Source of the DNA: Maricaulis sp.
GTDB taxonomy: Bacteria; Pseudomonadota; Alphaproteobacteria; Caulobacterales; Maricaulaceae
DNA length: 53,634 bases
Direction: 5' to 3'
NCBI RefSeq assembly: GCF_015665295.1
Contig: NZ_JADFAJ010000031.1
Location: 1-53,634, forward strand
The translations under genes were made by a program, and so were the position numbers. A model generated the notes under the pieces. The model saw nothing but the letters and a program-made list of their open reading frames with translations. It had not been told where the DNA came from and did not search any database. Numbering within the stretch: the first letter of the stretch is position 1; each line of letters begins with the position of its first letter. Below are positions 1 to 53,634 of the stretch, piece after piece.

Positions 1-882
1 GGTCTGGTCGAGATAGCGCGTCAGGGCCGCACCGGGCACGGCCGGCCGGCTGCGCACATCGCGACGCACGGAAACGGTCATCAGCTGGCCAGGCAGGAGG
101 CGCCCATCCAGATTCTCGATTTCGGCCCGAATGATGACGCTGCGGGTGACCGGATCGATCCGGCTGTCGATCTGGGCGATTTCGCCGGTGAAGGTCTCGC
201 CGGGATAGGCAGACGTCTCGGCCGCCACCTGCATGCCGGCGCGGACCACCGACAAGAAGCGCTCGGGCACAGTGAAGTCGAGCTTGATTCGGCTGGTATC
301 ATCGAGCCGCGCGATCGTGTCGCCGGGACGGACCAGGCCGCCCAGACTAACTTCGCGCAGACCGACAATGCCGGCAAACGGCGCCCGCACGATGCGGTCG
401 GCCAGCTGGGCCTCGATCGAGGCGACCCGGGCTCGCGCCCGTTCGACGGCCGCACGGGCCTCGTCAAGACGGGATTGCGGCACCACGGAGCGGGCGATCA
501 GGTCATTGGTGCGATCAAGATCACGCTGGGTTTCGCGCAGGGTTGAGCGCGCCTCGGCAAGGTCGGCGGCTTCTTCCGTATCCGTCAATTCAACGAGGAT
601 CGTCCCCGCCTCGACCTGCTGACCGGACTCGAAATTGATCCGGGAGATGGTGTCGGTCACGCGGGCGGTTATTGTCACGGTTTCATTGGCGCGCGCAGTC
701 CCGAGCGCTTCGACAACATCGGCAAATTCGAGGCTCGGCACCTCGGACACAGCGACCGGCAGGACGCGCTCACCGCGCGCCATCATATCGTCCGCTCCGG
801 GCAACAGGGCCCGCACGGCAACGATGGCGGTCATCGCCACGAAGGCAACAAGTACAACAATCAAGAAACTGGCGCGACGCAT
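1..882 (-). CDS. RND efflux periplasmic adaptor (HlyD/MFP family), partial
   Basis: Membrane fusion protein that would link an inner-membrane RND pump to an outer-membrane channel. The reading frame is open from ATG at 882 to the window edge, giving 294 residues with no stop, so the C-terminal end is missing. An N-terminal hydrophobic anchor (about residues 4-22, SFLIVVLVAFVAMTAIVAV) is followed by a lipoyl-like half (about 60-85, with SGQQVEAG), an alpha-helical hairpin rich in E/A/R (about 88-145), the second lipoyl half (VRAPFAGIVG) and a beta-barrel segment (GEIAQIDSRIDPVTR). An AGGAGA ribosome site sits 6-7 bases before the start. The pump gene is expected beyond position 1. A truncated TonB receptor gene lies just upstream on the same strand, and its open frame runs into this gene's start. 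Substrate cannot be told. Confidence 0.9.
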   Translation of the reverse strand, partial: MRRASFLIVVLVAFVAMTAIVAVRALLPGADDMMARGERVLPVAVSEVPSLEFADVVEALGTARANETVTITARVTDTISRINFESGQQVEAGTILVELTDTEEAADLAEARSTLRETQRDLDRTNDLIARSVVPQSRLDEARAAVERARARVASIEAQLADRIVRAPFAGIVGLREVSLGGLVRPGDTIARLDDTSRIKLDFTVPERFLSVVRAGMQVAAETSAYPGETFTGEIAQIDSRIDPVTRSVIIRAEIENLDGRLLPGQLMTVSVRRDVRSRPAVPGAALTRYLDQT

Positions 883-1003
883 GGCATTCTCCTGAGCGCA
901 TAGATGGCTTTCGGCTCAGCAAAGGCAAGTCTTGAGGTTTGCGCAGGCGCACGCGTTTGCGTGGAACGGGACTAGCCGCATGGCGCCGCAGCCCGGAAAG
1001 CCG

Positions 1004-1561
1004 CCGCGTGCGCAGGTTGATCGTGCCGGAGATACCGCCCTCGATCATGTCGGCGGCCGGCCTATTGAACGCGTCGACGCCGCCCATGCGTTGGGAAAGA
1101 ACGTCGGAGAAGCTGAGAATACGACCATTATTGGCCGAAAAGTTATCACGTCCGTGCAGTTCGGTGCGGACCCAGGTCAGACCGCCAACGACGATACCGG
1201 AGCCTTCGATCGAGAAGTGGTCCGGATCAACGCCGGCGGCGAAGCGGTCGATCGACACGCCGGGAACGCGTTGCAGCGTCTCGGCGACCGAGCGGTCCGG
1301 CAGGGCGCCGATGTCATCAGCGGTGATCGAGTCGACCACCACTTCGCTGTCGCGTTTGATTGTTCGTGATGTCTGCAGGCTGGGCCGGAAGCCCGTGATC
1401 TGGATGACTTCAGCGTCATCCGCGTCATCGGTGGCTTCGGTGGCTTCGGTGGCTCCGGTTCCCGGACCAAAAGCAGGCGATATGGCCAGCAACGCAGTCA
1501 GAGCAAAGGCAGATACGCCTTCCTTCCAACCCCGGCCACGGCCGCGCCCCGCAAGACACAC
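1004..1561 (-). pseudogene. TonB-dependent receptor, truncated after the plug domain
   Basis: The frame starts at GTG 1561 with a signal-like stretch (SAFALTALLAISPAFG), an acidic linker made by a 9-bp repeat (ATEATEATD), then a typical plug: EVIQITGFRPSL, SITADDIGALPDRSVAETLQ, NGR, and ADMIEGGISGTINLRTR ending near residue 186. In intact receptors of this carbohydrate class the beta barrel (about 600-800 residues) follows INLRTR directly. Here homology stops and the frame runs on as unrelated residues to a stop at 770, overlapping the efflux adaptor start. No barrel fragment or terminal aromatic motif was found in 883-1003. I read it as a 3' deletion that removed the whole barrel. The gene sits divergent from the halogenase/GH43 operon next to an XylR-type operator, so it was probably the xylan-oligosaccharide receptor. 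Confidence 0.85.
1429..1455. repeat. three 9-bp tandem units in TonB receptor remnant
   Basis: The unit CGGTGGCTT (last copy CGGTGGCTC) occurs three times head to tail and encodes the repeated triplet T-E-A on the minus strand, in the linker between signal peptide and plug. Such short coding repeats can change copy number by slippage without breaking the frame. Confidence 0.8.
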
Positions 1562-1612
1562 TGGTATCGTCGGTGATTTTTCCCTCCGACTTCCTCCCCT
1601 TTGATGCGCAAC

Positions 1613-1627
1613 TGGTAGCGCTATTAA
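1613..1627. promoter_or_regulatory. LacI-type operator (probable XylR site 1)
   Basis: TGGTAGCGCTATTAA has the 8-bp perfect palindrome TAGCGCTA at its centre (1616-1623). The same 15-mer with one change (TGTTAGCGCTATTAA) lies upstream of xylX at 18653-18667. A central CG dyad in an A/T-flanked palindrome is typical of LacI-family operators, and a LacI-family gene lies in the xyl block. Assignment to that protein is inference. Confidence 0.7.
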
Positions 1628-1810
1628 TATTGCCTAGCACAATTGTATGACTAATTGATTGGGCAATCCAAGTTTTCCGGCGTGGCAAGCTTTCAACCCA
1701 ATGAATTTGTCGCACGTCGGAATGTGTTTCCCGATTGCAGTGCTGGCGCTTATGTCCACGTTGTCAATTGGCAGAATCAGCCCTATTCTTGCTTGGAATC
1801 TCACGGGCCT

Positions 1811-1838
1811 GGAGCGTTGACGCTCACGACAACGCTCC
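1811..1838. promoter_or_regulatory. nested inverted repeat over the -35 of the halogenase operon
   Basis: GGAGCGTTG (1811-1819) is perfectly inverted as CAACGCTCC (1830-1838). Inside it, GAGCGT (1812-1817) is also inverted as ACGCTC (1820-1825) with a 2-base gap, so two mutually exclusive dyads share the left arm. The block covers the TTGACG -35 candidate. It could be a regulator site or an alternating hairpin in a leader; no regulator is identified. Confidence 0.6.
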
Positions 1839-1878
1839 AATATGCTTGCCTCCGGGTCGGCGGAGAGGCCGGAGTTCA

Positions 1879-3399
1879 ATGTCAGACAATAGCGTAAGAA
1901 GAGTGCTGATTGTTGGCGGCGGAACTGCGGGCTGGATGTGCGCCGCAGCCCTGTCGAACGCCTTTCGCGACACGGACATGGCGGTTGAACTCGCAGAAAC
2001 CGAAGCCATCGGCACCGTGGGGGTCGGTGAGGCAACCCGGCCCCATATCCGCCATTTCAACGCCGGCCTCGGCATCGACGAGGCGGATTTCATTCGCGAA
2101 ACCCGCGCGACCTTCAAACTCGCAATCGAGTTTTGCAACTGGAACCGGATCGGCGACAGCTACCTCCACCCGCTCGGCGAATACGGCATGCCCGCAGCCG
2201 AGATCGAGTTCCATCACCTTTGGGCGAGCTTTGTTGAAGACCTCAATGCAAGCGCACTCGACGCCTATTCCCTGCCCATCCAGATGGCACGGGCGAACCG
2301 GTTCGCACCGCCGCACACCGATCCGAACTCCCTGCTCTCGATCTATTCCTACGCCTATCAATTCGATGCCGGACGCTATGCGCGCTATCTGCGAACCTAT
2401 GCCGAGGCACGCGGCGTCACCCGGACCGAGGGCCGCATCCAGTCCGTCGCCCGGAACGGGGCAAACGGCCACATCGCCTCGGTGAGGCTGGAAGATGGCC
2501 GGGTGCTGGCTGCTGATTTCTTTGTCGATTGTTCCGGCTTCAGTGGCCTCCTGATCGAAAAGACGCTCAAGGCCGGATGTGAAGACTGGACCGACTGGCT
2601 GCCCTGCGACCAGGCGCTGGCCGTGCCGTGCGAAGGGTCGAAAGAAATCACGCCTTATACCCGCGCCACCGCGCGCGAGGCCGGCTGGCAATGGCGCATT
2701 CCGCTGCAGCACCGGATCGGCAATGGCTATGTCTATTCGTCCAACCACATATCCGACGATGAAGCCGCCGCGACCCTGCTCGCCAATCTCGACGGCAAGC
2801 CGCTTGCCGACCCCAGATGCCTGCGCTTCGTGACCGACCGGCGCAAACAGGCCTGGGTGAAAAACTGTGTCGCGCTGGGCTTATCCTCCGGCTTCCTGGA
2901 GCCGCTGGAATCGACCTCGATCCACCTGATCCAGAGCGGCATCGCCAAGCTGCTGCAGATGTTCCCGAGCACCGCGTTCGAACAGGCCGATATTGATCGT
3001 TTCAAGGCCCGCACCAAGGAAGAGTTCGAGCGGGTGCGCGACTTCATCATCCTGCACTACAACGCGACGACGCGGGACGACACGCCGTTCTGGGATCATT
3101 GCCGGACCATGCCGGTCCCGCCGGGCCTGGCCGAGAAATACCGCATTTTCGAGGGTTATGGCCGAATCTTCCGGGAAAATGACGAGTCGGTCAATGATAC
3201 CAGCTGGTTCGCGGTGATGATCGGCCAGGGGCTCAGACCGCGCGCCTTCGACCCGGTCGCGGAATGCCTGTCCGAGGACGAAACCCGTCGCCGTCTCGCC
3301 CAGATCCGCCAAGCCATGCAGGCCTCGTCGGATCACATGCCGACCCATGCCGACTTCATCGCCAATAATTGCGCCGCCGAAATGGAGCCCCTGTCATGA
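1879..3399 (+). CDS. tryptophan halogenase-like flavoprotein (xylan locus)
   Basis: A 506-residue member of the flavin-dependent tryptophan halogenase family. Visible are the FAD-binding VGGGTAGWM (residues 12-20), the lysine of the FK motif at residue 80 matching the catalytic lysine of characterised halogenases, WxWxIP at 270-275 and EPLEST at 341-346, the stretch carrying the active-site glutamate. The ATG at 1879 is chosen because GGAG lies 5-8 bases upstream and the GxGxxG fold begins at once; an earlier in-frame ATG at 1735 would add 48 unrelated residues. The stop overlaps the GH43 start (ATGA), so the two are translated together. In Caulobacter-type bacteria such genes recur beside TonB receptors for sugars; their substrate is unknown to me and need not be tryptophan. 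Confidence 0.9.
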   Translation: MSDNSVRRVLIVGGGTAGWMCAAALSNAFRDTDMAVELAETEAIGTVGVGEATRPHIRHFNAGLGIDEADFIRETRATFKLAIEFCNWNRIGDSYLHPLGEYGMPAAEIEFHHLWASFVEDLNASALDAYSLPIQMARANRFAPPHTDPNSLLSIYSYAYQFDAGRYARYLRTYAEARGVTRTEGRIQSVARNGANGHIASVRLEDGRVLAADFFVDCSGFSGLLIEKTLKAGCEDWTDWLPCDQALAVPCEGSKEITPYTRATAREAGWQWRIPLQHRIGNGYVYSSNHISDDEAAATLLANLDGKPLADPRCLRFVTDRRKQAWVKNCVALGLSSGFLEPLESTSIHLIQSGIAKLLQMFPSTAFEQADIDRFKARTKEEFERVRDFIILHYNATTRDDTPFWDHCRTMPVPPGLAEKYRIFEGYGRIFRENDESVNDTSWFAVMIGQGLRPRAFDPVAECLSEDETRRRLAQIRQAMQASSDHMPTHADFIANNCAAEMEPLS

Positions 3400-5108
3400 T
3401 CCGCCACCTTCTGCTGGGCGTCAGCCTTGCCACACTCGCTGCCTGCTCTGCCGACACGGGCGGGACCCCGTCCGCTGGTATCACCCCGGCCCGTTTCGAG
3501 CGCTTCACCTATTCCGGCGGCGACCCGGTCCACGAGGGCGTGCCGCGGGATGCCGGCACATTCCTCAACCCGGTACTCGGCGGCTTCTATCCGGATCCGT
3601 CCAACACGCGCGCCGGTGACGACTATTATCTCGTTACCTCGACCTTTGCCTATTTCCCGGGCCTTCCGGTTTTCCGCTCCAGCGATCTTGTGCATTGGGA
3701 GCAGATCGGCAATGCCATCGACCGCCCGGACCAGGTGAATTTCGGCACGCTGGGCCTGTCGCGCGGCCTGTTCGCACCGGCCATCGAATACCATGACGGC
3801 CTGTTCTACATCCTCAATACCTGTGTCGATTGCGGCGATAATTTCCTGATCACCGCCACCGATCCGTCCGGACCCTGGTCGGACCCGGTCTGGCTGCCCG
3901 ACCTTGTCGGCGCCATCGATCCCTCACTCTTCGTGGACGATGACGGCCGCGCCTACATCCTCAATAACGGTCCGCCGGACCGGGAGCCGGAATACCAGGG
4001 GCACCGTGCCGTCTGGATCCAGGAATTCAATCTGGAAACGCTGGAGACGTTCGGTGAGCGAATCGTTCTGATCGACGGCGGCGTCGATTTTTCCGAACAG
4101 CCGATCTGGATCGAGGGCCCGCACATCTACAAGGTAGACGGACGCTATTACCTGATGGCCGCTGAAGGCGGCACCGCGGAAAACCATTCCCAAGTTGTTC
4201 TGGTGGGCGATGCGCCGATGGGCCCCTACACCGCGTATGAAAACAATCCGGTCCTGACCCAGCGCGACCTGCCCCGCGACCGCGCCAATCCGATCACTTC
4301 GGCCGGCCATGCAGATCTTGTACAGACACCGGACGGCGACTGGTGGGCCACCTTCCTCGCCGTGCGTCCCTATGGCGATGACCAGTACAATACCGGCCGT
4401 GAAACCTTCCTCATGCCGGTCAGTTGGGAGGGCGGCTGGCCACACATCACCGGGCCGGGCGAGGCTATCCCCTATGCCGCCGCCCGCCCCGACCTGCCGG
4501 CCGGCGATCCGGAGATTGCGCCGATGGCCGGCGCCTTCACGGTGATCGACGAGTTCGACACAAGCGAGATGGGCCCGGACTGGATGATGATGCGCAATCC
4601 GCGCGAGACCTGGTGGCAACTCGATGGCGAGGCGCTCGAACTCCAGCCGCGCCCGGTCGGGCTGGGGGATTTTTCCAACCCGTCCTTCTTCGGCCGCCGT
4701 CAGCAGCACATGTTCGGCCAGGCCGAGCTCGCCTTCAGTTTCACGCCCGACACGACCGGTTCTCGCGCCGGACTCGCCGTGCTGCAAAATGACGAATACT
4801 GGTATTTCATCGGCCTCGAACAGACCGAAGACGGGCTGGCCATCCAATTGCGCCGCCGCGCCGGGAGCGACGCCCCGTCAGACGGCACCGTGATCGCCAC
4901 GGCAGGGGTTTCCCTGAACGCGGGCGCCCTGGTCGAGGTCCGGGCCACAGCCCGTGGCCCGCGCTATGATTTCGATTATCGCCTGCCCGATGGCGGCTGG
5001 CAGAATCTGCTGCGTGGTGCCGACGGCACCATCCTCTCCACCCGCACCGCAGGCGGTTTCGTCGGCGTCACGATGGGCCCACACGCCTTCACGCCGACCG
5101 GGGAATAG
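3396..5108 (+). CDS. GH43 beta-xylosidase/arabinofuranosidase, lipoprotein
   Basis: A 570-residue glycoside hydrolase that would release xylose (or arabinose) from xylan oligosaccharides. A lipoprotein signal ends in LAAC (Cys17). The GH43 five-bladed propeller follows: FYPDPSN carries the general-base Asp, AIDPSLFVDDDGRAYI the second Asp, and WIEGPHIYK the acid Glu. From about residue 380 a concanavalin-like beta-sandwich (FDTSEMGPDWMMMR...WWQLDGEALELQPRP) matches the C-terminal domain usual in GH43 beta-xylosidases. ATG at 3396 overlaps the halogenase stop and has GGAG upstream; an earlier in-frame ATG at 3369 lies inside the halogenase and is less likely. It ends 16 bp from the convergent GH115 gene. 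Exact substrate cannot be read from sequence. Confidence 0.92.
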   Translation: MIRHLLLGVSLATLAACSADTGGTPSAGITPARFERFTYSGGDPVHEGVPRDAGTFLNPVLGGFYPDPSNTRAGDDYYLVTSTFAYFPGLPVFRSSDLVHWEQIGNAIDRPDQVNFGTLGLSRGLFAPAIEYHDGLFYILNTCVDCGDNFLITATDPSGPWSDPVWLPDLVGAIDPSLFVDDDGRAYILNNGPPDREPEYQGHRAVWIQEFNLETLETFGERIVLIDGGVDFSEQPIWIEGPHIYKVDGRYYLMAAEGGTAENHSQVVLVGDAPMGPYTAYENNPVLTQRDLPRDRANPITSAGHADLVQTPDGDWWATFLAVRPYGDDQYNTGRETFLMPVSWEGGWPHITGPGEAIPYAAARPDLPAGDPEIAPMAGAFTVIDEFDTSEMGPDWMMMRNPRETWWQLDGEALELQPRPVGLGDFSNPSFFGRRQQHMFGQAELAFSFTPDTTGSRAGLAVLQNDEYWYFIGLEQTEDGLAIQLRRRAGSDAPSDGTVIATAGVSLNAGALVEVRATARGPRYDFDYRLPDGGWQNLLRGADGTILSTRTAGGFVGVTMGPHAFTPTGE

Positions 5109-5124
5109 ACCCGCGATTACCTTC

Positions 5125-7986
5125 CTACTCGGCCTGCCAGCTTGCGGGCGGGCCGAGATAGGTATCGGGCAGCTCGCCGGTGCGCAGTGACAGGCGCTGG
5201 AAGACCAGACCGGGATCAATGAGCCAGATCCGGATATTTTGGGCGCCCGGCGCCTCGACTGTGTGGCGTGTGGTCAGCACGGTGACACTGTCGGCGACAT
5301 TGCGCATCCAGGCCGCGTGACTGTCATCGGCCTGGACATTGACGATCTCGATCGGCCCGCCATTGAGCTGAACCCCGTAACGCATGCCGCCGCGGTCGAG
5401 ATAATCCAACGTCGGCGACAGGGTGACATCGATCTCGACCTCACCCGTCGACCAGAGCTGGACCGGATAGTCGAGATAGGGGCCCTCGCCCGGCACGTGA
5501 GAGGGTGAGTTGGCCGGCAGGACACTCATGCCGGACCGGCTACGGCCGATTTCGGGAATTTCCACCCAGGCAACGCCATCACCATTCACCGCCGCAGCAT
5601 GGTCGGCAGCCTCGATCGTGACATGGCCATCGGCCTCGACGAAATGACCGGTCACCGTATCGGCTGCCCGCTGGCGGGCGATGACCGGAACCGTGTATTC
5701 GGCGCCGCCAGACCCGGTAACCGTGATCTGACCAGCATGCTCGCCGGCTACCAGCGCTGTCCAGTCGATACTGACCATGACCTCCCCGGCACCGCCTTCG
5801 GTGCGGGACAGGATGATCCAGGCTGCACTCGCCGAAAGCTGCACCAAAGCCCGACGGTCCCCGCGATCGAACACCTCGATCTGGCGATCAGCCTCGCCAT
5901 AGCGGTCAAATACCAGGGCTTCGCCGCCGCTCGACAGGGCCAGCCCGAGATGGGCACCATCAAGCGCCTCGACACGAACCGTTTCCGGCAGGAGATCTTC
6001 CTCTGGCTGTTGCCAATAAGTGTAGGAAATGTGGGTCTGGGACATGAAATGGTTCCATTTCCCGTCCGCCACATCCTCGTGATAGATGCGCTCGAGCTCG
6101 GCATCGCGTTCAAACAGGTAGGCGACCCGGTCTGCCGCCTCATTCGCCGTGACACGGCCCTGGGCTGCCCAAAGGCGGTTGCGGGCTGTCTCGATGTGCA
6201 GCGAATTGAGATTGGCGCTGGCCTGGATCGGGAACCAGACCAGCTGAACAAAGGCGTCGTCGTAGGTTTCAGGCAAACGGGCCCGAACGGCATCCGCCTC
6301 GGCCGCAAGCGCCTGCCACTCCGCCTCGACCCGGTCCGCCTCATCAAACCCGGTCAGCGAGAATGTCCCGGCATCAATCAGCTCGGGTTTGCGGCGGGCG
6401 TTGTATTGGGTGTAGCGGATCAACAGCGCCGCGATCGCATCGGCCTCAGCCTCGCTGAATTGTTCGGCAGCCCAGTCCCGCGTGTAGCCGGACATCGCCT
6501 CCAGCGTCATCGACTCGGGATCCCAGGCGTGGTCAAGAAAGAAGCTGATTGGAAATTCCATCGGCTTGAGATCGCCAACATTGACAATCCAGAGCTCGTG
6601 AGCGCCGTGCTCCCAGGCCAGATTCATCTGCTCCCATGTGCGCTCGATCTGGGTCGTGTTGAGCCATTTATAGTTCCGCGGATCACCGACATAGTCGAAG
6701 TGATAATAGACGCCATAGCCGCCCTCACGATCAGCACCGCGTCTCGGCAGACGCCGGATATTGCCCCAGTTATCGTCCGCAAAAAGCAGGGTCACATCGT
6801 CGGGAACATCCATGCCCTGATCGAAATAGTCCTGCACCTCCTTGTAGAGCGCCCAGACCTGTGGCGTCTCGGAGGCCGGACGGCCTGTCACATCGGCAAT
6901 GATTTCGCGCTGGGCCGCGACCACGCTTTCCAGGAGGGCAATCGCGGTACCCTCGGTCATCGCCTCGTCGCCATCGCCGCGCATGCCGATCGTGACCAGG
7001 CTCTCATGATCACCCATGCGCTCGACACCCTCGCGCCAGAATTCGCGCAAGGTTTCGGGATTGACCGCGAAGTCCCAAGGCCCCTCGCCATAGCGGGCCC
7101 ATTCAACATGGGCCCGCATCAGAGGCTCATGGTGCGAGGTTCCGATCACCACGCCATACAGGTCCGCGGTCGGCGCATTGAGCGGATCATCATCTGAGAA
7201 GGCCTTGCCCCACATGGCCGGCCAGAGATAATTGCCACGCTGGCGCAAGATCAGCTCAAAGACCTGCTCATAGAAATCATGGTTGAATCCGCCATAGCTC
7301 TCATTGACCCAGCCATACAGCGCCGGGTTCTCGTCATTCAGGAATATCCCGCGATAGCGCACCGACGGCGCGTCTAGCCGATGGCCGGCCGAGACCTGGA
7401 GCTGGTCGTGACGGTCAACCGGCACATCGGCCCACCAATGCCACGGCGACACCCCGGATGCGCGCGAGACGTCATAAACGCCATAGATCGCGCCGCGCAT
7501 GTCAGCGCCGGCAATGACCAGCGCCCGCTCAATGCCAGGCGCCGGATTATCGACGACCTGGTGAAGATAGGCTTCCCACACACCGTCGATGCCGGACACA
7601 TCGAGCCGCCCCTCGGCTACCAGGCCATCGATCAGGGCACTGCCGCCAATTGTGCCGACAATAATGGCGCGACCGGCGGCCGCGCCTGCATCGATGGCGA
7701 CCGGCTGGCCGGACACGGCGGCGAGGTCCTCGGCAAGGTCCTCGGCAGCCCGCAACAGGCCCGGCGCGTCATCCGGATCGGTGACGATGGCAGCGGCCAG
7801 CCCGTCCGCGACAAGCGCAAACCCGTCCGCCGCAGGACGACCGGGACAGATCGCGGCCTCACCCGGACAACCTGTCCCGACGTCCGCCTCGGAGGAGGGC
7901 TCTTGCCTGTCAGCCATCGGCTGACAGGCAACCAAGATGACCGCAAAGGCGGCCGGAAGAATGTGCCAGGTTGAAGTCCAGCGCAT
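5125..7986 (-). CDS. GH115 xylan alpha-1,2-glucuronidase, lipoprotein
   Basis: A 953-residue enzyme removing (4-O-methyl)glucuronic acid side chains from glucuronoxylan. The signal ends in VAC (Cys21), suggesting an acylated envelope protein. Family landmarks include SPWHWWADVPV, VRYRGIFLNDENPAL, RQRGNYLWPAMWGKAF, IGTSHHEPLMR, IGMRGDGDEAM, FADDNWGNIRRLP, YYHFDYVGDPRNYKWLNT and VGDLKPMEFP, followed by a long C-terminal region with beta-sandwich character. Length fits the family. It is the second gene after GH3 (33-bp gap), so both probably share the promoter near 10510-10540. The released glucuronate would feed the hexuronate genes at 19812-22613, two of which are broken in this window. Confidence 0.95.
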   Translation of the reverse strand: MRWTSTWHILPAAFAVILVACQPMADRQEPSSEADVGTGCPGEAAICPGRPAADGFALVADGLAAAIVTDPDDAPGLLRAAEDLAEDLAAVSGQPVAIDAGAAAGRAIIVGTIGGSALIDGLVAEGRLDVSGIDGVWEAYLHQVVDNPAPGIERALVIAGADMRGAIYGVYDVSRASGVSPWHWWADVPVDRHDQLQVSAGHRLDAPSVRYRGIFLNDENPALYGWVNESYGGFNHDFYEQVFELILRQRGNYLWPAMWGKAFSDDDPLNAPTADLYGVVIGTSHHEPLMRAHVEWARYGEGPWDFAVNPETLREFWREGVERMGDHESLVTIGMRGDGDEAMTEGTAIALLESVVAAQREIIADVTGRPASETPQVWALYKEVQDYFDQGMDVPDDVTLLFADDNWGNIRRLPRRGADREGGYGVYYHFDYVGDPRNYKWLNTTQIERTWEQMNLAWEHGAHELWIVNVGDLKPMEFPISFFLDHAWDPESMTLEAMSGYTRDWAAEQFSEAEADAIAALLIRYTQYNARRKPELIDAGTFSLTGFDEADRVEAEWQALAAEADAVRARLPETYDDAFVQLVWFPIQASANLNSLHIETARNRLWAAQGRVTANEAADRVAYLFERDAELERIYHEDVADGKWNHFMSQTHISYTYWQQPEEDLLPETVRVEALDGAHLGLALSSGGEALVFDRYGEADRQIEVFDRGDRRALVQLSASAAWIILSRTEGGAGEVMVSIDWTALVAGEHAGQITVTGSGGAEYTVPVIARQRAADTVTGHFVEADGHVTIEAADHAAAVNGDGVAWVEIPEIGRSRSGMSVLPANSPSHVPGEGPYLDYPVQLWSTGEVEIDVTLSPTLDYLDRGGMRYGVQLNGGPIEIVNVQADDSHAAWMRNVADSVTVLTTRHTVEAPGAQNIRIWLIDPGLVFQRLSLRTGELPDTYLGPPASWQAE

Positions 7987-8019
7987 GGGTCCGCCTTTCG
8001 GATACCTGTCGCTTTGCCG

Positions 8020-10449
8020 TCAGTCGGCCGTCACGGTGAGTGTCACTGCTTGAAGATTGGTCGAATCGGCACCCACCGAGATGGTGAATGTGCCGGGTTC
8101 GACCACCCGCTCCATGTCGAGATTCCAAAGTGACATTGCACGCTCCGTGACTTCAAAACGCAGGGTCTGCGTTTCACCGGCCGCGAGCGAAACCCGCTGG
8201 AAGCCGGCCAGTTGCAGGACCGGCCGTGTCACCACGGCGAGATCATCGCGGATGTAGAGCTGGATAACGTCATCACCGGCGCGGTCACCGGTATTGGTCA
8301 CATCGACCTCGACGAAGGCACTCTGTCCGGCAGGGATCATATCCTCGACCAGACGCGGCTCGGACATCTCGAACGTGGTGTAGGACAGTCCATAACCGAA
8401 CGGGTAGAGCGGCGCCTCCTCGTCGAAGAGATAGCCGCGACGGGCTGATGGTTTGTGATTGTAGAAGACCGGAAGCTGGCCAACCGAACGGGCAATGGTC
8501 ACCGGCAGGTGGCCGCTTGGATTGACCTCGCCCAGCACGACATCGGCGACGCCATTGCCGGTTTCCTGACCCAGATACCAGCCCTCGATCAGGGCATCGG
8601 CGTTCTCGGACAGGAAGTTGACAGCCAGCGGTCGGCCATTCAGCAGGACGACAATGGTCGGCTTTCCGAGGGCGAAGATTGCGCGAGCCAGGTCGAGTTG
8701 CTGCCCGACCAGTTGCAGGTCGGCCCGGTCGCCGAGATGGTTGTCGGCCCAAGCTTCGCGGCTGAGCTGCTCGTTTTCACCGAGCACCATCAGGATGACA
8801 TCGGCCTCGCGGGCGGTCGCGACGGCAGCCTCGATCAGTTCGGCATTGACGGCGGGATCGACGAGGTCGACCTGGTCGGCCGCCCATTGCCGGCTCTCGG
8901 TCAGGCGCACACCTTCCGAATAGACCACCTCAAACCGGCCGGCGGCGGCCTGCTGGAAACCTTCCAGAATGCTCACCACATGACGCGGCTGATCGGAATA
9001 GCCACCGATCGGCGTGTCGACGGCATGGGTGCCGATCACGGCCAGCGTGCCGATTGAATCCGGGTCGAGCGGCAGGGTGTTGTCGCGATTCTCCAGCAGC
9101 ACCATCGCGCGTTGCGCCGCCGTACGGGCCAGGGCTATGGCGTCGTCGGTCGCCGTCCCGGCAACCGCCGCGTCGGCGTCGGCATAGGGGTTTTCCCAAA
9201 CGCCGGAGAGGAATTTCAGGCGCAGGATGCGGCGCACGACCGTGTCGATCTGTTCCTCACTGATCCGGCCCTCCGCCACCATGTCCGGCAGGCTGAGGAA
9301 GCCGTCACCATGCGGCAGTTCGACATCGACACCGGCTTCCAGGGCGCGGATCGCAGCATCCTCGATATTGTCATACATCCCGTGCCGACTGATCAGCTCG
9401 CGAATGGCGAAATAGTCACTGACGACCAGACCTTCATAGCCCCATTCATCGCGCAGCACATCAGTCAGCAGCCAGCGATTGGCGTGGCTGGGGACGCCGT
9501 CAATCTCGTTATATGAGGCCATGATCTGCATGACCTCGGTATCCTCGACCAGGCGCTCGAAGGGCAGCAGGAAATTCTCCCGCAATTCGCGCTCGGAGAT
9601 CTGGGCCGGGCCGATATTCATGCCGCTTTCGGGCTGGCCGTGTCCGGTCATGTGCTTGAGCGTCACGAAGACCCGGTCATCGGCGAGCGGCAGGCCGTCG
9701 CCCTGGAAGCCTCGCACGGCGGCAATGCCCAGCTCGGAGACAAGATAGGGGTCCTCGCCATAGGTTTCCTCGATCCGTCCCCAGCGCTGGTCGCGGGCGA
9801 TGTCGACAATCGGGGCGAGGGTCAGGTGGACGCCGCGCAGGCGCATCTCGCGCGAGGCGACGTTGAACACGTCCTCGAGCAGTTCGGTATCCCAGGTCGA
9901 GGCCAGACCGATGGATTGCGGGAAGCTGGTCGCGTTGGGCGCGACATAGCCGTGCAGCGCTTCTTCATGGAAGAGCAGCGGAATGCCAAGGCGTGTCTCC
10001 TCGATCGCCCAGCGCTGGGCGGCATTGATGTACTCGACCGTCTCGCGTTCATCGCGATTGAGCACACCGGCATTGGCGCCGGCGGCCTGGGTGCCCGGCT
10101 CGACGCCCTGGCGATCATAGGGGCGTGAAATCTGGCCCAGCCCGTTGGGATAGTTCTCGGAAGCACGCTCGGACGAGAAATCGCCGGACGGGGTCTGGAT
10201 TTCAGCCTTGTTCTGCCAGATGCCGACCATCTGGGCGACTTTTTCTTCGAGCGTCATGCGCGAGAGCAGATCCTCGACCCGCGCCTCGACCGTCTGGCTG
10301 GCATCGCGGTAGACCGCGTCCGGGCCGGGACGTTCAGCCTCCTGGGCGGCGCAGGCGGTCTGGCTTGCAAGGATGGCGAGGAGGGCTGCCGGAGCGGCGA
10401 TCCGGCGCGTCAGCCGGACAATATCGAAGGCAGGCGTCTGGACGCTCAT
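8020..10449 (-). CDS. GH3 exo-beta-glycosidase (xylosidase/glucosidase)
   Basis: An 809-residue family 3 hydrolase with an N-terminal secretion signal (AAPAALLAILASQTACA), placing it in the periplasm. The (beta/alpha)8 domain shows RMTLEEKVAQM, LLFHEEALHGY, RWGRIEETYGEDPYL, KHMTGHGQPESG and the nucleophile region GLVVSDYFAI; the alpha/beta sandwich follows (AAQRAMVLLENRDNTLPL), then a fibronectin III-like end (VDVTNTGDRAGDDVIQLYI). The start has GGGGAAG about 10 bases upstream. It is the first gene of a GH3-GH115 pair divergent from the GntR regulator. Context in a glucuronoxylan locus argues for beta-xylosidase activity, but GH3 specificity is not decidable from sequence alone. Confidence 0.92.
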   Translation of the reverse strand: MSVQTPAFDIVRLTRRIAAPAALLAILASQTACAAQEAERPGPDAVYRDASQTVEARVEDLLSRMTLEEKVAQMVGIWQNKAEIQTPSGDFSSERASENYPNGLGQISRPYDRQGVEPGTQAAGANAGVLNRDERETVEYINAAQRWAIEETRLGIPLLFHEEALHGYVAPNATSFPQSIGLASTWDTELLEDVFNVASREMRLRGVHLTLAPIVDIARDQRWGRIEETYGEDPYLVSELGIAAVRGFQGDGLPLADDRVFVTLKHMTGHGQPESGMNIGPAQISERELRENFLLPFERLVEDTEVMQIMASYNEIDGVPSHANRWLLTDVLRDEWGYEGLVVSDYFAIRELISRHGMYDNIEDAAIRALEAGVDVELPHGDGFLSLPDMVAEGRISEEQIDTVVRRILRLKFLSGVWENPYADADAAVAGTATDDAIALARTAAQRAMVLLENRDNTLPLDPDSIGTLAVIGTHAVDTPIGGYSDQPRHVVSILEGFQQAAAGRFEVVYSEGVRLTESRQWAADQVDLVDPAVNAELIEAAVATAREADVILMVLGENEQLSREAWADNHLGDRADLQLVGQQLDLARAIFALGKPTIVVLLNGRPLAVNFLSENADALIEGWYLGQETGNGVADVVLGEVNPSGHLPVTIARSVGQLPVFYNHKPSARRGYLFDEEAPLYPFGYGLSYTTFEMSEPRLVEDMIPAGQSAFVEVDVTNTGDRAGDDVIQLYIRDDLAVVTRPVLQLAGFQRVSLAAGETQTLRFEVTERAMSLWNLDMERVVEPGTFTISVGADSTNLQAVTLTVTAD

Positions 10450-10509
10450 ACTGGTGTCTTCCCCTTTGACAGGCCGGATCAGCGACGGTCCGGCGCTTAG
10501 CTTTGCGCG

Positions 10510-10540
10510 ATAGTAAGACGAGGCATGGGGGGAAGGTCAA
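10510..10540 (-). promoter_or_regulatory. candidate sigma-70 promoter for GH3-GH115
   Basis: On the minus strand TTGACC (10540-10535) is followed after 19 bp by TACTAT (10515-10510), or after 17 bp by CTTACT. The GntR-type operator at 10542-10561 abuts the -35 upstream. Sequence match only. Confidence 0.4.
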
Positions 10541-10541
10541 T

Positions 10542-10561
10542 GCATTTGTCCGAGTAAATGC
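10542..10561. promoter_or_regulatory. GntR-type operator A (GH3 / gntR divergent region)
   Basis: GCATTTGTCCGAGTAAATGC has 6-bp perfect inverted arms (GCATTT/AAATGC) and the core TTGTCCGA shared with sites at 11566, 18673 and 21146. The FadR subfamily of GntR regulators is known for TNGTNNNACNA operators; this site has GT instead of AC in the right half. It lies between the GH3 and gntR genes, so autoregulation is likely. Confidence 0.6.
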
Positions 10562-10715
10562 GCCCATATGGACACCCCTGCCGCCTGGAAGTAAGACCGT
10601 AGACACAAAAGCATTGGGAATCGTGGCGGTTTATCGCCTAACCCAACCTGCCCGCTGGACGGACAGGCGACAGGCCAAAAGACTGCCCAGACAGCACGAC
10701 AGAAGGACGATCGAC

Positions 10716-11489
10716 ATGGCGGCCACCGACAAGACCGAGGGCAGACCGCGGCGGCGTACCGGCAATCCGGCCCGCATCCACGGCACAATCGCCCATGATC
10801 TTGGCATTGCCATTGTCTCCGGCCAATATGCGCCCGGCGAGACCCTGCCCAATGAAATCGACTTCTCCGAGCGTCTGAAAGTCTCCCGCAGTGCCTATCG
10901 CGAAGCGGTCCGCATCCTGTCGGCCAAGGGGCTGGTCGAGAGCCGCCCCAAAACCGGGACCCGGGTCACCCAGCCGACCCGCTGGAACCTGCTCGATCCG
11001 GATGTGCTGGCCTGGTATTTCGCGTCCGAGCCTGATCCCAAGCTGATCGACGGCCTGTTCGAACTGCGCATGATCATCGAGCCGGCCGCCGCCGCGCTGG
11101 CCGCCGAGCGTCGCGAGCCGCATCACCTCACCATCATGCGTGAGGCCCTGATGAACATGGAAAAGCACACGCTGAACAGCGAAGCCGGCCAGAGCGCGGA
11201 CCGCGCCTTCCACGACGCCGTGCTTGATGCGTCCTGCAACATGCCGCTGCGCAGCCTGGCCAGCACGATCGGTGCAGGCGTGCGCTGGACGACCGTCTAC
11301 AAGGCCCGCAAGGACGAGCTCCCGCGCGACCCGATGCCGGACCATTGGCGGGTTTTCGACGCCATCGCTGCCGGCGGCCCGGAAGCCGCTCGCAGCGCCA
11401 TGGCGGAACTCGTGGGCGCCGCCCTGCGCGACACAGCACGGGCGCTGCGCCGCGGCCAGAAGCAGCCGGAAACGCCTGACGCGGGCTGA
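10716..11489 (+). CDS. FadR-subfamily GntR transcriptional regulator
   Basis: A 257-residue regulator. The N-terminal winged helix-turn-helix contains [34 protein letters not shown] (about residues 39-72), and the rest is an FCD effector domain of helices ([50 protein letters not shown]). The ATG at 10716 follows AGAAGGA; the frame is open upstream to 10503 but that stretch is not protein-like. Homologues of this subfamily near hexuronate and sugar-acid genes sense uronates or keto-deoxy acids. Four TTGTCNGA-type sites in this window (10546, 11566, 18673, 21146) suggest it controls GH3-GH115, xylD, the xylX operon and the mannonate/fructuronate genes. Whether it represses or activates cannot be seen. 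Confidence 0.9.
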
Positions 11490-11563
11490 TTTTGCTGCAA
11501 TTTCTCGCGTAGCGCGGCTCGCCTTGTCGATGCAGCATCTTGCTTGCTGTCAAAATGCAATCT

Positions 11564-11578
11564 ATTTGTCGGAGTATT
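11564..11578. promoter_or_regulatory. GntR-type operator B (upstream of xylD)
   Basis: ATTTGTCGGAGTATT matches site A (ATTTGTCCGAGTAAA) at 12 of 15 positions and shares TTGTCNGA with all four sites. It overlaps a -10-like TATTAT at 11575-11580, in the 133-bp gap between gntR and xylD, and lies 45 bases before the xylD start. Confidence 0.55.
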
Positions 11579-11622
11579 ATTTTGTCTCCGATGCGGGGAC
11601 ACCGCCTGCATTAGAGAGCCTG

Positions 11623-13407
11623 ATGACGAAACGCCTGAGATCACGCGCCTGGTTCGACAACCCGGAAAACCCGGACATGACCGCGCTCTATCTCGAGCGC
11701 TATCTGAATTACGGCCTCACATTGGAAGAGCTGCGCTCAGGCAAGCCGATCATTGGCATCGCCCAGACCGGCTCCGACCTCGCCCCGTGCAACCGCCACC
11801 ATCTCGAATTGGCCAAACGGGTTCGAGAAGGCATTCGCGAAGCCGGCGGCATCGCCATGGAGTTCCCGGTTCATCCAATTCAGGAAACCGGAAAGCGTCC
11901 GACGGCGGGGCTGGACCGCAATCTTGCCTATATGGGCCTGGTCGAGCTTCTCTACGGCTACCCCATTGATGGCGTTGTGCTCACCGTCGGTTGCGACAAG
12001 ACCGCACCAGCCTGCCTGATGGCCGCGGCCACCGTCGATATCCCGGCCATCGCTCTGTCGGTCGGACCGATGCTCAACGGATGGCGCCAGGGCAAGCGGA
12101 TCGGATCCGGTTCGATCATCTGGCAGGCCCGCGAGATGATGGCGCGGGGCGAACTGGACTATGAGGGTTTCATCGAGCTGGTCGCCACCTCGGCGCCCTC
12201 GGTCGGCTATTGCAACACGATGGGCACCGCCTCGACGATGAATTGCCTGACTGAGGCACTCGGCATGAGCCTGCCCGGCTCGGCAGCCATCCCGGCTCCC
12301 TATCGCGAGCGCGGCCAGGTCTCCTACCAGACCGGCAAGCGGATTGTTGGCATGGTCCATGAAGACCTCAAACCGTCTGACATTTTGACCGAGGACGCCT
12401 TCCTCAACGCGATCGCGATCAATTCGGCCCTGGGCGGCTCGACCAATGCGGCCGTCCACCTGACGGCCCTGGCCCGGCATTCCGGCGTCGATCTACCGCT
12501 CAAGGCCTGGCAAACGCACGGCCACAAGATCCCGCTCATGGTCAACATGCAGCCGGCCGGCGTTTATCTCGGCGAGGACTTCCACCAGGCTGGCGGTGTG
12601 CCTGCCGTGGCCGCCCAGCTGATGCAGCATGGCCTGTTGCGCGCGGACGCGAAGACCGTCAGCGGCCGCTCGATCGGCGAGAATTGCCACGGCGCCGAAA
12701 TCATCCTGGAAGACGTGATCTGGCCCTTCGAGGCTCCGCTGCTCAAGGATGCCGGCTTCATTGTTCTGAACGGGAACCTGTTCGACAGTGCGCTGATGAA
12801 GACGAGCGTCATCGCCAAGGCTTTCCGCGACCGCTACCTGTCCGACCCCAATGATCCGAACGCGTTCGAAGGCACGGTTTACGTGTTTGATGGCCCGGAA
12901 GACTATCACCGCCGCATCGACGACCCGGCCGAAAAGATTGGCGATGACGGAATTCTGGTGATGCGCGGCTCCGGCCCGATCGGGCATCCCGGCGCCGCGG
13001 AAGTCGTCAACATGCGGCCGCCCGCCTATCTCATCCAGCAGGGCATCAATGTCCTGCCCTGCATCGGCGATGGTCGCCAGTCGGGAACATCCGGCTCGCC
13101 CTCCATACTGCACGCCTCCCCGGAAGCGGCGGTCGGCGGCAATATCGCGCTTCTGCGCACCGGCGACCGACTGCGGATCGACCTCAATGCCGCGACCGTG
13201 GACTGGCTGGTCAGCGCCGCCGAAATCCGCAACCGGCGCGATGCGCTCGAGGCTGCGGGTGGCTATCCCTACCCCGCGTCGCAAACCCCGTGGCAGGAAA
13301 TGCAGCGCGACACGATCGGGCAGCTGGAAACCGGCGCCGCGCTCGAACCGGCCGTCAAATACCGTCGGATTGTCGAGACTTTCGGCAATCCCCGCGACAA
13401 TCACTAG
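11623..13407 (+). CDS. xylD: D-xylonate dehydratase (IlvD/Edd family)
   Basis: A 594-residue dehydratase converting D-xylonate to 2-keto-3-deoxy-D-xylonate, third step of the Weimberg pathway. It closely resembles Caulobacter XylD as I remember it ([28 protein letters not shown]). Fe-S ligands expected for the family are Cys56 ([10 protein letters not shown]), Cys124 (VGCDKT) and Cys197 ([11 protein letters not shown]); Lys126 is the usual modified lysine. The ATG at 11623 is preferred because the family N-terminus begins here; the ribosome site is weak. It is downstream of gntR and convergent with the epimerase gene (9-bp gap). Unlike the rest of the pathway it carries a GntR-type operator and no XylR-type one. 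Gluconate or other pentonate activity is possible in this family. Confidence 0.92.
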
Positions 13408-13416
13408 GACTGCCGC

Positions 13417-14265
13417 CTAGGACGAATCGAGCGCAATCCTCATCGTGATCGACCGGGTGTCGCCCGGTGCCAGGGCCGGCATCTCGCCTGCCGGACCGTT
13501 AATGACGTCGGGGCGGTGGGTCACCGGTTCAAGGCAGGCGAAATCCTCGCCCGGCGGAATGAAGACATGCAGGTGGCGGGCATCAGGCGAGGCTGACACG
13601 CGCACGGGCCCAGCCTCACACGTGACCAGGGCGCGGCCATCCCAACCGGAATAGCAATGATCAATCAGTTTTCTGCCGCAGGCCTGCAGCCCGTGGCAGA
13701 AGTCGCCAATCCGGCCCGGCGTCGTTCGCTGGACGGGAATCATGTCGTCACGGGCCAGCCAGACATGATCCGATCTGAAACGGATTGTCCGGTCTCCCGA
13801 GATGGCAAAATAAGGATGAAAGCCCAGCCCGGCCGGCATGTCCGTGCTGTCCAGATTGGTCAGCGACAAGACCATCTCAAGCCCCGTCTCAGACAGGCTG
13901 AAGCGCTGCCGGGCCGACCAGTGCCAAGGCCAGGCACTGGCCGGGTGATCAAGACCGAGCACGATCTCATCCTCATCCCGATCGATCAGCGACCACGGTG
14001 ATTGCCAGCCATCGCCGTGCAGGGCGTGTGGCTCAAAGCCGGGCAGGACCGGCAGGTGAATGGCTACGCCCTGCCAGTCAAAACGGGCATCGGCGATACG
14101 GTTGGCAAAAGGGATGAGCGGGAAGCTCGCTGTCGCCAGGACATCGCAGGCCTTGGCTGGCGTCGACCTCAATATATTACGTCCCTGCCAGCGCAGCGCT
14201 GTGACGGCCCCGCCAAGCTGCGGACACAGCTCCAGCTCATAGCCGGCTTGCACCAGTCGAAGCAT
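13417..14265 (-). CDS. aldose 1-epimerase (mutarotase-like)
   Basis: A 282-residue galactose-mutarotase-fold protein, likely interconverting alpha and beta anomers of xylose or another aldose. Visible signatures are NRIADARF, HALHGDGWQSPW with the conserved histidine, GLGFHPYF with the catalytic histidine region, and a C-terminal ACLEPVTHRPDVIN carrying the conserved Glu. The ATG at 14265 overlaps the previous stop (TGATG); a GTG one codon earlier is an alternative. It is the last gene of xylX-xylB-porter-xylC-epimerase. Supplying the beta anomer to xylose dehydrogenase would fit this position. Confidence 0.9.
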   Translation of the reverse strand: MLRLVQAGYELELCPQLGGAVTALRWQGRNILRSTPAKACDVLATASFPLIPFANRIADARFDWQGVAIHLPVLPGFEPHALHGDGWQSPWSLIDRDEDEIVLGLDHPASAWPWHWSARQRFSLSETGLEMVLSLTNLDSTDMPAGLGFHPYFAISGDRTIRFRSDHVWLARDDMIPVQRTTPGRIGDFCHGLQACGRKLIDHCYSGWDGRALVTCEAGPVRVSASPDARHLHVFIPPGEDFACLEPVTHRPDVINGPAGEMPALAPGDTRSITMRIALDSS

Positions 14266-15125
14266 CACAGGCTTATCAGGGATTGCGGCTGACCGGGCGT
14301 CTCGACCCGAACCCGAAAGAGACCGCCGGCCAGAGGCTGTTTCGAACGCGCTTCCGGCGTCTGGTGCAGCCAGGCTGTCGTGCAGTAGAGGGTGCGCAGG
14401 TCGTCATCGCCGAAGGCCGCTTTGGTGACAGCCGACACCGGGAAATCAATCTTGCCAAGCTTGCGACCGTCCGGCGCATAGCGGGCCACGCCCCAGCCGC
14501 CGAACAGACCGACATGCAGCACCCCGGAACGGTCCATGGACGGGCCATCGCAATAGCCCTCATCCATTACCGCAAAGACCCGCCGGTTGGAAATCTGGCC
14601 GGCGTCGTGGTCGAAGGCTTCGACTGTCTTTTCCAGCGTGTCGTGATGATAGAGCGTCTTGCCGTCGGGACTGAGCACCGGGCCATTGGTGACGCCATAT
14701 CCATCCGCCTTGAGGACCGCGCCCGTATCCGGCGTCCAGCGATAAAGCGCGCCGGTCTTGTCGACCTCGCTGTCATCCATGGAGCCAAACCAAAGCGAAC
14801 CGTCCGGCGCGACATAGCCATCATTGAGCCGGTTCTGTGGCCGGTCCAGTTCGACCGCTTCGATTAGGGAAAAGCGGCCATCCGCCGGGTCGAAGCGGTG
14901 GAGCCCGCCCCGCACGCCGCAGACCAGGCTGCCATCCGTCGCCGGCAGGGCAAAGCCGGTCTGGTCCGGCGTATCCCAGCTCGCCCTGGCACCGTCATCA
15001 GCGCCATATCGGTGCAGTTTACGGCCCTTGATATCGACGAACCAGACGCAGCGCTCGCGCGCCGACCAGACCGGGCCTTCACCCAGTTCCGCCTTCAAAT
15101 CCCAGATCAGCTCGGGCGTTGTCAT
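14265..15125 (-). CDS. xylC: xylonolactonase (SMP-30/gluconolactonase family)
   Basis: A 286-residue six-bladed propeller that would open D-xylono-lactone to xylonate, second Weimberg step. Metal ligands of SMP-30 proteins are in place: Glu16 (LGEGPVW), Asn147 (GVTNGPVLSPDGKTLY) and Asp198 (DGPSMDRSG), with the substrate-site NRLNDG near residues 98-103. It is cytoplasmic (no signal) and lies between the sugar porter (78-bp gap) and the epimerase (1-bp overlap). A regucalcin or other sugar-lactone role is formally possible; the operon makes xylonolactone the best guess. Confidence 0.9.
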   Translation of the reverse strand: MTTPELIWDLKAELGEGPVWSARERCVWFVDIKGRKLHRYGADDGARASWDTPDQTGFALPATDGSLVCGVRGGLHRFDPADGRFSLIEAVELDRPQNRLNDGYVAPDGSLWFGSMDDSEVDKTGALYRWTPDTGAVLKADGYGVTNGPVLSPDGKTLYHHDTLEKTVEAFDHDAGQISNRRVFAVMDEGYCDGPSMDRSGVLHVGLFGGWGVARYAPDGRKLGKIDFPVSAVTKAAFGDDDLRTLYCTTAWLHQTPEARSKQPLAGGLFRVRVETPGQPQSLISL

Positions 15126-15203
15126 GCCGATTCCGTCACCGCCTGCGCGAAAGAAATCGGCCCGGGCGGAGGGTCGCCCGGGCCGGAGGTCTGTCGTGAC
15201 AGG

Positions 15204-16637
15204 CTAGCCTTCCATGTCCTCGAGTTCCTTGCCGCGGGTCTCGCGGACCATCTTGATCACGAACCAGATCGAGATGACGGCGAACACGGTGTAGATCCCG
15301 TAGGCCCCGGCCAGCCCGATCGAGCTGAGCAGGGAGAGGAAGGTGATGGAGATCAGGAAGTTGGTGCCCCACTGGAAGAGCCCCGCAACCGCCAGGCCGG
15401 AGCCACGGATCTGGTTGGGGAACATCTCGCCCAGCATGACCCACATGACCGGACCCCAGGAGAAGTTGAAGAACATCACATAGACATTCGCCGCAACCAG
15501 AGCCAGGAGCGCCATGTTGTCGGACAGGCTCAGCGAACCGTCGACGAGTTCGCCGGTCGAGAAGGCGAAGGCACACAGACCCAGCGTCACAGCCATGCCG
15601 ATTGAGCCGATGATGAGCATCGGCTTGCGGCCGAGCCTGTCGATCACCAGGAGGGCGACAATCACCGAACCGATGGACAGGGCACCCGACAGGACGTTGG
15701 TCAGGAGGGCATCACTCTCGGTGAAGCCCGCAGCCTGCCACAGCACAGCGCCATAGTAGAAGATGATGTTGATACCGACGAGCTGCTGGAAGCTGGCAAG
15801 GCCGATACCGACCCAGACGATCGGGCGGATCTTCTTGGTGATCGGGCTGATCAGGTCACGCAGGCTTGGCTGGTGATCGGCTTCAAGCGAGGATGCGATT
15901 TCCTCGACCTTGCGCTTGGCCGTCTTCGGGCCGAACAGCTTCGTCAGCACGCCCGTGGCCTGCTCGTTCTTCTTCTTGAAGACCAGGAAGCGCGGGCTTT
16001 CCGGGATCGAGAACAGCGCGATCAGGAAGACCGCGGCCGGCAGAAGCTCCATCCAGAACATCCAGCGCCAGGTTTCAAAACCGAGCCAAAACTCCACTGT
16101 CGAACCGCCGGCGGTTTCCGCCAGCAGATAGTTTGACAGGAAAGAGAAGAAGAGGCCGGCGATGATGGCGATCTGCTGGATCGTCGCGAGACGGCCACGG
16201 ATGCCCGCCGGGGCAATCTCGGAGATGTAGGCCGGCGCCATGACGCTGGCCGCACCGACGGCGAGACCACCGAGCAAACGGTAGATCACGAATTCGGTCG
16301 ACCCGTTGGCCATGCCTGAACCCCAGGCCGAGATGATGAAGAAGACTGCGGCCGCAACCAGCAGGGTGCGACGTCCGAAAATGTCGGCCGCACGTCCGGC
16401 GATCAGGGCGCCAATTGCGCAGCCAAGCAGCATCGAGGCGACATTCCAGCCCGTGCCGACATCTTCCGAGTTGAAGGCGGCCCGCAGGCCGTCGACCGTG
16501 CCGTTGATCACGCCGCTGTCATAACCGAAGAGGAAGCCCCCGATCGTGGCGACGATCGCGATGGCCAGGATATAGCCCATGTTAGGCGCTTCGGCGGGAA
16601 CCGAAGTGCTCACGGCGCTATCTGCCGTATCTGTCAT
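15204..16637 (-). CDS. sugar porter, MFS family (xylose/H+ symport type)
   Basis: A 477-residue inner-membrane transporter of the sugar porter family with twelve expected helices. Signatures are GFLFGYDSGVINGT in helix 1, GRRTLL after helix 2 (DIFGRRTLL), RLLGGLAVGAASVMAPAYISEIAP, PESPRFLV at the end of helix 6, QQLVGINIIFYYG in helix 7 and DRLGRKPMLI after helix 8. The QQLxGIN motif contacts sugar in XylE-type porters. GGGGAGAG precedes the ATG. It follows xylB by 48 bp in the xyl operon, so xylose is the likely substrate; the role matches Caulobacter xylE. Confidence 0.92.
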   Translation of the reverse strand: MTDTADSAVSTSVPAEAPNMGYILAIAIVATIGGFLFGYDSGVINGTVDGLRAAFNSEDVGTGWNVASMLLGCAIGALIAGRAADIFGRRTLLVAAAVFFIISAWGSGMANGSTEFVIYRLLGGLAVGAASVMAPAYISEIAPAGIRGRLATIQQIAIIAGLFFSFLSNYLLAETAGGSTVEFWLGFETWRWMFWMELLPAAVFLIALFSIPESPRFLVFKKKNEQATGVLTKLFGPKTAKRKVEEIASSLEADHQPSLRDLISPITKKIRPIVWVGIGLASFQQLVGINIIFYYGAVLWQAAGFTESDALLTNVLSGALSIGSVIVALLVIDRLGRKPMLIIGSIGMAVTLGLCAFAFSTGELVDGSLSLSDNMALLALVAANVYVMFFNFSWGPVMWVMLGEMFPNQIRGSGLAVAGLFQWGTNFLISITFLSLLSSIGLAGAYGIYTVFAVISIWFVIKMVRETRGKELEDMEG

Positions 16638-16685
16638 TGTCCAACTCTCCCCATGCGGGCCTTTGGCCCTTTTTGATGATGCGTC

Positions 16686-17444
16686 TTATCTCCAGCCCGC
16701 ATCGACGAAATACTCGTGGCCCGTACACGCCCGGGCGTCATCGGACGCCAAAAACAGCGCCATGGCCAGTATGTCCCTGGGTTCGACCCGAAGCTTGAGG
16801 CATTGCGCGGCCACGATTTCGGCTTCGCCTTCCGGCGTGTACCATTTTTCCTGGCGCGGTGTTTTCACATTGCCCGGCACGATGCAGGCCACCCGGATTC
16901 CGTCCGGGCCCAGCTCGCGCGCCAGCGCGCGGGTCATGCCCTCAATGGCCGACTTTGCGGTCTGGTAGACCGACAGGTCCGGCAGGGCGAGGTGCCAGGA
17001 GATCGAGCCGAGATTGATCACCACGCCGGCACCCTGCGCCTTCATGCCGGGAGCGACTTCGCGGGTGGCGAAATACTTGTGGCGCAAATTTACCGCCATG
17101 CGGTTGTCCCAGTATTCCGGCGTGACCTCAGCAATGGTGTGACGGTCGTCATTGGCGGCATTGTTGATCAGGATATCGACCGTGCCATGGGCTTCGCGGA
17201 TCGCCTCGAAGCAGGCATGCAGCGCGTCCAGATCGGTCAGGTCACAATGACGATAGACCGGCGCCGGATCGAGCGAGGACAGCGCGTCGACAATCGCCTT
17301 GGCCGGCGCGTCGCATATGTCCAGGAAAACTACTTGCGCGCCCTGGCGGGCAAAGCCCTCGGTCAGAGCGGCACCAATGCCGGACCCGCCACCGGTGATC
17401 ACGACCAGCTTGCCCTTGAGGGAGGGGTAAATCGCGCCGCTCAT
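16686..17444 (-). CDS. xylB: D-xylose 1-dehydrogenase (SDR family)
   Basis: A 252-residue short-chain dehydrogenase oxidising D-xylose to D-xylono-lactone with NAD, first Weimberg step. The sequence agrees with Caulobacter XylB as I know it, from SGAIYPSLKG at the start to SDDARACTGHEYFVDAGWR at the end. TGGGSGIG (17-24) binds the cofactor; Ser147, Tyr160 and Lys164 form the catalytic set. The ATG at 17444 overlaps the xylX stop (ATGA) with a GGGGGG ribosome site; a longer in-frame start at 17528 lies inside xylX and is rejected. Confidence 0.95.
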   Translation of the reverse strand: MSGAIYPSLKGKLVVITGGGSGIGAALTEGFARQGAQVVFLDICDAPAKAIVDALSSLDPAPVYRHCDLTDLDALHACFEAIREAHGTVDILINNAANDDRHTIAEVTPEYWDNRMAVNLRHKYFATREVAPGMKAQGAGVVINLGSISWHLALPDLSVYQTAKSAIEGMTRALARELGPDGIRVACIVPGNVKTPRQEKWYTPEGEAEIVAAQCLKLRVEPRDILAMALFLASDDARACTGHEYFVDAGWR

Positions 17445-18604
17445 GTCGCACCCCCCAGCAGGCCACGCGCCGCGAGATTGCGCATCAGGCCAGAAATCCC
17501 CAGCGTCCAGGGCGGGGCCTGGTCGCAAGTCGTCACTTCATTCACCAGCGCCCCGAGGCGTGGCGTGGAGACGCTCACCCGGTCGCCGACCTTGTGGGTG
17601 AAGCCCTGTCCCGGCGTGTCGCGGTCCGCGACCGGCGCGAACATCGTGCCGAGCAAGAGGGCGAAACCGTCGGGATACTGGTGATGCTTGCCGATCGCCT
17701 GGCCAACCAGTTCCAGTGGGTCACGGCTGATCAGCGACATCGAGCTCTGCCCGGTCAGGGTAAATCCGTCTGCACCGGTGATCTCGAGCGAGATCTCGGC
17801 CTGACGGACATCATCGATCCCGAACTTGTCATCGAACAAGCGGATGAAGGGGCCCAGCGCACAAGACGCGTTATTGTCCTTGGCCTTGCCTAGGAGAAGC
17901 GCAGAACGCCCCTCGAAATCCCGCAGATTGACATCATTGCCTAGCGTGGCGCCGACGGCGCGGCCGGTGGCGTCACAGACAAGGGCAATCTCCGGCTCGG
18001 GATTGTTCCAGTGCGAGTCCGAACGCACGCCGACGCAGTCACCCCAGCCGACCGAGGACAGCGTCGGGGACTTGGTGAAGATCTCCGCATCCGGCCCGAT
18101 CGCGACTTCCAGATATTGTGACCAGAGACCGTCGGAGATCAGCGCCGCCTTGAGCTCGGCTGCCGATGCCGAGCCCGGTTTTACCGAGGCAATATCAGCG
18201 CCGATACGGGCCTGCAGCGCGTCGCGAATTTCGCGCGCCCGGTCGGCATGGCCCTGGGCGCGCTCCTCGATCACCCGCTCGATGGCAGAGATGGCGAAGG
18301 TCACACCGGACGCTTTCACGCATTGCAGATCGATCGGGGCGAGCAATTTGACGGCAGCCGACGGCGCCTGACCGAAACCGGCGGCCAAGCCGAGATCATC
18401 CAGAGCACCAAGATCGCGGCCCTCCGCAACGACCAGCGCATCCGTGCGCGCCAAGGCGTCGGACACGGTCGGAGCGAAACAGGAAATATCTTGCACCCGG
18501 CCATCGCGGATCAATACCGGCGTCGGGCCTTCAGGCAGGGCCAGGCGTCCGATCAGGACGGCGTCCTTCCAGTCCACCGGCAGGCAGTCAGTAATCTGGG
18601 TCAT
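17441..18604 (-). CDS. xylX: 2-keto-3-deoxy-D-xylonate dehydratase (FAH superfamily)
   Basis: A 387-residue enzyme making alpha-ketoglutarate semialdehyde from 2-keto-3-deoxyxylonate, fourth Weimberg step. It matches Caulobacter XylX throughout (VKLLAPIDLQCVKASGVTFAIS, GLWSQYLEVAIGPDAEIFTKSPTLSS, NNPEPEIALVCD, GNDVNLRDFEGRSALLLGKAKDNNASC, HKVGDRVSVSTP). The metal-binding acidic residues of the FAH fold are in PEPEIALV and NDVNLRD. GGGGGAGGA precedes ATG 18604. First gene of the operon; its promoter carries both an XylR-type and a GntR-type operator. The usual neighbour xylA (semialdehyde dehydrogenase) is absent from this window. Confidence 0.95.
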   Translation of the reverse strand: MTQITDCLPVDWKDAVLIGRLALPEGPTPVLIRDGRVQDISCFAPTVSDALARTDALVVAEGRDLGALDDLGLAAGFGQAPSAAVKLLAPIDLQCVKASGVTFAISAIERVIEERAQGHADRAREIRDALQARIGADIASVKPGSASAAELKAALISDGLWSQYLEVAIGPDAEIFTKSPTLSSVGWGDCVGVRSDSHWNNPEPEIALVCDATGRAVGATLGNDVNLRDFEGRSALLLGKAKDNNASCALGPFIRLFDDKFGIDDVRQAEISLEITGADGFTLTGQSSMSLISRDPLELVGQAIGKHHQYPDGFALLLGTMFAPVADRDTPGQGFTHKVGDRVSVSTPRLGALVNEVTTCDQAPPWTLGISGLMRNLAARGLLGGAT

Positions 18605-18652
18605 TCCTCCCCCGGAGGATTATCTGTGGCTCGGCGCCCGCTTCGAGCTTTT

Positions 18653-18667
18653 TTAATAGCGCTAACA
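18653..18667. promoter_or_regulatory. LacI-type operator (probable XylR site 2)
   Basis: On the minus strand TGTTAGCGCTATTAA, identical in 14 of 15 positions to site 1 at 1613-1627, with the palindrome TAGCGCTA at 18657-18664. It lies 49 bases before xylX and would cover the -10 (GCTATT) of the candidate promoter. Confidence 0.75.
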
Positions 18668-18683
18668 TCAATTTGTCAGACAA
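18655..18683 (-). promoter_or_regulatory. candidate xylX promoter with two operators
   Basis: On the minus strand TTGTCT (18683-18678) and GCTATT (18660-18655) are 17 bp apart. The GntR-type site overlaps the -35 and the LacI-type site overlaps the -10, an arrangement expected if both regulators must be released for expression. No transcription start is known. Confidence 0.45.
18673..18683. promoter_or_regulatory. GntR-type operator C (upstream of xylX)
   Basis: TTGTCAGACAA is a perfect 11-bp palindrome around a central A and fits the FadR-subfamily consensus TNGTNNNACNA. It lies 5 bp beyond the XylR-type operator. Confidence 0.7.
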
Positions 18684-18719
18684 CGAAGTCAAGCCTCCGC
18701 GACCGCCCGCGCCAAAGTT

Positions 18720-19769
18720 TCAGGAATTGTCCGAGACTCGTCCGGTCGAGGCCCGCACGATGAGCTGGTGCGGCAGCAACTGATCGATCAGGGCGCGCAG
18801 ATCGCGGCGCGACGGGTCGCGGGATTCCTGAAGGACAAGCCGCAGCGCGGCCTCTGCCATGCGGGCAACCGGCTGTCGGATCGTGGTCAGCTCGGGCCAC
18901 ACAGCCGTCGCCAGCGGCGTGTCATCGAAGCCGGTGACCGAGAGGTCACCCGGAACATCAAGCCCGCGCCGGTGGGCGGCGGCCAGGGCACCGGCGGCCA
19001 TGTCGTCATTGCTGGCAAAGATCGCCGTCGGCGGGTGCTCCAGCGTGAGCAGGCGCTCGGCCGCCTCGAAGCCGGAGCGATAGGTAAAGTCGCCGGGCTC
19101 GACAAGCGGTTCGGCCGGAGGATCGGCTCGCCGGATCTCGGTCTCGAAGCCGAGCAGGCGCTCGACACTGGCGGTCTGGTTGACGGCGCCCTTGATAAAA
19201 CCGATGCGGCGATGACCGAGCTCGACCAGATGCCGAGTCATTTCGGCCGCGGCCGCGAAATCATCCATCCGGACGGCATGGGCGTCGGATCGGGCATGGC
19301 CGGTACCAACCGCGATGGCGACAACGCCGGCCTCGCGCAGGGCGGCGATGGCGCGGTCGGACTCGGCATGCGGCGCCGGCAGGATCACCCCGGCAACCCC
19401 CCCCGCGATCAGGCGTCCGATGGCAGCGGATTCGCTGTCCGGCGAGATGTCGCACTTCTCGATCACCAACAGGGCACCACTGGTCTGGGCGCCGTCGAGC
19501 GCGCCAACAAGGAATTGCGAGAGATAGCCGGCGGAGGGGTTGGAGTAGAGCAGGCCGATCCGGCCGGCGCCATTGCGGGCCAGGCTGCGCGCGGCGGCAT
19601 TGGGCGAATAGCCGAGTTCCTTGACCGCGCGCATCACGGCCTCGCGCGTCGAGGCCTTCACGCCAGGCACATTGTTCATCACCCGGGAGACCGTCATCAA
19701 TGAGACACCGGCCTCGCGGGCGACATGGTCCATCGTCACACCGCCGCTGCGTTTCTTGGTCCTGCTCAC
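18720..19769 (-). CDS. xylR: LacI-family regulator, probable XylR
   Basis: A 349-residue repressor. The helix-turn-helix (MDHVAREAGVSLMTVSRVMNN, with the hinge GYSPNAAARSL) is followed by a periplasmic-binding-like sensor domain (IGLLYSNPSAGYLSQFLVGALDG ... AIFASNDDMAAGALAAAHRRGLDVPGDLSVTGFDD). The GTG at 19769 is chosen because GGGGAGG lies 3-9 bases upstream; an ATG twelve codons later lacks this. It lies next to the xyl operon and after the broken fructuronate reductase-type gene (42-bp gap), with which it may be co-transcribed. LacI-type XylR controls xylose genes in Caulobacter; the paired TAGCGCTA sites make it the best candidate ligand-binding regulator here. Confidence 0.85.
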   Translation of the reverse strand: MSRTKKRSGGVTMDHVAREAGVSLMTVSRVMNNVPGVKASTREAVMRAVKELGYSPNAAARSLARNGAGRIGLLYSNPSAGYLSQFLVGALDGAQTSGALLVIEKCDISPDSESAAIGRLIAGGVAGVILPAPHAESDRAIAALREAGVVAIAVGTGHARSDAHAVRMDDFAAAAEMTRHLVELGHRRIGFIKGAVNQTASVERLLGFETEIRRADPPAEPLVEPGDFTYRSGFEAAERLLTLEHPPTAIFASNDDMAAGALAAAHRRGLDVPGDLSVTGFDDTPLATAVWPELTTIRQPVARMAEAALRLVLQESRDPSRRDLRALIDQLLPHQLIVRASTGRVSDNS

Positions 19770-19811
19770 ACGGCCTCCCCGATCTCTGGTCGTCTTGATC
19801 GCGACCCCTCC

Positions 19812-21031
19812 TCAAGCATCCGCTGGCTTGGCCGCACGGGCAAGGCCAGCCGCCACACAGGCCGCGGCACCGCGACGGGTGAGTGCTTCAAGCGCCGCAG
19901 TCAGGGCCTCGACGACGCCGACCCGGCCCGCGAGATCACAGCCGAAGACCGGTTCAATGGCGAGCAGCGCCGGACCAGCGCCGCGCGATAGGCGGCCGCG
20001 TCAAAACCGGCGCGAATATCAAGTGTCGGTTCCGCCTCGTCCCGGATCGCATTGACCAGACCATCAAAACCCGGCGCTGCCATCGCCTGATGTACAAGAT
20101 CATGCCCGGCCAGGGCACCCAGATAGGCCAGCGCCGAATGCGAGCCATTGAGCAGGCGCAGCTTGATACGCTCCCACGCGGCAACATCATCGGTCATTTC
20201 GACACCGACAGTCTCCAGCGGCGGACGCCGGTCGGAAAACCAGTCCTCGACCACCCATTGAGTGAAGCCCTCTGTCTTGACCATGGCGGCGTCGCGATAG
20301 CCGGCCACAACCTCCAGCGCGTCGATGTCAGCTTCGGTGGTAGCCGGGACGATGCGGTCGACCATCGAGGAGGGAAAGGCGGCCTCGGCTTCAATCCATG
20401 CGGCGAGATCGGGGGCAAGCGCGGCGGCGAAAGCGAGCACGGCCTGACGGGTACGCCGGCCATTGTCCGGGATATTGTCGCAGGACAGGGTGGTGAAGGC
20501 CGGAAGGCCGGCAGCCCGGCGGGCACCCAGCGCCGCGACCAGCAGGCCCGGCACGCTGCGCGGCTGGTCCGGCGCAGCAAGGTCGGCCCGGATTTCCGGC
20601 GCGTCCAGCATCAGAGTCCCACTTTGCGGGTCAAGCAGATAACCTTTCTCGGTCACGGTCAGGGTCACCAAGGCGGTGTCCGGATGGGCCATCACGGCGA
20701 CCAGGGAGGCCGGGTCATCCGGTCCGACAAGAACCTCGCGGATCGCGCCGATAATTTGACGACGCTCGCCCTCGGCATCGCGTACCCGGCAGGTATAAAG
20801 ACCGTCCTGGGGATTAAGCTGTTCAGCGACGCGGGGCGACCGCAGGGAGGCGCCGCAGATCATCCAGCCGCACGCTCCGGCAGCCATCAGGGCATCAAAG
20901 CAGACCGCCTGGTGAGCCCGGTGGAAGGCACCAAGCCCGAGATGCACGACCCCGACCGGCTGGTTGCGATCATAGCCCGGCTTGTCGATGCCGGGCGGCA
21001 GGGACGCCAATGCAGCAGCGCTCAATCTCAT
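19812..21031 (-). pseudogene. fructuronate reductase/mannitol dehydrogenase family, internal deletion and frameshift
   Basis: The first 349 residues are a good mannitol dehydrogenase-family protein: [16 protein letters not shown] (cofactor domain), VTLTVTEKGYLL, TLSCDNIPDNG, MVDRIVPATT and the catalytic set of KLRLLNGSHSALAYLG (Lys, Asn, His). After AYRAALVRR the frame ends in unrelated residues. One frame over, the family C-terminus resumes at once (LLAIEPVFGCDLAGRVGVVEALTAALEAL) and stops at 19812. About 70-90 residues expected between these parts are missing, so the join near 19965-19985 is a deletion that also shifts frame; GGCGCTG occurs on both sides about 10 bp apart. Divergent from the mannonate dehydratase remnant. 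Intact, it would reduce fructuronate to mannonate (uxuB role). Confidence 0.85.
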
Positions 21032-21145
21032 CGGCAAACCGCCCGTCCGAAACGCAACCGCGCGCGCCATACCGTCGCCATCCCACGCCGTTTGATGTCC
21101 GGATCGGCACCAAAGTTGACAGAGCCACAGTGGCGCGTCAATCAA

Positions 21146-21156
21146 TTGTCCGACAA
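21146..21156. promoter_or_regulatory. GntR-type operator D (hexuronate divergent region)
   Basis: TTGTCCGACAA is a perfect palindrome around a central C and fits TNGTNNNACNA. It lies 22 bases before the mannonate dehydratase start and 115 bases before the divergent fructuronate reductase-type gene. Confidence 0.7.
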
Positions 21157-21177
21157 GAAAAGGCGTCGGAGCCCGTG

Positions 21178-21648
21178 ATGAGAATAACCGCAGCGAAAGT
21201 CATCGTCGCCTGCCAGGGGCGCAATTTCGTCACGCTGAAAATCGAAACAGATCAGGGCCTTCACGGAATCGGAGACGCAACACTCAATGGTCGCGAGAAG
21301 GCGGTTATCGCCTATCTGGAAGCGCATGTGATCCCGCTGCTGATTGGACGGGACGCGCACCGGATCGAGGATATCTGGCAGTATCTCTATCGCGGCGCCT
21401 ATTGGCGGCGCGGCCCGGTGACCATGTCCGCAATTGCTGCGGTCGATACCGCGCTGTGGGATATCAAGGCCAAGGCAGCCGGCCTGCCGCTTTACCAGCT
21501 GTTGGGCGGCGCCTCGCGTGATGGCGTGCTGGTCTATGGCCATGCCAATGGCGCCGATATCGATGAGGCCCTGGCCGCGAAACACCCCTATAATCCCAAA
21601 CAGCTGCCGGTCGCGCGGCTGACCGACGGCTCGATGTGGAACTGGTAG
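21178..21648 (+). pseudogene. D-mannonate dehydratase (ManD, enolase superfamily), internal in-frame deletion
   Basis: A 156-residue reading frame. Residues 1-127 match the start of ManD ([73 protein letters not shown]) and residues 128-156 match its very end ([23 protein letters not shown]). ManD is about 400 residues, so roughly 245 residues holding the metal-binding and catalytic barrel residues are gone. The join (about 21551-21570) falls where both ends of intact ManD encode a (A/V)DIDE-like stretch, so a short homology probably guided the deletion. Frame is kept, so a stable but inactive peptide may be made. Followed after 2 bp by the kinase. Confidence 0.9.
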
Positions 21649-21650
21649 GC

Positions 21651-22613
21651 ATGACGCGGGTCCCGCGCATAACGATCATTGGCGAAGCCATGCTGGAATT
21701 GTCCGGCGCGGGTGAAGCCTTTGTGCTGGGCGACAGTGTACGTCTGGGCCAGGGCGGCGACACGCTGAACACGGCAATCGGCCTCGCCCGGCAGGGCTGC
21801 CAGGTCGACTTTATCACAGCCCTGGGACGCGATGCCTGGTCGGACGCCATGATCGCAGCCTGGCAGGCCGAAGGGGTGGGTACGGATCATGTCCTGCGGC
21901 ACCCGGAACGTCGGCCCGGCCTCTATGCAATCCGGACCGACGCGGCCGGCGAGCGCGCCTTCGATTACTGGCGCGACCAGTCTGCCGCGCGCGAGATGTT
22001 CAGCCTGCCAGGCATGGACGCGGCGCTCGCCGGCGCTGCGACGGCCGACTTGCTTTACCTGTCCGGCATCACGCTCTCCATCCTGCCCGAGGCGGCGCGC
22101 CTGCGCCTGATTAGGCTCGCCGGCGCGGTCAGGCAGGCCGGCGGCAGGGTTGCATTCGACCCCAATTACCGACCGACCGGCTGGTCCGGCCCCGCCGAGG
22201 CCCGGACGGCCTTCGACGCATTTGCCGCCGTGACCGATCTTGCGCTGCCCACCCGATCCGACGAGGACATGCTTCACCCCGGACTTGGCATCGCCGACCA
22301 TTTCGCGCGCTGGCGCGGCCTCGGGGTCGCCTCCGTCGTGCTGAAGGACGGGGCAAACGGTTGCCATGTCGGCCTGGGCGGCGAAGCACCGGTCCATCAT
22401 CCTGCCCATCCGCCCATCGCCGTCATCGACACAACAGGAGCCGGCGACGCCTTCAATGCCGGCCTGCTCGGTGCGCTCACAGTCGGTGCCGAGATCAGCG
22501 CAGCCATCAAGGCCGGCAGCCGGCTTGCCAGCCACACAATTGCCCATCCTGGCGCGATACCGCCACACGCCGGGTCCGGCTCCTTCATCAGCCAACAAGA
22601 ACATGTCTCATGA
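21651..22613 (+). CDS. kdgK: PfkB-family sugar kinase, probable 2-keto-3-deoxygluconate kinase
   Basis: A 320-residue ribokinase-fold kinase. GEAMLELSG opens the fold, LGQGGDTLNTAIGLARQG is the substrate-side glycine motif, VAFDPNYRP matches KDG kinases, and DTTGAGDAFNAG carries the catalytic Asp and anion hole. ATG 21651 is 2 bp after the mannonate dehydratase stop; an ATG 15 bases earlier overlaps it. The stop overlaps the acetylesterase start (ATGA). KDG is the product of mannonate dehydration, so the gene is the next step of the hexuronate route; with the two upstream enzymes broken, KDG must come from elsewhere or the gene is relict. No frame damage is seen. Confidence 0.85.
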   Translation: MTRVPRITIIGEAMLELSGAGEAFVLGDSVRLGQGGDTLNTAIGLARQGCQVDFITALGRDAWSDAMIAAWQAEGVGTDHVLRHPERRPGLYAIRTDAAGERAFDYWRDQSAAREMFSLPGMDAALAGAATADLLYLSGITLSILPEAARLRLIRLAGAVRQAGGRVAFDPNYRPTGWSGPAEARTAFDAFAAVTDLALPTRSDEDMLHPGLGIADHFARWRGLGVASVVLKDGANGCHVGLGGEAPVHHPAHPPIAVIDTTGAGDAFNAGLLGALTVGAEISAAIKAGSRLASHTIAHPGAIPPHAGSGSFISQQEHVS

Positions 22614-24634
22614 CCGCGTTTGCCCGCCTTCCCGCCCCGCGCCTTGCCGGCCTGGGCCTTCCAGCCCTTGCCATCGCCCTCGCGCTCGGCGGCTGTTCGG
22701 CCGACCAGCCTGTCCCGGATGCGACCGGGCACGCCCGGCCTGCGGCCGACGACTCGCACCTGCTCGACCCGCTCTTCACCGACCACATGGTGATCCAGCG
22801 CGATCAGCCGGCGGCTATTTGGGGGCAGGCCGAGCCAGGCAGCACGGTCACGGTGCGCCTGGGAGTGGACAGCCAGAACGCGACAGCGGATGCCGCGGGT
22901 CGCTGGCAGGCCGAATTCGGGCCGCATACCGCAGGCGAGCAACTGGTGCTCGAAGTCATCACGGCCGATGGCGTCAACCAGCGGATCGAGGATGTTCTGG
23001 TCGGTGATGTCTGGCTGTGTTCCGGCCAGTCAAACATGGAATTTCCGGTCGAGCGAGCCCTCAATCCGGGCAGCGAGATCTCCGGACCGCACAATCCTGC
23101 CATCCGTCTTCTGACCATAGCCCATGACAGCCGCGCCGCACTGCTTGCGGACCACGCCAATCCCGATGTCTGGCGGGTCTCCGCATCGGACAGCGTGCGG
23201 GACTTCTCCGCCGTCTGCTATTTCTTCGCTCGCGAGCTCCAGGCCCGGGTCGATGTGCCGATGGGGCTGATCGACGCCTCCTGGGGCGGCTCACAGATCG
23301 AAGCCTGGATCAGCGCCGGCGGCCTGCGCTCGACCGGCGACTTCGACACCGCGCTCGACACGCTGGCCCTTTACGCCACTGACCCGGCCGCCGCGAGCGC
23401 CGGATTGGGTGTCGAATGGGAAGACTGGTGGCAAACGACCGCCGGCACGACGCCCTGGTCACGCGAGGCGGTCCTCGCCGATCCGGGACAGCCCGCGCCG
23501 ACGCCGATGGGCGACTGGCGCAGCTGGGGCATTCCGGAAATGGACGGACATCTCGACATGGTCTGGTTCACGCGGCAGGTCGAACTAGATGCCGGTCAGG
23601 CCGGACAGGACGCCTGGATTGATCTCGGCGGAATCGACGAGGTCGATGCCAGTTGGGTCAATGGCGAATTCATCGGTTCGACCTTCGGCTGGGGCACGGC
23701 GCGCACCTATGCGCTGCCGCAGGGCGGGCTGCAGGCCGGCACCAACACGATCGCGATCAATGTCCTCAACAACTGGGGCGCCGGCGGCATGGTCGGGCCT
23801 GATGAGGCCGTCCGCCTGCGCTTTGCCGATGGCAGCGAGGTGCAGCTCGCCGGCAATTGGCGCTATGCACGGGTCGCGCCCTCGATTGGCTCGCCCCCGC
23901 GCGCGCCCTGGGAGTCCGTTGGCGGGTTGACCGGCATGTACAATGGCATGATCGCCCCGCTCGAACAGACCCGGATTGCCGGCATGATCTGGTATCAGGG
24001 CGAATCCAATACCGGCCGCGCCGACGCCTATGAGGAGCTGCTCAACACCTTGCTCGCCGACTGGCGGGACCAGTTCGGGTCCGACATGCCGGCGCTGATC
24101 GTGCAGCTGGCCAATTTCGGGGCCCTGGCAGACCAACCCGTCGAATCCGGCTGGGCGCGTGTACGGGATGCCCAGCGTCGTGTCGCCGAGACGGACCCGC
24201 GCGCTGGCCTGGTCATCACGATTGATATCGGTGACCGGCTCGACATCCATCCCGCCAACAAGCAGGAGGTCGGCCGCCGCGCGGCCCGAGCCGCGCTGCA
24301 TGTCCTGCATGATGCTCAAGGCACAGGATGGGGCGCACGGCCGCGCGCAGCACGCCAGGACGGTGGCCGCATCCATATCCGTTTCGATGATGTCGAAAAC
24401 GGTCTGTACGCGATGAGTGCGGAGGCGCCGGGCGGGTTTGAGACCTGCGGCGCCAATGGCTGCCAATACGCCCGGGCCAGACTGATCGGGGACCGCGTCG
24501 TGCTGACGACCGACGCCGAGCAGGGTGCTGTGACCCATGTCCGCTATTGCTGGGCCGATTCCCCGATCTGCCAGCTCTATGACGGGGCCGGCCTGCCAGT
24601 CGGACCGTTCGAGCTCGCTGTGACCCGGGAATAG
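22610..24634 (+). CDS. SGNH-type carbohydrate acetylesterase, lipoprotein
   Basis: A 674-residue protein of the sialate O-acetylesterase-like group, resembling xylan acetylesterases of family CE20. The signal ends at Cys29 (LGGC). A beta-domain (FTDHMVIQRDQPAAIWG) precedes the catalytic domain with the nucleophile Ser141 in CSGQSNMEF; a jelly-roll insertion lies at about residues 305-410 (WFTRQVELDA ... TYALPQGGLQAGTNTIAINVLNN); the second half of the catalytic domain has GMIWYQGESNTGRA and the Asp/His pair in DIGDRLDIHPANKQEVG. In a glucuronoxylan locus it would remove acetyl groups to open the chain to GH115 and GH43. Translationally coupled to the kinase. The sialate label in databases would be misleading here. 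Confidence 0.88.
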   Translation: MTAFARLPAPRLAGLGLPALAIALALGGCSADQPVPDATGHARPAADDSHLLDPLFTDHMVIQRDQPAAIWGQAEPGSTVTVRLGVDSQNATADAAGRWQAEFGPHTAGEQLVLEVITADGVNQRIEDVLVGDVWLCSGQSNMEFPVERALNPGSEISGPHNPAIRLLTIAHDSRAALLADHANPDVWRVSASDSVRDFSAVCYFFARELQARVDVPMGLIDASWGGSQIEAWISAGGLRSTGDFDTALDTLALYATDPAAASAGLGVEWEDWWQTTAGTTPWSREAVLADPGQPAPTPMGDWRSWGIPEMDGHLDMVWFTRQVELDAGQAGQDAWIDLGGIDEVDASWVNGEFIGSTFGWGTARTYALPQGGLQAGTNTIAINVLNNWGAGGMVGPDEAVRLRFADGSEVQLAGNWRYARVAPSIGSPPRAPWESVGGLTGMYNGMIAPLEQTRIAGMIWYQGESNTGRADAYEELLNTLLADWRDQFGSDMPALIVQLANFGALADQPVESGWARVRDAQRRVAETDPRAGLVITIDIGDRLDIHPANKQEVGRRAARAALHVLHDAQGTGWGARPRAARQDGGRIHIRFDDVENGLYAMSAEAPGGFETCGANGCQYARARLIGDRVVLTTDAEQGAVTHVRYCWADSPICQLYDGAGLPVGPFELAVTRE

Positions 24635-24649
24635 GCGGCACCCGCGATC

Positions 24650-25245
24650 AGGCCATCCTGAGGAATGGACCGCAGCCCGCAGCATGGCCGGGAACACGCC
24701 TGCGACGATGCGTTCATAGAGGACCTGCGGGATGTCATGGCCCATGCCGTCGACAATCTCCTGTGCCGCGCCTGGAATGTTGGCCGCGGTGTCCTCACCG
24801 GCCTCGACTGGGACCAGCGGATCGTCACGGCCATGGATCGCTTCGACGGGCTGACCGATCGTCGCCAGTTTTGCGCGCCGGTCACCTTCTCCCATGATCG
24901 CCGCATATTGGCGGGCAAGGCCGAGCGGATGATGCCCGCGGTCAAGATTGGCCGCTGCGCGTTCACGCACCAGGTCCGGATCGATCCGGCAGCCCGGACT
25001 GCCGATCGAGAGGCAGGATTGAACCGCGCAGTCGAGATAGCCCTCGCGGTCGGTCGCCGGATTCGGGGCCGGGGTCTAGGCAAGGAATGGCGGGCGACAG
25101 GTCGGCGAGGATGGCAGCGAAATCCGGCGGGCCGGCATGGTCGAAATGCTGCGACAGGCCGACATCGCGATTGTCAAAGCGGATCCCCCGGTGTCCGGGC
25201 TCTGCCAGCCAGTCGAGAAAATTGCAGAAGGCCCGTCTGCCCGTG
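24650..25245 (-). pseudogene. alpha/beta hydrolase remnant (start, middle and stop missing)
   Basis: Two pieces of one hydrolase lie in different frames on the minus strand. The first (about 25245-25085) reads AFCNFLDWLAEPGHRGIRFDNRDVGLSQHFDHAGPPDFAAILADL, the N-terminal strand-turn region of esterases of the RdmC type, but has no start codon or preceding oxyanion region. The second (about 25065-24665) reads DREGYLDCAVQ, then RERAAANLDRG, QYAAIMGEGDR, QPVEAIHGRDDPLVP and VDGMGHDIPQVLYERIV, containing the catalytic Asp and His region. The nucleophile-elbow section (GxSxG) between them is missing, and the C-part has no stop near its expected end. So it has lost at least its start and its middle. 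It lies just after the RlmL-like gene stop at 25292. Confidence 0.75.
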
Positions 25246-25291
25246 TTTCGGGGACCCGCTGCGCGCGCATCCAGGACAAGCGGGCTGAAGG

Positions 25292-26440
25292 CTAGCGCAA
25301 AGGTCCGGTGAGATGGAGACGGACCTTGAGGCCACCATGATCAACCGGCCGCCCAGGCTGGCCAAAGGGCAGGCGCGTGGCGCGTACCAGCGCGGGATCG
25401 GTGGTCACCAGGGCAACCCGCCAGCCGGAAAAATGCATCCGCATCGCTTCGCCAAATGCACCATAGACTGCATAAAGGGCCTTCTTGTTGCCGATCCGGG
25501 CGCCATAGGGCGGATTGACGATGACCAAGCCCGGCGGACCATCGGGACGCGCAAGCTCCTTGACCGGCACGACATCGAAATCGGTGACGCCGGCTAATCC
25601 GGCGCGTTCGGCATTGGTCCGGCTCATTCGGACGGCGCCCGGGTCACGGTCAGAGCCGCGATAGCGCGCAGCCCCGAATGTGGCGGCAGCCCGCGCGGCG
25701 GCGGTCTCGGTGCGCGCGGACTTAAGCGATCGCCAAGCCGCGCGGTCAAAACCGGCAAGCAGCTCGAAAGCAAAATTGCGTGAGCGGCCCGGCAAAAGGC
25801 CGGCCGCGATCTCGGCCGCCTCGATGACAAAGGTGCCCGAGCCGCACATCGGGTCAAGCACGGGCTCCGCCCCGTCAAACCCGGCCTCGCGCAGGAAGAG
25901 CGACGCCATGGTTTCGCGGATCGGCGCCTTGCTGACCTCAGCCTTGAAGCCGCGCCGGTGCAATAATTCACCAGACGTATCGACGCTCAGCGTACACAGA
26001 TTGTCATCAATCCGGACCCGGACGCACAAGCCAGCCTCATCGCTTGTCGGAGTACCGGCGACGGCCTCGATCGCCTTCGCCACGCGCTCGGCGGCGGCTC
26101 CGGCATGGTAGATTTTCGAGCGTCGGCAGCTGGCTTCGACCTTCACCGGCATATCGGGTCGCAGCAGCCCCTTCCAGTCGAATCGGTGGGCACGCTTGTC
26201 CAGCTGCGACAGGTGGACCACGCGAAAACTGTCGAACCGGGCCAGAATCCGACTGGCGCCGCGCACTTCGAGATTGGCCCGCCACACATCAGCCCAGCCG
26301 CCGACAATCGTCACACCGCCCGGCTCCGGACGCGGCTTGTCAAACCCGAGCGCTGTCAGCTCTGCGCACAGGGCTGGCTCAAGGCCGGGCACCACACCCA
26401 GGAAAATTTCGAAACCCGTGTCATTCGCCATCGCGGACAT
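25292..26440 (-). CDS. THUMP-domain 23S rRNA methyltransferase (RlmL-like)
   Basis: A 382-residue S-adenosylmethionine-dependent RNA methyltransferase. The N-terminal third (EIFLGVVPGLEPALCAELTALGF ... HLSQLDKRAHRFDW) is a ferredoxin-like plus THUMP region that binds RNA. The methyltransferase domain shows LDPMCGSGTFVIEAAEIAAG (SAM motif I), GSDRDPGAVRMS and the target-site NPPYGARIG. It resembles the G2445-modifying half of RlmL. A second ATG three codons in is an alternative start. It follows modC by 50 bp. No link to molybdate is implied; it may be a neighbouring housekeeping gene. Confidence 0.88.
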   Translation of the reverse strand: MSAMANDTGFEIFLGVVPGLEPALCAELTALGFDKPRPEPGGVTIVGGWADVWRANLEVRGASRILARFDSFRVVHLSQLDKRAHRFDWKGLLRPDMPVKVEASCRRSKIYHAGAAAERVAKAIEAVAGTPTSDEAGLCVRVRIDDNLCTLSVDTSGELLHRRGFKAEVSKAPIRETMASLFLREAGFDGAEPVLDPMCGSGTFVIEAAEIAAGLLPGRSRNFAFELLAGFDRAAWRSLKSARTETAAARAAATFGAARYRGSDRDPGAVRMSRTNAERAGLAGVTDFDVVPVKELARPDGPPGLVIVNPPYGARIGNKKALYAVYGAFGEAMRMHFSGWRVALVTTDPALVRATRLPFGQPGRPVDHGGLKVRLHLTGPLR

Positions 26441-26490
26441 TTATCCGAGATCGCGGCCGGATGCGACCACCAGAGACGACAAGCGACCAC

Positions 26491-27576
26491 TCACCCCTGG
26501 CCCACCTCATCCAAGGCAATCGCCAGTGATTTGACGACGGCCTGGCACTCGACACCTTCTGCCAGTTCCAGCGCGGCGATCGAGCGGCGGGTGATGCGCG
26601 CCAGGACAGGCCCGGCCGGCGTTTTTAGCGTCACCAGCGTCGCGGCGGCATCGACTTCCGCGATGCGTTCGACCGTGGCAGGCAAGATGTTGAGTGCCGA
26701 CAGGCCTCGCGGCCGATCGCGGGAGACCAGCACATCACTGGCGGCGATGCGCAGGCGCACCATGCCGCCTTCTGTCCCGTAAAACTCCGGCAGGTAGATC
26801 GGCGTGCCGCCGGCCGACAATTCCGTAAGACCATCCTCATGCCGACGCCCGATGCGGGCGCAGATCACGGCACCGGCCTGACTTGCTCCCGCAGGCATCA
26901 GGGCTGGATCGCCCAGAATCTGCTCAGGCGTGCCCTGACCGACCGCGCGACCGGCCTCGATCACGACAACCGTGGTCGCCAGCCTGACCACTTCCGGCAC
27001 AGAGTGGGAAACGTAGAGGATGGGAATGGAAAACGCGTCCCGCAGCCCTTCAAAACAAGTCAGGATCTCCGCCTTGCGTGGCGCATCCAGAGCCGCCAGC
27101 GGTTCGTCGGCCAGCAGCATGTCGGGATTGCTCAGCAAGGCCCGCCCGATCGCAACCCTTTGTCGTTCACCGCCCGACAGGCCTGCCACCGCCCTGTCCA
27201 GGAGTGCGCCGATCCCAAGGAGCTCGACTATCGGATCAAAGCCGACCGCTTGCGGTCGTACCGCGGCGAACCTGCGTCCATAGAGAAGATTGGCGCGCAC
27301 ACTCAGGTGCGGAAACAGGCGCGCATCCTGGAAGACGCAGGCCAGCTGTCGCCGGTGTGGCGGGACGAAGACCCGTTTTTCTGTGTCATTGAGGCAGCGC
27401 CCGTCAATACTGATTCTGGCATGCCGGGGCCGGGTCAGGCCCGCCACAGCGCTGACTAGGCTCGACTTGCCAGAGCCCGAGCGTCCAAACAACACGGTGA
27501 CGCCGGGCGGCGCCTCAAACTGCGCATCCAGCTCGAAATCACCAAAACGGTGCCGGACATCGACCCTCAGACTCAT
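26491..27576 (-). CDS. modC: molybdate ABC transporter ATP-binding protein
   Basis: A 361-residue ATPase driving molybdate uptake. Walker A FGRSGSGKSS (30-39), Q-loop FQDARLFPHLSV, signature LSGGERQR, Walker B MLLADEPLAALD and the H-loop YVSHSVPEV are all present. A C-terminal TOBE domain (GLSALNILPATVERIAEVDAAATLVTL ... RITRRSIAALEL) binds oxyanion and identifies ModC. The ATG overlaps the modB stop (ATGA). Third gene of modABC. Confidence 0.95.
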   Translation of the reverse strand: MSLRVDVRHRFGDFELDAQFEAPPGVTVLFGRSGSGKSSLVSAVAGLTRPRHARISIDGRCLNDTEKRVFVPPHRRQLACVFQDARLFPHLSVRANLLYGRRFAAVRPQAVGFDPIVELLGIGALLDRAVAGLSGGERQRVAIGRALLSNPDMLLADEPLAALDAPRKAEILTCFEGLRDAFSIPILYVSHSVPEVVRLATTVVVIEAGRAVGQGTPEQILGDPALMPAGASQAGAVICARIGRRHEDGLTELSAGGTPIYLPEFYGTEGGMVRLRIAASDVLVSRDRPRGLSALNILPATVERIAEVDAAATLVTLKTPAGPVLARITRRSIAALELAEGVECQAVVKSLAIALDEVGQG

Positions 27577-28265
27577 TCGCCGGCCACCTTCCGGGCAACG
27601 CGGCGCGCCAGAATCTCCGAGGCGATCAAGGCGGATATCGAAATCACCACCGAGATGATCACCAGTCGCACGGCCGACATTTCCCCGCCGGGCACCTGCA
27701 GGATTGCGTGGATCGCTGTTGGCAGAGTCTGGGTCTGGCCGGGAATGTTGGCAACAAAGGTGATGGTTGCCCCGAACTCCCCCATCGCCTTGGCGAAGGC
27801 GAGAATCGAACCTGCCAGAACGCCCGGCAACGCCAGCGGCAGGGTCACCGTCGCGAAGACCTGGATCGGCCGGGCACCAAGCGTGGCACTGGCCTGCTCC
27901 AGCTTGGGGTCGACGGCCTCAATCGACAGACGGATAGCCCGAACCATCAAGGGAAAGGCCATGATCGCAGCCGCCAGAACCGCCCCGGTCCAGCGAAATG
28001 CGAAGACAATCCCGAAGGGTTCCAGCAAACGGCCAACCGGACCCTGGCTTCCGAACGCCAGCAAAAGCAGATAGCCGGTCACCACGGGCGGCAGGATGAG
28101 CGGCAGATGCACAAGTCCGTTGAGCAGAGACCGGCCCGGGAAATTCCCGCGCGCCAGCAGATGCGCTATCCACAGGCCGGGCGGCAGGCTGAGCAGCGTC
28201 GCCCATGCTGCAACGCGCAGCGACAGGAATACCGCCTGCCACTCCTGCGGGCTCAACCCGTCCAT
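27573..28265 (-). CDS. modB: molybdate ABC transporter permease
   Basis: A 230-residue inner-membrane permease with about five or six hydrophobic segments. The EAA loop that docks the ATPase is visible as EQASATLGARPIQVFATVTLPLALPGVLAG. The start ATG 28265 is 15 bp after the modA stop, and the end overlaps modC. Order A-B-C and close spacing indicate one operon. Confidence 0.95.
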   Translation of the reverse strand: MDGLSPQEWQAVFLSLRVAAWATLLSLPPGLWIAHLLARGNFPGRSLLNGLVHLPLILPPVVTGYLLLLAFGSQGPVGRLLEPFGIVFAFRWTGAVLAAAIMAFPLMVRAIRLSIEAVDPKLEQASATLGARPIQVFATVTLPLALPGVLAGSILAFAKAMGEFGATITFVANIPGQTQTLPTAIHAILQVPGGEMSAVRLVIISVVISISALIASEILARRVARKVAGE

Positions 28266-28280
28266 ACGCGCCGCCTCCTG

Positions 28281-29117
28281 TCACTCATCAACGACAAATC
28301 CCTGCTCTTCCAGCACACCACGGGCCTGCGCACTGCGCAGGAAGGCGAAAAACTGGCGCGTCGCATCGCTGGCCCGCCCCGCCGTGATCGCGACCGGATA
28401 GCGGATTCCGGGATGGCTCGAGGCCGGCAGCTCGAACAGCACGGATACACGCGGCTCAGCGAGCGCATCACTTCGGTAGACAAGCCCGATCGGCGCCTCA
28501 CCGATGGCGACGAGGGCCAGTGCCGCGCGCGCATTGTCGGCCTGCACAACATTACCTGACAGATCCTCCCAAAGGCCGAGCGAGCGAAGCGCTGCCTCGC
28601 CGTATATCCCCGCAGGAACCGATCCGAGCAAGGCCATGGCCATGCGACGATCACCGAGCTCGGCCAGGCAAGCCTCGAACGTGATATCCGGCCAGGGCGT
28701 GCGACCACTGCCATGCGCAATGAGCACCAGTCGGTTGCCGACGAGGTCAAAGCGGCTGTCCGCCTCGATCCGGCCTTCGGTCTCCAGCCTGTCCATCCAC
28801 GCCGAATTCGCCGACATGAAGATGTCGGCCGGCGCACCCAGCGAGATCTGCCGGGCCAGTACGGGCGATCCGGCATAGGCCAGGGTGAGGTGGTGGCCGG
28901 TCTGGCGCTCGAATTCAGCGCCAATTTCATCGAGGGCCGTGCGCAGGCTCGATGCGGCAAACACCGTGATCTCGCCGGCCGGTGGCGCTGCCCGGCAACC
29001 GGTCAACAGGACCAGCCCGGCCAGTCCGGCCGCCAGAATGTCGAACGCCCACCGCAGGCGCGAGCGACCCGTCTGGTCGCTGGCAGCCCTTGCGGTTTGA
29101 AGAACGGTTATCGCCAC
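28281..29117 (-). CDS. modA: molybdate-binding protein
   Basis: A 278-residue substrate-binding protein for molybdate (or tungstate). The N-terminal part holds a hydrophobic segment ending in LLTGC, probably a lipoprotein signal, although the start (GTG 29117, with GGAGAG about 13 bases upstream) leaves a long leader. The binding-protein fold begins ITVFAASSLRTALDEIGAEFERQTG, where the Ser of AASS binds oxyanion; AGSPVLARQISLGAPADIFMSAN, VPAGIYGEAALRSLGLW and APIGLVYRSDAL are further family motifs. It follows the SDR gene by 21 bp, so that gene may belong to the same transcript. Confidence 0.93.
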   Translation of the reverse strand: MAITVLQTARAASDQTGRSRLRWAFDILAAGLAGLVLLTGCRAAPPAGEITVFAASSLRTALDEIGAEFERQTGHHLTLAYAGSPVLARQISLGAPADIFMSANSAWMDRLETEGRIEADSRFDLVGNRLVLIAHGSGRTPWPDITFEACLAELGDRRMAMALLGSVPAGIYGEAALRSLGLWEDLSGNVVQADNARAALALVAIGEAPIGLVYRSDALAEPRVSVLFELPASSHPGIRYPVAITAGRASDATRQFFAFLRSAQARGVLEEQGFVVDE

Positions 29118-29138
29118 GGCAATCCAGACACTCTCCGG

Positions 29139-29822
29139 TTAAACCCGCCCGGTTACTGGCAGCAAGGCGCCTGTAACGGCCCGGGCCTGTTCGCTGGCAA
29201 GAAACAGAATGACCGCCGCGAGATCATCCGGCGCCACCCAGTCAGACGGGTCCGCATCCGGCATGTCGGCTCGATTGGCGGGCGTATCGATAATGGAGGG
29301 CAGGACGGCATTAACCGTCACCTTGCCAATCAGTTCACGCGACAGACTTTCGGTCAGACGCGCGACCCCGGCCTTGGACGCGGCATAGGCGCCCATGCCC
29401 GTGTCAGATCTCACCGCACCGGCCGCGCCGATATTCACGATCCGTCCCGCCGCGCTTTCTGTCAGCCAGGGCAAGGCTGCCTGGCTGGCGACGACAGCCG
29501 TGCGCAAATTGATGGCGAACATGCGTGCCCAGGTCTCGACATCGCCGCCCTCGACCGTTTCCCAGGCAAAGCCGCCGGCGATATTGAGCAGGGCATCAAT
29601 ACCCCCATTCGTCTCGGCGATTGTCGACATGGCGTTGCCCGTGGCATCCGGGTCGGTGAGGTCAACGCCGCCGAGACGGAGATGACCAGCCAGATCGGTC
29701 GCATCACCGATTGGAGCCCGGTCGACCAAGGCGACCCGGTGGCCCTCCTGAAGCGCCCGACGCGCTGCTGCCTGCCCGAGAATTCCTGCTCCACCGGTGA
29801 TCACGATCGTGCGCTTGTTCAT
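29139..29822 (-). CDS. short-chain dehydrogenase/reductase
   Basis: A 227-residue SDR. TGGAGILG (9-16) is a variant of the TGxxxGxG cofactor motif, NIAGG stands for the NNAG motif, and the catalytic set is Ser/Tyr-x-x-x-Lys in GAYAASKAG. The ATG at 29822 has GGGAAG 7 bases upstream; the open frame extends to 29990 but without protein character. It precedes modABC with a 21-bp gap. Substrate is unknown. It is not close to xylB at 16686. Confidence 0.85.
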   Translation of the reverse strand: MNKRTIVITGGAGILGQAAARRALQEGHRVALVDRAPIGDATDLAGHLRLGGVDLTDPDATGNAMSTIAETNGGIDALLNIAGGFAWETVEGGDVETWARMFAINLRTAVVASQAALPWLTESAAGRIVNIGAAGAVRSDTGMGAYAASKAGVARLTESLSRELIGKVTVNAVLPSIIDTPANRADMPDADPSDWVAPDDLAAVILFLASEQARAVTGALLPVTGRV

Positions 29823-30189
29823 GCTTCTTCCCGCTGCCTTGTCATTGCTCTTGCCGGTCAGGACCGGTTGCCGCCAAGAAACCTGAATTCCATGTCGCAA
29901 ACCAGTCCTGCGGACAGGTTTTCCTCGCTCTACCGGGCCGCTTTGCGCCTTTTTCTGCGTATATCGCGGGAAAGAAAGGTGTGATGTCATCCCTGCCCTG
30001 TACCCAAATCATCGTCATTCTGACAAAGGTCGGGATGGCGGTGTGTGGGGCGTGGGGAGGCTGATCCCTGTCTGACACCCGGGCCATGAACTGGCTGGTG
30101 TACGCGCCCGTTGCGGCTTGGCATCGCTACAGGCGAGGCCGGCTCTGTGCAAAACTCGGCAGGCCTGATTCGAACCCTTGGAGCGCCAA
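29823..30189. other. 367-bp intergenic region with a REP-like hairpin
   Basis: This stretch separates the SDR/mod operon from the divergent aldo/keto reductase. No gene-like frame was found. A stem-loop CATTCTGAC-AAAG-GTCGGGATG lies at 30016-30037, resembling the short palindromic repeats common between genes of proteobacteria. A T-loop-like GGGTTCGAATC on the minus strand near 30170 lacks any tRNA fold. Confidence 0.5.
30016..30037. repeat. REP-like stem-loop
   Basis: CATTCTGAC pairs with GTCGGGATG over 9 positions (two G-T pairs) around the tetraloop AAAG. The GAC-AAAG-GTC core is like dispersed intergenic palindromes of many alphaproteobacteria. Only one copy was noticed in the window, so its repeat nature is an inference. 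Confidence 0.4.
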
Positions 30190-31080
30190 ATGGACATCGA
30201 CACCACACCTGCAATCTGGGGCGCCATGCGCGCTCGGCAGGGCCGTGACACCGCAAGCACCGAAGGGTTCGCGCGCATGCTGGCAACCTGTCTGGATCTC
30301 GGCATCGACTGGATCGATCATGCCGACATCTATGATGACGGTGCGGTCGAGGCCCTGCATGGCGAGGCGGCCCGGACCCTTTCCGGCGGGGACCGCTCAC
30401 GCCTGCGCGTGATCAGCAAGTGCGGGGTCCGTTTCGCCTCACCCGGCCAGCCCGGTGTTCGGCTGCATCATTATCGGGCCGATGCGGCCTGGCTGCAGCA
30501 ACAGGCGGAGGCCTCCCTGGCGAGGCTCGGTACCGAGCGCATTGATCTCTACCTCCTGCACCGGCCCGACTATCTCATGCGGGCCGAGGAGACGGCCCGG
30601 GCTCTGGAGGACCTGATCAGCAGTGGCAAGATCGCCGCTTGCGGCGTGTCCAATTTCTCGGCCCACCAGGTCGAAACACTCGCCGCGGCCGGCAATCTGG
30701 CACTCGCCGCCAACCAGATTGAGCTGTCACCCTTCCACACCGCGCCACTCGATAATGGACAGATCGACCAGGCCCGCCGACTGGGCCTGGCAGTCCTTGC
30801 CTGGTCACCACTCGGCGGGCAGCGCCTGTTCAACGCCGACGATGAAGTATCGTGTCGGGTACGCGACTGCCTGTACGCAATGCGGGCACGATTGCCGGAC
30901 GATCACGGCATCGACGCGCTGGCCCTTGCCTGGTCGCGCCGGCTCGGTGCAATCCCGATCCTGGGAACCGCTAGCCGTGATCGTCTCGAGCGGCAGGTTC
31001 GAGAGATGTACGCCATCGAGATGGACGTGCAGGACTGGTATGAAATCCTGGAGGCAGCACGGGGCGTGCGGGTACCCTGA
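30190..31080 (+). CDS. aldo/keto reductase (YdhF-like)
   Basis: A 296-residue NADP-dependent oxidoreductase of the AKR fold. The catalytic tetrad is visible as Asp43 and Tyr48 (WIDHADIYDDG), Lys77 (ISKCGVRF) and the His in LYLLHRPDYL. NFSAHQVETL and WSRRLGAIPILGTASRDRLERQV are conserved barrel and cofactor regions. ATG 30190 is chosen because GGAG lies 7-10 bases upstream; a TTG twelve bases earlier is the only extension. It stands alone, 22 bp from the convergent cupin gene. Substrate unknown; an aldose or keto-acid is possible given the neighbours. Confidence 0.9.
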   Translation: MDIDTTPAIWGAMRARQGRDTASTEGFARMLATCLDLGIDWIDHADIYDDGAVEALHGEAARTLSGGDRSRLRVISKCGVRFASPGQPGVRLHHYRADAAWLQQQAEASLARLGTERIDLYLLHRPDYLMRAEETARALEDLISSGKIAACGVSNFSAHQVETLAAAGNLALAANQIELSPFHTAPLDNGQIDQARRLGLAVLAWSPLGGQRLFNADDEVSCRVRDCLYAMRARLPDDHGIDALALAWSRRLGAIPILGTASRDRLERQVREMYAIEMDVQDWYEILEAARGVRVP

Positions 31081-31102
31081 AACCGGTCCGAGGTTCCGCA
31101 TT

Positions 31103-32134
31103 TCAACGGTTGAGCGGGCGCCCGACAATGGCTCGGATGCGCGCCAGAGTCTCCGGTGTCGGATCACCAAACAGGCCGCGCGCCGACGGCGGAAGATGCG
31201 CCATCGGATCCTCGTCATCCTGAAACAGGTAGCGATCGAAGATGAGTTTCCAGGCCTGGCGCTCACGAGCCGGCATGCCGCGCAGGGTCAACAGGCCGTG
31301 CAGCAATGTCAGGAAGGGTGTCGCCAGATGCTCCGGCCCGTCGCGCCACCAGAAATTCATCATTATCCCGAAGGGGTCCAGCGTCTCGACATAGTGGACC
31401 TGCATGGAGGGCATGTAGAGTGCGTCACCCGGGCCCAGCTCGGCAAGGCGGGCTTGCTGCATGGCCTCGGCAAAGCGCGGAAAGCGGTCAAGGTCCGGCG
31501 CGCGTGGATCGACCAGGCTGACCGGCTGACCCGCCAGTGTGACATCGAGCGGACCGATATAAAGGTTGGCCAGCTGCTCGATGGGGAAGAGCAGGAAGCG
31601 ACGCCGACCGGAGACCACACAGGCCAGGTTCTGTGGCAGGTCCCAATGTGGTGCGGTGCGGGTCTGATTGCCGATCCAGAGCGAGGTCAGACGCTCGACG
31701 TCCGGATCGAGCAGCGGCATCGCATTGTCCCTCGCGATCGGCTCCAGGGCCTCGCGCACCGGCACGCCGCCGGCGAACACGGCATCCGGTTCCGTCGCGT
31801 CTTGCCCCGACAAAAGCGTGTCCAGCAATGCACCGAGCGGCGGCGTTTCCACGTCGAAGGTGAAACCACTGAAATCATCCTTGTAGAAGAACCGTGTCCC
31901 GGTCGCATGCGGCTGGCGGAAGGTCCGGACCAGCGTGTCCGGCGCCGTCTGCTTCAGCCGGTCGGCAAGCACATCCGCGCCCTGTCGGGAGGCCGCGAGC
32001 AGGGGCCAGTCATTGACCAGTCCCCGCAGGACGGCGGGCTCGCCGGCTGGCTGGATATCCGCCTCGAAGCGCGCCCGTTCTACGCCCTCGAATTCGGCGA
32101 CCGGTGCTATCCCGGGAAATCCATCAATCACCAT
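31103..32134 (-). CDS. cupin-like (JmjC/cupin_8) Fe(II)/2-oxoglutarate oxygenase-type protein
   Basis: A 343-residue protein with the JmjC-like double-stranded beta-helix. The Fe-binding motif HxD is seen in TAPHWDLPQNLACVV, with a distal His in PSMQVHYVETLDPFGIMMNFWW; PGDALYMPS lies between. Proteins of this type recur beside TonB receptors and halogenase-like genes in Caulobacter relatives, where they may hydroxylate an unknown target. ATG 32134 is the first start that gives family-like sequence; the open frame extends to 32299 inside the esterase gene. Last gene of GH97-esterase-cupin (43-bp gap). Confidence 0.82.
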   Translation of the reverse strand: MVIDGFPGIAPVAEFEGVERARFEADIQPAGEPAVLRGLVNDWPLLAASRQGADVLADRLKQTAPDTLVRTFRQPHATGTRFFYKDDFSGFTFDVETPPLGALLDTLLSGQDATEPDAVFAGGVPVREALEPIARDNAMPLLDPDVERLTSLWIGNQTRTAPHWDLPQNLACVVSGRRRFLLFPIEQLANLYIGPLDVTLAGQPVSLVDPRAPDLDRFPRFAEAMQQARLAELGPGDALYMPSMQVHYVETLDPFGIMMNFWWRDGPEHLATPFLTLLHGLLTLRGMPARERQAWKLIFDRYLFQDDEDPMAHLPPSARGLFGDPTPETLARIRAIVGRPLNR

Positions 32135-32177
32135 CTCGGCCTGTCCGGTCTCTTGCCTGCGGGTCAGCCGACGACGA

Positions 32178-33155
32178 TCAGTCCGGCTGCCCGACACCCA
32201 ACAGGAAGACCAGCGGATCGGCAAGCCGGGCATTCCATGCCGTCTCGTTGTGATCGGCTCCCTCATAGCGGGTCGAGCGATAACGGGCAGAGTCGTCAAA
32301 GCCGCGCCCGGCCATCACGGCATCAATCGCATCCTGGTAGGGCGGATAGAGACCATCCAGATTGATCGTGCCATGATCCAGCCAGATGCGGTGACGGGTC
32401 GGATCCAGCGGCGCATCGGCCAGGAAATCCGACCAGGCTGCCAGCGCCTGCTCGCGCCAGGCACCGGCGATTTGCGGGTCGCGGAAAGACCCATCGGCAA
32501 AAATCGGCCAATGAGTCGACAAGCCGGCCGCCGCCCCGAAGGTCTCGGAATGCCGTGCCAGCCCGTAAAACGAGATCAATCCGCCCATGCTCGACCCCAT
32601 CAGGGCCGTTTCTGCGGCCTCGGGACGGGTCCGGTAGCGGCTGTCGATGAGCGGTTTGATGTCCTCGACCAAAAAGCGCAGAAAAACATCGGACAAGACC
32701 GCATCACCCCAGCTCTCCATCGCCTGCGCCTGCGCCGCGGCTGGCAGGCGGTCGAAGACGGCCCGGGGGGCATATTCAAGGGCCCGGCTTGGCGTGTTCC
32801 AGATGCCGACAATTATGGCCGGCCGGATACGCCCCTCGGCGATCAGGCGGTCCATTGTCTCGTCCAGCCCCCACTCGACACCGGCGAAGGAATAACCCGG
32901 CTCAAACAGGTTCTGCCCGTCCATGGCATAGATTACCGGATAGGCCTGTACGCCCTCCGCATAGCCGGGCGGCAAATAGACCGAGATCGGTCGCGCTTCC
33001 AGCCCGTCCGCACCCATAGGCTCGAGGCGGATCACCTCTCCGGCGTCCGGCTGCGCCGTGATCGCCGGTGTAAACAGAACCAGCAGGGCCAGTGAAAGCA
33101 TGGCTGGGGACAGCATGGCCGGGAAAAGCTGGCCCGGTGACAGGAGATGCCGCAT
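32178..33155 (-). CDS. secreted esterase, enterochelin esterase/esterase D-like
   Basis: A 325-residue alpha/beta hydrolase with a signal peptide (PAMLSLALLVLFTPAITAQ). The nucleophile elbow is GSSMGG, YAMDGQNLF is the oxyanion-side strand, and the catalytic His lies in EGADHNETAW; the Asp is probably in LDHGTINLDGLY. Such esterases occur in glycan loci and may remove acyl or feruloyl groups, but their substrate cannot be assigned. ATG 33155 is 4 bp after the GH97 stop; an upstream frame to 33230 overlaps GH97. Confidence 0.85.
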   Translation of the reverse strand: MRHLLSPGQLFPAMLSPAMLSLALLVLFTPAITAQPDAGEVIRLEPMGADGLEARPISVYLPPGYAEGVQAYPVIYAMDGQNLFEPGYSFAGVEWGLDETMDRLIAEGRIRPAIIVGIWNTPSRALEYAPRAVFDRLPAAAQAQAMESWGDAVLSDVFLRFLVEDIKPLIDSRYRTRPEAAETALMGSSMGGLISFYGLARHSETFGAAAGLSTHWPIFADGSFRDPQIAGAWREQALAAWSDFLADAPLDPTRHRIWLDHGTINLDGLYPPYQDAIDAVMAGRGFDDSARYRSTRYEGADHNETAWNARLADPLVFLLGVGQPD

Positions 33156-33159
33156 CCCG

Positions 33160-35256
33160 CTACCCCGCCACAAAGCGGATGGCGGCACCACCGCCGGCCG
33201 CGATTGGCAGATCCAAAATCGTGTCGGCATAAACCACGCGGGTCTCGATCAGGACGTCATAGGGATTGTCATGCCAGTGAGCGTCCGGACCATCGCGATA
33301 GATCTCGGCGGTGTAGGCGCGACCCGCGTCGAGGAAGTCGAGGGGCACGGACAGGGTCCGGGGCTCCTCGTCCGTGGCAGCACCGAGATACCAGTCCGCC
33401 CCGCCCCGCTCCTGGCGCACCGTAACGATGAAGTCCCCGACATCGCCTTGCAGCGCGATCGACTCTTCCCAGTCGGTCGGTACATCACGAATGAACTGGA
33501 AGGGCGCGGGATTGGCTGCGTAGTTCTCCGGCAGGTCAGCGGCCATCTGGATCGGGCTGTAGAGTACAACATAAAGCGCCAGCTGGCGGGCCAGCGTGGT
33601 CTGCACCCGGTTGGGGCTGTCCGGCCCGTTGAAGGTCAGGTCAAAGATACCCGGCGTGAAATCGGCGGGTCCGGCGAGCATGCGGGTAAAGGCGAGCATG
33701 GCTGTGTGCTCGGGCGGGTTGGGCGGGTTGCCCCAGGCATTGAACTCCTGGCCGCGTACGCCCTCTCGGGAAATCCAGTTCGGATAGGTCCGGCGCAGAC
33801 CGGTATCCTTCACCGGCTCGTGAGGATTGATGGAAATGTGGCGCGCGGCTGCAGCTTCGAGCACGCGGATATGGTGGTTCACCGCATATTGCCCGTAGTG
33901 CCATTCATGGCGTTCTTCGCCTTCCTCATCGATGCGGATCAGATTGCCGGCATCGGCGACGTAGCCGGTCTTCACCTGGGTCACGCCGAGGCGTTCATAA
34001 AGGTCAAAAGCCGCCTCCATCTGGGTCTCGTAATTGGTCAGATGACCCGAGGTCTCGTGGTGCCCGATCAGGCGAACGCCGCGCTCGCGGGCATGGTCGG
34101 TGACCGCCTCGATGTCAAAATCGGGATAGGGTTCGGTAAAGGAGAACAGGGCGCCATTATTGAACCAGTCGCCGTCCCAACCGATATTCCAGCCTTCGAT
34201 CAACACGCCGGCGAAACCGTTTTCGGCCGCGAAATCGAGATACTCGATCGCATTTTCCGTCGTTGCACCATGCTCGGGACCGGAGCCCCAGGTCATCGTG
34301 TTGATATGCATGCCCCACCAGATGCCGATATATTTGCCGGGCTCGACCCAGCTGACATCACCGAGGGCATTGGGCTCGTTGAGATTGAGGATGAGGTCGG
34401 AATTGATTAGCCCGACCGCCTCCTCGGCGACCTGGATGGTGCGCCAGGGCGTGGTGAAGGATCCATCCTTGTGGACCGCGATCCCGTCAGCACCCGGCGC
34501 AAGCTCTGCCGTCAAAACGCCTTCGCGCTGCTGATCCAGTCGCATGCCGGAATAGTCCACCAGTGCCGCCTCATGGATCGCGACATGGACGCCTTCGTCC
34601 GGTAGGCGCGCCGTGAAAGGCGTGTGCGCGGTGCCGACATCAATCAGGGGTGTGGTGCGGTAGACATACTCATAGCGGTTGTAATCCCCGGCCGGCGTCC
34701 ACCAGGTCTCGCTTTCCTGCGGCATGGCAAAGCTGGTGACCTCGTCGACAATCGCGCGATGCTCACCATCGGGGACCGGCACCTCATAGCGAAAGCCCAG
34801 CCCGTCATCAAAGACACGCACGCGAACATCGAAGCCGCGACCGGCATCGCGCTCATGCCGGTAGCTGACCAGGAGCTCGTTGTGCTGGTCATGGACGAGC
34901 CGGCGCTCACCCCAGGGCAATTCCCATTGCAGGTCGGCGCTGGCCGTCTCGCTGGCAATAGGCCAGAGGCGGGTTTCGAGGTTTCCCGCGACGGCGAAGC
35001 GCAGGCCAAGCATGGATGGCGAAATCACATCCTCGCCATCAAACTGGACACGATAGCGCGGCAGGCCAGACTCGCTCCAGAATGCCGCACTCAGACGTCC
35101 ATCCGGCGAGGTCACGACCAAAGGAGATTCGATGACCTGGCCAGCGATCGGGCTGTCTGGCCCGGGCTGGGCGAAACTGGCAGGAACCGCAATGGCGGAC
35201 AGCGCCAGCAAGGCGGCAACGAGCCGAATGGCAGCGCGTGAATGACGTACAATCAT
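33160..35256 (-). CDS. GH97 alpha-glucosidase (inverting type)
   Basis: A 698-residue periplasmic enzyme hydrolysing alpha-glucosidic ends of maltodextrins, similar to SusB. A signal peptide ends at SFAQ (about residue 29). An N-terminal beta-supersandwich (VTSPDGRLSAAFW) precedes the barrel. Glutamates typical of the inverting, calcium-dependent subgroup are visible in HHETSGHLTNYE, NPHEPVKDTG and REGVRGQE; retaining members have Asp at the nucleophile position instead. GGGAGGA precedes the ATG. First gene of a GH97-esterase-cupin operon, divergent from a GH13 gene, with a TTGCA-type operator between them. Confidence 0.93.
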   Translation of the reverse strand: MIVRHSRAAIRLVAALLALSAIAVPASFAQPGPDSPIAGQVIESPLVVTSPDGRLSAAFWSESGLPRYRVQFDGEDVISPSMLGLRFAVAGNLETRLWPIASETASADLQWELPWGERRLVHDQHNELLVSYRHERDAGRGFDVRVRVFDDGLGFRYEVPVPDGEHRAIVDEVTSFAMPQESETWWTPAGDYNRYEYVYRTTPLIDVGTAHTPFTARLPDEGVHVAIHEAALVDYSGMRLDQQREGVLTAELAPGADGIAVHKDGSFTTPWRTIQVAEEAVGLINSDLILNLNEPNALGDVSWVEPGKYIGIWWGMHINTMTWGSGPEHGATTENAIEYLDFAAENGFAGVLIEGWNIGWDGDWFNNGALFSFTEPYPDFDIEAVTDHARERGVRLIGHHETSGHLTNYETQMEAAFDLYERLGVTQVKTGYVADAGNLIRIDEEGEERHEWHYGQYAVNHHIRVLEAAAARHISINPHEPVKDTGLRRTYPNWISREGVRGQEFNAWGNPPNPPEHTAMLAFTRMLAGPADFTPGIFDLTFNGPDSPNRVQTTLARQLALYVVLYSPIQMAADLPENYAANPAPFQFIRDVPTDWEESIALQGDVGDFIVTVRQERGGADWYLGAATDEEPRTLSVPLDFLDAGRAYTAEIYRDGPDAHWHDNPYDVLIETRVVYADTILDLPIAAGGGAAIRFVAG

Positions 35257-35294
35257 GAAGTCCTCCCGGTATTTTTACCCAGTGTGCCCATATC

Positions 35295-35310
35295 TTGCAA
35301 ATTTATGCAA
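35295..35310. promoter_or_regulatory. maltose-type LacI operator 1 (GH97 / GH13)
   Basis: TTGCAAATTTATGCAA has perfect inverted arms TTGCA/TGCAA six bases apart. The same arrangement occurs at 48196-48211 and, with one mismatch, at 41869-41884, always before alpha-glucan genes. It lies between divergent GH97 and GH13 genes and could control both. Confidence 0.7.
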
Positions 35311-35400
35311 TTCCCATGACGCGCTTAGCCCTTGCCGCCTCGCACGTGCTCGGGATAGCATAAACATACAATAGAATACTGCGCGGGGAGGCGCATTGTC

Positions 35401-37269
35401 ATGACTTCGCAAATATCGAGACTGACGATCGGATTGCTGGCGGCAACCTGCCTGACAGCCTGTGCCGCCAGCCAATCCGACAGCGGTATTGGGCGCATCG
35501 AAATTGCCGATCGCTCGCCTGCCGATGAAATCATCTACTTCGTGATGCCCGACCGCCTCGAGAATGCTGACCCGTCGAATGATCTGGGCGACATTGAGGG
35601 CGACCGTCTTGATCACGGTTTCGATCCGACCGCGCGCGGCTTCTATCACGGCGGCGACCTCGCCGGGCTGACCGCGCAACTGGACTACATCCAGGGCCTC
35701 GGCATGACGGCCATCTGGCTGACACCGATCTTCCAGAACCAGGCCGTACAGGGTGGCCCCGGGCAGGAGTCCTCAGCCTATCACGGCTACTGGATCACCG
35801 ATTTCACCCGCCCGGATGCCCATCTGGGCACGCGAGAGGATTTTCGCGCTTTCGTCGATGCGGCCCATGACCGTGGCATGCGCGTCTATATGGATATCAT
35901 CACCAATCATACGGCGGACGTCTTCGCCTACCGGGAATGTCATGACCCGACCTCCCCGCTTTATATCAACCCTGAGGGCCAATGCCCCTACCGCCGTATC
36001 GGTGACTATCCTTGGACGACACAGGGCGGCCCGGATGGCGCGGCAATCAATCAGGGCTTTCTTGGCGATGATCCGGCAAACCAGACTGCGGCGAACTATG
36101 CCCGGCTTACCGACCCGAACTGGGCCTATACGCCCTACCTGCCGGACAGCGCTCCGACCCGGACACCGGACTGGCTCAATGATTCCACACTCTATCATAA
36201 CCGCGGCGAGAGCTTCTGGTTCGGCGAGAGTGAGCTCTATGGTGACTTTTCCGGGCTGGACGACCTCAACACCGAACACCCCCGCGTGCTCGAGGGCATG
36301 ATCGAGATCTACAAGGACTGGATCACCGAGTTCGAGGTCGACGGCTTCCGCATCGATACAGCCAAACACGTGCAGCCGGAATTCTGGGTACGCTTTTCCC
36401 GGGAAATCCTTGACCACGCCCACGCGCTCGGCATCGAGCACTTTCACATTTTTGGCGAGGTCTATGAATTCGATGCCGGCCAGCTGGCGCGCTACACGAC
36501 CGAGGCCGGTCTACCCGCCTACCTTGACTTCGCCTTCCAGGGAACGGCGCGCGGCTTTATCGTCAACAATGATCCCGGCGAGCGCTTCCAGTCGCTTTTC
36601 CGCATCGACCATGTGCTTGAAGGCGGTTTCGACACCGCCTCGACCCTGCCGACCTTCCTCGGCAATCACGACATGGGCCGCCTCGCCGGCTTCCTGCGCG
36701 AGGCCCATCCTGAAATGAGTGATGACGACATGCTGGCCCGCCTCCGGCTCGCCAATGCGCTGATGTTCTTTTCGCGCGGAACACCAACCATCTATTACGG
36801 CGACGAACAGGGCTTTGTCTCAGATGGTGGCGACCAGCTGGCACGCGAAAACATGTTCGAAAGCGCCGTGGCAGAGTACAATGACAATGACCTTGTTGGC
36901 ACCGAGGCCACGACTGCGGACCGCAATTTCGATCCCGATCACCCGCTCTACCGCGCGATCGCGGAGATGGCCGCGCTGCGTCAAACCCACCGCACCTTGC
37001 GGCGCGGCGAGCAGATTGTTCGACATGCCGACCATGAAGACAGTGTGCTGGTGATGAGCCGCGTCGATTACGATCGCGGTGAGGAATTCGTGATCGCCTA
37101 CAATGGCGAGGCTGTCGCCCGCGACATCCGCGTCGAAGTCGATGGTCGCGCCAGTGCATGGGACAGCCTTGCCGGGGCCTGCCCGATGATCAGCGACGCC
37201 CCAGGCACTCTCAGCCTCAGCATCCCGCCGCTCGACTACGTCATTTGCCGGGCTAGCCTGGTCGAATAA
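35401..37269 (+). CDS. GH13 alpha-amylase, lipoprotein
   Basis: A 622-residue alpha-amylase-family protein anchored by a lipoprotein signal (LTAC, Cys21). It would cut starch or maltodextrin near the outer membrane. Family regions: DIITNH (region I), GFRIDTAKH with the nucleophile Asp (II), FGEVYEF with the acid Glu (III), FLGNHD with the transition-state Asp (IV). Insertions with cysteine-rich RECHDPTSPLYINPEGQCPYR suggest a disulfide in the B domain. GGGGAGG precedes ATG 35401. A clear terminator follows at 37291. Exact action (endo-amylase, neopullulanase) is not decidable. Confidence 0.92.
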   Translation: MTSQISRLTIGLLAATCLTACAASQSDSGIGRIEIADRSPADEIIYFVMPDRLENADPSNDLGDIEGDRLDHGFDPTARGFYHGGDLAGLTAQLDYIQGLGMTAIWLTPIFQNQAVQGGPGQESSAYHGYWITDFTRPDAHLGTREDFRAFVDAAHDRGMRVYMDIITNHTADVFAYRECHDPTSPLYINPEGQCPYRRIGDYPWTTQGGPDGAAINQGFLGDDPANQTAANYARLTDPNWAYTPYLPDSAPTRTPDWLNDSTLYHNRGESFWFGESELYGDFSGLDDLNTEHPRVLEGMIEIYKDWITEFEVDGFRIDTAKHVQPEFWVRFSREILDHAHALGIEHFHIFGEVYEFDAGQLARYTTEAGLPAYLDFAFQGTARGFIVNNDPGERFQSLFRIDHVLEGGFDTASTLPTFLGNHDMGRLAGFLREAHPEMSDDDMLARLRLANALMFFSRGTPTIYYGDEQGFVSDGGDQLARENMFESAVAEYNDNDLVGTEATTADRNFDPDHPLYRAIAEMAALRQTHRTLRRGEQIVRHADHEDSVLVMSRVDYDRGEEFVIAYNGEAVARDIRVEVDGRASAWDSLAGACPMISDAPGTLSLSIPPLDYVICRASLVE

Positions 37270-37290
37270 CTTGACCGCGAACGCTATGAC

Positions 37291-37327
37291 AAAGCCCCGA
37301 CGGATACGTCCGCCGGGGCTTTTTGGT
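37291..37327. terminator. bidirectional Rho-independent terminator
   Basis: The stem AAAGCCCCG...CGGGGCTTT with an inner CGGA/TCCG pairing around TACG is followed by TTTT. It lies between convergent GH13 (ends 37269) and the MFS gene (ends 37351), and the A-run on the other side would serve the minus strand. Confidence 0.85.
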
Positions 37328-37350
37328 GACGGCAGCCCTTGAGCTTGCGG

Positions 37351-38883
37351 CTAATCTGCCAGCGCTCCGCCGGTCTCGACCACGACCCGGCGGCCCGGCA
37401 CAAAGATGACGGACAAGGCAGCAAGCCCCAGCGAAACACCTGCAACCAGAAAGGCGTGGATCGGCTCATTGCCGAGGAACAACCTCAGGGCGATACCCAT
37501 CAGACTGCCGACAACAATTTGCGGGATGACGATGAAGAAATTGAAGATGCCCATATAGACACCCATTTTCTCGGCCGGCAGGGCATCGGACAAAATGGCG
37601 TAGGGCATGGTCAGAATCGACGCCCAGACAATGCCGACACCGATCATCGAGATCCATAGCAGGGCCGGATCCGTGATGAAGTAGAAACTGGCCAGCGAAA
37701 CCCCGCCAATCGCGAGATTGATCGCGTGGGTGACCCGCCGATTGAACCGTTTTGCCATGAAAGGCAGCAGCAGGGCGTATATCGCGGCGATGCCATTGTA
37801 GGTCGCGAAAAGCAGGCCGACCCAGTTGGCCCCATCGGAATAGGCTTCCGACCCGGTATCCGTAGCCCCGAAATGAAAGCTGGTCACAGCCGGGGTGGAA
37901 TAGATCCACATCATGAAGAGCGCCGCCCAGGAAAAGAACTGGACCCAAGCCAGCCGCTTCATGACGGTCGGCATGGTGTTGAGATCTTCCAGAACATGAC
38001 TGAAGAAATTCTCGGTCTGGCCTATGGCCCGCAACACGGTGTGCAGGATGAAACCGAGCCCGAGCGCAGCCACTCCACCTGTCAGGACGTAGAGCTCCTG
38101 CGCGCCATTAAAGCGGTACACCGCTGCACTCGCGACAAGGCCAGCCACCAGATAACCAAAGCCCGAGCCAAGATAGCGACGGCTGGACTGCGGCGGACGT
38201 TCCGGATCGCGCGGCAACCCCATCGCCTGGCGTTCGGCCTCGTCATAGGCCGCCAGCTTGTCCGGTGCATACTCGCGGCTCGTGATGACTGTCCACATGA
38301 CCGAAACGAACAGCGCAACGGCGCCAATATAGAAAGAATACTTCACATTGTCCGGGACAATGCCGGCCGGCGCGACATCAGACACGCCGAAAACATCGGA
38401 CAGGATCCATGTCGCGGCCGAGGCGACGGTGGCGCCGGCGCCAATGAAGATGGTCTGCATGGCAAAGCCGCGCGTGCGCTGACGGCTGGGCAACATGTCG
38501 CCAACAAAGGCCCGAAACGGCTCCATCGAAATATTGATTGACGCATCCAACAGCCACAGCATGACTGCGGCAAGCCAGAGCATGGGAGAATTCGGCATCA
38601 CCAGGAGCGCGATGGTGGTAAGTATCGCGCCTGCCAGGAAATACGGACGACGACGCCCGAGACCGGTCCAGGTCCGGTCGGAAAAATAACCGATAATCGG
38701 TTGAACGAGGAGGCCGGTCAGCGGCGCCGCCAACCACAGGAGCGGTAGCGTCTCGATCGGCGCTCCGAGCGTTTGGAAGATACGGCTGACATTCGTGTTC
38801 TGCAGCGCGAACCCGATCTGTATGCCGAAGAAACCAAAGGAAATATTCCAGATCTGCCAGAAACCGAGTGCCGGTTTTTGCAT
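37351..38883 (-). CDS. MFS maltose/oligosaccharide transporter (GPH/SUC-like)
   Basis: A 510-residue membrane transporter with twelve hydrophobic segments. FWQIWNISFGFFGIQIGFALQNTNVSRIFQTLGA and SDRTWTGLGRRRPYFLAGAI are typical of the sucrose/maltose proton symporters found in starch loci of Caulobacter relatives. A long central loop (residues about 205-235) separates the halves. It would import maltose or short maltodextrins made by the GH13 and GH97 enzymes. GGGGAGG precedes the ATG. Divergent from the LacI regulator. Confidence 0.9.
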   Translation of the reverse strand: MQKPALGFWQIWNISFGFFGIQIGFALQNTNVSRIFQTLGAPIETLPLLWLAAPLTGLLVQPIIGYFSDRTWTGLGRRRPYFLAGAILTTIALLVMPNSPMLWLAAVMLWLLDASINISMEPFRAFVGDMLPSRQRTRGFAMQTIFIGAGATVASAATWILSDVFGVSDVAPAGIVPDNVKYSFYIGAVALFVSVMWTVITSREYAPDKLAAYDEAERQAMGLPRDPERPPQSSRRYLGSGFGYLVAGLVASAAVYRFNGAQELYVLTGGVAALGLGFILHTVLRAIGQTENFFSHVLEDLNTMPTVMKRLAWVQFFSWAALFMMWIYSTPAVTSFHFGATDTGSEAYSDGANWVGLLFATYNGIAAIYALLLPFMAKRFNRRVTHAINLAIGGVSLASFYFITDPALLWISMIGVGIVWASILTMPYAILSDALPAEKMGVYMGIFNFFIVIPQIVVGSLMGIALRLFLGNEPIHAFLVAGVSLGLAALSVIFVPGRRVVVETGGALAD

Positions 38884-39152
38884 GACAGCCTCCCCTTTTC
38901 ATAATTTTTCACATCCTTATCCACTCTTCCGCGCTTGTCGATAGGACAATACAATTGATTGAAAAAAATAGACAAAAATGCTACAAGGAAAAAGAATGAT
39001 CGCTCCAAACCAGCCATGAACTTGCCATATCGGTGCAAAAGATTTCAAATATGGGAAATGCGGGCCCCGCGCGATCGGGCGCCATGAACTTGCCAGTTTT
39101 GCAGCACCCGTGCATTGCTGACACCAATGATTTGAGAGGGTTGGATCAAGAC
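38884..39152. other. divergent region between MFS transporter and LacI regulator
   Basis: A 269-bp gap, A/T-rich at 38895-39005. It contains a 15-bp perfect direct repeat (39013-39027 and 39081-39095). A TTGCA-N7-TGCAT stretch at 39099-39115 resembles the maltose-type operator with one extra base. No gene was seen; in-frame ATGs before 39153 do not give LacI-like residues. Confidence 0.45.
39013..39095 (+). repeat. 15-bp direct repeat before LacI regulator
   Basis: GCCATGAACTTGCCA occurs at 39013-39027 and 39081-39095, 68 bp apart, with no mismatch. Its place in the leader/promoter of the regulator suggests a protein-binding pair or a past tandem duplication that has diverged outside the repeat. 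Confidence 0.7.
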
Positions 39153-40166
39153 GTGAGCAAGAAGCCGACACGCCTGGAAGACTTGGCGCAACGCGCAGGG
39201 GTTTCCGTCTCCACGGCCTCGCGTGCGCTCAATGACAGCCCGTCGGTCAATATGCGCACCAAGCAGGCGATCTGGAAGCTGGCGCGGGAGCTCGACTATC
39301 CCTTCCGACGCCACATGCCCGCCGGACCGATCGGCGCCAAGGCCACCATCTCGATTGTGGTGCCCCGGCCCCAGGGCCGCGACACCCGCCTCTCTGATCC
39401 ATTCTTCTTCGAACTCCTGACAGGGGTGGGAGACGCCGCTCGCGAACGCGAATGCGACGTCCACATTTCCCACGTCGCTCCGGCCAGCTATGACGACCTC
39501 CACATGGCAATGACGACCCATCGCGCCGAGGGCGTGATTTTTGTCGGGCAGTCCAACCTGCATGGCGCGTTTAACCGACTGGCTGAAACCGAGAAGCGCT
39601 TTGTGGTCTGGGGCGCCGAATTGCCCGAACAACGCTATTGCTCGGTTGGCAGTGACAATGTCACCGGCGGGCGCCGCGCCACCCAACACCTGATCCGGCT
39701 CGGCCGTGAGAAAATCGTTTTCCTTGGGCAGTCCGAAGCGCCGGAAGTGATGCAACGCTTTCGTGGCTATCGCGACGCCCTGCTTTCAGCCGGACTGCAG
39801 GCCGATGACGACCTCGTCATCCCGTCGCATTTCGACATCGAGTCCGCGGAGGCATCCGTCGAGGCGCTGATCAAGAATGGCGTTCCTTTTGATGGGATCG
39901 TCGCGGCGAGCGATGTCCTGGCATTTGGTGCCTTGCGAGCGCTGCAGCTGGCCGGAGTTTCAGTGCCGGGCGATGTATCAGTGGTCGGCTATGACAACGT
40001 GTCGTTCGCTCGCTACGCCCACCCGGCCCTGACCACGGTCGACCAGGACATGGTCGCCGCTGGACGCCTGATGCTGTCGAAGCTGCTCGACTTCCGCGGC
40101 CCGCAAGCGCGCCGCTCGGAACGACTGGCGACCGATCTGATCATTCGAGAAAGCTGCGGCGGCTGA
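39153..40166 (+). CDS. LacI-family regulator of the alpha-glucan block
   Basis: A 337-residue repressor. The helix-turn-helix RLEDLAQRAGVSVSTASRALNDSPSVNMRTKQAIWKLARELDYP opens the protein, followed by a sugar-binding-like domain (ISIVVPRPQGRDTRLSDPFFFELLTGVGDAA ... GIVAASDVLAFGALRALQLAGVSVPGDVSVVGYD). GTG 39153 is chosen because the DNA-binding domain begins four residues later and GGA lies 8-10 bases upstream; ATG 39084 or 39033 would add an unlike leader. It ends 4 bp from a convergent GH13 gene. It is the likely reader of the TTGCA-N6-TGCAA sites, as a maltose-type repressor; that is inference. Confidence 0.85.
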   Translation: MSKKPTRLEDLAQRAGVSVSTASRALNDSPSVNMRTKQAIWKLARELDYPFRRHMPAGPIGAKATISIVVPRPQGRDTRLSDPFFFELLTGVGDAARERECDVHISHVAPASYDDLHMAMTTHRAEGVIFVGQSNLHGAFNRLAETEKRFVVWGAELPEQRYCSVGSDNVTGGRRATQHLIRLGREKIVFLGQSEAPEVMQRFRGYRDALLSAGLQADDDLVIPSHFDIESAEASVEALIKNGVPFDGIVAASDVLAFGALRALQLAGVSVPGDVSVVGYDNVSFARYAHPALTTVDQDMVAAGRLMLSKLLDFRGPQARRSERLATDLIIRESCGG

Positions 40167-40170
40167 TGCG

Positions 40171-41802
40171 TCAGGCGCGCTGGGCGAGCACGCCGGCATA
40201 GGCCGGCAAGCGGCCACCCTCGCCTGAAATATTGACCTGCTCGATCACCCGCCAGCCTGCGGGCATGTCCCAGCTGATCGGCTCTGCAGTCAGATTGAAG
40301 ATGCAGAGGACGGCAGCCTCGCCGGAGCCGCGCTCGAAGGCCAGCAAGCTTTCGGCACCGGTCTCGATGACCCGCATGGCACCGGTTCGAAGCGAAGGAT
40401 GATCCGCCCGCAATCGTACAAAGCGGCGAGCAAGGTGCAAGGTTGCATCTGGATCTGCCTCCTGGGCATCGACTGCGAGATCAAAATGACGGGCATCAAC
40501 CGGCAACCAGGGCTCGGCCTCGGAGAAACCGCCATGCCGCCCCTGACGCGTCCAGGGCATGGGCGTACGCGCTCCGTCCCGGCCCAGCGTCTGCGGCCAG
40601 TTGGCGATCGCCTCGGGATCCTGAAGCCGGTCAAACGGGACCATTGCCTGCGGCAGGCCAAGTTCTTCACCCTGGTAGATAAACACATTCCCGCGCATGG
40701 CCACGAGCAGGAGCAAGGCCATATTCGCGAAAGCCTCGCGATCCCCTTCGGCCGCCCAGCGCGACACCGCTCGCGGGGCGTCATGATTTGAGAAGGTCCA
40801 GGACGGCCAGCCACTCACACCGTCTGACGGCCACAGGTCGGCAGCCGAACGAACGAGGGCCGGATCAAGCGATTCGGCATAGAGATAGAGAAAACCATAG
40901 GCCGAATGGAGGCGGCCGGGACGGCGCGTGTACAGCTCCATCTCCTCCTGCGCCCGCTCGCCACCAACTTCGGCAACCAGAAAGCGCCCCTCATAACTGT
41001 CCGCCAATGCTCGCATGCGCTCGAGAAAAGCCGGGATATCGGGGTGGGACTGGTTGAAATAATGGTGCTGGAAGTCGAACGGCCGCGTCCGACGGGCACC
41101 GGTGGTCTTGATCGGCGGATTATCGTGCAGCGCCGGATCGTGCATCATGAAATTCACGGCGTCGAGGCGGATACCGTCGACGCCGCGATCCAGCCAGAAC
41201 GCCATCGTATCAAGCAACTCTTCCTGAACGTCCGGATTGTGAACATTGAGGTCCGGTTGCTCGGGCAGGAAGTTGTGCATGTAGTACTGGCCGCGCCGCG
41301 CGTCCCAGGTCCAGGACGGACCACCAAAGACGGATTGCCAGTTGTTCGGGGGCGAGCCATCCGGCTTGGCATCGGCCCAGACATACCAGTCGGCCTTGTC
41401 ATTGGCTCGGCTCGAACGGCTTTGCTGGAACCAGGCGTGAGCTTCGGACGTATGAGAATATACCTGATCGATCAGGACCTTCAGGCCCAAGGCGTGCGCC
41501 CGCTCAAGCAGCACATCGAAGTCATCAAGAGTTCCGAAAATCGGGTCGACGCCGCGATAGTCGGCAACGTCATAACCAAAGTCCCGCATGGGAGATGTGA
41601 AGAAGGGCGACAGCCAGATCGCATCCACGCCGAGCGAGGCGACATGATTGAGCCGCGCAGTAATGCCAGGCAGATCGCCGATACCGTCATTGTTCGAATC
41701 GAAAAAACTGCGCGGGTAGATCTGATAGATCACCGCGCCCTTCCACCACTCAGACGTCGGCTGGTCCTGCGACCGCTGCTCGGATTGCGCGTCCAACTCC
41801 AC
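40171..41802 (-). CDS. GH13 alpha-glucosidase (oligo-1,6/1,4-glucosidase type)
   Basis: A 543-residue cytoplasmic enzyme, no signal, splitting maltose and short oligosaccharides. WWKGAVIYQIYPRSFFDSNNDGIGDLPGI is the typical opening of oligosaccharide-acting GH13. Catalytic parts: DQVYSHTS (region I), GIRLDAVNF (Asp, II), LVAEVGG (Glu, III), FSNHDAPR (Asp, IV); QPDLNVHNP is the region V variant of exo-acting members. The start is GTG 41802 with GGGGAGG 6-12 bases upstream. Divergent from the TonB receptor, with operator-like sites between. It would finish what the MFS transporter brings in. Confidence 0.93.
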   Translation of the reverse strand: MELDAQSEQRSQDQPTSEWWKGAVIYQIYPRSFFDSNNDGIGDLPGITARLNHVASLGVDAIWLSPFFTSPMRDFGYDVADYRGVDPIFGTLDDFDVLLERAHALGLKVLIDQVYSHTSEAHAWFQQSRSSRANDKADWYVWADAKPDGSPPNNWQSVFGGPSWTWDARRGQYYMHNFLPEQPDLNVHNPDVQEELLDTMAFWLDRGVDGIRLDAVNFMMHDPALHDNPPIKTTGARRTRPFDFQHHYFNQSHPDIPAFLERMRALADSYEGRFLVAEVGGERAQEEMELYTRRPGRLHSAYGFLYLYAESLDPALVRSAADLWPSDGVSGWPSWTFSNHDAPRAVSRWAAEGDREAFANMALLLLVAMRGNVFIYQGEELGLPQAMVPFDRLQDPEAIANWPQTLGRDGARTPMPWTRQGRHGGFSEAEPWLPVDARHFDLAVDAQEADPDATLHLARRFVRLRADHPSLRTGAMRVIETGAESLLAFERGSGEAAVLCIFNLTAEPISWDMPAGWRVIEQVNISGEGGRLPAYAGVLAQRA

Positions 41803-41837
41803 TCAGGCCTCCCCGCGCCCAGAGGCGCTATCTTCAC

Positions 41838-41859
41838 AAGATGCTTGCAATCGCATCTT
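41838..41859. promoter_or_regulatory. inverted repeat AAGATGC-N8-GCATCTT
   Basis: Seven-base perfect arms surround TTGCAATC. It may be a second operator next to the TTGCA-type site 10 bp away, or a hairpin in the leader of the alpha-glucosidase gene (start 41802). Confidence 0.5.
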
Positions 41860-41868
41860 TTAGCAATT

Positions 41869-41884
41869 TTGCAAAAAATTGCAT
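41869..41884. promoter_or_regulatory. maltose-type LacI operator 2 (alpha-glucosidase / TonB receptor)
   Basis: TTGCAAAAAATTGCAT follows the TTGCA-N6-TGCAA pattern with one mismatch in the last base. It sits between the divergent genes. Confidence 0.55.
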
Positions 41885-42096
41885 TTGATCTGCTTTCTTG
41901 TCAATCGCCGTTTCGAGCACAGTAGCGCGATATAATAGACCTCAAGGCGACATTTGATGGTGTAACATTCTCGCATCACGTCGGGATACGATTCAAAGAT
42001 CGCAATATTGCCAGTTGCCGCATGAAATAGTTTTCATTAATTTGCACTGGAATGGCGGCGGCAAATTTCCTGTCGACACGCCGGAGGGAGGACTAA

Positions 42097-44862
42097 ATGA
42101 CCAATCAACGCACCACTCGTCGTGGCTGGCTTCTGACCAGCGCGGCATCCACACTGGCCCTGTCGATGGCGCTGGCCGCGCCGGCCTCGGCACAAGACCA
42201 AGCAGAGGAAGCGTCTGGCGATGTGATCACCGTCACCGGCTTCCGCAGCTCGATCGAAAGCTCAATCGCGGTTAAGCGCGAATCGACCTCGATCGTCGAG
42301 GCCATTTCGGCGGAAGACATCGGTCGCCTGCCGGACAACTCGATCGCAGAATCACTGGCACGCCTGCCCGGCCTCGCCGCCCAGCGCCTGCGCGGACGCG
42401 CCCAGGTGATTTCGGTGCGCGGTCTCGGCCCGGATTTCACCACCGCGCTGCTGAATGGCCGCGAACAGGTCACCGCCGGCGACAATCGTGGCGTCGAGTT
42501 CGACCAGTATCCGTCGGAGCTGTTGAGCTCGGTTGTTGTCTACAAGACACCTGACGCCCAGCTGGTCGGCCAGGGCTTGGCCGGCACAGCTGACCTTCGC
42601 ACCGTGCGCCCGCTGGATCGCGACGAGCGGACGATTGCCATCTCCGGCCGCTATGAGTGGAACCAGTACGGCGCCCTCAATGCCGGTTCAGAAGATAACG
42701 GCCACCGCGTCACCGGCTTCTACATTGACCAGTTCGCCAACGACACCATCGGCCTCGCGCTCGGCTTTGCCTCGCAATCCTCCCCGACGCAGAGTGAGCG
42801 CTGGGATGCTTGGGGTTATCCGACCGTCGGTGCCGGCGACTTGCTGCTTGGCGGCGCCAAGCCGTACGTCGAGAGCCGGCAACTCGAGCGCACCGCCTTC
42901 GTCGGCACGCTGGAATTTGAACCGAACGCCAATTCCCACACGACGATCGACGCCTTCTACTCGCAGTTCGAGGACACGGGCATCCTGCGCGGCATCGAAC
43001 TGCCGCTCGCCTGGGGTGGCGCGACGCTGCAGCCGGGTTACACGGTTGAAGACGGGCTGGTTACGGCTGGCACATTCTCCGGCGTCCAGGGCGTGGTCCG
43101 CAATGACACGCGCTTCCGCGAAGCGGACGTTATGTCATTCGGCGTCAACCACGAACAACGCCTGAACGACCAGTGGACCGGCACGATCGACCTTTCCTAT
43201 TCGAGCGTCGAACGTGACGATACGGACTACGAGTCCTATGCGGGTACCGGATCCGGCTTCGGCAATGGCGCATCCGACACGCTCGCCTTCCAACTTGGTG
43301 GCGGCGGCGGCTTCATTTTCGGTTCAAGCCTCGATTATGCCGACCCGAGCCTTCTGCTGCTGACCGACCCGCAGGGCTGGGGCCAAGCCGGCTTCATCAA
43401 GCGGCCGTCAACGGAAGACACGCTCTCCGCACTGCGCGTTGAAGCCGAGCGGGAAATCTCGCAAGGTTTCTTCTCCAGCGTCGAAGTCGGCATCTACGCC
43501 ACGGATCGTGAAAAATCCAAGCGCTCTGTGGAAGACTTCATCGACCTGGCCAACCCCGGCGCGACGAACACCACGGCAATCCCGGGCGATCTCCTGCTCG
43601 AGCCGACCAGCCTCGACTTCATCGGCATTGCCGGCATGGTCAGCTATGACCCGCTTGCCCTTCTGAACAGCGGCGTCTACTCGCTGCGCCCGAATCTGAA
43701 CGCTGATGTTCTGACCAAATCCTGGGATGTCGAAGAACAGCAGGTGATTGGCTATCTTCAGGCCAATGTCGACTCGGTCCTCGGAAACACGCCGGTTCGG
43801 GGTAATTTCGGCCTGCAGATTGTGCATACCGAACAGTCCTCGACGGGCCCTCGCGTCGGTCAGGGCGCCCTCTTGGCCTACACGGAAGACGAGGCTTACT
43901 CACACCTTCTGCCGAGCGCCAACTTCTCGTTTGAAGTGGCCGAAAACACCTTCGTCCGCGTAGGCGCCGCCCGCACACTGGCCCGTCCGCGCATGGACGA
44001 GCTGCGCGCCTCGCAGGAAATCAGCATCAACTCCCAGGTCTGCACGCCAGACGATGGTAGCGGGAATCCAGCCTTCGACGCGGCCAATTACGACCTCGCC
44101 GGCGGGCAGTCCTGCCTGACTCTGTCCGGCGGCTCGCCGCGCCTGCGTCCGGTCACTGCCGACGCGATCGACCTGTCAATCGAACACTATTTTGCTGACG
44201 GGGCCGGCTACGTTTCTGCCGCTCTCTTCAACAAGGATATCGATAATTACGTGTTCGGTTCTGCGGCTCGTACGATCGACATGACGGATGCCGCGAATGC
44301 TATCTTCGGCGGCGCCTTCACCGCCGCCAACCCGCAGCTCACGACCGGTATCCTGTACGAGCCGGTCAACACGGATGGTGGCTATATTCGCGGTATCGAG
44401 CTGGCGACCAACATCCCGGGCGACGCCGTCGCACCCTGGCTTGCCGGTTTCGGCCTTCTGGCCAGCTACTCCTACACAGAGAGCGAGGTCCAGCCGGATC
44501 CCAACCAGGCACCGATCGCAATTCCGGGCCTGTCGGAAAATGTCGGCAACCTGACCGTCTACTATGAGAATGGTGGTTTCGAGGCTCGGATCTCCAACCG
44601 CTGGCGTTCGGAGTTCCTCGGCGAGGTCACCGGTTTCGGTGCCAACCGCGAGTTCCGCAATGTCGAAGCGGAGTCGGTCATCGACGCCCAGATCGGCTAC
44701 GAGTTCGGGCCGGGCCCGCTGGATGGGCTGGCGATCTTCGCTCAGGGCAACAACCTGACCGACGAAGCCTTCGTTACATTCCTCAATGACGACCCGCGCC
44801 AGGTTAAGGACTATCAGCAGTATGGCGCGACCTACCTCGTCGGCTTTAGCTGGCGTCGCTAA
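42097..44862 (+). CDS. TonB-dependent receptor, probable maltodextrin uptake
   Basis: A 921-residue outer-membrane receptor. The signal peptide (RRGWLLTSAASTLALSMALAAPASAQ) ends about residue 32. The plug shows VITVTGFRSSIESS, SAEDIGRLPDNSIAESLARLPG, ISVRGLGPDFTTALLNGREQ and LSSVVVYKTPDAQLVGQGLAGTADLRTVRPL. The barrel follows and ends in GFSWRR; a late NLTDEAF box is common in this class. It is intact, in contrast to the receptor remnant at 1004. It resembles the maltose receptor MalA of Caulobacter in type and in its neighbours. A strong terminator follows at 44892. The next gene is a halogenase-like gene on the same strand. Confidence 0.92.
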   Translation: MTNQRTTRRGWLLTSAASTLALSMALAAPASAQDQAEEASGDVITVTGFRSSIESSIAVKRESTSIVEAISAEDIGRLPDNSIAESLARLPGLAAQRLRGRAQVISVRGLGPDFTTALLNGREQVTAGDNRGVEFDQYPSELLSSVVVYKTPDAQLVGQGLAGTADLRTVRPLDRDERTIAISGRYEWNQYGALNAGSEDNGHRVTGFYIDQFANDTIGLALGFASQSSPTQSERWDAWGYPTVGAGDLLLGGAKPYVESRQLERTAFVGTLEFEPNANSHTTIDAFYSQFEDTGILRGIELPLAWGGATLQPGYTVEDGLVTAGTFSGVQGVVRNDTRFREADVMSFGVNHEQRLNDQWTGTIDLSYSSVERDDTDYESYAGTGSGFGNGASDTLAFQLGGGGGFIFGSSLDYADPSLLLLTDPQGWGQAGFIKRPSTEDTLSALRVEAEREISQGFFSSVEVGIYATDREKSKRSVEDFIDLANPGATNTTAIPGDLLLEPTSLDFIGIAGMVSYDPLALLNSGVYSLRPNLNADVLTKSWDVEEQQVIGYLQANVDSVLGNTPVRGNFGLQIVHTEQSSTGPRVGQGALLAYTEDEAYSHLLPSANFSFEVAENTFVRVGAARTLARPRMDELRASQEISINSQVCTPDDGSGNPAFDAANYDLAGGQSCLTLSGGSPRLRPVTADAIDLSIEHYFADGAGYVSAALFNKDIDNYVFGSAARTIDMTDAANAIFGGAFTAANPQLTTGILYEPVNTDGGYIRGIELATNIPGDAVAPWLAGFGLLASYSYTESEVQPDPNQAPIAIPGLSENVGNLTVYYENGGFEARISNRWRSEFLGEVTGFGANREFRNVEAESVIDAQIGYEFGPGPLDGLAIFAQGNNLTDEAFVTFLNDDPRQVKDYQQYGATYLVGFSWRR

Positions 44863-44891
44863 CAGCTTCCTTCCCGAAGCGAACCCCTCCG

Positions 44892-44923
44892 CCCCTGCCT
44901 GCCTCGTGCAGGCAGGGGTTTTT
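44892..44923 (+). terminator. Rho-independent terminator after TonB receptor
   Basis: CCCCTGCCTGC (44892-44902), loop CTCGT, GCAGGCAGGGG (44908-44918), then TTTTT. The 11-bp stem is perfect. It would insulate the halogenase-like gene at 45002, or reduce its expression to a share of read-through. Confidence 0.93.
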
Positions 44924-45001
44924 CTTTGTCGGCACGGGCGGCAAACTGACCCCTTGCGCCGCACGCCCGGCGCCCCCCTTGCCCGAGAACGGTAGGCAGC
45001 C

Positions 45002-46516
45002 ATGAAGACCAGTCGCATCAAATCAGCCCTCATCGTCGGCGGCGGCACGTCAGGCTGGATGGCGGCTGCCGCACTCTCGCGCTTCTTGGGCACGACGCTC
45101 GATATCAAGCTGGTCGAATCCGAACAGATCGGGACGGTCGGCGTTGGTGAAGCGACGATTCCGCAGATCAAGCACCTCAACTCCGCCCTCGGGATCGACG
45201 AGCGCGACTTCGTCGCCCGAACCAATGGCTCGTTCAAACTGGGGATCGAGTTCATCAACTGGCGGCGCCAGGGCGAAGCCTATTTGCATAATTTCGGTTC
45301 GATCGGCCTCAATCTGCAACAAGTACCCTTCCATCACTACTGGCTGCGCGCCCGTGCCGAGGGCTCAAGCGAAAGCCTGTGGGACTACTGCCTGAATACG
45401 GCGGCAGCCCGCCAGATGCGTTTTTCGCCACTTGAGAAAGTTGGCAATTCACCACTTTCCGGTGTCGCTTACGCCTACCATTTCGACGCCACGCTTTACG
45501 GGCAATTCCTGCGCGCCTATGCCGAGCAACGCGGCGTAACCCGCATTGAAGGCTTGATTGAAAGCACGGACATGGATCCGGAGAACGGCAATGTGACCGC
45601 CGTGCGCCTGAAAGACGGACGCACGCTCGCTGCCGACCTCTTCATCGACTGCTCCGGCTTCCGCGGCCTGCTGATCGAACAGGCCCTCGGGACGGGCTAT
45701 GAGGACTGGACCCGCTGGCTGCCCTGCGACCGCGCCATCCCGGTTCCCAGCTCGAATGCGACCGCGCCTATCCGCCCCTATACCCAATCCATCGCCCATA
45801 GCGCCGGCTGGCAGTGGCGCATCCCCCTGCAGCACCGCACCGGCAATGGCCACGTGTTTTCCAGCGCCCATGTGAGCGAAGCCGATGCAACTGATACGCT
45901 GATGGCGAATCTGGAAGGAGAGGCGCTGGCCGAGCCACGCGTGATCCGATTTGTGACGGGTCGCCGCAAACAGTTCTGGAACCGCAATGTTGTGGCCCTG
46001 GGTCTGTCGGCCGGCTTCCTGGAACCGCTGGAGTCGACCTCGATTCATCTCGTCCAGTCGGGTATCAGCCGGCTCATCGCGCTCTTCCCGGACGGCGACT
46101 TTGCCGCTGCCGACCAAGATGAGTACAATCGCCAAATGGCGCTGGAGTATGAGCGCGTCCGCGACTTCATCATCCTGCACTACCACCTTAATGAACGAAC
46201 CGATTCCGACTTCTGGCAAGACTGCGCCGCGATGTCGGTTCCCGACACGCTGGCCGCCAAGCTCGACCTTTTCCGCGCCAATGGCCGCCTCTATCATCGG
46301 GAGGAAGACCTGTTCACCGATTCAAGCTGGCTCCAGGTCATGCTCGGCCAAGGCGTCATGCCAAGGGGCTACCATCCAATGGCTGATGTTCTGCCCGCCG
46401 ACCAACTGCATGATTTCCTGGCCAATATCGGGAAGATTGTCGGCCAGGCCGCAGCAACAATGCCGACTCATTCGGAGTTTCTCGCCAGGCATTGTCCGGC
46501 GGCGATGGACGCCTAG
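45002..46516 (+). CDS. tryptophan halogenase-like flavoprotein (maltodextrin locus, copy 1)
   Basis: A 504-residue member of the halogenase family. IVGGGTSGWM (11-20) binds FAD, Lys79 lies in the FK motif, WQWRIP (270-275) is the family signature and FLEPLESTSIHL carries the active-site Glu region. It starts 139 bp after the TonB receptor, beyond a terminator. Its end shares the sequence CTAG with the stop of the convergent copy 2. It is close to the other two copies in this window (same order of motifs, similar length), so they are paralogues. The substrate is unknown; a role in receptor-linked sugar uptake or signalling has been suggested only by such gene neighbourhoods. Confidence 0.9.
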   Translation: MKTSRIKSALIVGGGTSGWMAAAALSRFLGTTLDIKLVESEQIGTVGVGEATIPQIKHLNSALGIDERDFVARTNGSFKLGIEFINWRRQGEAYLHNFGSIGLNLQQVPFHHYWLRARAEGSSESLWDYCLNTAAARQMRFSPLEKVGNSPLSGVAYAYHFDATLYGQFLRAYAEQRGVTRIEGLIESTDMDPENGNVTAVRLKDGRTLAADLFIDCSGFRGLLIEQALGTGYEDWTRWLPCDRAIPVPSSNATAPIRPYTQSIAHSAGWQWRIPLQHRTGNGHVFSSAHVSEADATDTLMANLEGEALAEPRVIRFVTGRRKQFWNRNVVALGLSAGFLEPLESTSIHLVQSGISRLIALFPDGDFAAADQDEYNRQMALEYERVRDFIILHYHLNERTDSDFWQDCAAMSVPDTLAAKLDLFRANGRLYHREEDLFTDSSWLQVMLGQGVMPRGYHPMADVLPADQLHDFLANIGKIVGQAAATMPTHSEFLARHCPAAMDA

Positions 46517-48030
46517 CCGTCTGCCTTGCAGAAGCGTTCGATGTATGCGCGGTGATCCGGCACGGGCGTTACCGCCTCCGCCATGACCCGGCGCAAGCCA
46601 GCCAGCCGCTCGGCACCGTCCACCGGGCTGCCCACAACCAGCGGATCGAGCCCGTCGGGTTCAATCCCCTGACCGGCATAGACTGCCATCCAGGACGGAT
46701 TGAGGAAGAGCTCCGTACCCGGCGAGACCAGGCGGCCCGTGGCGCGAAAATGCTCCATCCGCCAGGACAGGCTGTCCGGGATATCCATATTGGCCGTGTA
46801 ACGCCAAAGCGGCGCGTCATCCCGTGTCGTCGCGTGATAGTGAAGAATGAGGAAATCGCGGATGCGCTCATATTCCTCACCGGTCAACCGGTTGAACTCG
46901 GCAGCCTCAAGGCTGTTATCCCGCTTGCCGGGAAACAGGGCCAGCAGGCGATTGATACCTGTCTGGATCAGGTGAAGGCTGGTGGACTCAAGCGGCTCCA
47001 TGAAACCGGCCGACAGACCCAGGGCCACAACATTGCGGTTCCAGAATTTGCGACGCCGGCCGGTTGTGAAGCGAAGCGGGCGCGGATCAGCGATTGGCCT
47101 GCCGTCGATATTGGCCATCAGTGTGTCGCTGGCCTCCGCGTCCGTGATGAACTGGCTGGCGTAGACATGGCCATTGCCGGTGCGGTGCTGCAGCGGGATG
47201 CGCCATTGCCAACCAGCTTCGCGCGCTGTCGAGCGGGTGTAGGATGTGAATTCCCCGGCTGTCTCGCACGGCACAGCCACGGCGCGGTCACAGGGCAGCC
47301 AATGGGTCCAGTCCTCATAGCCGGTCTTGAGCGCTTTCTCGATCAGCAATCCGACAAAGCCAGTGCAGTCGATGAAGAAATCAGCCTCGATCGTGCGCCC
47401 GCTTTCCATCACGACCGCAGTGACGTCACCGATCTCGGACAGACGCGTCTCAACGACCCGACCTTCCTCGCGAAGCACGCCACGCGCCTCGGAATAACGA
47501 CGCAGGAAGCGACCATAGAGAATGGTATCAAAATGGTAGGCGTAGTCGAAGGTCGACTGGACGAGACGCGGGTCCCGGGCAGGCGGCGAGAACCGGTTCT
47601 CACGGGCAATCACCCAGGCCATGGAATAGGCATCAAGCGGCGTCACATCACCGCGTTGTCGCTCCCGCAGCCAATATTGGTAGAGCGGCACGGAATCAAA
47701 ATCCCGACCGTGGCTTCCGAACGGATGAAAATAGCGCTGCCCCTTGCGCGACCAGTCGACGAATTCGATGCCCAGCTTGAACGACCCCTGGGTCTCGCGC
47801 ACGAACTCATTCTCGTCGATACCCAGCATTTGGTTGAACAGCTTGATCGGCGGAATAGTCGCCTCACCCACGCCAACGACACCGATCTGCTCGGATTCGA
47901 CCAGCGTGACCGATGCGGCTCCCTTGGTGGCGTTGATAATGGCAGCTGCCGCCATCCAGCCCGCTGATCCACCACCAACTATGGCAATCCGTGGCAAGCC
48001 GCTCTCGGGATCAACGGATTGGGGCGGCAT
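46513..48030 (-). CDS. tryptophan halogenase-like flavoprotein (maltodextrin locus, copy 2)
   Basis: A 505-residue paralogue of the genes at 1879 and 45002. IAIVGGGSAGWM (16-26) binds FAD; Lys85 is in GSFKLGIEF; WQWRIPLQHRTGNGHVY and FMEPLESTSLHL are conserved. ATG 48030 has only a weak ribosome site (GAAAG). It is divergent from the GH13 gene at 48251, with a 17-bp palindrome and other dyads between, and convergent with copy 1, their stops overlapping by 3 bp. Confidence 0.9.
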   Translation of the reverse strand: MPPQSVDPESGLPRIAIVGGGSAGWMAAAAIINATKGAASVTLVESEQIGVVGVGEATIPPIKLFNQMLGIDENEFVRETQGSFKLGIEFVDWSRKGQRYFHPFGSHGRDFDSVPLYQYWLRERQRGDVTPLDAYSMAWVIARENRFSPPARDPRLVQSTFDYAYHFDTILYGRFLRRYSEARGVLREEGRVVETRLSEIGDVTAVVMESGRTIEADFFIDCTGFVGLLIEKALKTGYEDWTHWLPCDRAVAVPCETAGEFTSYTRSTAREAGWQWRIPLQHRTGNGHVYASQFITDAEASDTLMANIDGRPIADPRPLRFTTGRRRKFWNRNVVALGLSAGFMEPLESTSLHLIQTGINRLLALFPGKRDNSLEAAEFNRLTGEEYERIRDFLILHYHATTRDDAPLWRYTANMDIPDSLSWRMEHFRATGRLVSPGTELFLNPSWMAVYAGQGIEPDGLDPLVVGSPVDGAERLAGLRRVMAEAVTPVPDHRAYIERFCKADG

Positions 48031-48127
48031 GACGTTCGGCTTTCGGCTGGATCAGGAACACGACCCCGATTTGACCGACCTCGAACGTATTTGTCGACAC
48101 CCATCCTCTGCAAAGGATGCGATTTTA

Positions 48128-48144
48128 ATGGTGCGGCGCACCAT
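48128..48144. promoter_or_regulatory. 17-bp perfect palindrome
   Basis: ATGGTGCGGCGCACCAT is symmetric around G48136 with 8-base arms and no mismatch. It lies 98 bases upstream of the halogenase-like copy 2, between TTGATG and TAAAAT on that strand. It does not match the three other operator types in the window. Confidence 0.6.
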
Positions 48145-48195
48145 CAATTTCTTCTGCTGAGCAATATAAACAAGCCTGTCGACGCCGACTTACCG

Positions 48196-48211
48196 TTGCA
48201 ATTTTATGCAA
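48196..48211. promoter_or_regulatory. maltose-type LacI operator 3 (GH13 gene)
   Basis: TTGCAATTTTATGCAA has perfect TTGCA/TGCAA arms six bases apart, as at 35295-35310, and shares 14 of 16 bases with it. It is 40 bases before the ATG at 48251. Confidence 0.7.
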
Positions 48212-48250
48212 ATCATTGGCATATGGTCCGCCACTCACGGGAGAGTTCAC

Positions 48251-49645
48251 ATGTCCGCATTTCGCACCGCATTGGCCGCCAGCCTCGCTGCGCTTGCCAT
48301 TGGACCGACCAGCCTCGCGCAGTCGGTATCGCCCGAAACCGGAGGTCGTGAGCTGGTTCGCCTCGACCACCCCGAATGGAGCCATGACGCCGTTCTCTAC
48401 CAGATCAATTTGCGTCAATTCACGCCCGAGGGTTCGATCGCTGCGGCGCAAGCCGAACTCCCTCGCCTCGCCGAGCTGGGCGTCGATATCCTCTGGCTGA
48501 TGCCGGTCCAACCAATCGGTGTCGCGGAGCGCAAGGGCGAGCTGGGCAGCCCATACTCGATCAGCGACTACCGCGCCATCAATCCCGAGCTTGGCACGAT
48601 GGAGGATATGCGCAGCTTCATCGATACAGCCCACCAGCTGGGCTTCCACGTCATTCTGGACTGGGTCGCCAATCACTCGGCCTGGGACAGCCCGCTCGTC
48701 GAGGCCCACCCCGACTGGTATTCACGCAATTGGCGGGGCGAAATCCAGCCGCCTCCCAGCACCGACTGGAGTGATGTCGCCGACTTTGACTACAGCAATG
48801 CGGAATTGCGCGACTATATGGCCGATAGCATGAGATTCTGGGTCCGCGAAGTCGGATTCGACGGTTTCCGATGCGATGTCGCCGGCTTCGTCCCGATCGA
48901 TTTCTGGGAGCGAGTGCGCGCGGAGCTCGACGCGATCCGCCCGGTCTTCATGCTGGCCGAATGGGAGCAACGTGACCTGCATCGCGATGCGTTCGACGCA
49001 ACCTATGCCTGGAGCTGGAACAATACGATGCATGATGTCGCAATGGGCCATGCCGATGCCGGCGCCTTGCGCAGTCACTATTTCTACGATGAAGCCAATA
49101 GCTGGCCGCGCGATGCTTACCGCATGCGCTACACCTCCAACCATGATCAGAATTCATGGGAAGGCACTCAATTCGAACGCTTCGGCGACGCGCTGGAGGC
49201 AGCCATCATCCTGTCCTTCACCGGCACCGGGATCCCGCTTATCTACAATGGTCAGGAAGCCGGCAATGAGGATCGCCTCGCCTTCTTCCAGCGCGATCCG
49301 ATCGAGTGGCGCGAACATCCGCTGAATAACCTGTTCCGCGATCTTGTCGAACTGCGGCATGCGAACAGCGCGCTCTGGGCCGGCGCTGCCGGCGCCGCGA
49401 TGCAGGCCGTGCCCAACTCGCAGGACGGCGCGGTGTTCAGCTTTGTGCGCCGGGATGAGAACGGCGCCGTTCTGACAGTCATTAATTTCAGCGACGCGCC
49501 GCTCACCGCGACTCTTGGCGACGGCCCGCACGCCGGGGCGTACCGCGACTGGCAAAGCGGTGAGGTCCTGACCTTCACCGACCGCACCGACCTGGCACTT
49601 GCCCCCTGGCAGGCACGCGTTTTTGTGTCGACCGCCGCACAATAG
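48251..49645 (+). CDS. GH13 alpha-amylase-family enzyme, secreted
   Basis: A 464-residue GH13 protein with a signal peptide (ALAASLAALAIGPTSLAQ), so periplasmic or exported. Catalytic regions: DWVANHS (I), GFRCDVAGF (Asp, II), MLAEWEQ (Glu, III), TSNHDQNS (Asp, IV). It is shorter than the lipoprotein amylase at 35401 and keeps only a small C-terminal beta-domain (FSFVRRDENGAVLTVINFSDAP). The ATG at 48251 follows GGGAGAG; an upstream frame to 48206 is not a signal peptide. A maltose-type operator precedes it. Specificity (maltogenic, trehalose-type, amylase) is open. Confidence 0.9.
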   Translation: MSAFRTALAASLAALAIGPTSLAQSVSPETGGRELVRLDHPEWSHDAVLYQINLRQFTPEGSIAAAQAELPRLAELGVDILWLMPVQPIGVAERKGELGSPYSISDYRAINPELGTMEDMRSFIDTAHQLGFHVILDWVANHSAWDSPLVEAHPDWYSRNWRGEIQPPPSTDWSDVADFDYSNAELRDYMADSMRFWVREVGFDGFRCDVAGFVPIDFWERVRAELDAIRPVFMLAEWEQRDLHRDAFDATYAWSWNNTMHDVAMGHADAGALRSHYFYDEANSWPRDAYRMRYTSNHDQNSWEGTQFERFGDALEAAIILSFTGTGIPLIYNGQEAGNEDRLAFFQRDPIEWREHPLNNLFRDLVELRHANSALWAGAAGAAMQAVPNSQDGAVFSFVRRDENGAVLTVINFSDAPLTATLGDGPHAGAYRDWQSGEVLTFTDRTDLALAPWQARVFVSTAAQ

Positions 49646-49691
49646 CCCCACCGACACCGGCCTCAGCGGCCCCCGAACACCCTCGGCGAAG

Positions 49692-49716
49692 CCGGGTCCG
49701 TCAGAAACGGACCCGG
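49692..49716. other. strong hairpin across the autotransporter stop codon
   Basis: CCGGGTCCGT, loop CAGAA, ACGGACCCGG form a perfect 10-bp stem. It covers the stop codon (49701-49703) and last codons of the autotransporter gene and has no T-run on either side, so it is not a canonical terminator; mRNA end protection is possible. Confidence 0.55.
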
Positions 49717-52700
49717 ACGTCGATGCCGGCGCGTTGTCGTTCCGTCTCTTCGCCAAACTCCGCCTGGTATCCAATGCTCAGGCCCACCCGGTCATTGCCG
49801 GCAATCTCCAGATCAACACCAAGCTGATAGACGAGATCATCCAGCGTTGTCCCGATGATGGCCGGATCCGCCAACGGATTCGCCCCGAGGAAACGCACGG
49901 GCAGTTCAAGCCGGTCTTGCGTGCTCAACTGCAGGCCACCGGTAATCGAAATGACACCGACCATGTCCTCTGCCTCGCGGAACACATGCCCCACCGTCAT
50001 TTGCGGCGTGAGGGCACCGATCAGCGTGGTGTCGGAAAGCACCTCGACCCCCAGGCCATCCAGACCGTCCTCGGTGAGGCCGGCATGGTGCAGCGCGGTC
50101 AACGAGGCTGACAGCTGGGGCCGAGCAAAGAGGCTGCCATGGCGGAAGCTCTCACCGACATGTCCGTCAAGCCGCGCATGCCCCGTTTCCGGAGAAGACG
50201 TGCCGACATCGCTGGTAAAGACTTCAACCGCGCGCTCTGTCTCATGCCAGGACCAGCCGCCGGAGACCGATGCGCCATAATAGGGGCCGGTGGCCCGGTT
50301 CCGTTCGACACCCAGCCCCACCACGAAACCACTGCTCTCGGTACGGGCGCGGTGACCGTCGATCCGGATCGGATCCGTCTGCTCATAGCTGACACCCGCT
50401 GCGACAGACCAGTCATCGCCGATCCGCTGCTCGAACCCACCAGTGAAGCGCATCGACTCGCCTTCTGTCTGCAGGTTCTCGAAGTTGGCTTCACGTGCGC
50501 TCGAGGTCATCTCGAGTCGCGACCAGGCACATTCGTCGCCGCGGGCGCCAACCGGCGAGCCGCAATTGAACAGATCATCGGCAAAGTTACTGGCCGAATT
50601 GAGCTGGCCATGCATCACCGCCAGGTGAGGCTCCGGATTGAGCTCGGCAAAGACCGCCTCGTAGAGATCGAGCTGTTCTGCCTGCATGTTGCCAAGGAAG
50701 GCCAGCAAGCGACCGATTCCGGCAGAACCGCCGACATCCAGGGCGGAGTCCATGTGGTCGCCGAGCGCACGCCCGTTCTGGTTCAGGCTGGGCAGGCCAA
50801 AGGCCGTATCGATCAGCAGGTGGACACCGGCGGCATCGGCCGCGACCGAATAATCAACTGCCATAGTGTCGCGAATGACCAGGCCATTGTCGACACCGCC
50901 CTCGGCCGCTGCGAACAGAGTCACGGCCTCTCGGTCCTCAAGCCAGGTCAGCGTGATATCGCCGGTGCCGTCCACAGTGGCACCGCCCGTGACATTCACA
51001 CGGTCGGACGCGTAGGGGCCAAAGGCGACATCAAAGACCAGATGGCCGCTCTCGGTTTGTTCGAAATGACCATCCAGCTCCACCGTATTGATGACCCGCG
51101 CTCCGTACAGGAGGTTTGTTGTCGGATCACCGATGGCATCAAAATTCCCGAAAGTGTCACCGTTCAGAAGGTCGATCGGATAGGGCGAGGCCGACAGACC
51201 CATGATGAAGTTGCCGGCATTCCTGAAGGTCGCCTCGGCGACCGGGGCTGGCGCCGCGGCCTCCCACAGATCGGCTCTCGCCTCGGCTGGATCAAGGCCA
51301 TCCATGACCGGCCCTGCCGGCTGACCCGCAGGCATCTCCGCCTGCAGGACAGAATGCGCGAATGCAGGCCCACCGACAGTTTCACTGTCTGCCGCCGTGG
51401 AAGGCGCCTGCGCCGCGATGACCAGAGATTCCTGGACCGGCGGCGCTTTTTGTTCTGCGGCAGCATCAACATCGACGCTCGTTGGCAACAAGGCAGCGGG
51501 AGCGGGTTGTGCCGCTGTCCCGAGTTCTGCCTGCACGGGTCGCCTGGACGCGCTCTCCGTCGACCCCATCGCGGCCACAAACTCGCGCTCTGTCACAGGC
51601 GATGAAGCTTCAGCAGACCGTGAAGGTACCGCGCTGGCCGTGTTCGTGCTGGCAAGCTGCAGGACCGATTGCGGGCTCGTCGCACCATCTCTCAGATCGA
51701 TTGCGTCAAAGGCGATGAAGGTCGCCCCCGCCTGGTTGTCAAACCGGTTCACACCCGAGCCAAGATCAACATTGCCGACAACCAGACCGGTATTCTCGAT
51801 CAGGTCATTGCCGGAGGTCGTGACGATCGCCCGGCCGGAGACCGCCGACACGCTGCCAGATGTGAAGAGTGTATTGTCGGCGCCGCCGTCAAAGAAGACG
51901 CCCATGCCGCGATTTGATCCGCCGCGAATGTCATCATCCAGGGTCACGGTAATGGCCGCGGCCGCCAGCGCGCTCATCACATCGACGCCGTCAGCCCGAT
52001 TGGCCATTTCGACAAGCGGCGTGTTCTCCATGACCTCGCGCTGTGCAGACGTGATCAACGCAATCGGTTCGGCAGGTGCGAAGCTTGTGCCGAGGCTTTG
52101 AGCGAAGAAGGCGATCGCATTGTAACCCGCCGTGATGATCGCGCCGGAGTGATTGACGATGACCCGACCGGCTTCGCCCTCGCCGCCCATCGCGCCGAAG
52201 AAACCCAAGCCGTTCGCAGAACCGAATGTACCGCCACCGCCGCCGATCGACTGGGCGAAAATGCCCAGCGCGCCGCCACCAAGCAAGTTGATGGTGCCGC
52301 TGGAATTGATGGTCACATCGCCGCCATCGCCGCTATTGCCCCCGAACGGATTGCGCGCCACGTCGATCCCGGCTTCCTGCACGCCGATAGTCGTGTCACC
52401 GCCATTGCCACCACCGCCACCGATGGATTGGGCGAAGATCCCGTAGGCTCCGACCCCATGGGTGGTGATGTTGCCGGTATGGGTGACGGTCACGTTGCCG
52501 CCATCACCGGCGGTGCCCCCGATTCCCCCGAAGGAAACCGCGCCGGCGTTGGAGATATATCCATCACCACCATTGCCGCCGCCGCCGCCGATCGACTGGG
52601 CAAGGATGGCGTGGGCATTGTCGCCGGTCGTAACGATCGAACCGCTATTGGTCACAACCACATTGCCGCCATCACCGGAGGCGCCGCCGAAACCGCCCAT

Positions 52701-53634
52701 ACCGATGCTGACGCTCGGCTGGAACGTGCTGCCGAGATCACCATTGTTCTCGATGAGGGCGTTTCGCGTATCACGAGACCCGTCCATATTGCCGGCGCCT
52801 CCATTGCCGCCACCGCCGCCGATGGACTGGGCGAAAATCCCGTAGGCAAGATCGCCGTCTTCGCCGTAATTCGGGTCATCATCCGCGCTGAAGAAGCGGG
52901 TGCCAGACGTCTGGATCGAGCCGGTGTTGATGACAGTCACATCACCACCATCGCCGGCCGCGCCGCCGAAGCCGCCGATTGCGATCGTTCCCGTGGCCGT
53001 CGCGCCGCCCTGGCCGACTTCGCCACCACCACCGCCAACTGATTGCGCGAAGATACCGCGGGCGCCATCGCCCCAGGTATTGATCGAGCCGTCATTGGTG
53101 ACCAGCACGTCGCCGCCATCACCCGAGGCCCCGCCAAAGCCGCCGAGCGTGAAACTCATCGAGTCGCTGTCGCTGCTGGAAAGCAGGGCATCCAGCTCCT
53201 CTCCGTCCAGCGAGGTACCGCCGCCATTGCCGCCACCGCCACCAATGGACTGGGCCTTGATCCCGTCCGAGCCGGCGCCAAGGGTCGTGATCGCACCGCT
53301 ATTCGCGACGGTGACATCGCCGCCATCACCCGCTGCACCACCAAAACCGCCAACCACGGCAACGAGTTCGAGATTCTTGTCTTCATCGCTGATGTCAGCG
53401 GCATCACGTGTAATCGCAAAGCCGGTTGCGCTGCCACCATTGCCGCCGCCGCCGCCGATCGACTGGGCGAAGACACCGATCGACCCACGGACCCAGGAAA
53501 CGACTGTTCCGGAATTGTCGACCGAAACATCGCCGCCATTGCCCGCCGCACCGCCGGAACCACCGACGGTTATTGCGATCGACGCTGACTGGCTGGCGCC
53601 CGCTGCGCCGGTCGCCGACATGCCGGGGCCACCA
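49701..53634 (-). CDS. autotransporter adhesin with glycine-rich repeats, 5' partial
   Basis: An open frame of about 1310 residues that enters from beyond 53634, so the start and signal are missing. The passenger has eight visible degenerate units of about 65-100 residues, each with GGxGGxxGDGGDV, a beta-strand NSGxIxT, and FAQSIGGGGGNGG; the last two are worn. This makes a beta-helix-like surface stalk. A linker rich in A/P/S/V follows (about 51300-51650). The C-terminal 270 residues form a type V secretion beta-barrel (FTGGFEQRIGDDWSVAAGVSYEQ ... YQAEFGEE ... VRVRF) ending in Phe, as needed for outer-membrane insertion. A CysxxC-like pair (FNCGSPVGARGDECAW) precedes the barrel. No link to sugar use is evident. 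Confidence 0.92.
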   Translation of the reverse strand, partial: GGPGMSATGAAGASQSASIAITVGGSGGAAGNGGDVSVDNSGTVVSWVRGSIGVFAQSIGGGGGNGGSATGFAITRDAADISDEDKNLELVAVVGGFGGAAGDGGDVTVANSGAITTLGAGSDGIKAQSIGGGGGNGGGTSLDGEELDALLSSSDSDSMSFTLGGFGGASGDGGDVLVTNDGSINTWGDGARGIFAQSVGGGGGEVGQGGATATGTIAIGGFGGAAGDGGDVTVINTGSIQTSGTRFFSADDDPNYGEDGDLAYGIFAQSIGGGGGNGGAGNMDGSRDTRNALIENNGDLGSTFQPSVSIGMGGFGGASGDGGNVVVTNSGSIVTTGDNAHAILAQSIGGGGGNGGDGYISNAGAVSFGGIGGTAGDGGNVTVTHTGNITTHGVGAYGIFAQSIGGGGGNGGDTTIGVQEAGIDVARNPFGGNSGDGGDVTINSSGTINLLGGGALGIFAQSIGGGGGTFGSANGLGFFGAMGGEGEAGRVIVNHSGAIITAGYNAIAFFAQSLGTSFAPAEPIALITSAQREVMENTPLVEMANRADGVDVMSALAAAAITVTLDDDIRGGSNRGMGVFFDGGADNTLFTSGSVSAVSGRAIVTTSGNDLIENTGLVVGNVDLGSGVNRFDNQAGATFIAFDAIDLRDGATSPQSVLQLASTNTASAVPSRSAEASSPVTEREFVAAMGSTESASRRPVQAELGTAAQPAPAALLPTSVDVDAAAEQKAPPVQESLVIAAQAPSTAADSETVGGPAFAHSVLQAEMPAGQPAGPVMDGLDPAEARADLWEAAAPAPVAEATFRNAGNFIMGLSASPYPIDLLNGDTFGNFDAIGDPTTNLLYGARVINTVELDGHFEQTESGHLVFDVAFGPYASDRVNVTGGATVDGTGDITLTWLEDREAVTLFAAAEGGVDNGLVIRDTMAVDYSVAADAAGVHLLIDTAFGLPSLNQNGRALGDHMDSALDVGGSAGIGRLLAFLGNMQAEQLDLYEAVFAELNPEPHLAVMHGQLNSASNFADDLFNCGSPVGARGDECAWSRLEMTSSAREANFENLQTEGESMRFTGGFEQRIGDDWSVAAGVSYEQTDPIRIDGHRARTESSGFVVGLGVERNRATGPYYGASVSGGWSWHETERAVEVFTSDVGTSSPETGHARLDGHVGESFRHGSLFARPQLSASLTALHHAGLTEDGLDGLGVEVLSDTTLIGALTPQMTVGHVFREAEDMVGVISITGGLQLSTQDRLELPVRFLGANPLADPAIIGTTLDDLVYQLGVDLEIAGNDRVGLSIGYQAEFGEETERQRAGIDVRVRF

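Follow-up and report, generated by a model that had tools for sequence, protein, structure and literature searches.

Genes of the tryptophan halogenase family accompany TonB-dependent receptors, rather than a glycan, in Maricaulis and other Proteobacteria

The constant partner of the halogenase genes described here is a TonB-dependent receptor, of at least three types, and not a glycan. The window, by which we mean the whole analysed stretch of Maricaulis sp. DNA (53,634 nucleotides, or 54 kb), contains three such genes in two loci (Table 1), and a tandem array of four further family members lies on a different contig of the same genome (C11:75463-81518). We consider it very probable that these halogenases are linked to receptor loci and have retained their halogenation chemistry. 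They would be accessory members of nutrient loci with TonB receptors, outside any recognisable indole biosynthesis.

Table 1. Features of the two halogenase loci in the window
Feature	Position	Strand	Remarks
TIGR01782-type TonB receptor remnant	1001..1633	-	approximately the first 208 codons only
hal1, halogenase 1	1879..3399	+	506 aa; PF04820, 633 bits; catalytic motifs kept
GH43, beta-xylosidase-type (xylan-type locus)	3396..5108	+	
GH115 (xylan-type locus)	5125..7986	-	
GH3 (xylan-type locus)	8020..10449	-	
Cupin_8/JmjC-like protein	31103..32299	-	PF13621, 215 bits; HxD...H kept
Esterase family protein	32178..33230	-	PF00756
GH97	33160..35256	-	
GH13	35401..37269	+	
MFS transporter	37351..38883	-	
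LacI-family regulator	39033..40166	+	
GH13	40171..41802	-	
TGTCGACA palindrome, upstream of receptor	42071..42078	.	possible operator, weak
TonB-dependent receptor, intact, TIGR01782 type	42097..44862	+	570 bits (cut-off 310)
G+C-rich hairpin and T run, receptor/hal2 gap	44892..44927	+	terminator- or attenuator-like
hal2, halogenase 2, type A1	45002..46516	+	PF04820, 667 bits
hal3, halogenase 3, type A2	46513..48030	-	PF04820, 632 bits; A2 clade
TGTCGACA palindrome, hal3/GH13 gap	48092..48099	.	possible operator, weak
GH13, divergent from hal3	48206..49645	+	

The window halogenases and their solved relatives

All three window proteins match the Pfam Trp_halogenase profile (PF04820) over their whole length (632-667 bits; cut-off 21), and each has the GxGxxG motif, the catalytic lysine, WxWxIP and the Glu-Ser-Thr halide site. 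This motif check bears out the FAD motif, FK lysine, WxWxIP and EPLEST that a sequence-only reading had assigned to them. The same reading held redox and halide chemistry to be possible, and the conservation of K79, E344, S345, W270 and W272 in all 276 canonical members (271 distinct sequences) is consistent with this. In the starch-type locus, hal2 lies immediately downstream of the receptor on the same strand and converges with hal3, the two stop codons overlapping by 4 bp; both genes have dN/dS values of 0.07-0.08 when compared with two congeners.

PrnA, RebH and PyrH, which work on free tryptophan within pathways, share the superfamily and the Lys/Glu chemistry with the window halogenases (compared by PrnA residue numbers), but their gene neighbours are unlike those seen here. 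A secondary-metabolite pathway on free tryptophan, similar to that of PrnA or RebH, would agree with the Pfam name and with the identical catalytic residues. The window proteins nevertheless group with BrvH (PDB 6frl), Xcc4156 (6y1w) and 9luq, whose motifs they have in common, and apart from PrnA (45-49% identity, as against 38-41% to PrnA; hal2 is 49% identical to each of the three). Their loop lengths are also BrvH-like. The loop-2 segment has 29 residues in the window proteins, in BrvH, Xcc4156 and 9luq, and in 274 of the 276 canonical members, and local alignment to PrnA stops within it. The loop-1 segment (19 residues in the window proteins, BrvH and 9luq; 13 in Xcc4156) does not by itself separate the group from PrnA, because PrnA has 16. 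Further, pathway neighbours were not recognised among the 45 largest clusters from 82 loci, a minority of these clusters having been assigned to a family by search, and BrvH and Xcc4156 are inactive on free tryptophan according to the available text of PMC7336383. A role on free tryptophan is therefore highly unlikely, and the earlier view that these are not recognisably indole-pathway enzymes is supported.

The available text of the BrvH and Xcc4156 papers (PMC5945002, PMC7336383) describes both as active on indole, with an open substrate site for which peptides are proposed as substrates; it names no native substrate, and the word TonB does not occur in it. A second halogenase gene adjoins that of BrvH (PMC5945002, available text). 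The sequence-only reading had spoken of an undescribed step; as far as the enzyme family is concerned, it is already described through these two proteins, and for the step itself the word applies within the searches made. The window genes probably encode working FADH2-dependent halogenases of the BrvH/Xcc4156 group, and these are probably brominases. On sequence comparison, BrvH, Xcc4156 and 9luq appear nearest to halogenases of three different receptor-locus classes.

Constant receptors and changing sugar enzymes

Two sets of loci were compared with 20 control stretches, which lie at round-number positions that we chose. The order set comprises 80 regions picked by hand from the E-value-ordered matches listed, with some listed places left out, so its counts describe canonical, high-scoring members. 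The wider set comprises the best 80 of 581 confirmed stretches and leans to starch loci, since the alignment was led by hal2; two of its members (L166 and L222) duplicate order loci. Loci and controls are 20 kb long, and the C11 stretch is 40 kb.

A TIGR01782-type receptor is found in 77 of the 82 order loci (among the matches listed) and in 68 of the 80 wider loci (the best 80 of 581), as against 2 of the 20 controls, or 1 of 20 with a later profile (Fisher 1e-13 and 4e-10, respectively, with related loci treated as independent). In 128 of the 145 loci that have this receptor type (including those from the best 80 of 581), it is within 500 bp of a halogenase. The remaining 17 loci include eight in which a receptor of another family was shown by test; in six of these the halogenase is no more than 200 bp away, and in two it is farther (L231, 1.5 kb; L180, 3.4 kb). 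In the other nine (L071, L137, L170, L208, L215, L216, L232, L234 and L243), a receptor was not established; a large ORF of L243, considered as a candidate, proved to be GH9. The halogenase of L071 adjoins a contig end and L170 is near one, L234 is itself a contig of 3.8 kb, and L137 is probably part of the starch locus of L136. Halogenases in receptor loci occur in Alpha-, Beta- and Gammaproteobacteria, including many species from water and soil.

The sugar enzymes, in contrast, vary with the locus (GH43/GH115, GH97/GH13, GH16/GH3 or GH32), and because they vary while the receptor persists, the proposal that the halogenases are tied to a glycan is not supported as it was stated. Within 25 starch loci, distance correlations of the halogenase are not discriminating (0.62 with the receptor, 0.61 with GH13 and 0.55 with GH97). 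The location of the genes in glycan-use loci might also mean that the enzymes act on the glycan being imported, or on aromatic groups that decorate it, such as the feruloyl groups of xylan, which may bear ferulate. We regard this as very improbable, given that relatives are found beside starch-, beta-glucan- and GH32 (sucrose/fructan)-type enzymes, whose substrates, as judged from the enzyme families, have no aromatics.

The starch-type locus (31-50 kb) has the receptor, regulator, glycosidases and inner-membrane transporter of the CUT loci (Blanvillain 2007, PMC1790865), in the available text of which the word halogenase does not occur. The xylan-type locus differs from a CUT locus in that its receptor is reduced to approximately 208 codons. 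The neighbours first described, glycosidases and TonB receptors, are confirmed with a correction: glycosidases are present in both loci, but the receptor is intact only in the second. The remnant is 80-82% identical to residues 4-208 of the L074 receptor (1084 aa), relative to which it represents a simple deletion, and a search across the assembly did not find the rest. An exact TGTCGACA precedes the receptor in the window and in two congeners (L075 and L100), and precedes hal3 exactly in the window and in L086, and with one mismatch in L075; it is absent from most of the other 14 of the 18 starch loci scanned. As a LacI operator, this palindrome is a weak candidate.

Cassette positions and a mosaic paralogue

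Among the paralogues at defined cassette positions, B1, B2 and A2 are preserved across families in the tree, and B3, B4 and A1 do not form clean clades. Operon co-inheritance alone could explain the fixed positions. The second halogenase, B2, is a paralogue that, judged by its residues, has no intact catalytic pair: the catalytic lysine, the glutamate or both are lost in 18 of 18 four-gene cassettes. A single origin of 38 low-scoring halogenases (support 0.83, unrooted) is not claimed, because 9 of the 38 stand apart in a PrnA-rooted tree.

The retention of the degraded B2 in these 18 cassettes, together with a weak NCBIfam resemblance to QhpG and LodB, could point to a role other than halogenation, either hydroxylation of protein tryptophan by maturases of the QhpG/LodB type or a structural or regulatory function involving the degraded paralogue. 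Against this, the lysine and the halide-site serine do not vary among the 276 canonical members, relatives brominate in vitro, and B2 evolves faster than its neighbours (dN/dS of 0.36 vs 0.08-0.14, in one pair of cassettes). We consider a non-halogenating role improbable.

By sequence comparison, hal1 is a natural mosaic adjoining the truncated receptor, with residues 1-186 derived from cassette position B1 and residues 241-506 from B4. Relaxed constraint after loss of the receptor was at first striking: the unsplit gene has a branch length of 0.358 vs 0.085 and a Tajima chi2 of 42, the most uneven among 59 pairs, and the adjacent GH43, GH115 and GH3 genes show no acceleration. This candidate was set aside, since the apparent acceleration is mostly an artefact of the mosaic. 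After splitting, changes unique to hal1 and to L074 number 27:12 and 22:13 for the N part (against B1), and 25:8 and 24:7 for the C part (against B4), with dN/dS values of 0.26 and 0.17. This would be a modest excess in a single case, and we do not rely on it.

Possible targets and accessory oxygenases

We tentatively favour a halogenation step on a peptide or protein substrate, tied to the receptor loci, although its probability is limited. At most 25 residues precede the FAD motif in 101 of 154 halogenases, even when the longest ORF is taken, and the enzymes would thus work in the cytoplasm. From this placement and the open site of the solved relatives, we infer that they may halogenate an aromatic side chain, the target being a peptide or protein whose production is linked to the receptor (the precursor of that receptor or some other protein of the envelope).

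The suggestion of the sequence-only reading that the receptor itself is modified is weak, because no tryptophan column follows the halogenases. Among 73 receptors beside halogenases, none exceeds 63%, and a receptor tryptophan as universal target was rejected. The receptor types that accompany halogenases have little sequence in common. W306, W428 and W543 are conserved in 81 starch receptors (79 distinct), equally in the six with no halogenase nearby (one of them, L288, runs into a contig end). By the thresholds set, the two kinds among the 81 are not separated by any column. A starch receptor locus is present in genome G027, where PF04820 finds no match. A C-terminal tryptophan of the receptor (16/158 vs 0/15) is not general. 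A Tat-like signal, which might keep the receptor cytoplasmic, is not enriched and was rejected as an explanation: RR occurs in 41 of 155 halogenase-adjacent receptors with a recognisable signal, in 3 of 12 non-adjacent ones and in 2 of 12 of an own-genome set. No precursor peptide was recognised among 9642 small ORFs outside profile-recognised genes, the groups obtained resembling, on visual inspection, antisense or unmasked coding sequence.

A small halogenated aromatic, such as an indole-type signal or deterrent, might instead be made upon sugar uptake, with the receptors only coupling production to feeding. BrvH brominates indole at C3 (available text of PMC5945002), and LacI regulators are found in 49 of 82 order loci and 37 of 80 wider loci (the best 80 of 581), as against none of the 20 controls; in addition, several paralogues could yield several products, and differing receptor types would be tolerable for a shared small molecule. 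However, no biosynthetic partner was recognised in the same 45 clusters, the position-keeping paralogues B1, B2 and A2 are hard to fit with one common signal, and the open site does not have the residues that hold free tryptophan (available text of PMC7336383). We judge this alternative to be rather unlikely.

In some loci, Fe/2-oxoglutarate oxygenases (Cupin_8 and DUF6445) would act alongside the halogenases. The assignment of the window cupin to this type was correct in terms of its PF13621 match and iron ligands, HxD...H being present in all 27 related cupins, that of the window included; its start is likely the ATG near 32134. Among PDB entries it is closest to JMJD5 and FIH, two protein hydroxylases with which it shares the Cupin_8/JmjC core, although it is bacterial and presumably has an arginine at the position of the 2-oxoglutarate-binding lysine of FIH. 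This kinship, seen in sequence, proves nothing as to its substrate. The proposed link to the halogenases recurs (27 of 162 loci, including the best 80 of 581, vs none of the 20 controls), but is not the rule, and the window cupin is approximately 13 kb from the starch halogenases, beyond the esterase and GH97 genes; we therefore consider it recurrent yet secondary. Among the neighbours that recur is DUF6445, which has the fold of a 2-oxoglutarate oxygenase; its best Foldseek match is HygX, which was co-crystallised with an antibiotic. A structure for SapC (pLDDT 42) was not used.

The fullest form of the protein-substrate reading, in which a cassette of up to three active halogenases and a degraded partner, with Fe/2-oxoglutarate oxygenases in some loci, halogenates aromatic residues of a TonB receptor precursor or a co-produced envelope protein before export, is unlikely as a whole. 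If this form is true, it would add to bacterial protein modifications a new class, one by which receptors for nutrients (and phages) are tuned, and orphan brominases, BrvH and Xcc4156 among them, would gain the biological role that is missing for them. Placement in receptor loci names both a condition (the sugar of the locus) and the molecules (the receptor and the locus proteins) in which to search for halogen, and since these are now named, the question of the native substrate becomes directly testable.

Glycan loci of the window

The window holds two glycan loci, hal1 lying in the first and hal2, hal3 and the Cupin_8 gene in the second (see table). In a family search of the genome, the only PF04820 members were these three and four tandem genes on another contig, C11 (75463-81518), which adjoin receptor, GH16 and GH3 genes. 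The genome has 23 receptor barrel matches, one Cupin_8 protein above the cut-off, and one SapC, roughly 1 kb away from a receptor.

hal2 and hal3 converge, their 3' ends sharing 4 bp (46513-46516), a layout seen again in other starch loci. A strong hairpin with a T run (44892-44927) lies between receptor and hal2, and may set lower expression of the halogenase than of the receptor. Between the two glycan loci is a sugar-acid-type catabolic cluster. An ABC ATPase with a TOBE domain and a periplasmic binding protein (26491-29117) form what we take to be a molybdate-type transporter set, and the minus strand at 49701-53621 encodes a 1306-residue, glycine-rich repetitive protein, autotransporter-like in appearance, with no Pfam match at 1e-6.

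Features of the window and of related loci (window positions unless a contig or locus is named)
Feature	Location	Strand	Content
First locus, xylan-type	1-10.5 kb		GH43, GH115, GH3
hal1 (PF04820)	1879-3399	+	
Sugar-acid-type cluster	10503-16637		GntR regulator, IlvD/EDD dehydratase, aldose epimerase, SMP-30 lactonase, sugar transporter
Second locus, starch-type	31-50 kb		GH97, three GH13, MFS transporter, LacI regulator, esterase, TIGR01782-type TonB receptor
Cupin_8 gene	31103-32299	-	
hal2 (PF04820)	45002-46516	+	
hal3 (PF04820)	46513-48030	-	
Layout A	42097-48030		Receptor, then same-strand halogenase, often then a convergent second one; starch-type loci
Layout B	C11		Receptor divergent from four tandem halogenases
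Layout C			Receptor, SapC (some loci), Cupin_8, halogenase
B2 of C11 cassette	C11 77039-78484		Catalytic Lys/Glu pair incomplete; like second position of 17 other loci
Plug-domain receptors	L117, L126, L134, L231		Four loci
OMP_b-brl_4/CarboxypepD_reg-type receptors	L180, L193, L197, L237		Four loci
DUF6445 (PF20043)	L105:11612-12307, L236:3398-4072 and others		Family of unknown function

Receptor association and cassette layouts

We sampled 120 genomes of the order, and 80 had a PF04820 match (77 above the cut-off). The 82 order loci are 80 neighbourhoods, each no longer than 20 kb, plus the window and C11. A wider set comprises 80 loci from Alpha-, Beta- and Gammaproteobacteria, two of which repeat order loci; the loci L128 and L166 share two halogenases of identical sequence. 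The sugar enzymes vary between loci, whereas a receptor stays in nearly all. A TIGR01782-type receptor occurs in 77/82 order loci and 68/80 wider loci, against 2/20 (first profile) or 1/20 (second profile) arbitrary control stretches of the same genomes, in a comparison whose Fisher test treats related loci as independent. LacI (49/82 order and 37/80 wider loci), Cupin_8 (16/82 and 11/80), DUF6445 (8/82 and 9/80; absent from the window) and SapC (6/82 and 2/80) are less frequent; SapC and GH115 each appear in 1/20 controls, and LacI, Cupin_8, DUF6445 and halogenases in 0/20 each.

The TIGR01782-type receptor is within 500 bp of a halogenase in 128 of the 145 loci that hold one, and within 3 kb in 141. 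Eight of the 17 loci that lack the TIGR01782 type have another receptor type by Pfam, less than 200 bp from the halogenase in six, 1.5 kb away in L231 (which carries a GH32 gene) and 3.4 kb away in L180; L117 carries LacI and MFS genes. For the other nine, no receptor of any type was established.

Three layouts, A, B and C, recur. In a 314-member halogenase tree, all 18 genes at the first position (B1) of four-halogenase cassettes fall inside one 30-member clade, all 18 at the second (B2) inside one 23-member clade, and 22 of 24 second genes of starch-type loci (A2) inside one 39-member clade (support 1.0). Grouping by position is partial for B3 and B4 (9/18 each) and for the first starch-locus gene, A1 (25/46, low support). 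All 18 B2 genes are low-scoring and none has both the catalytic Lys and Glu (Lys in two, Glu in two), so a paralogue with degraded catalytic residues keeps a set place in the cassette. B2 dN/dS is 0.36, versus 0.08-0.14 for the neighbouring halogenases, in one pair of cassettes. A low score does not always mean degradation, as 13 of the 38 low-scoring members retain both catalytic residues.

The first locus as a collapsed cassette

The xylan-type locus of a congener (G113, locus L074) has a complete 1084-residue receptor and four halogenases, and the window is collinear with it on either side of two gaps, which are deletions relative to L074. The first spans L074 2165-6100 and spares about 208 codons of the receptor (window 1001-1633); the second falls within hal1. 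Residues 1-186 of hal1 best match B1 (63%) and 241-506 match B4 (90.6%), with 187-240 ambiguous; the frame of this mosaic is open and its motifs are retained. Nothing in the window genome closely matches the B2 protein of L074 (27-33%), only seven family genes are present, and the C11 halogenases group with other C11-like cassettes, all of which indicates that B2 and B3 of the first-locus cassette are missing from the assembly. By sequence comparison, the first locus is a collapsed four-halogenase cassette.

Relaxed selection on hal1 after receptor loss was considered and rejected, since most of its fast change is a product of the B1/B4 mosaic. For the B4 part the replacements still stand at 25:8, and for the B1 part, with the nearest outgroup, at 27:12, a modest excess in one case and not proof.

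Halogenase chemistry and candidate substrates

hal2 is 49% identical to the solved open-site relatives Xcc4156, BrvH and 9luq and 41% to the free-tryptophan halogenase PrnA; for hal1 and hal3 the values are 45-48% and 38%. The Lys, both Trp of WxWxIP and the EPLES core are kept in all 154 canonical (high-scoring) members from order-level loci. Over the full set of 276 (271 distinct sequences), K79, E344, S345, W270 and W272 are invariant, T346 is present in 272, and the substrate-site loop-2 segment has 29 residues in 274, as in BrvH, Xcc4156 and 9luq. Against two congeners, dN/dS is 0.07-0.08 for hal2 and hal3, indicating strong constraint, and 0.05 for the receptor. The retained catalytic residues, loop-2 length and constraint make it most likely that the window-type halogenases are working enzymes of the open-site kind.

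In two reports (PMC5945002; PMC7336383), BrvH and Xcc4156 act on indole and not on free Trp, their native substrates are given as unknown, and peptide substrates are suggested. Placed by similarity among sequences that all come from this survey, Xcc4156 is nearest to layout C genes, 9luq to starch-locus genes, and BrvH to the front gene in loci with two halogenases. A second halogenase gene is reported to adjoin BrvH (PMC5945002), which fits its class.

The sequence-only reading had named the receptor as one possible target. Among 73 receptors adjoining halogenases, no Trp column exceeds 63%. Six of 81 starch receptors, one of them at a contig end, have no halogenase close by and retain the same conserved Trp residues, and at set thresholds no column separates the 81 by halogenase presence. 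One genome, G027, has a starch locus and receptor and no PF04820 match. The halogenation step is thus accessory; were the receptor its target, the site would not be a conserved one. No special export signal was recognised on the receptors, and no precursor peptide in the halogenase loci.

The window cupin keeps HxD...H, with JMJD5 and FIH as nearest PDB relatives. In DUF6445, HxD...H...R is invariant in 8/8 aligned members, and a model (pLDDT 91.5) resembles 2OG/Fe oxygenases, its best matches including HygX and PHD2; DUF6445 is thus a predicted 2OG/Fe oxygenase recurrent in halogenase-receptor loci. Some of these oxygenase relatives are protein hydroxylases, which is compatible with, but does not establish, a protein substrate of the step. 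We favour a cytoplasmic halogenation of a peptide or protein, which would be accessory and receptor-linked; that the halogenases instead yield a small aromatic molecule is only slightly less probable.

One report (PMC11337851) assigns Trp-halogenase transcripts to Colwellia and phages, and speculates on virus-host receptor interactions. In listings of the open-licence literature, we found no description of this link between halogenases and receptor loci. The enzymes themselves are already known; the receptor cassette with its degraded paralogue is, as far as we have searched, new.
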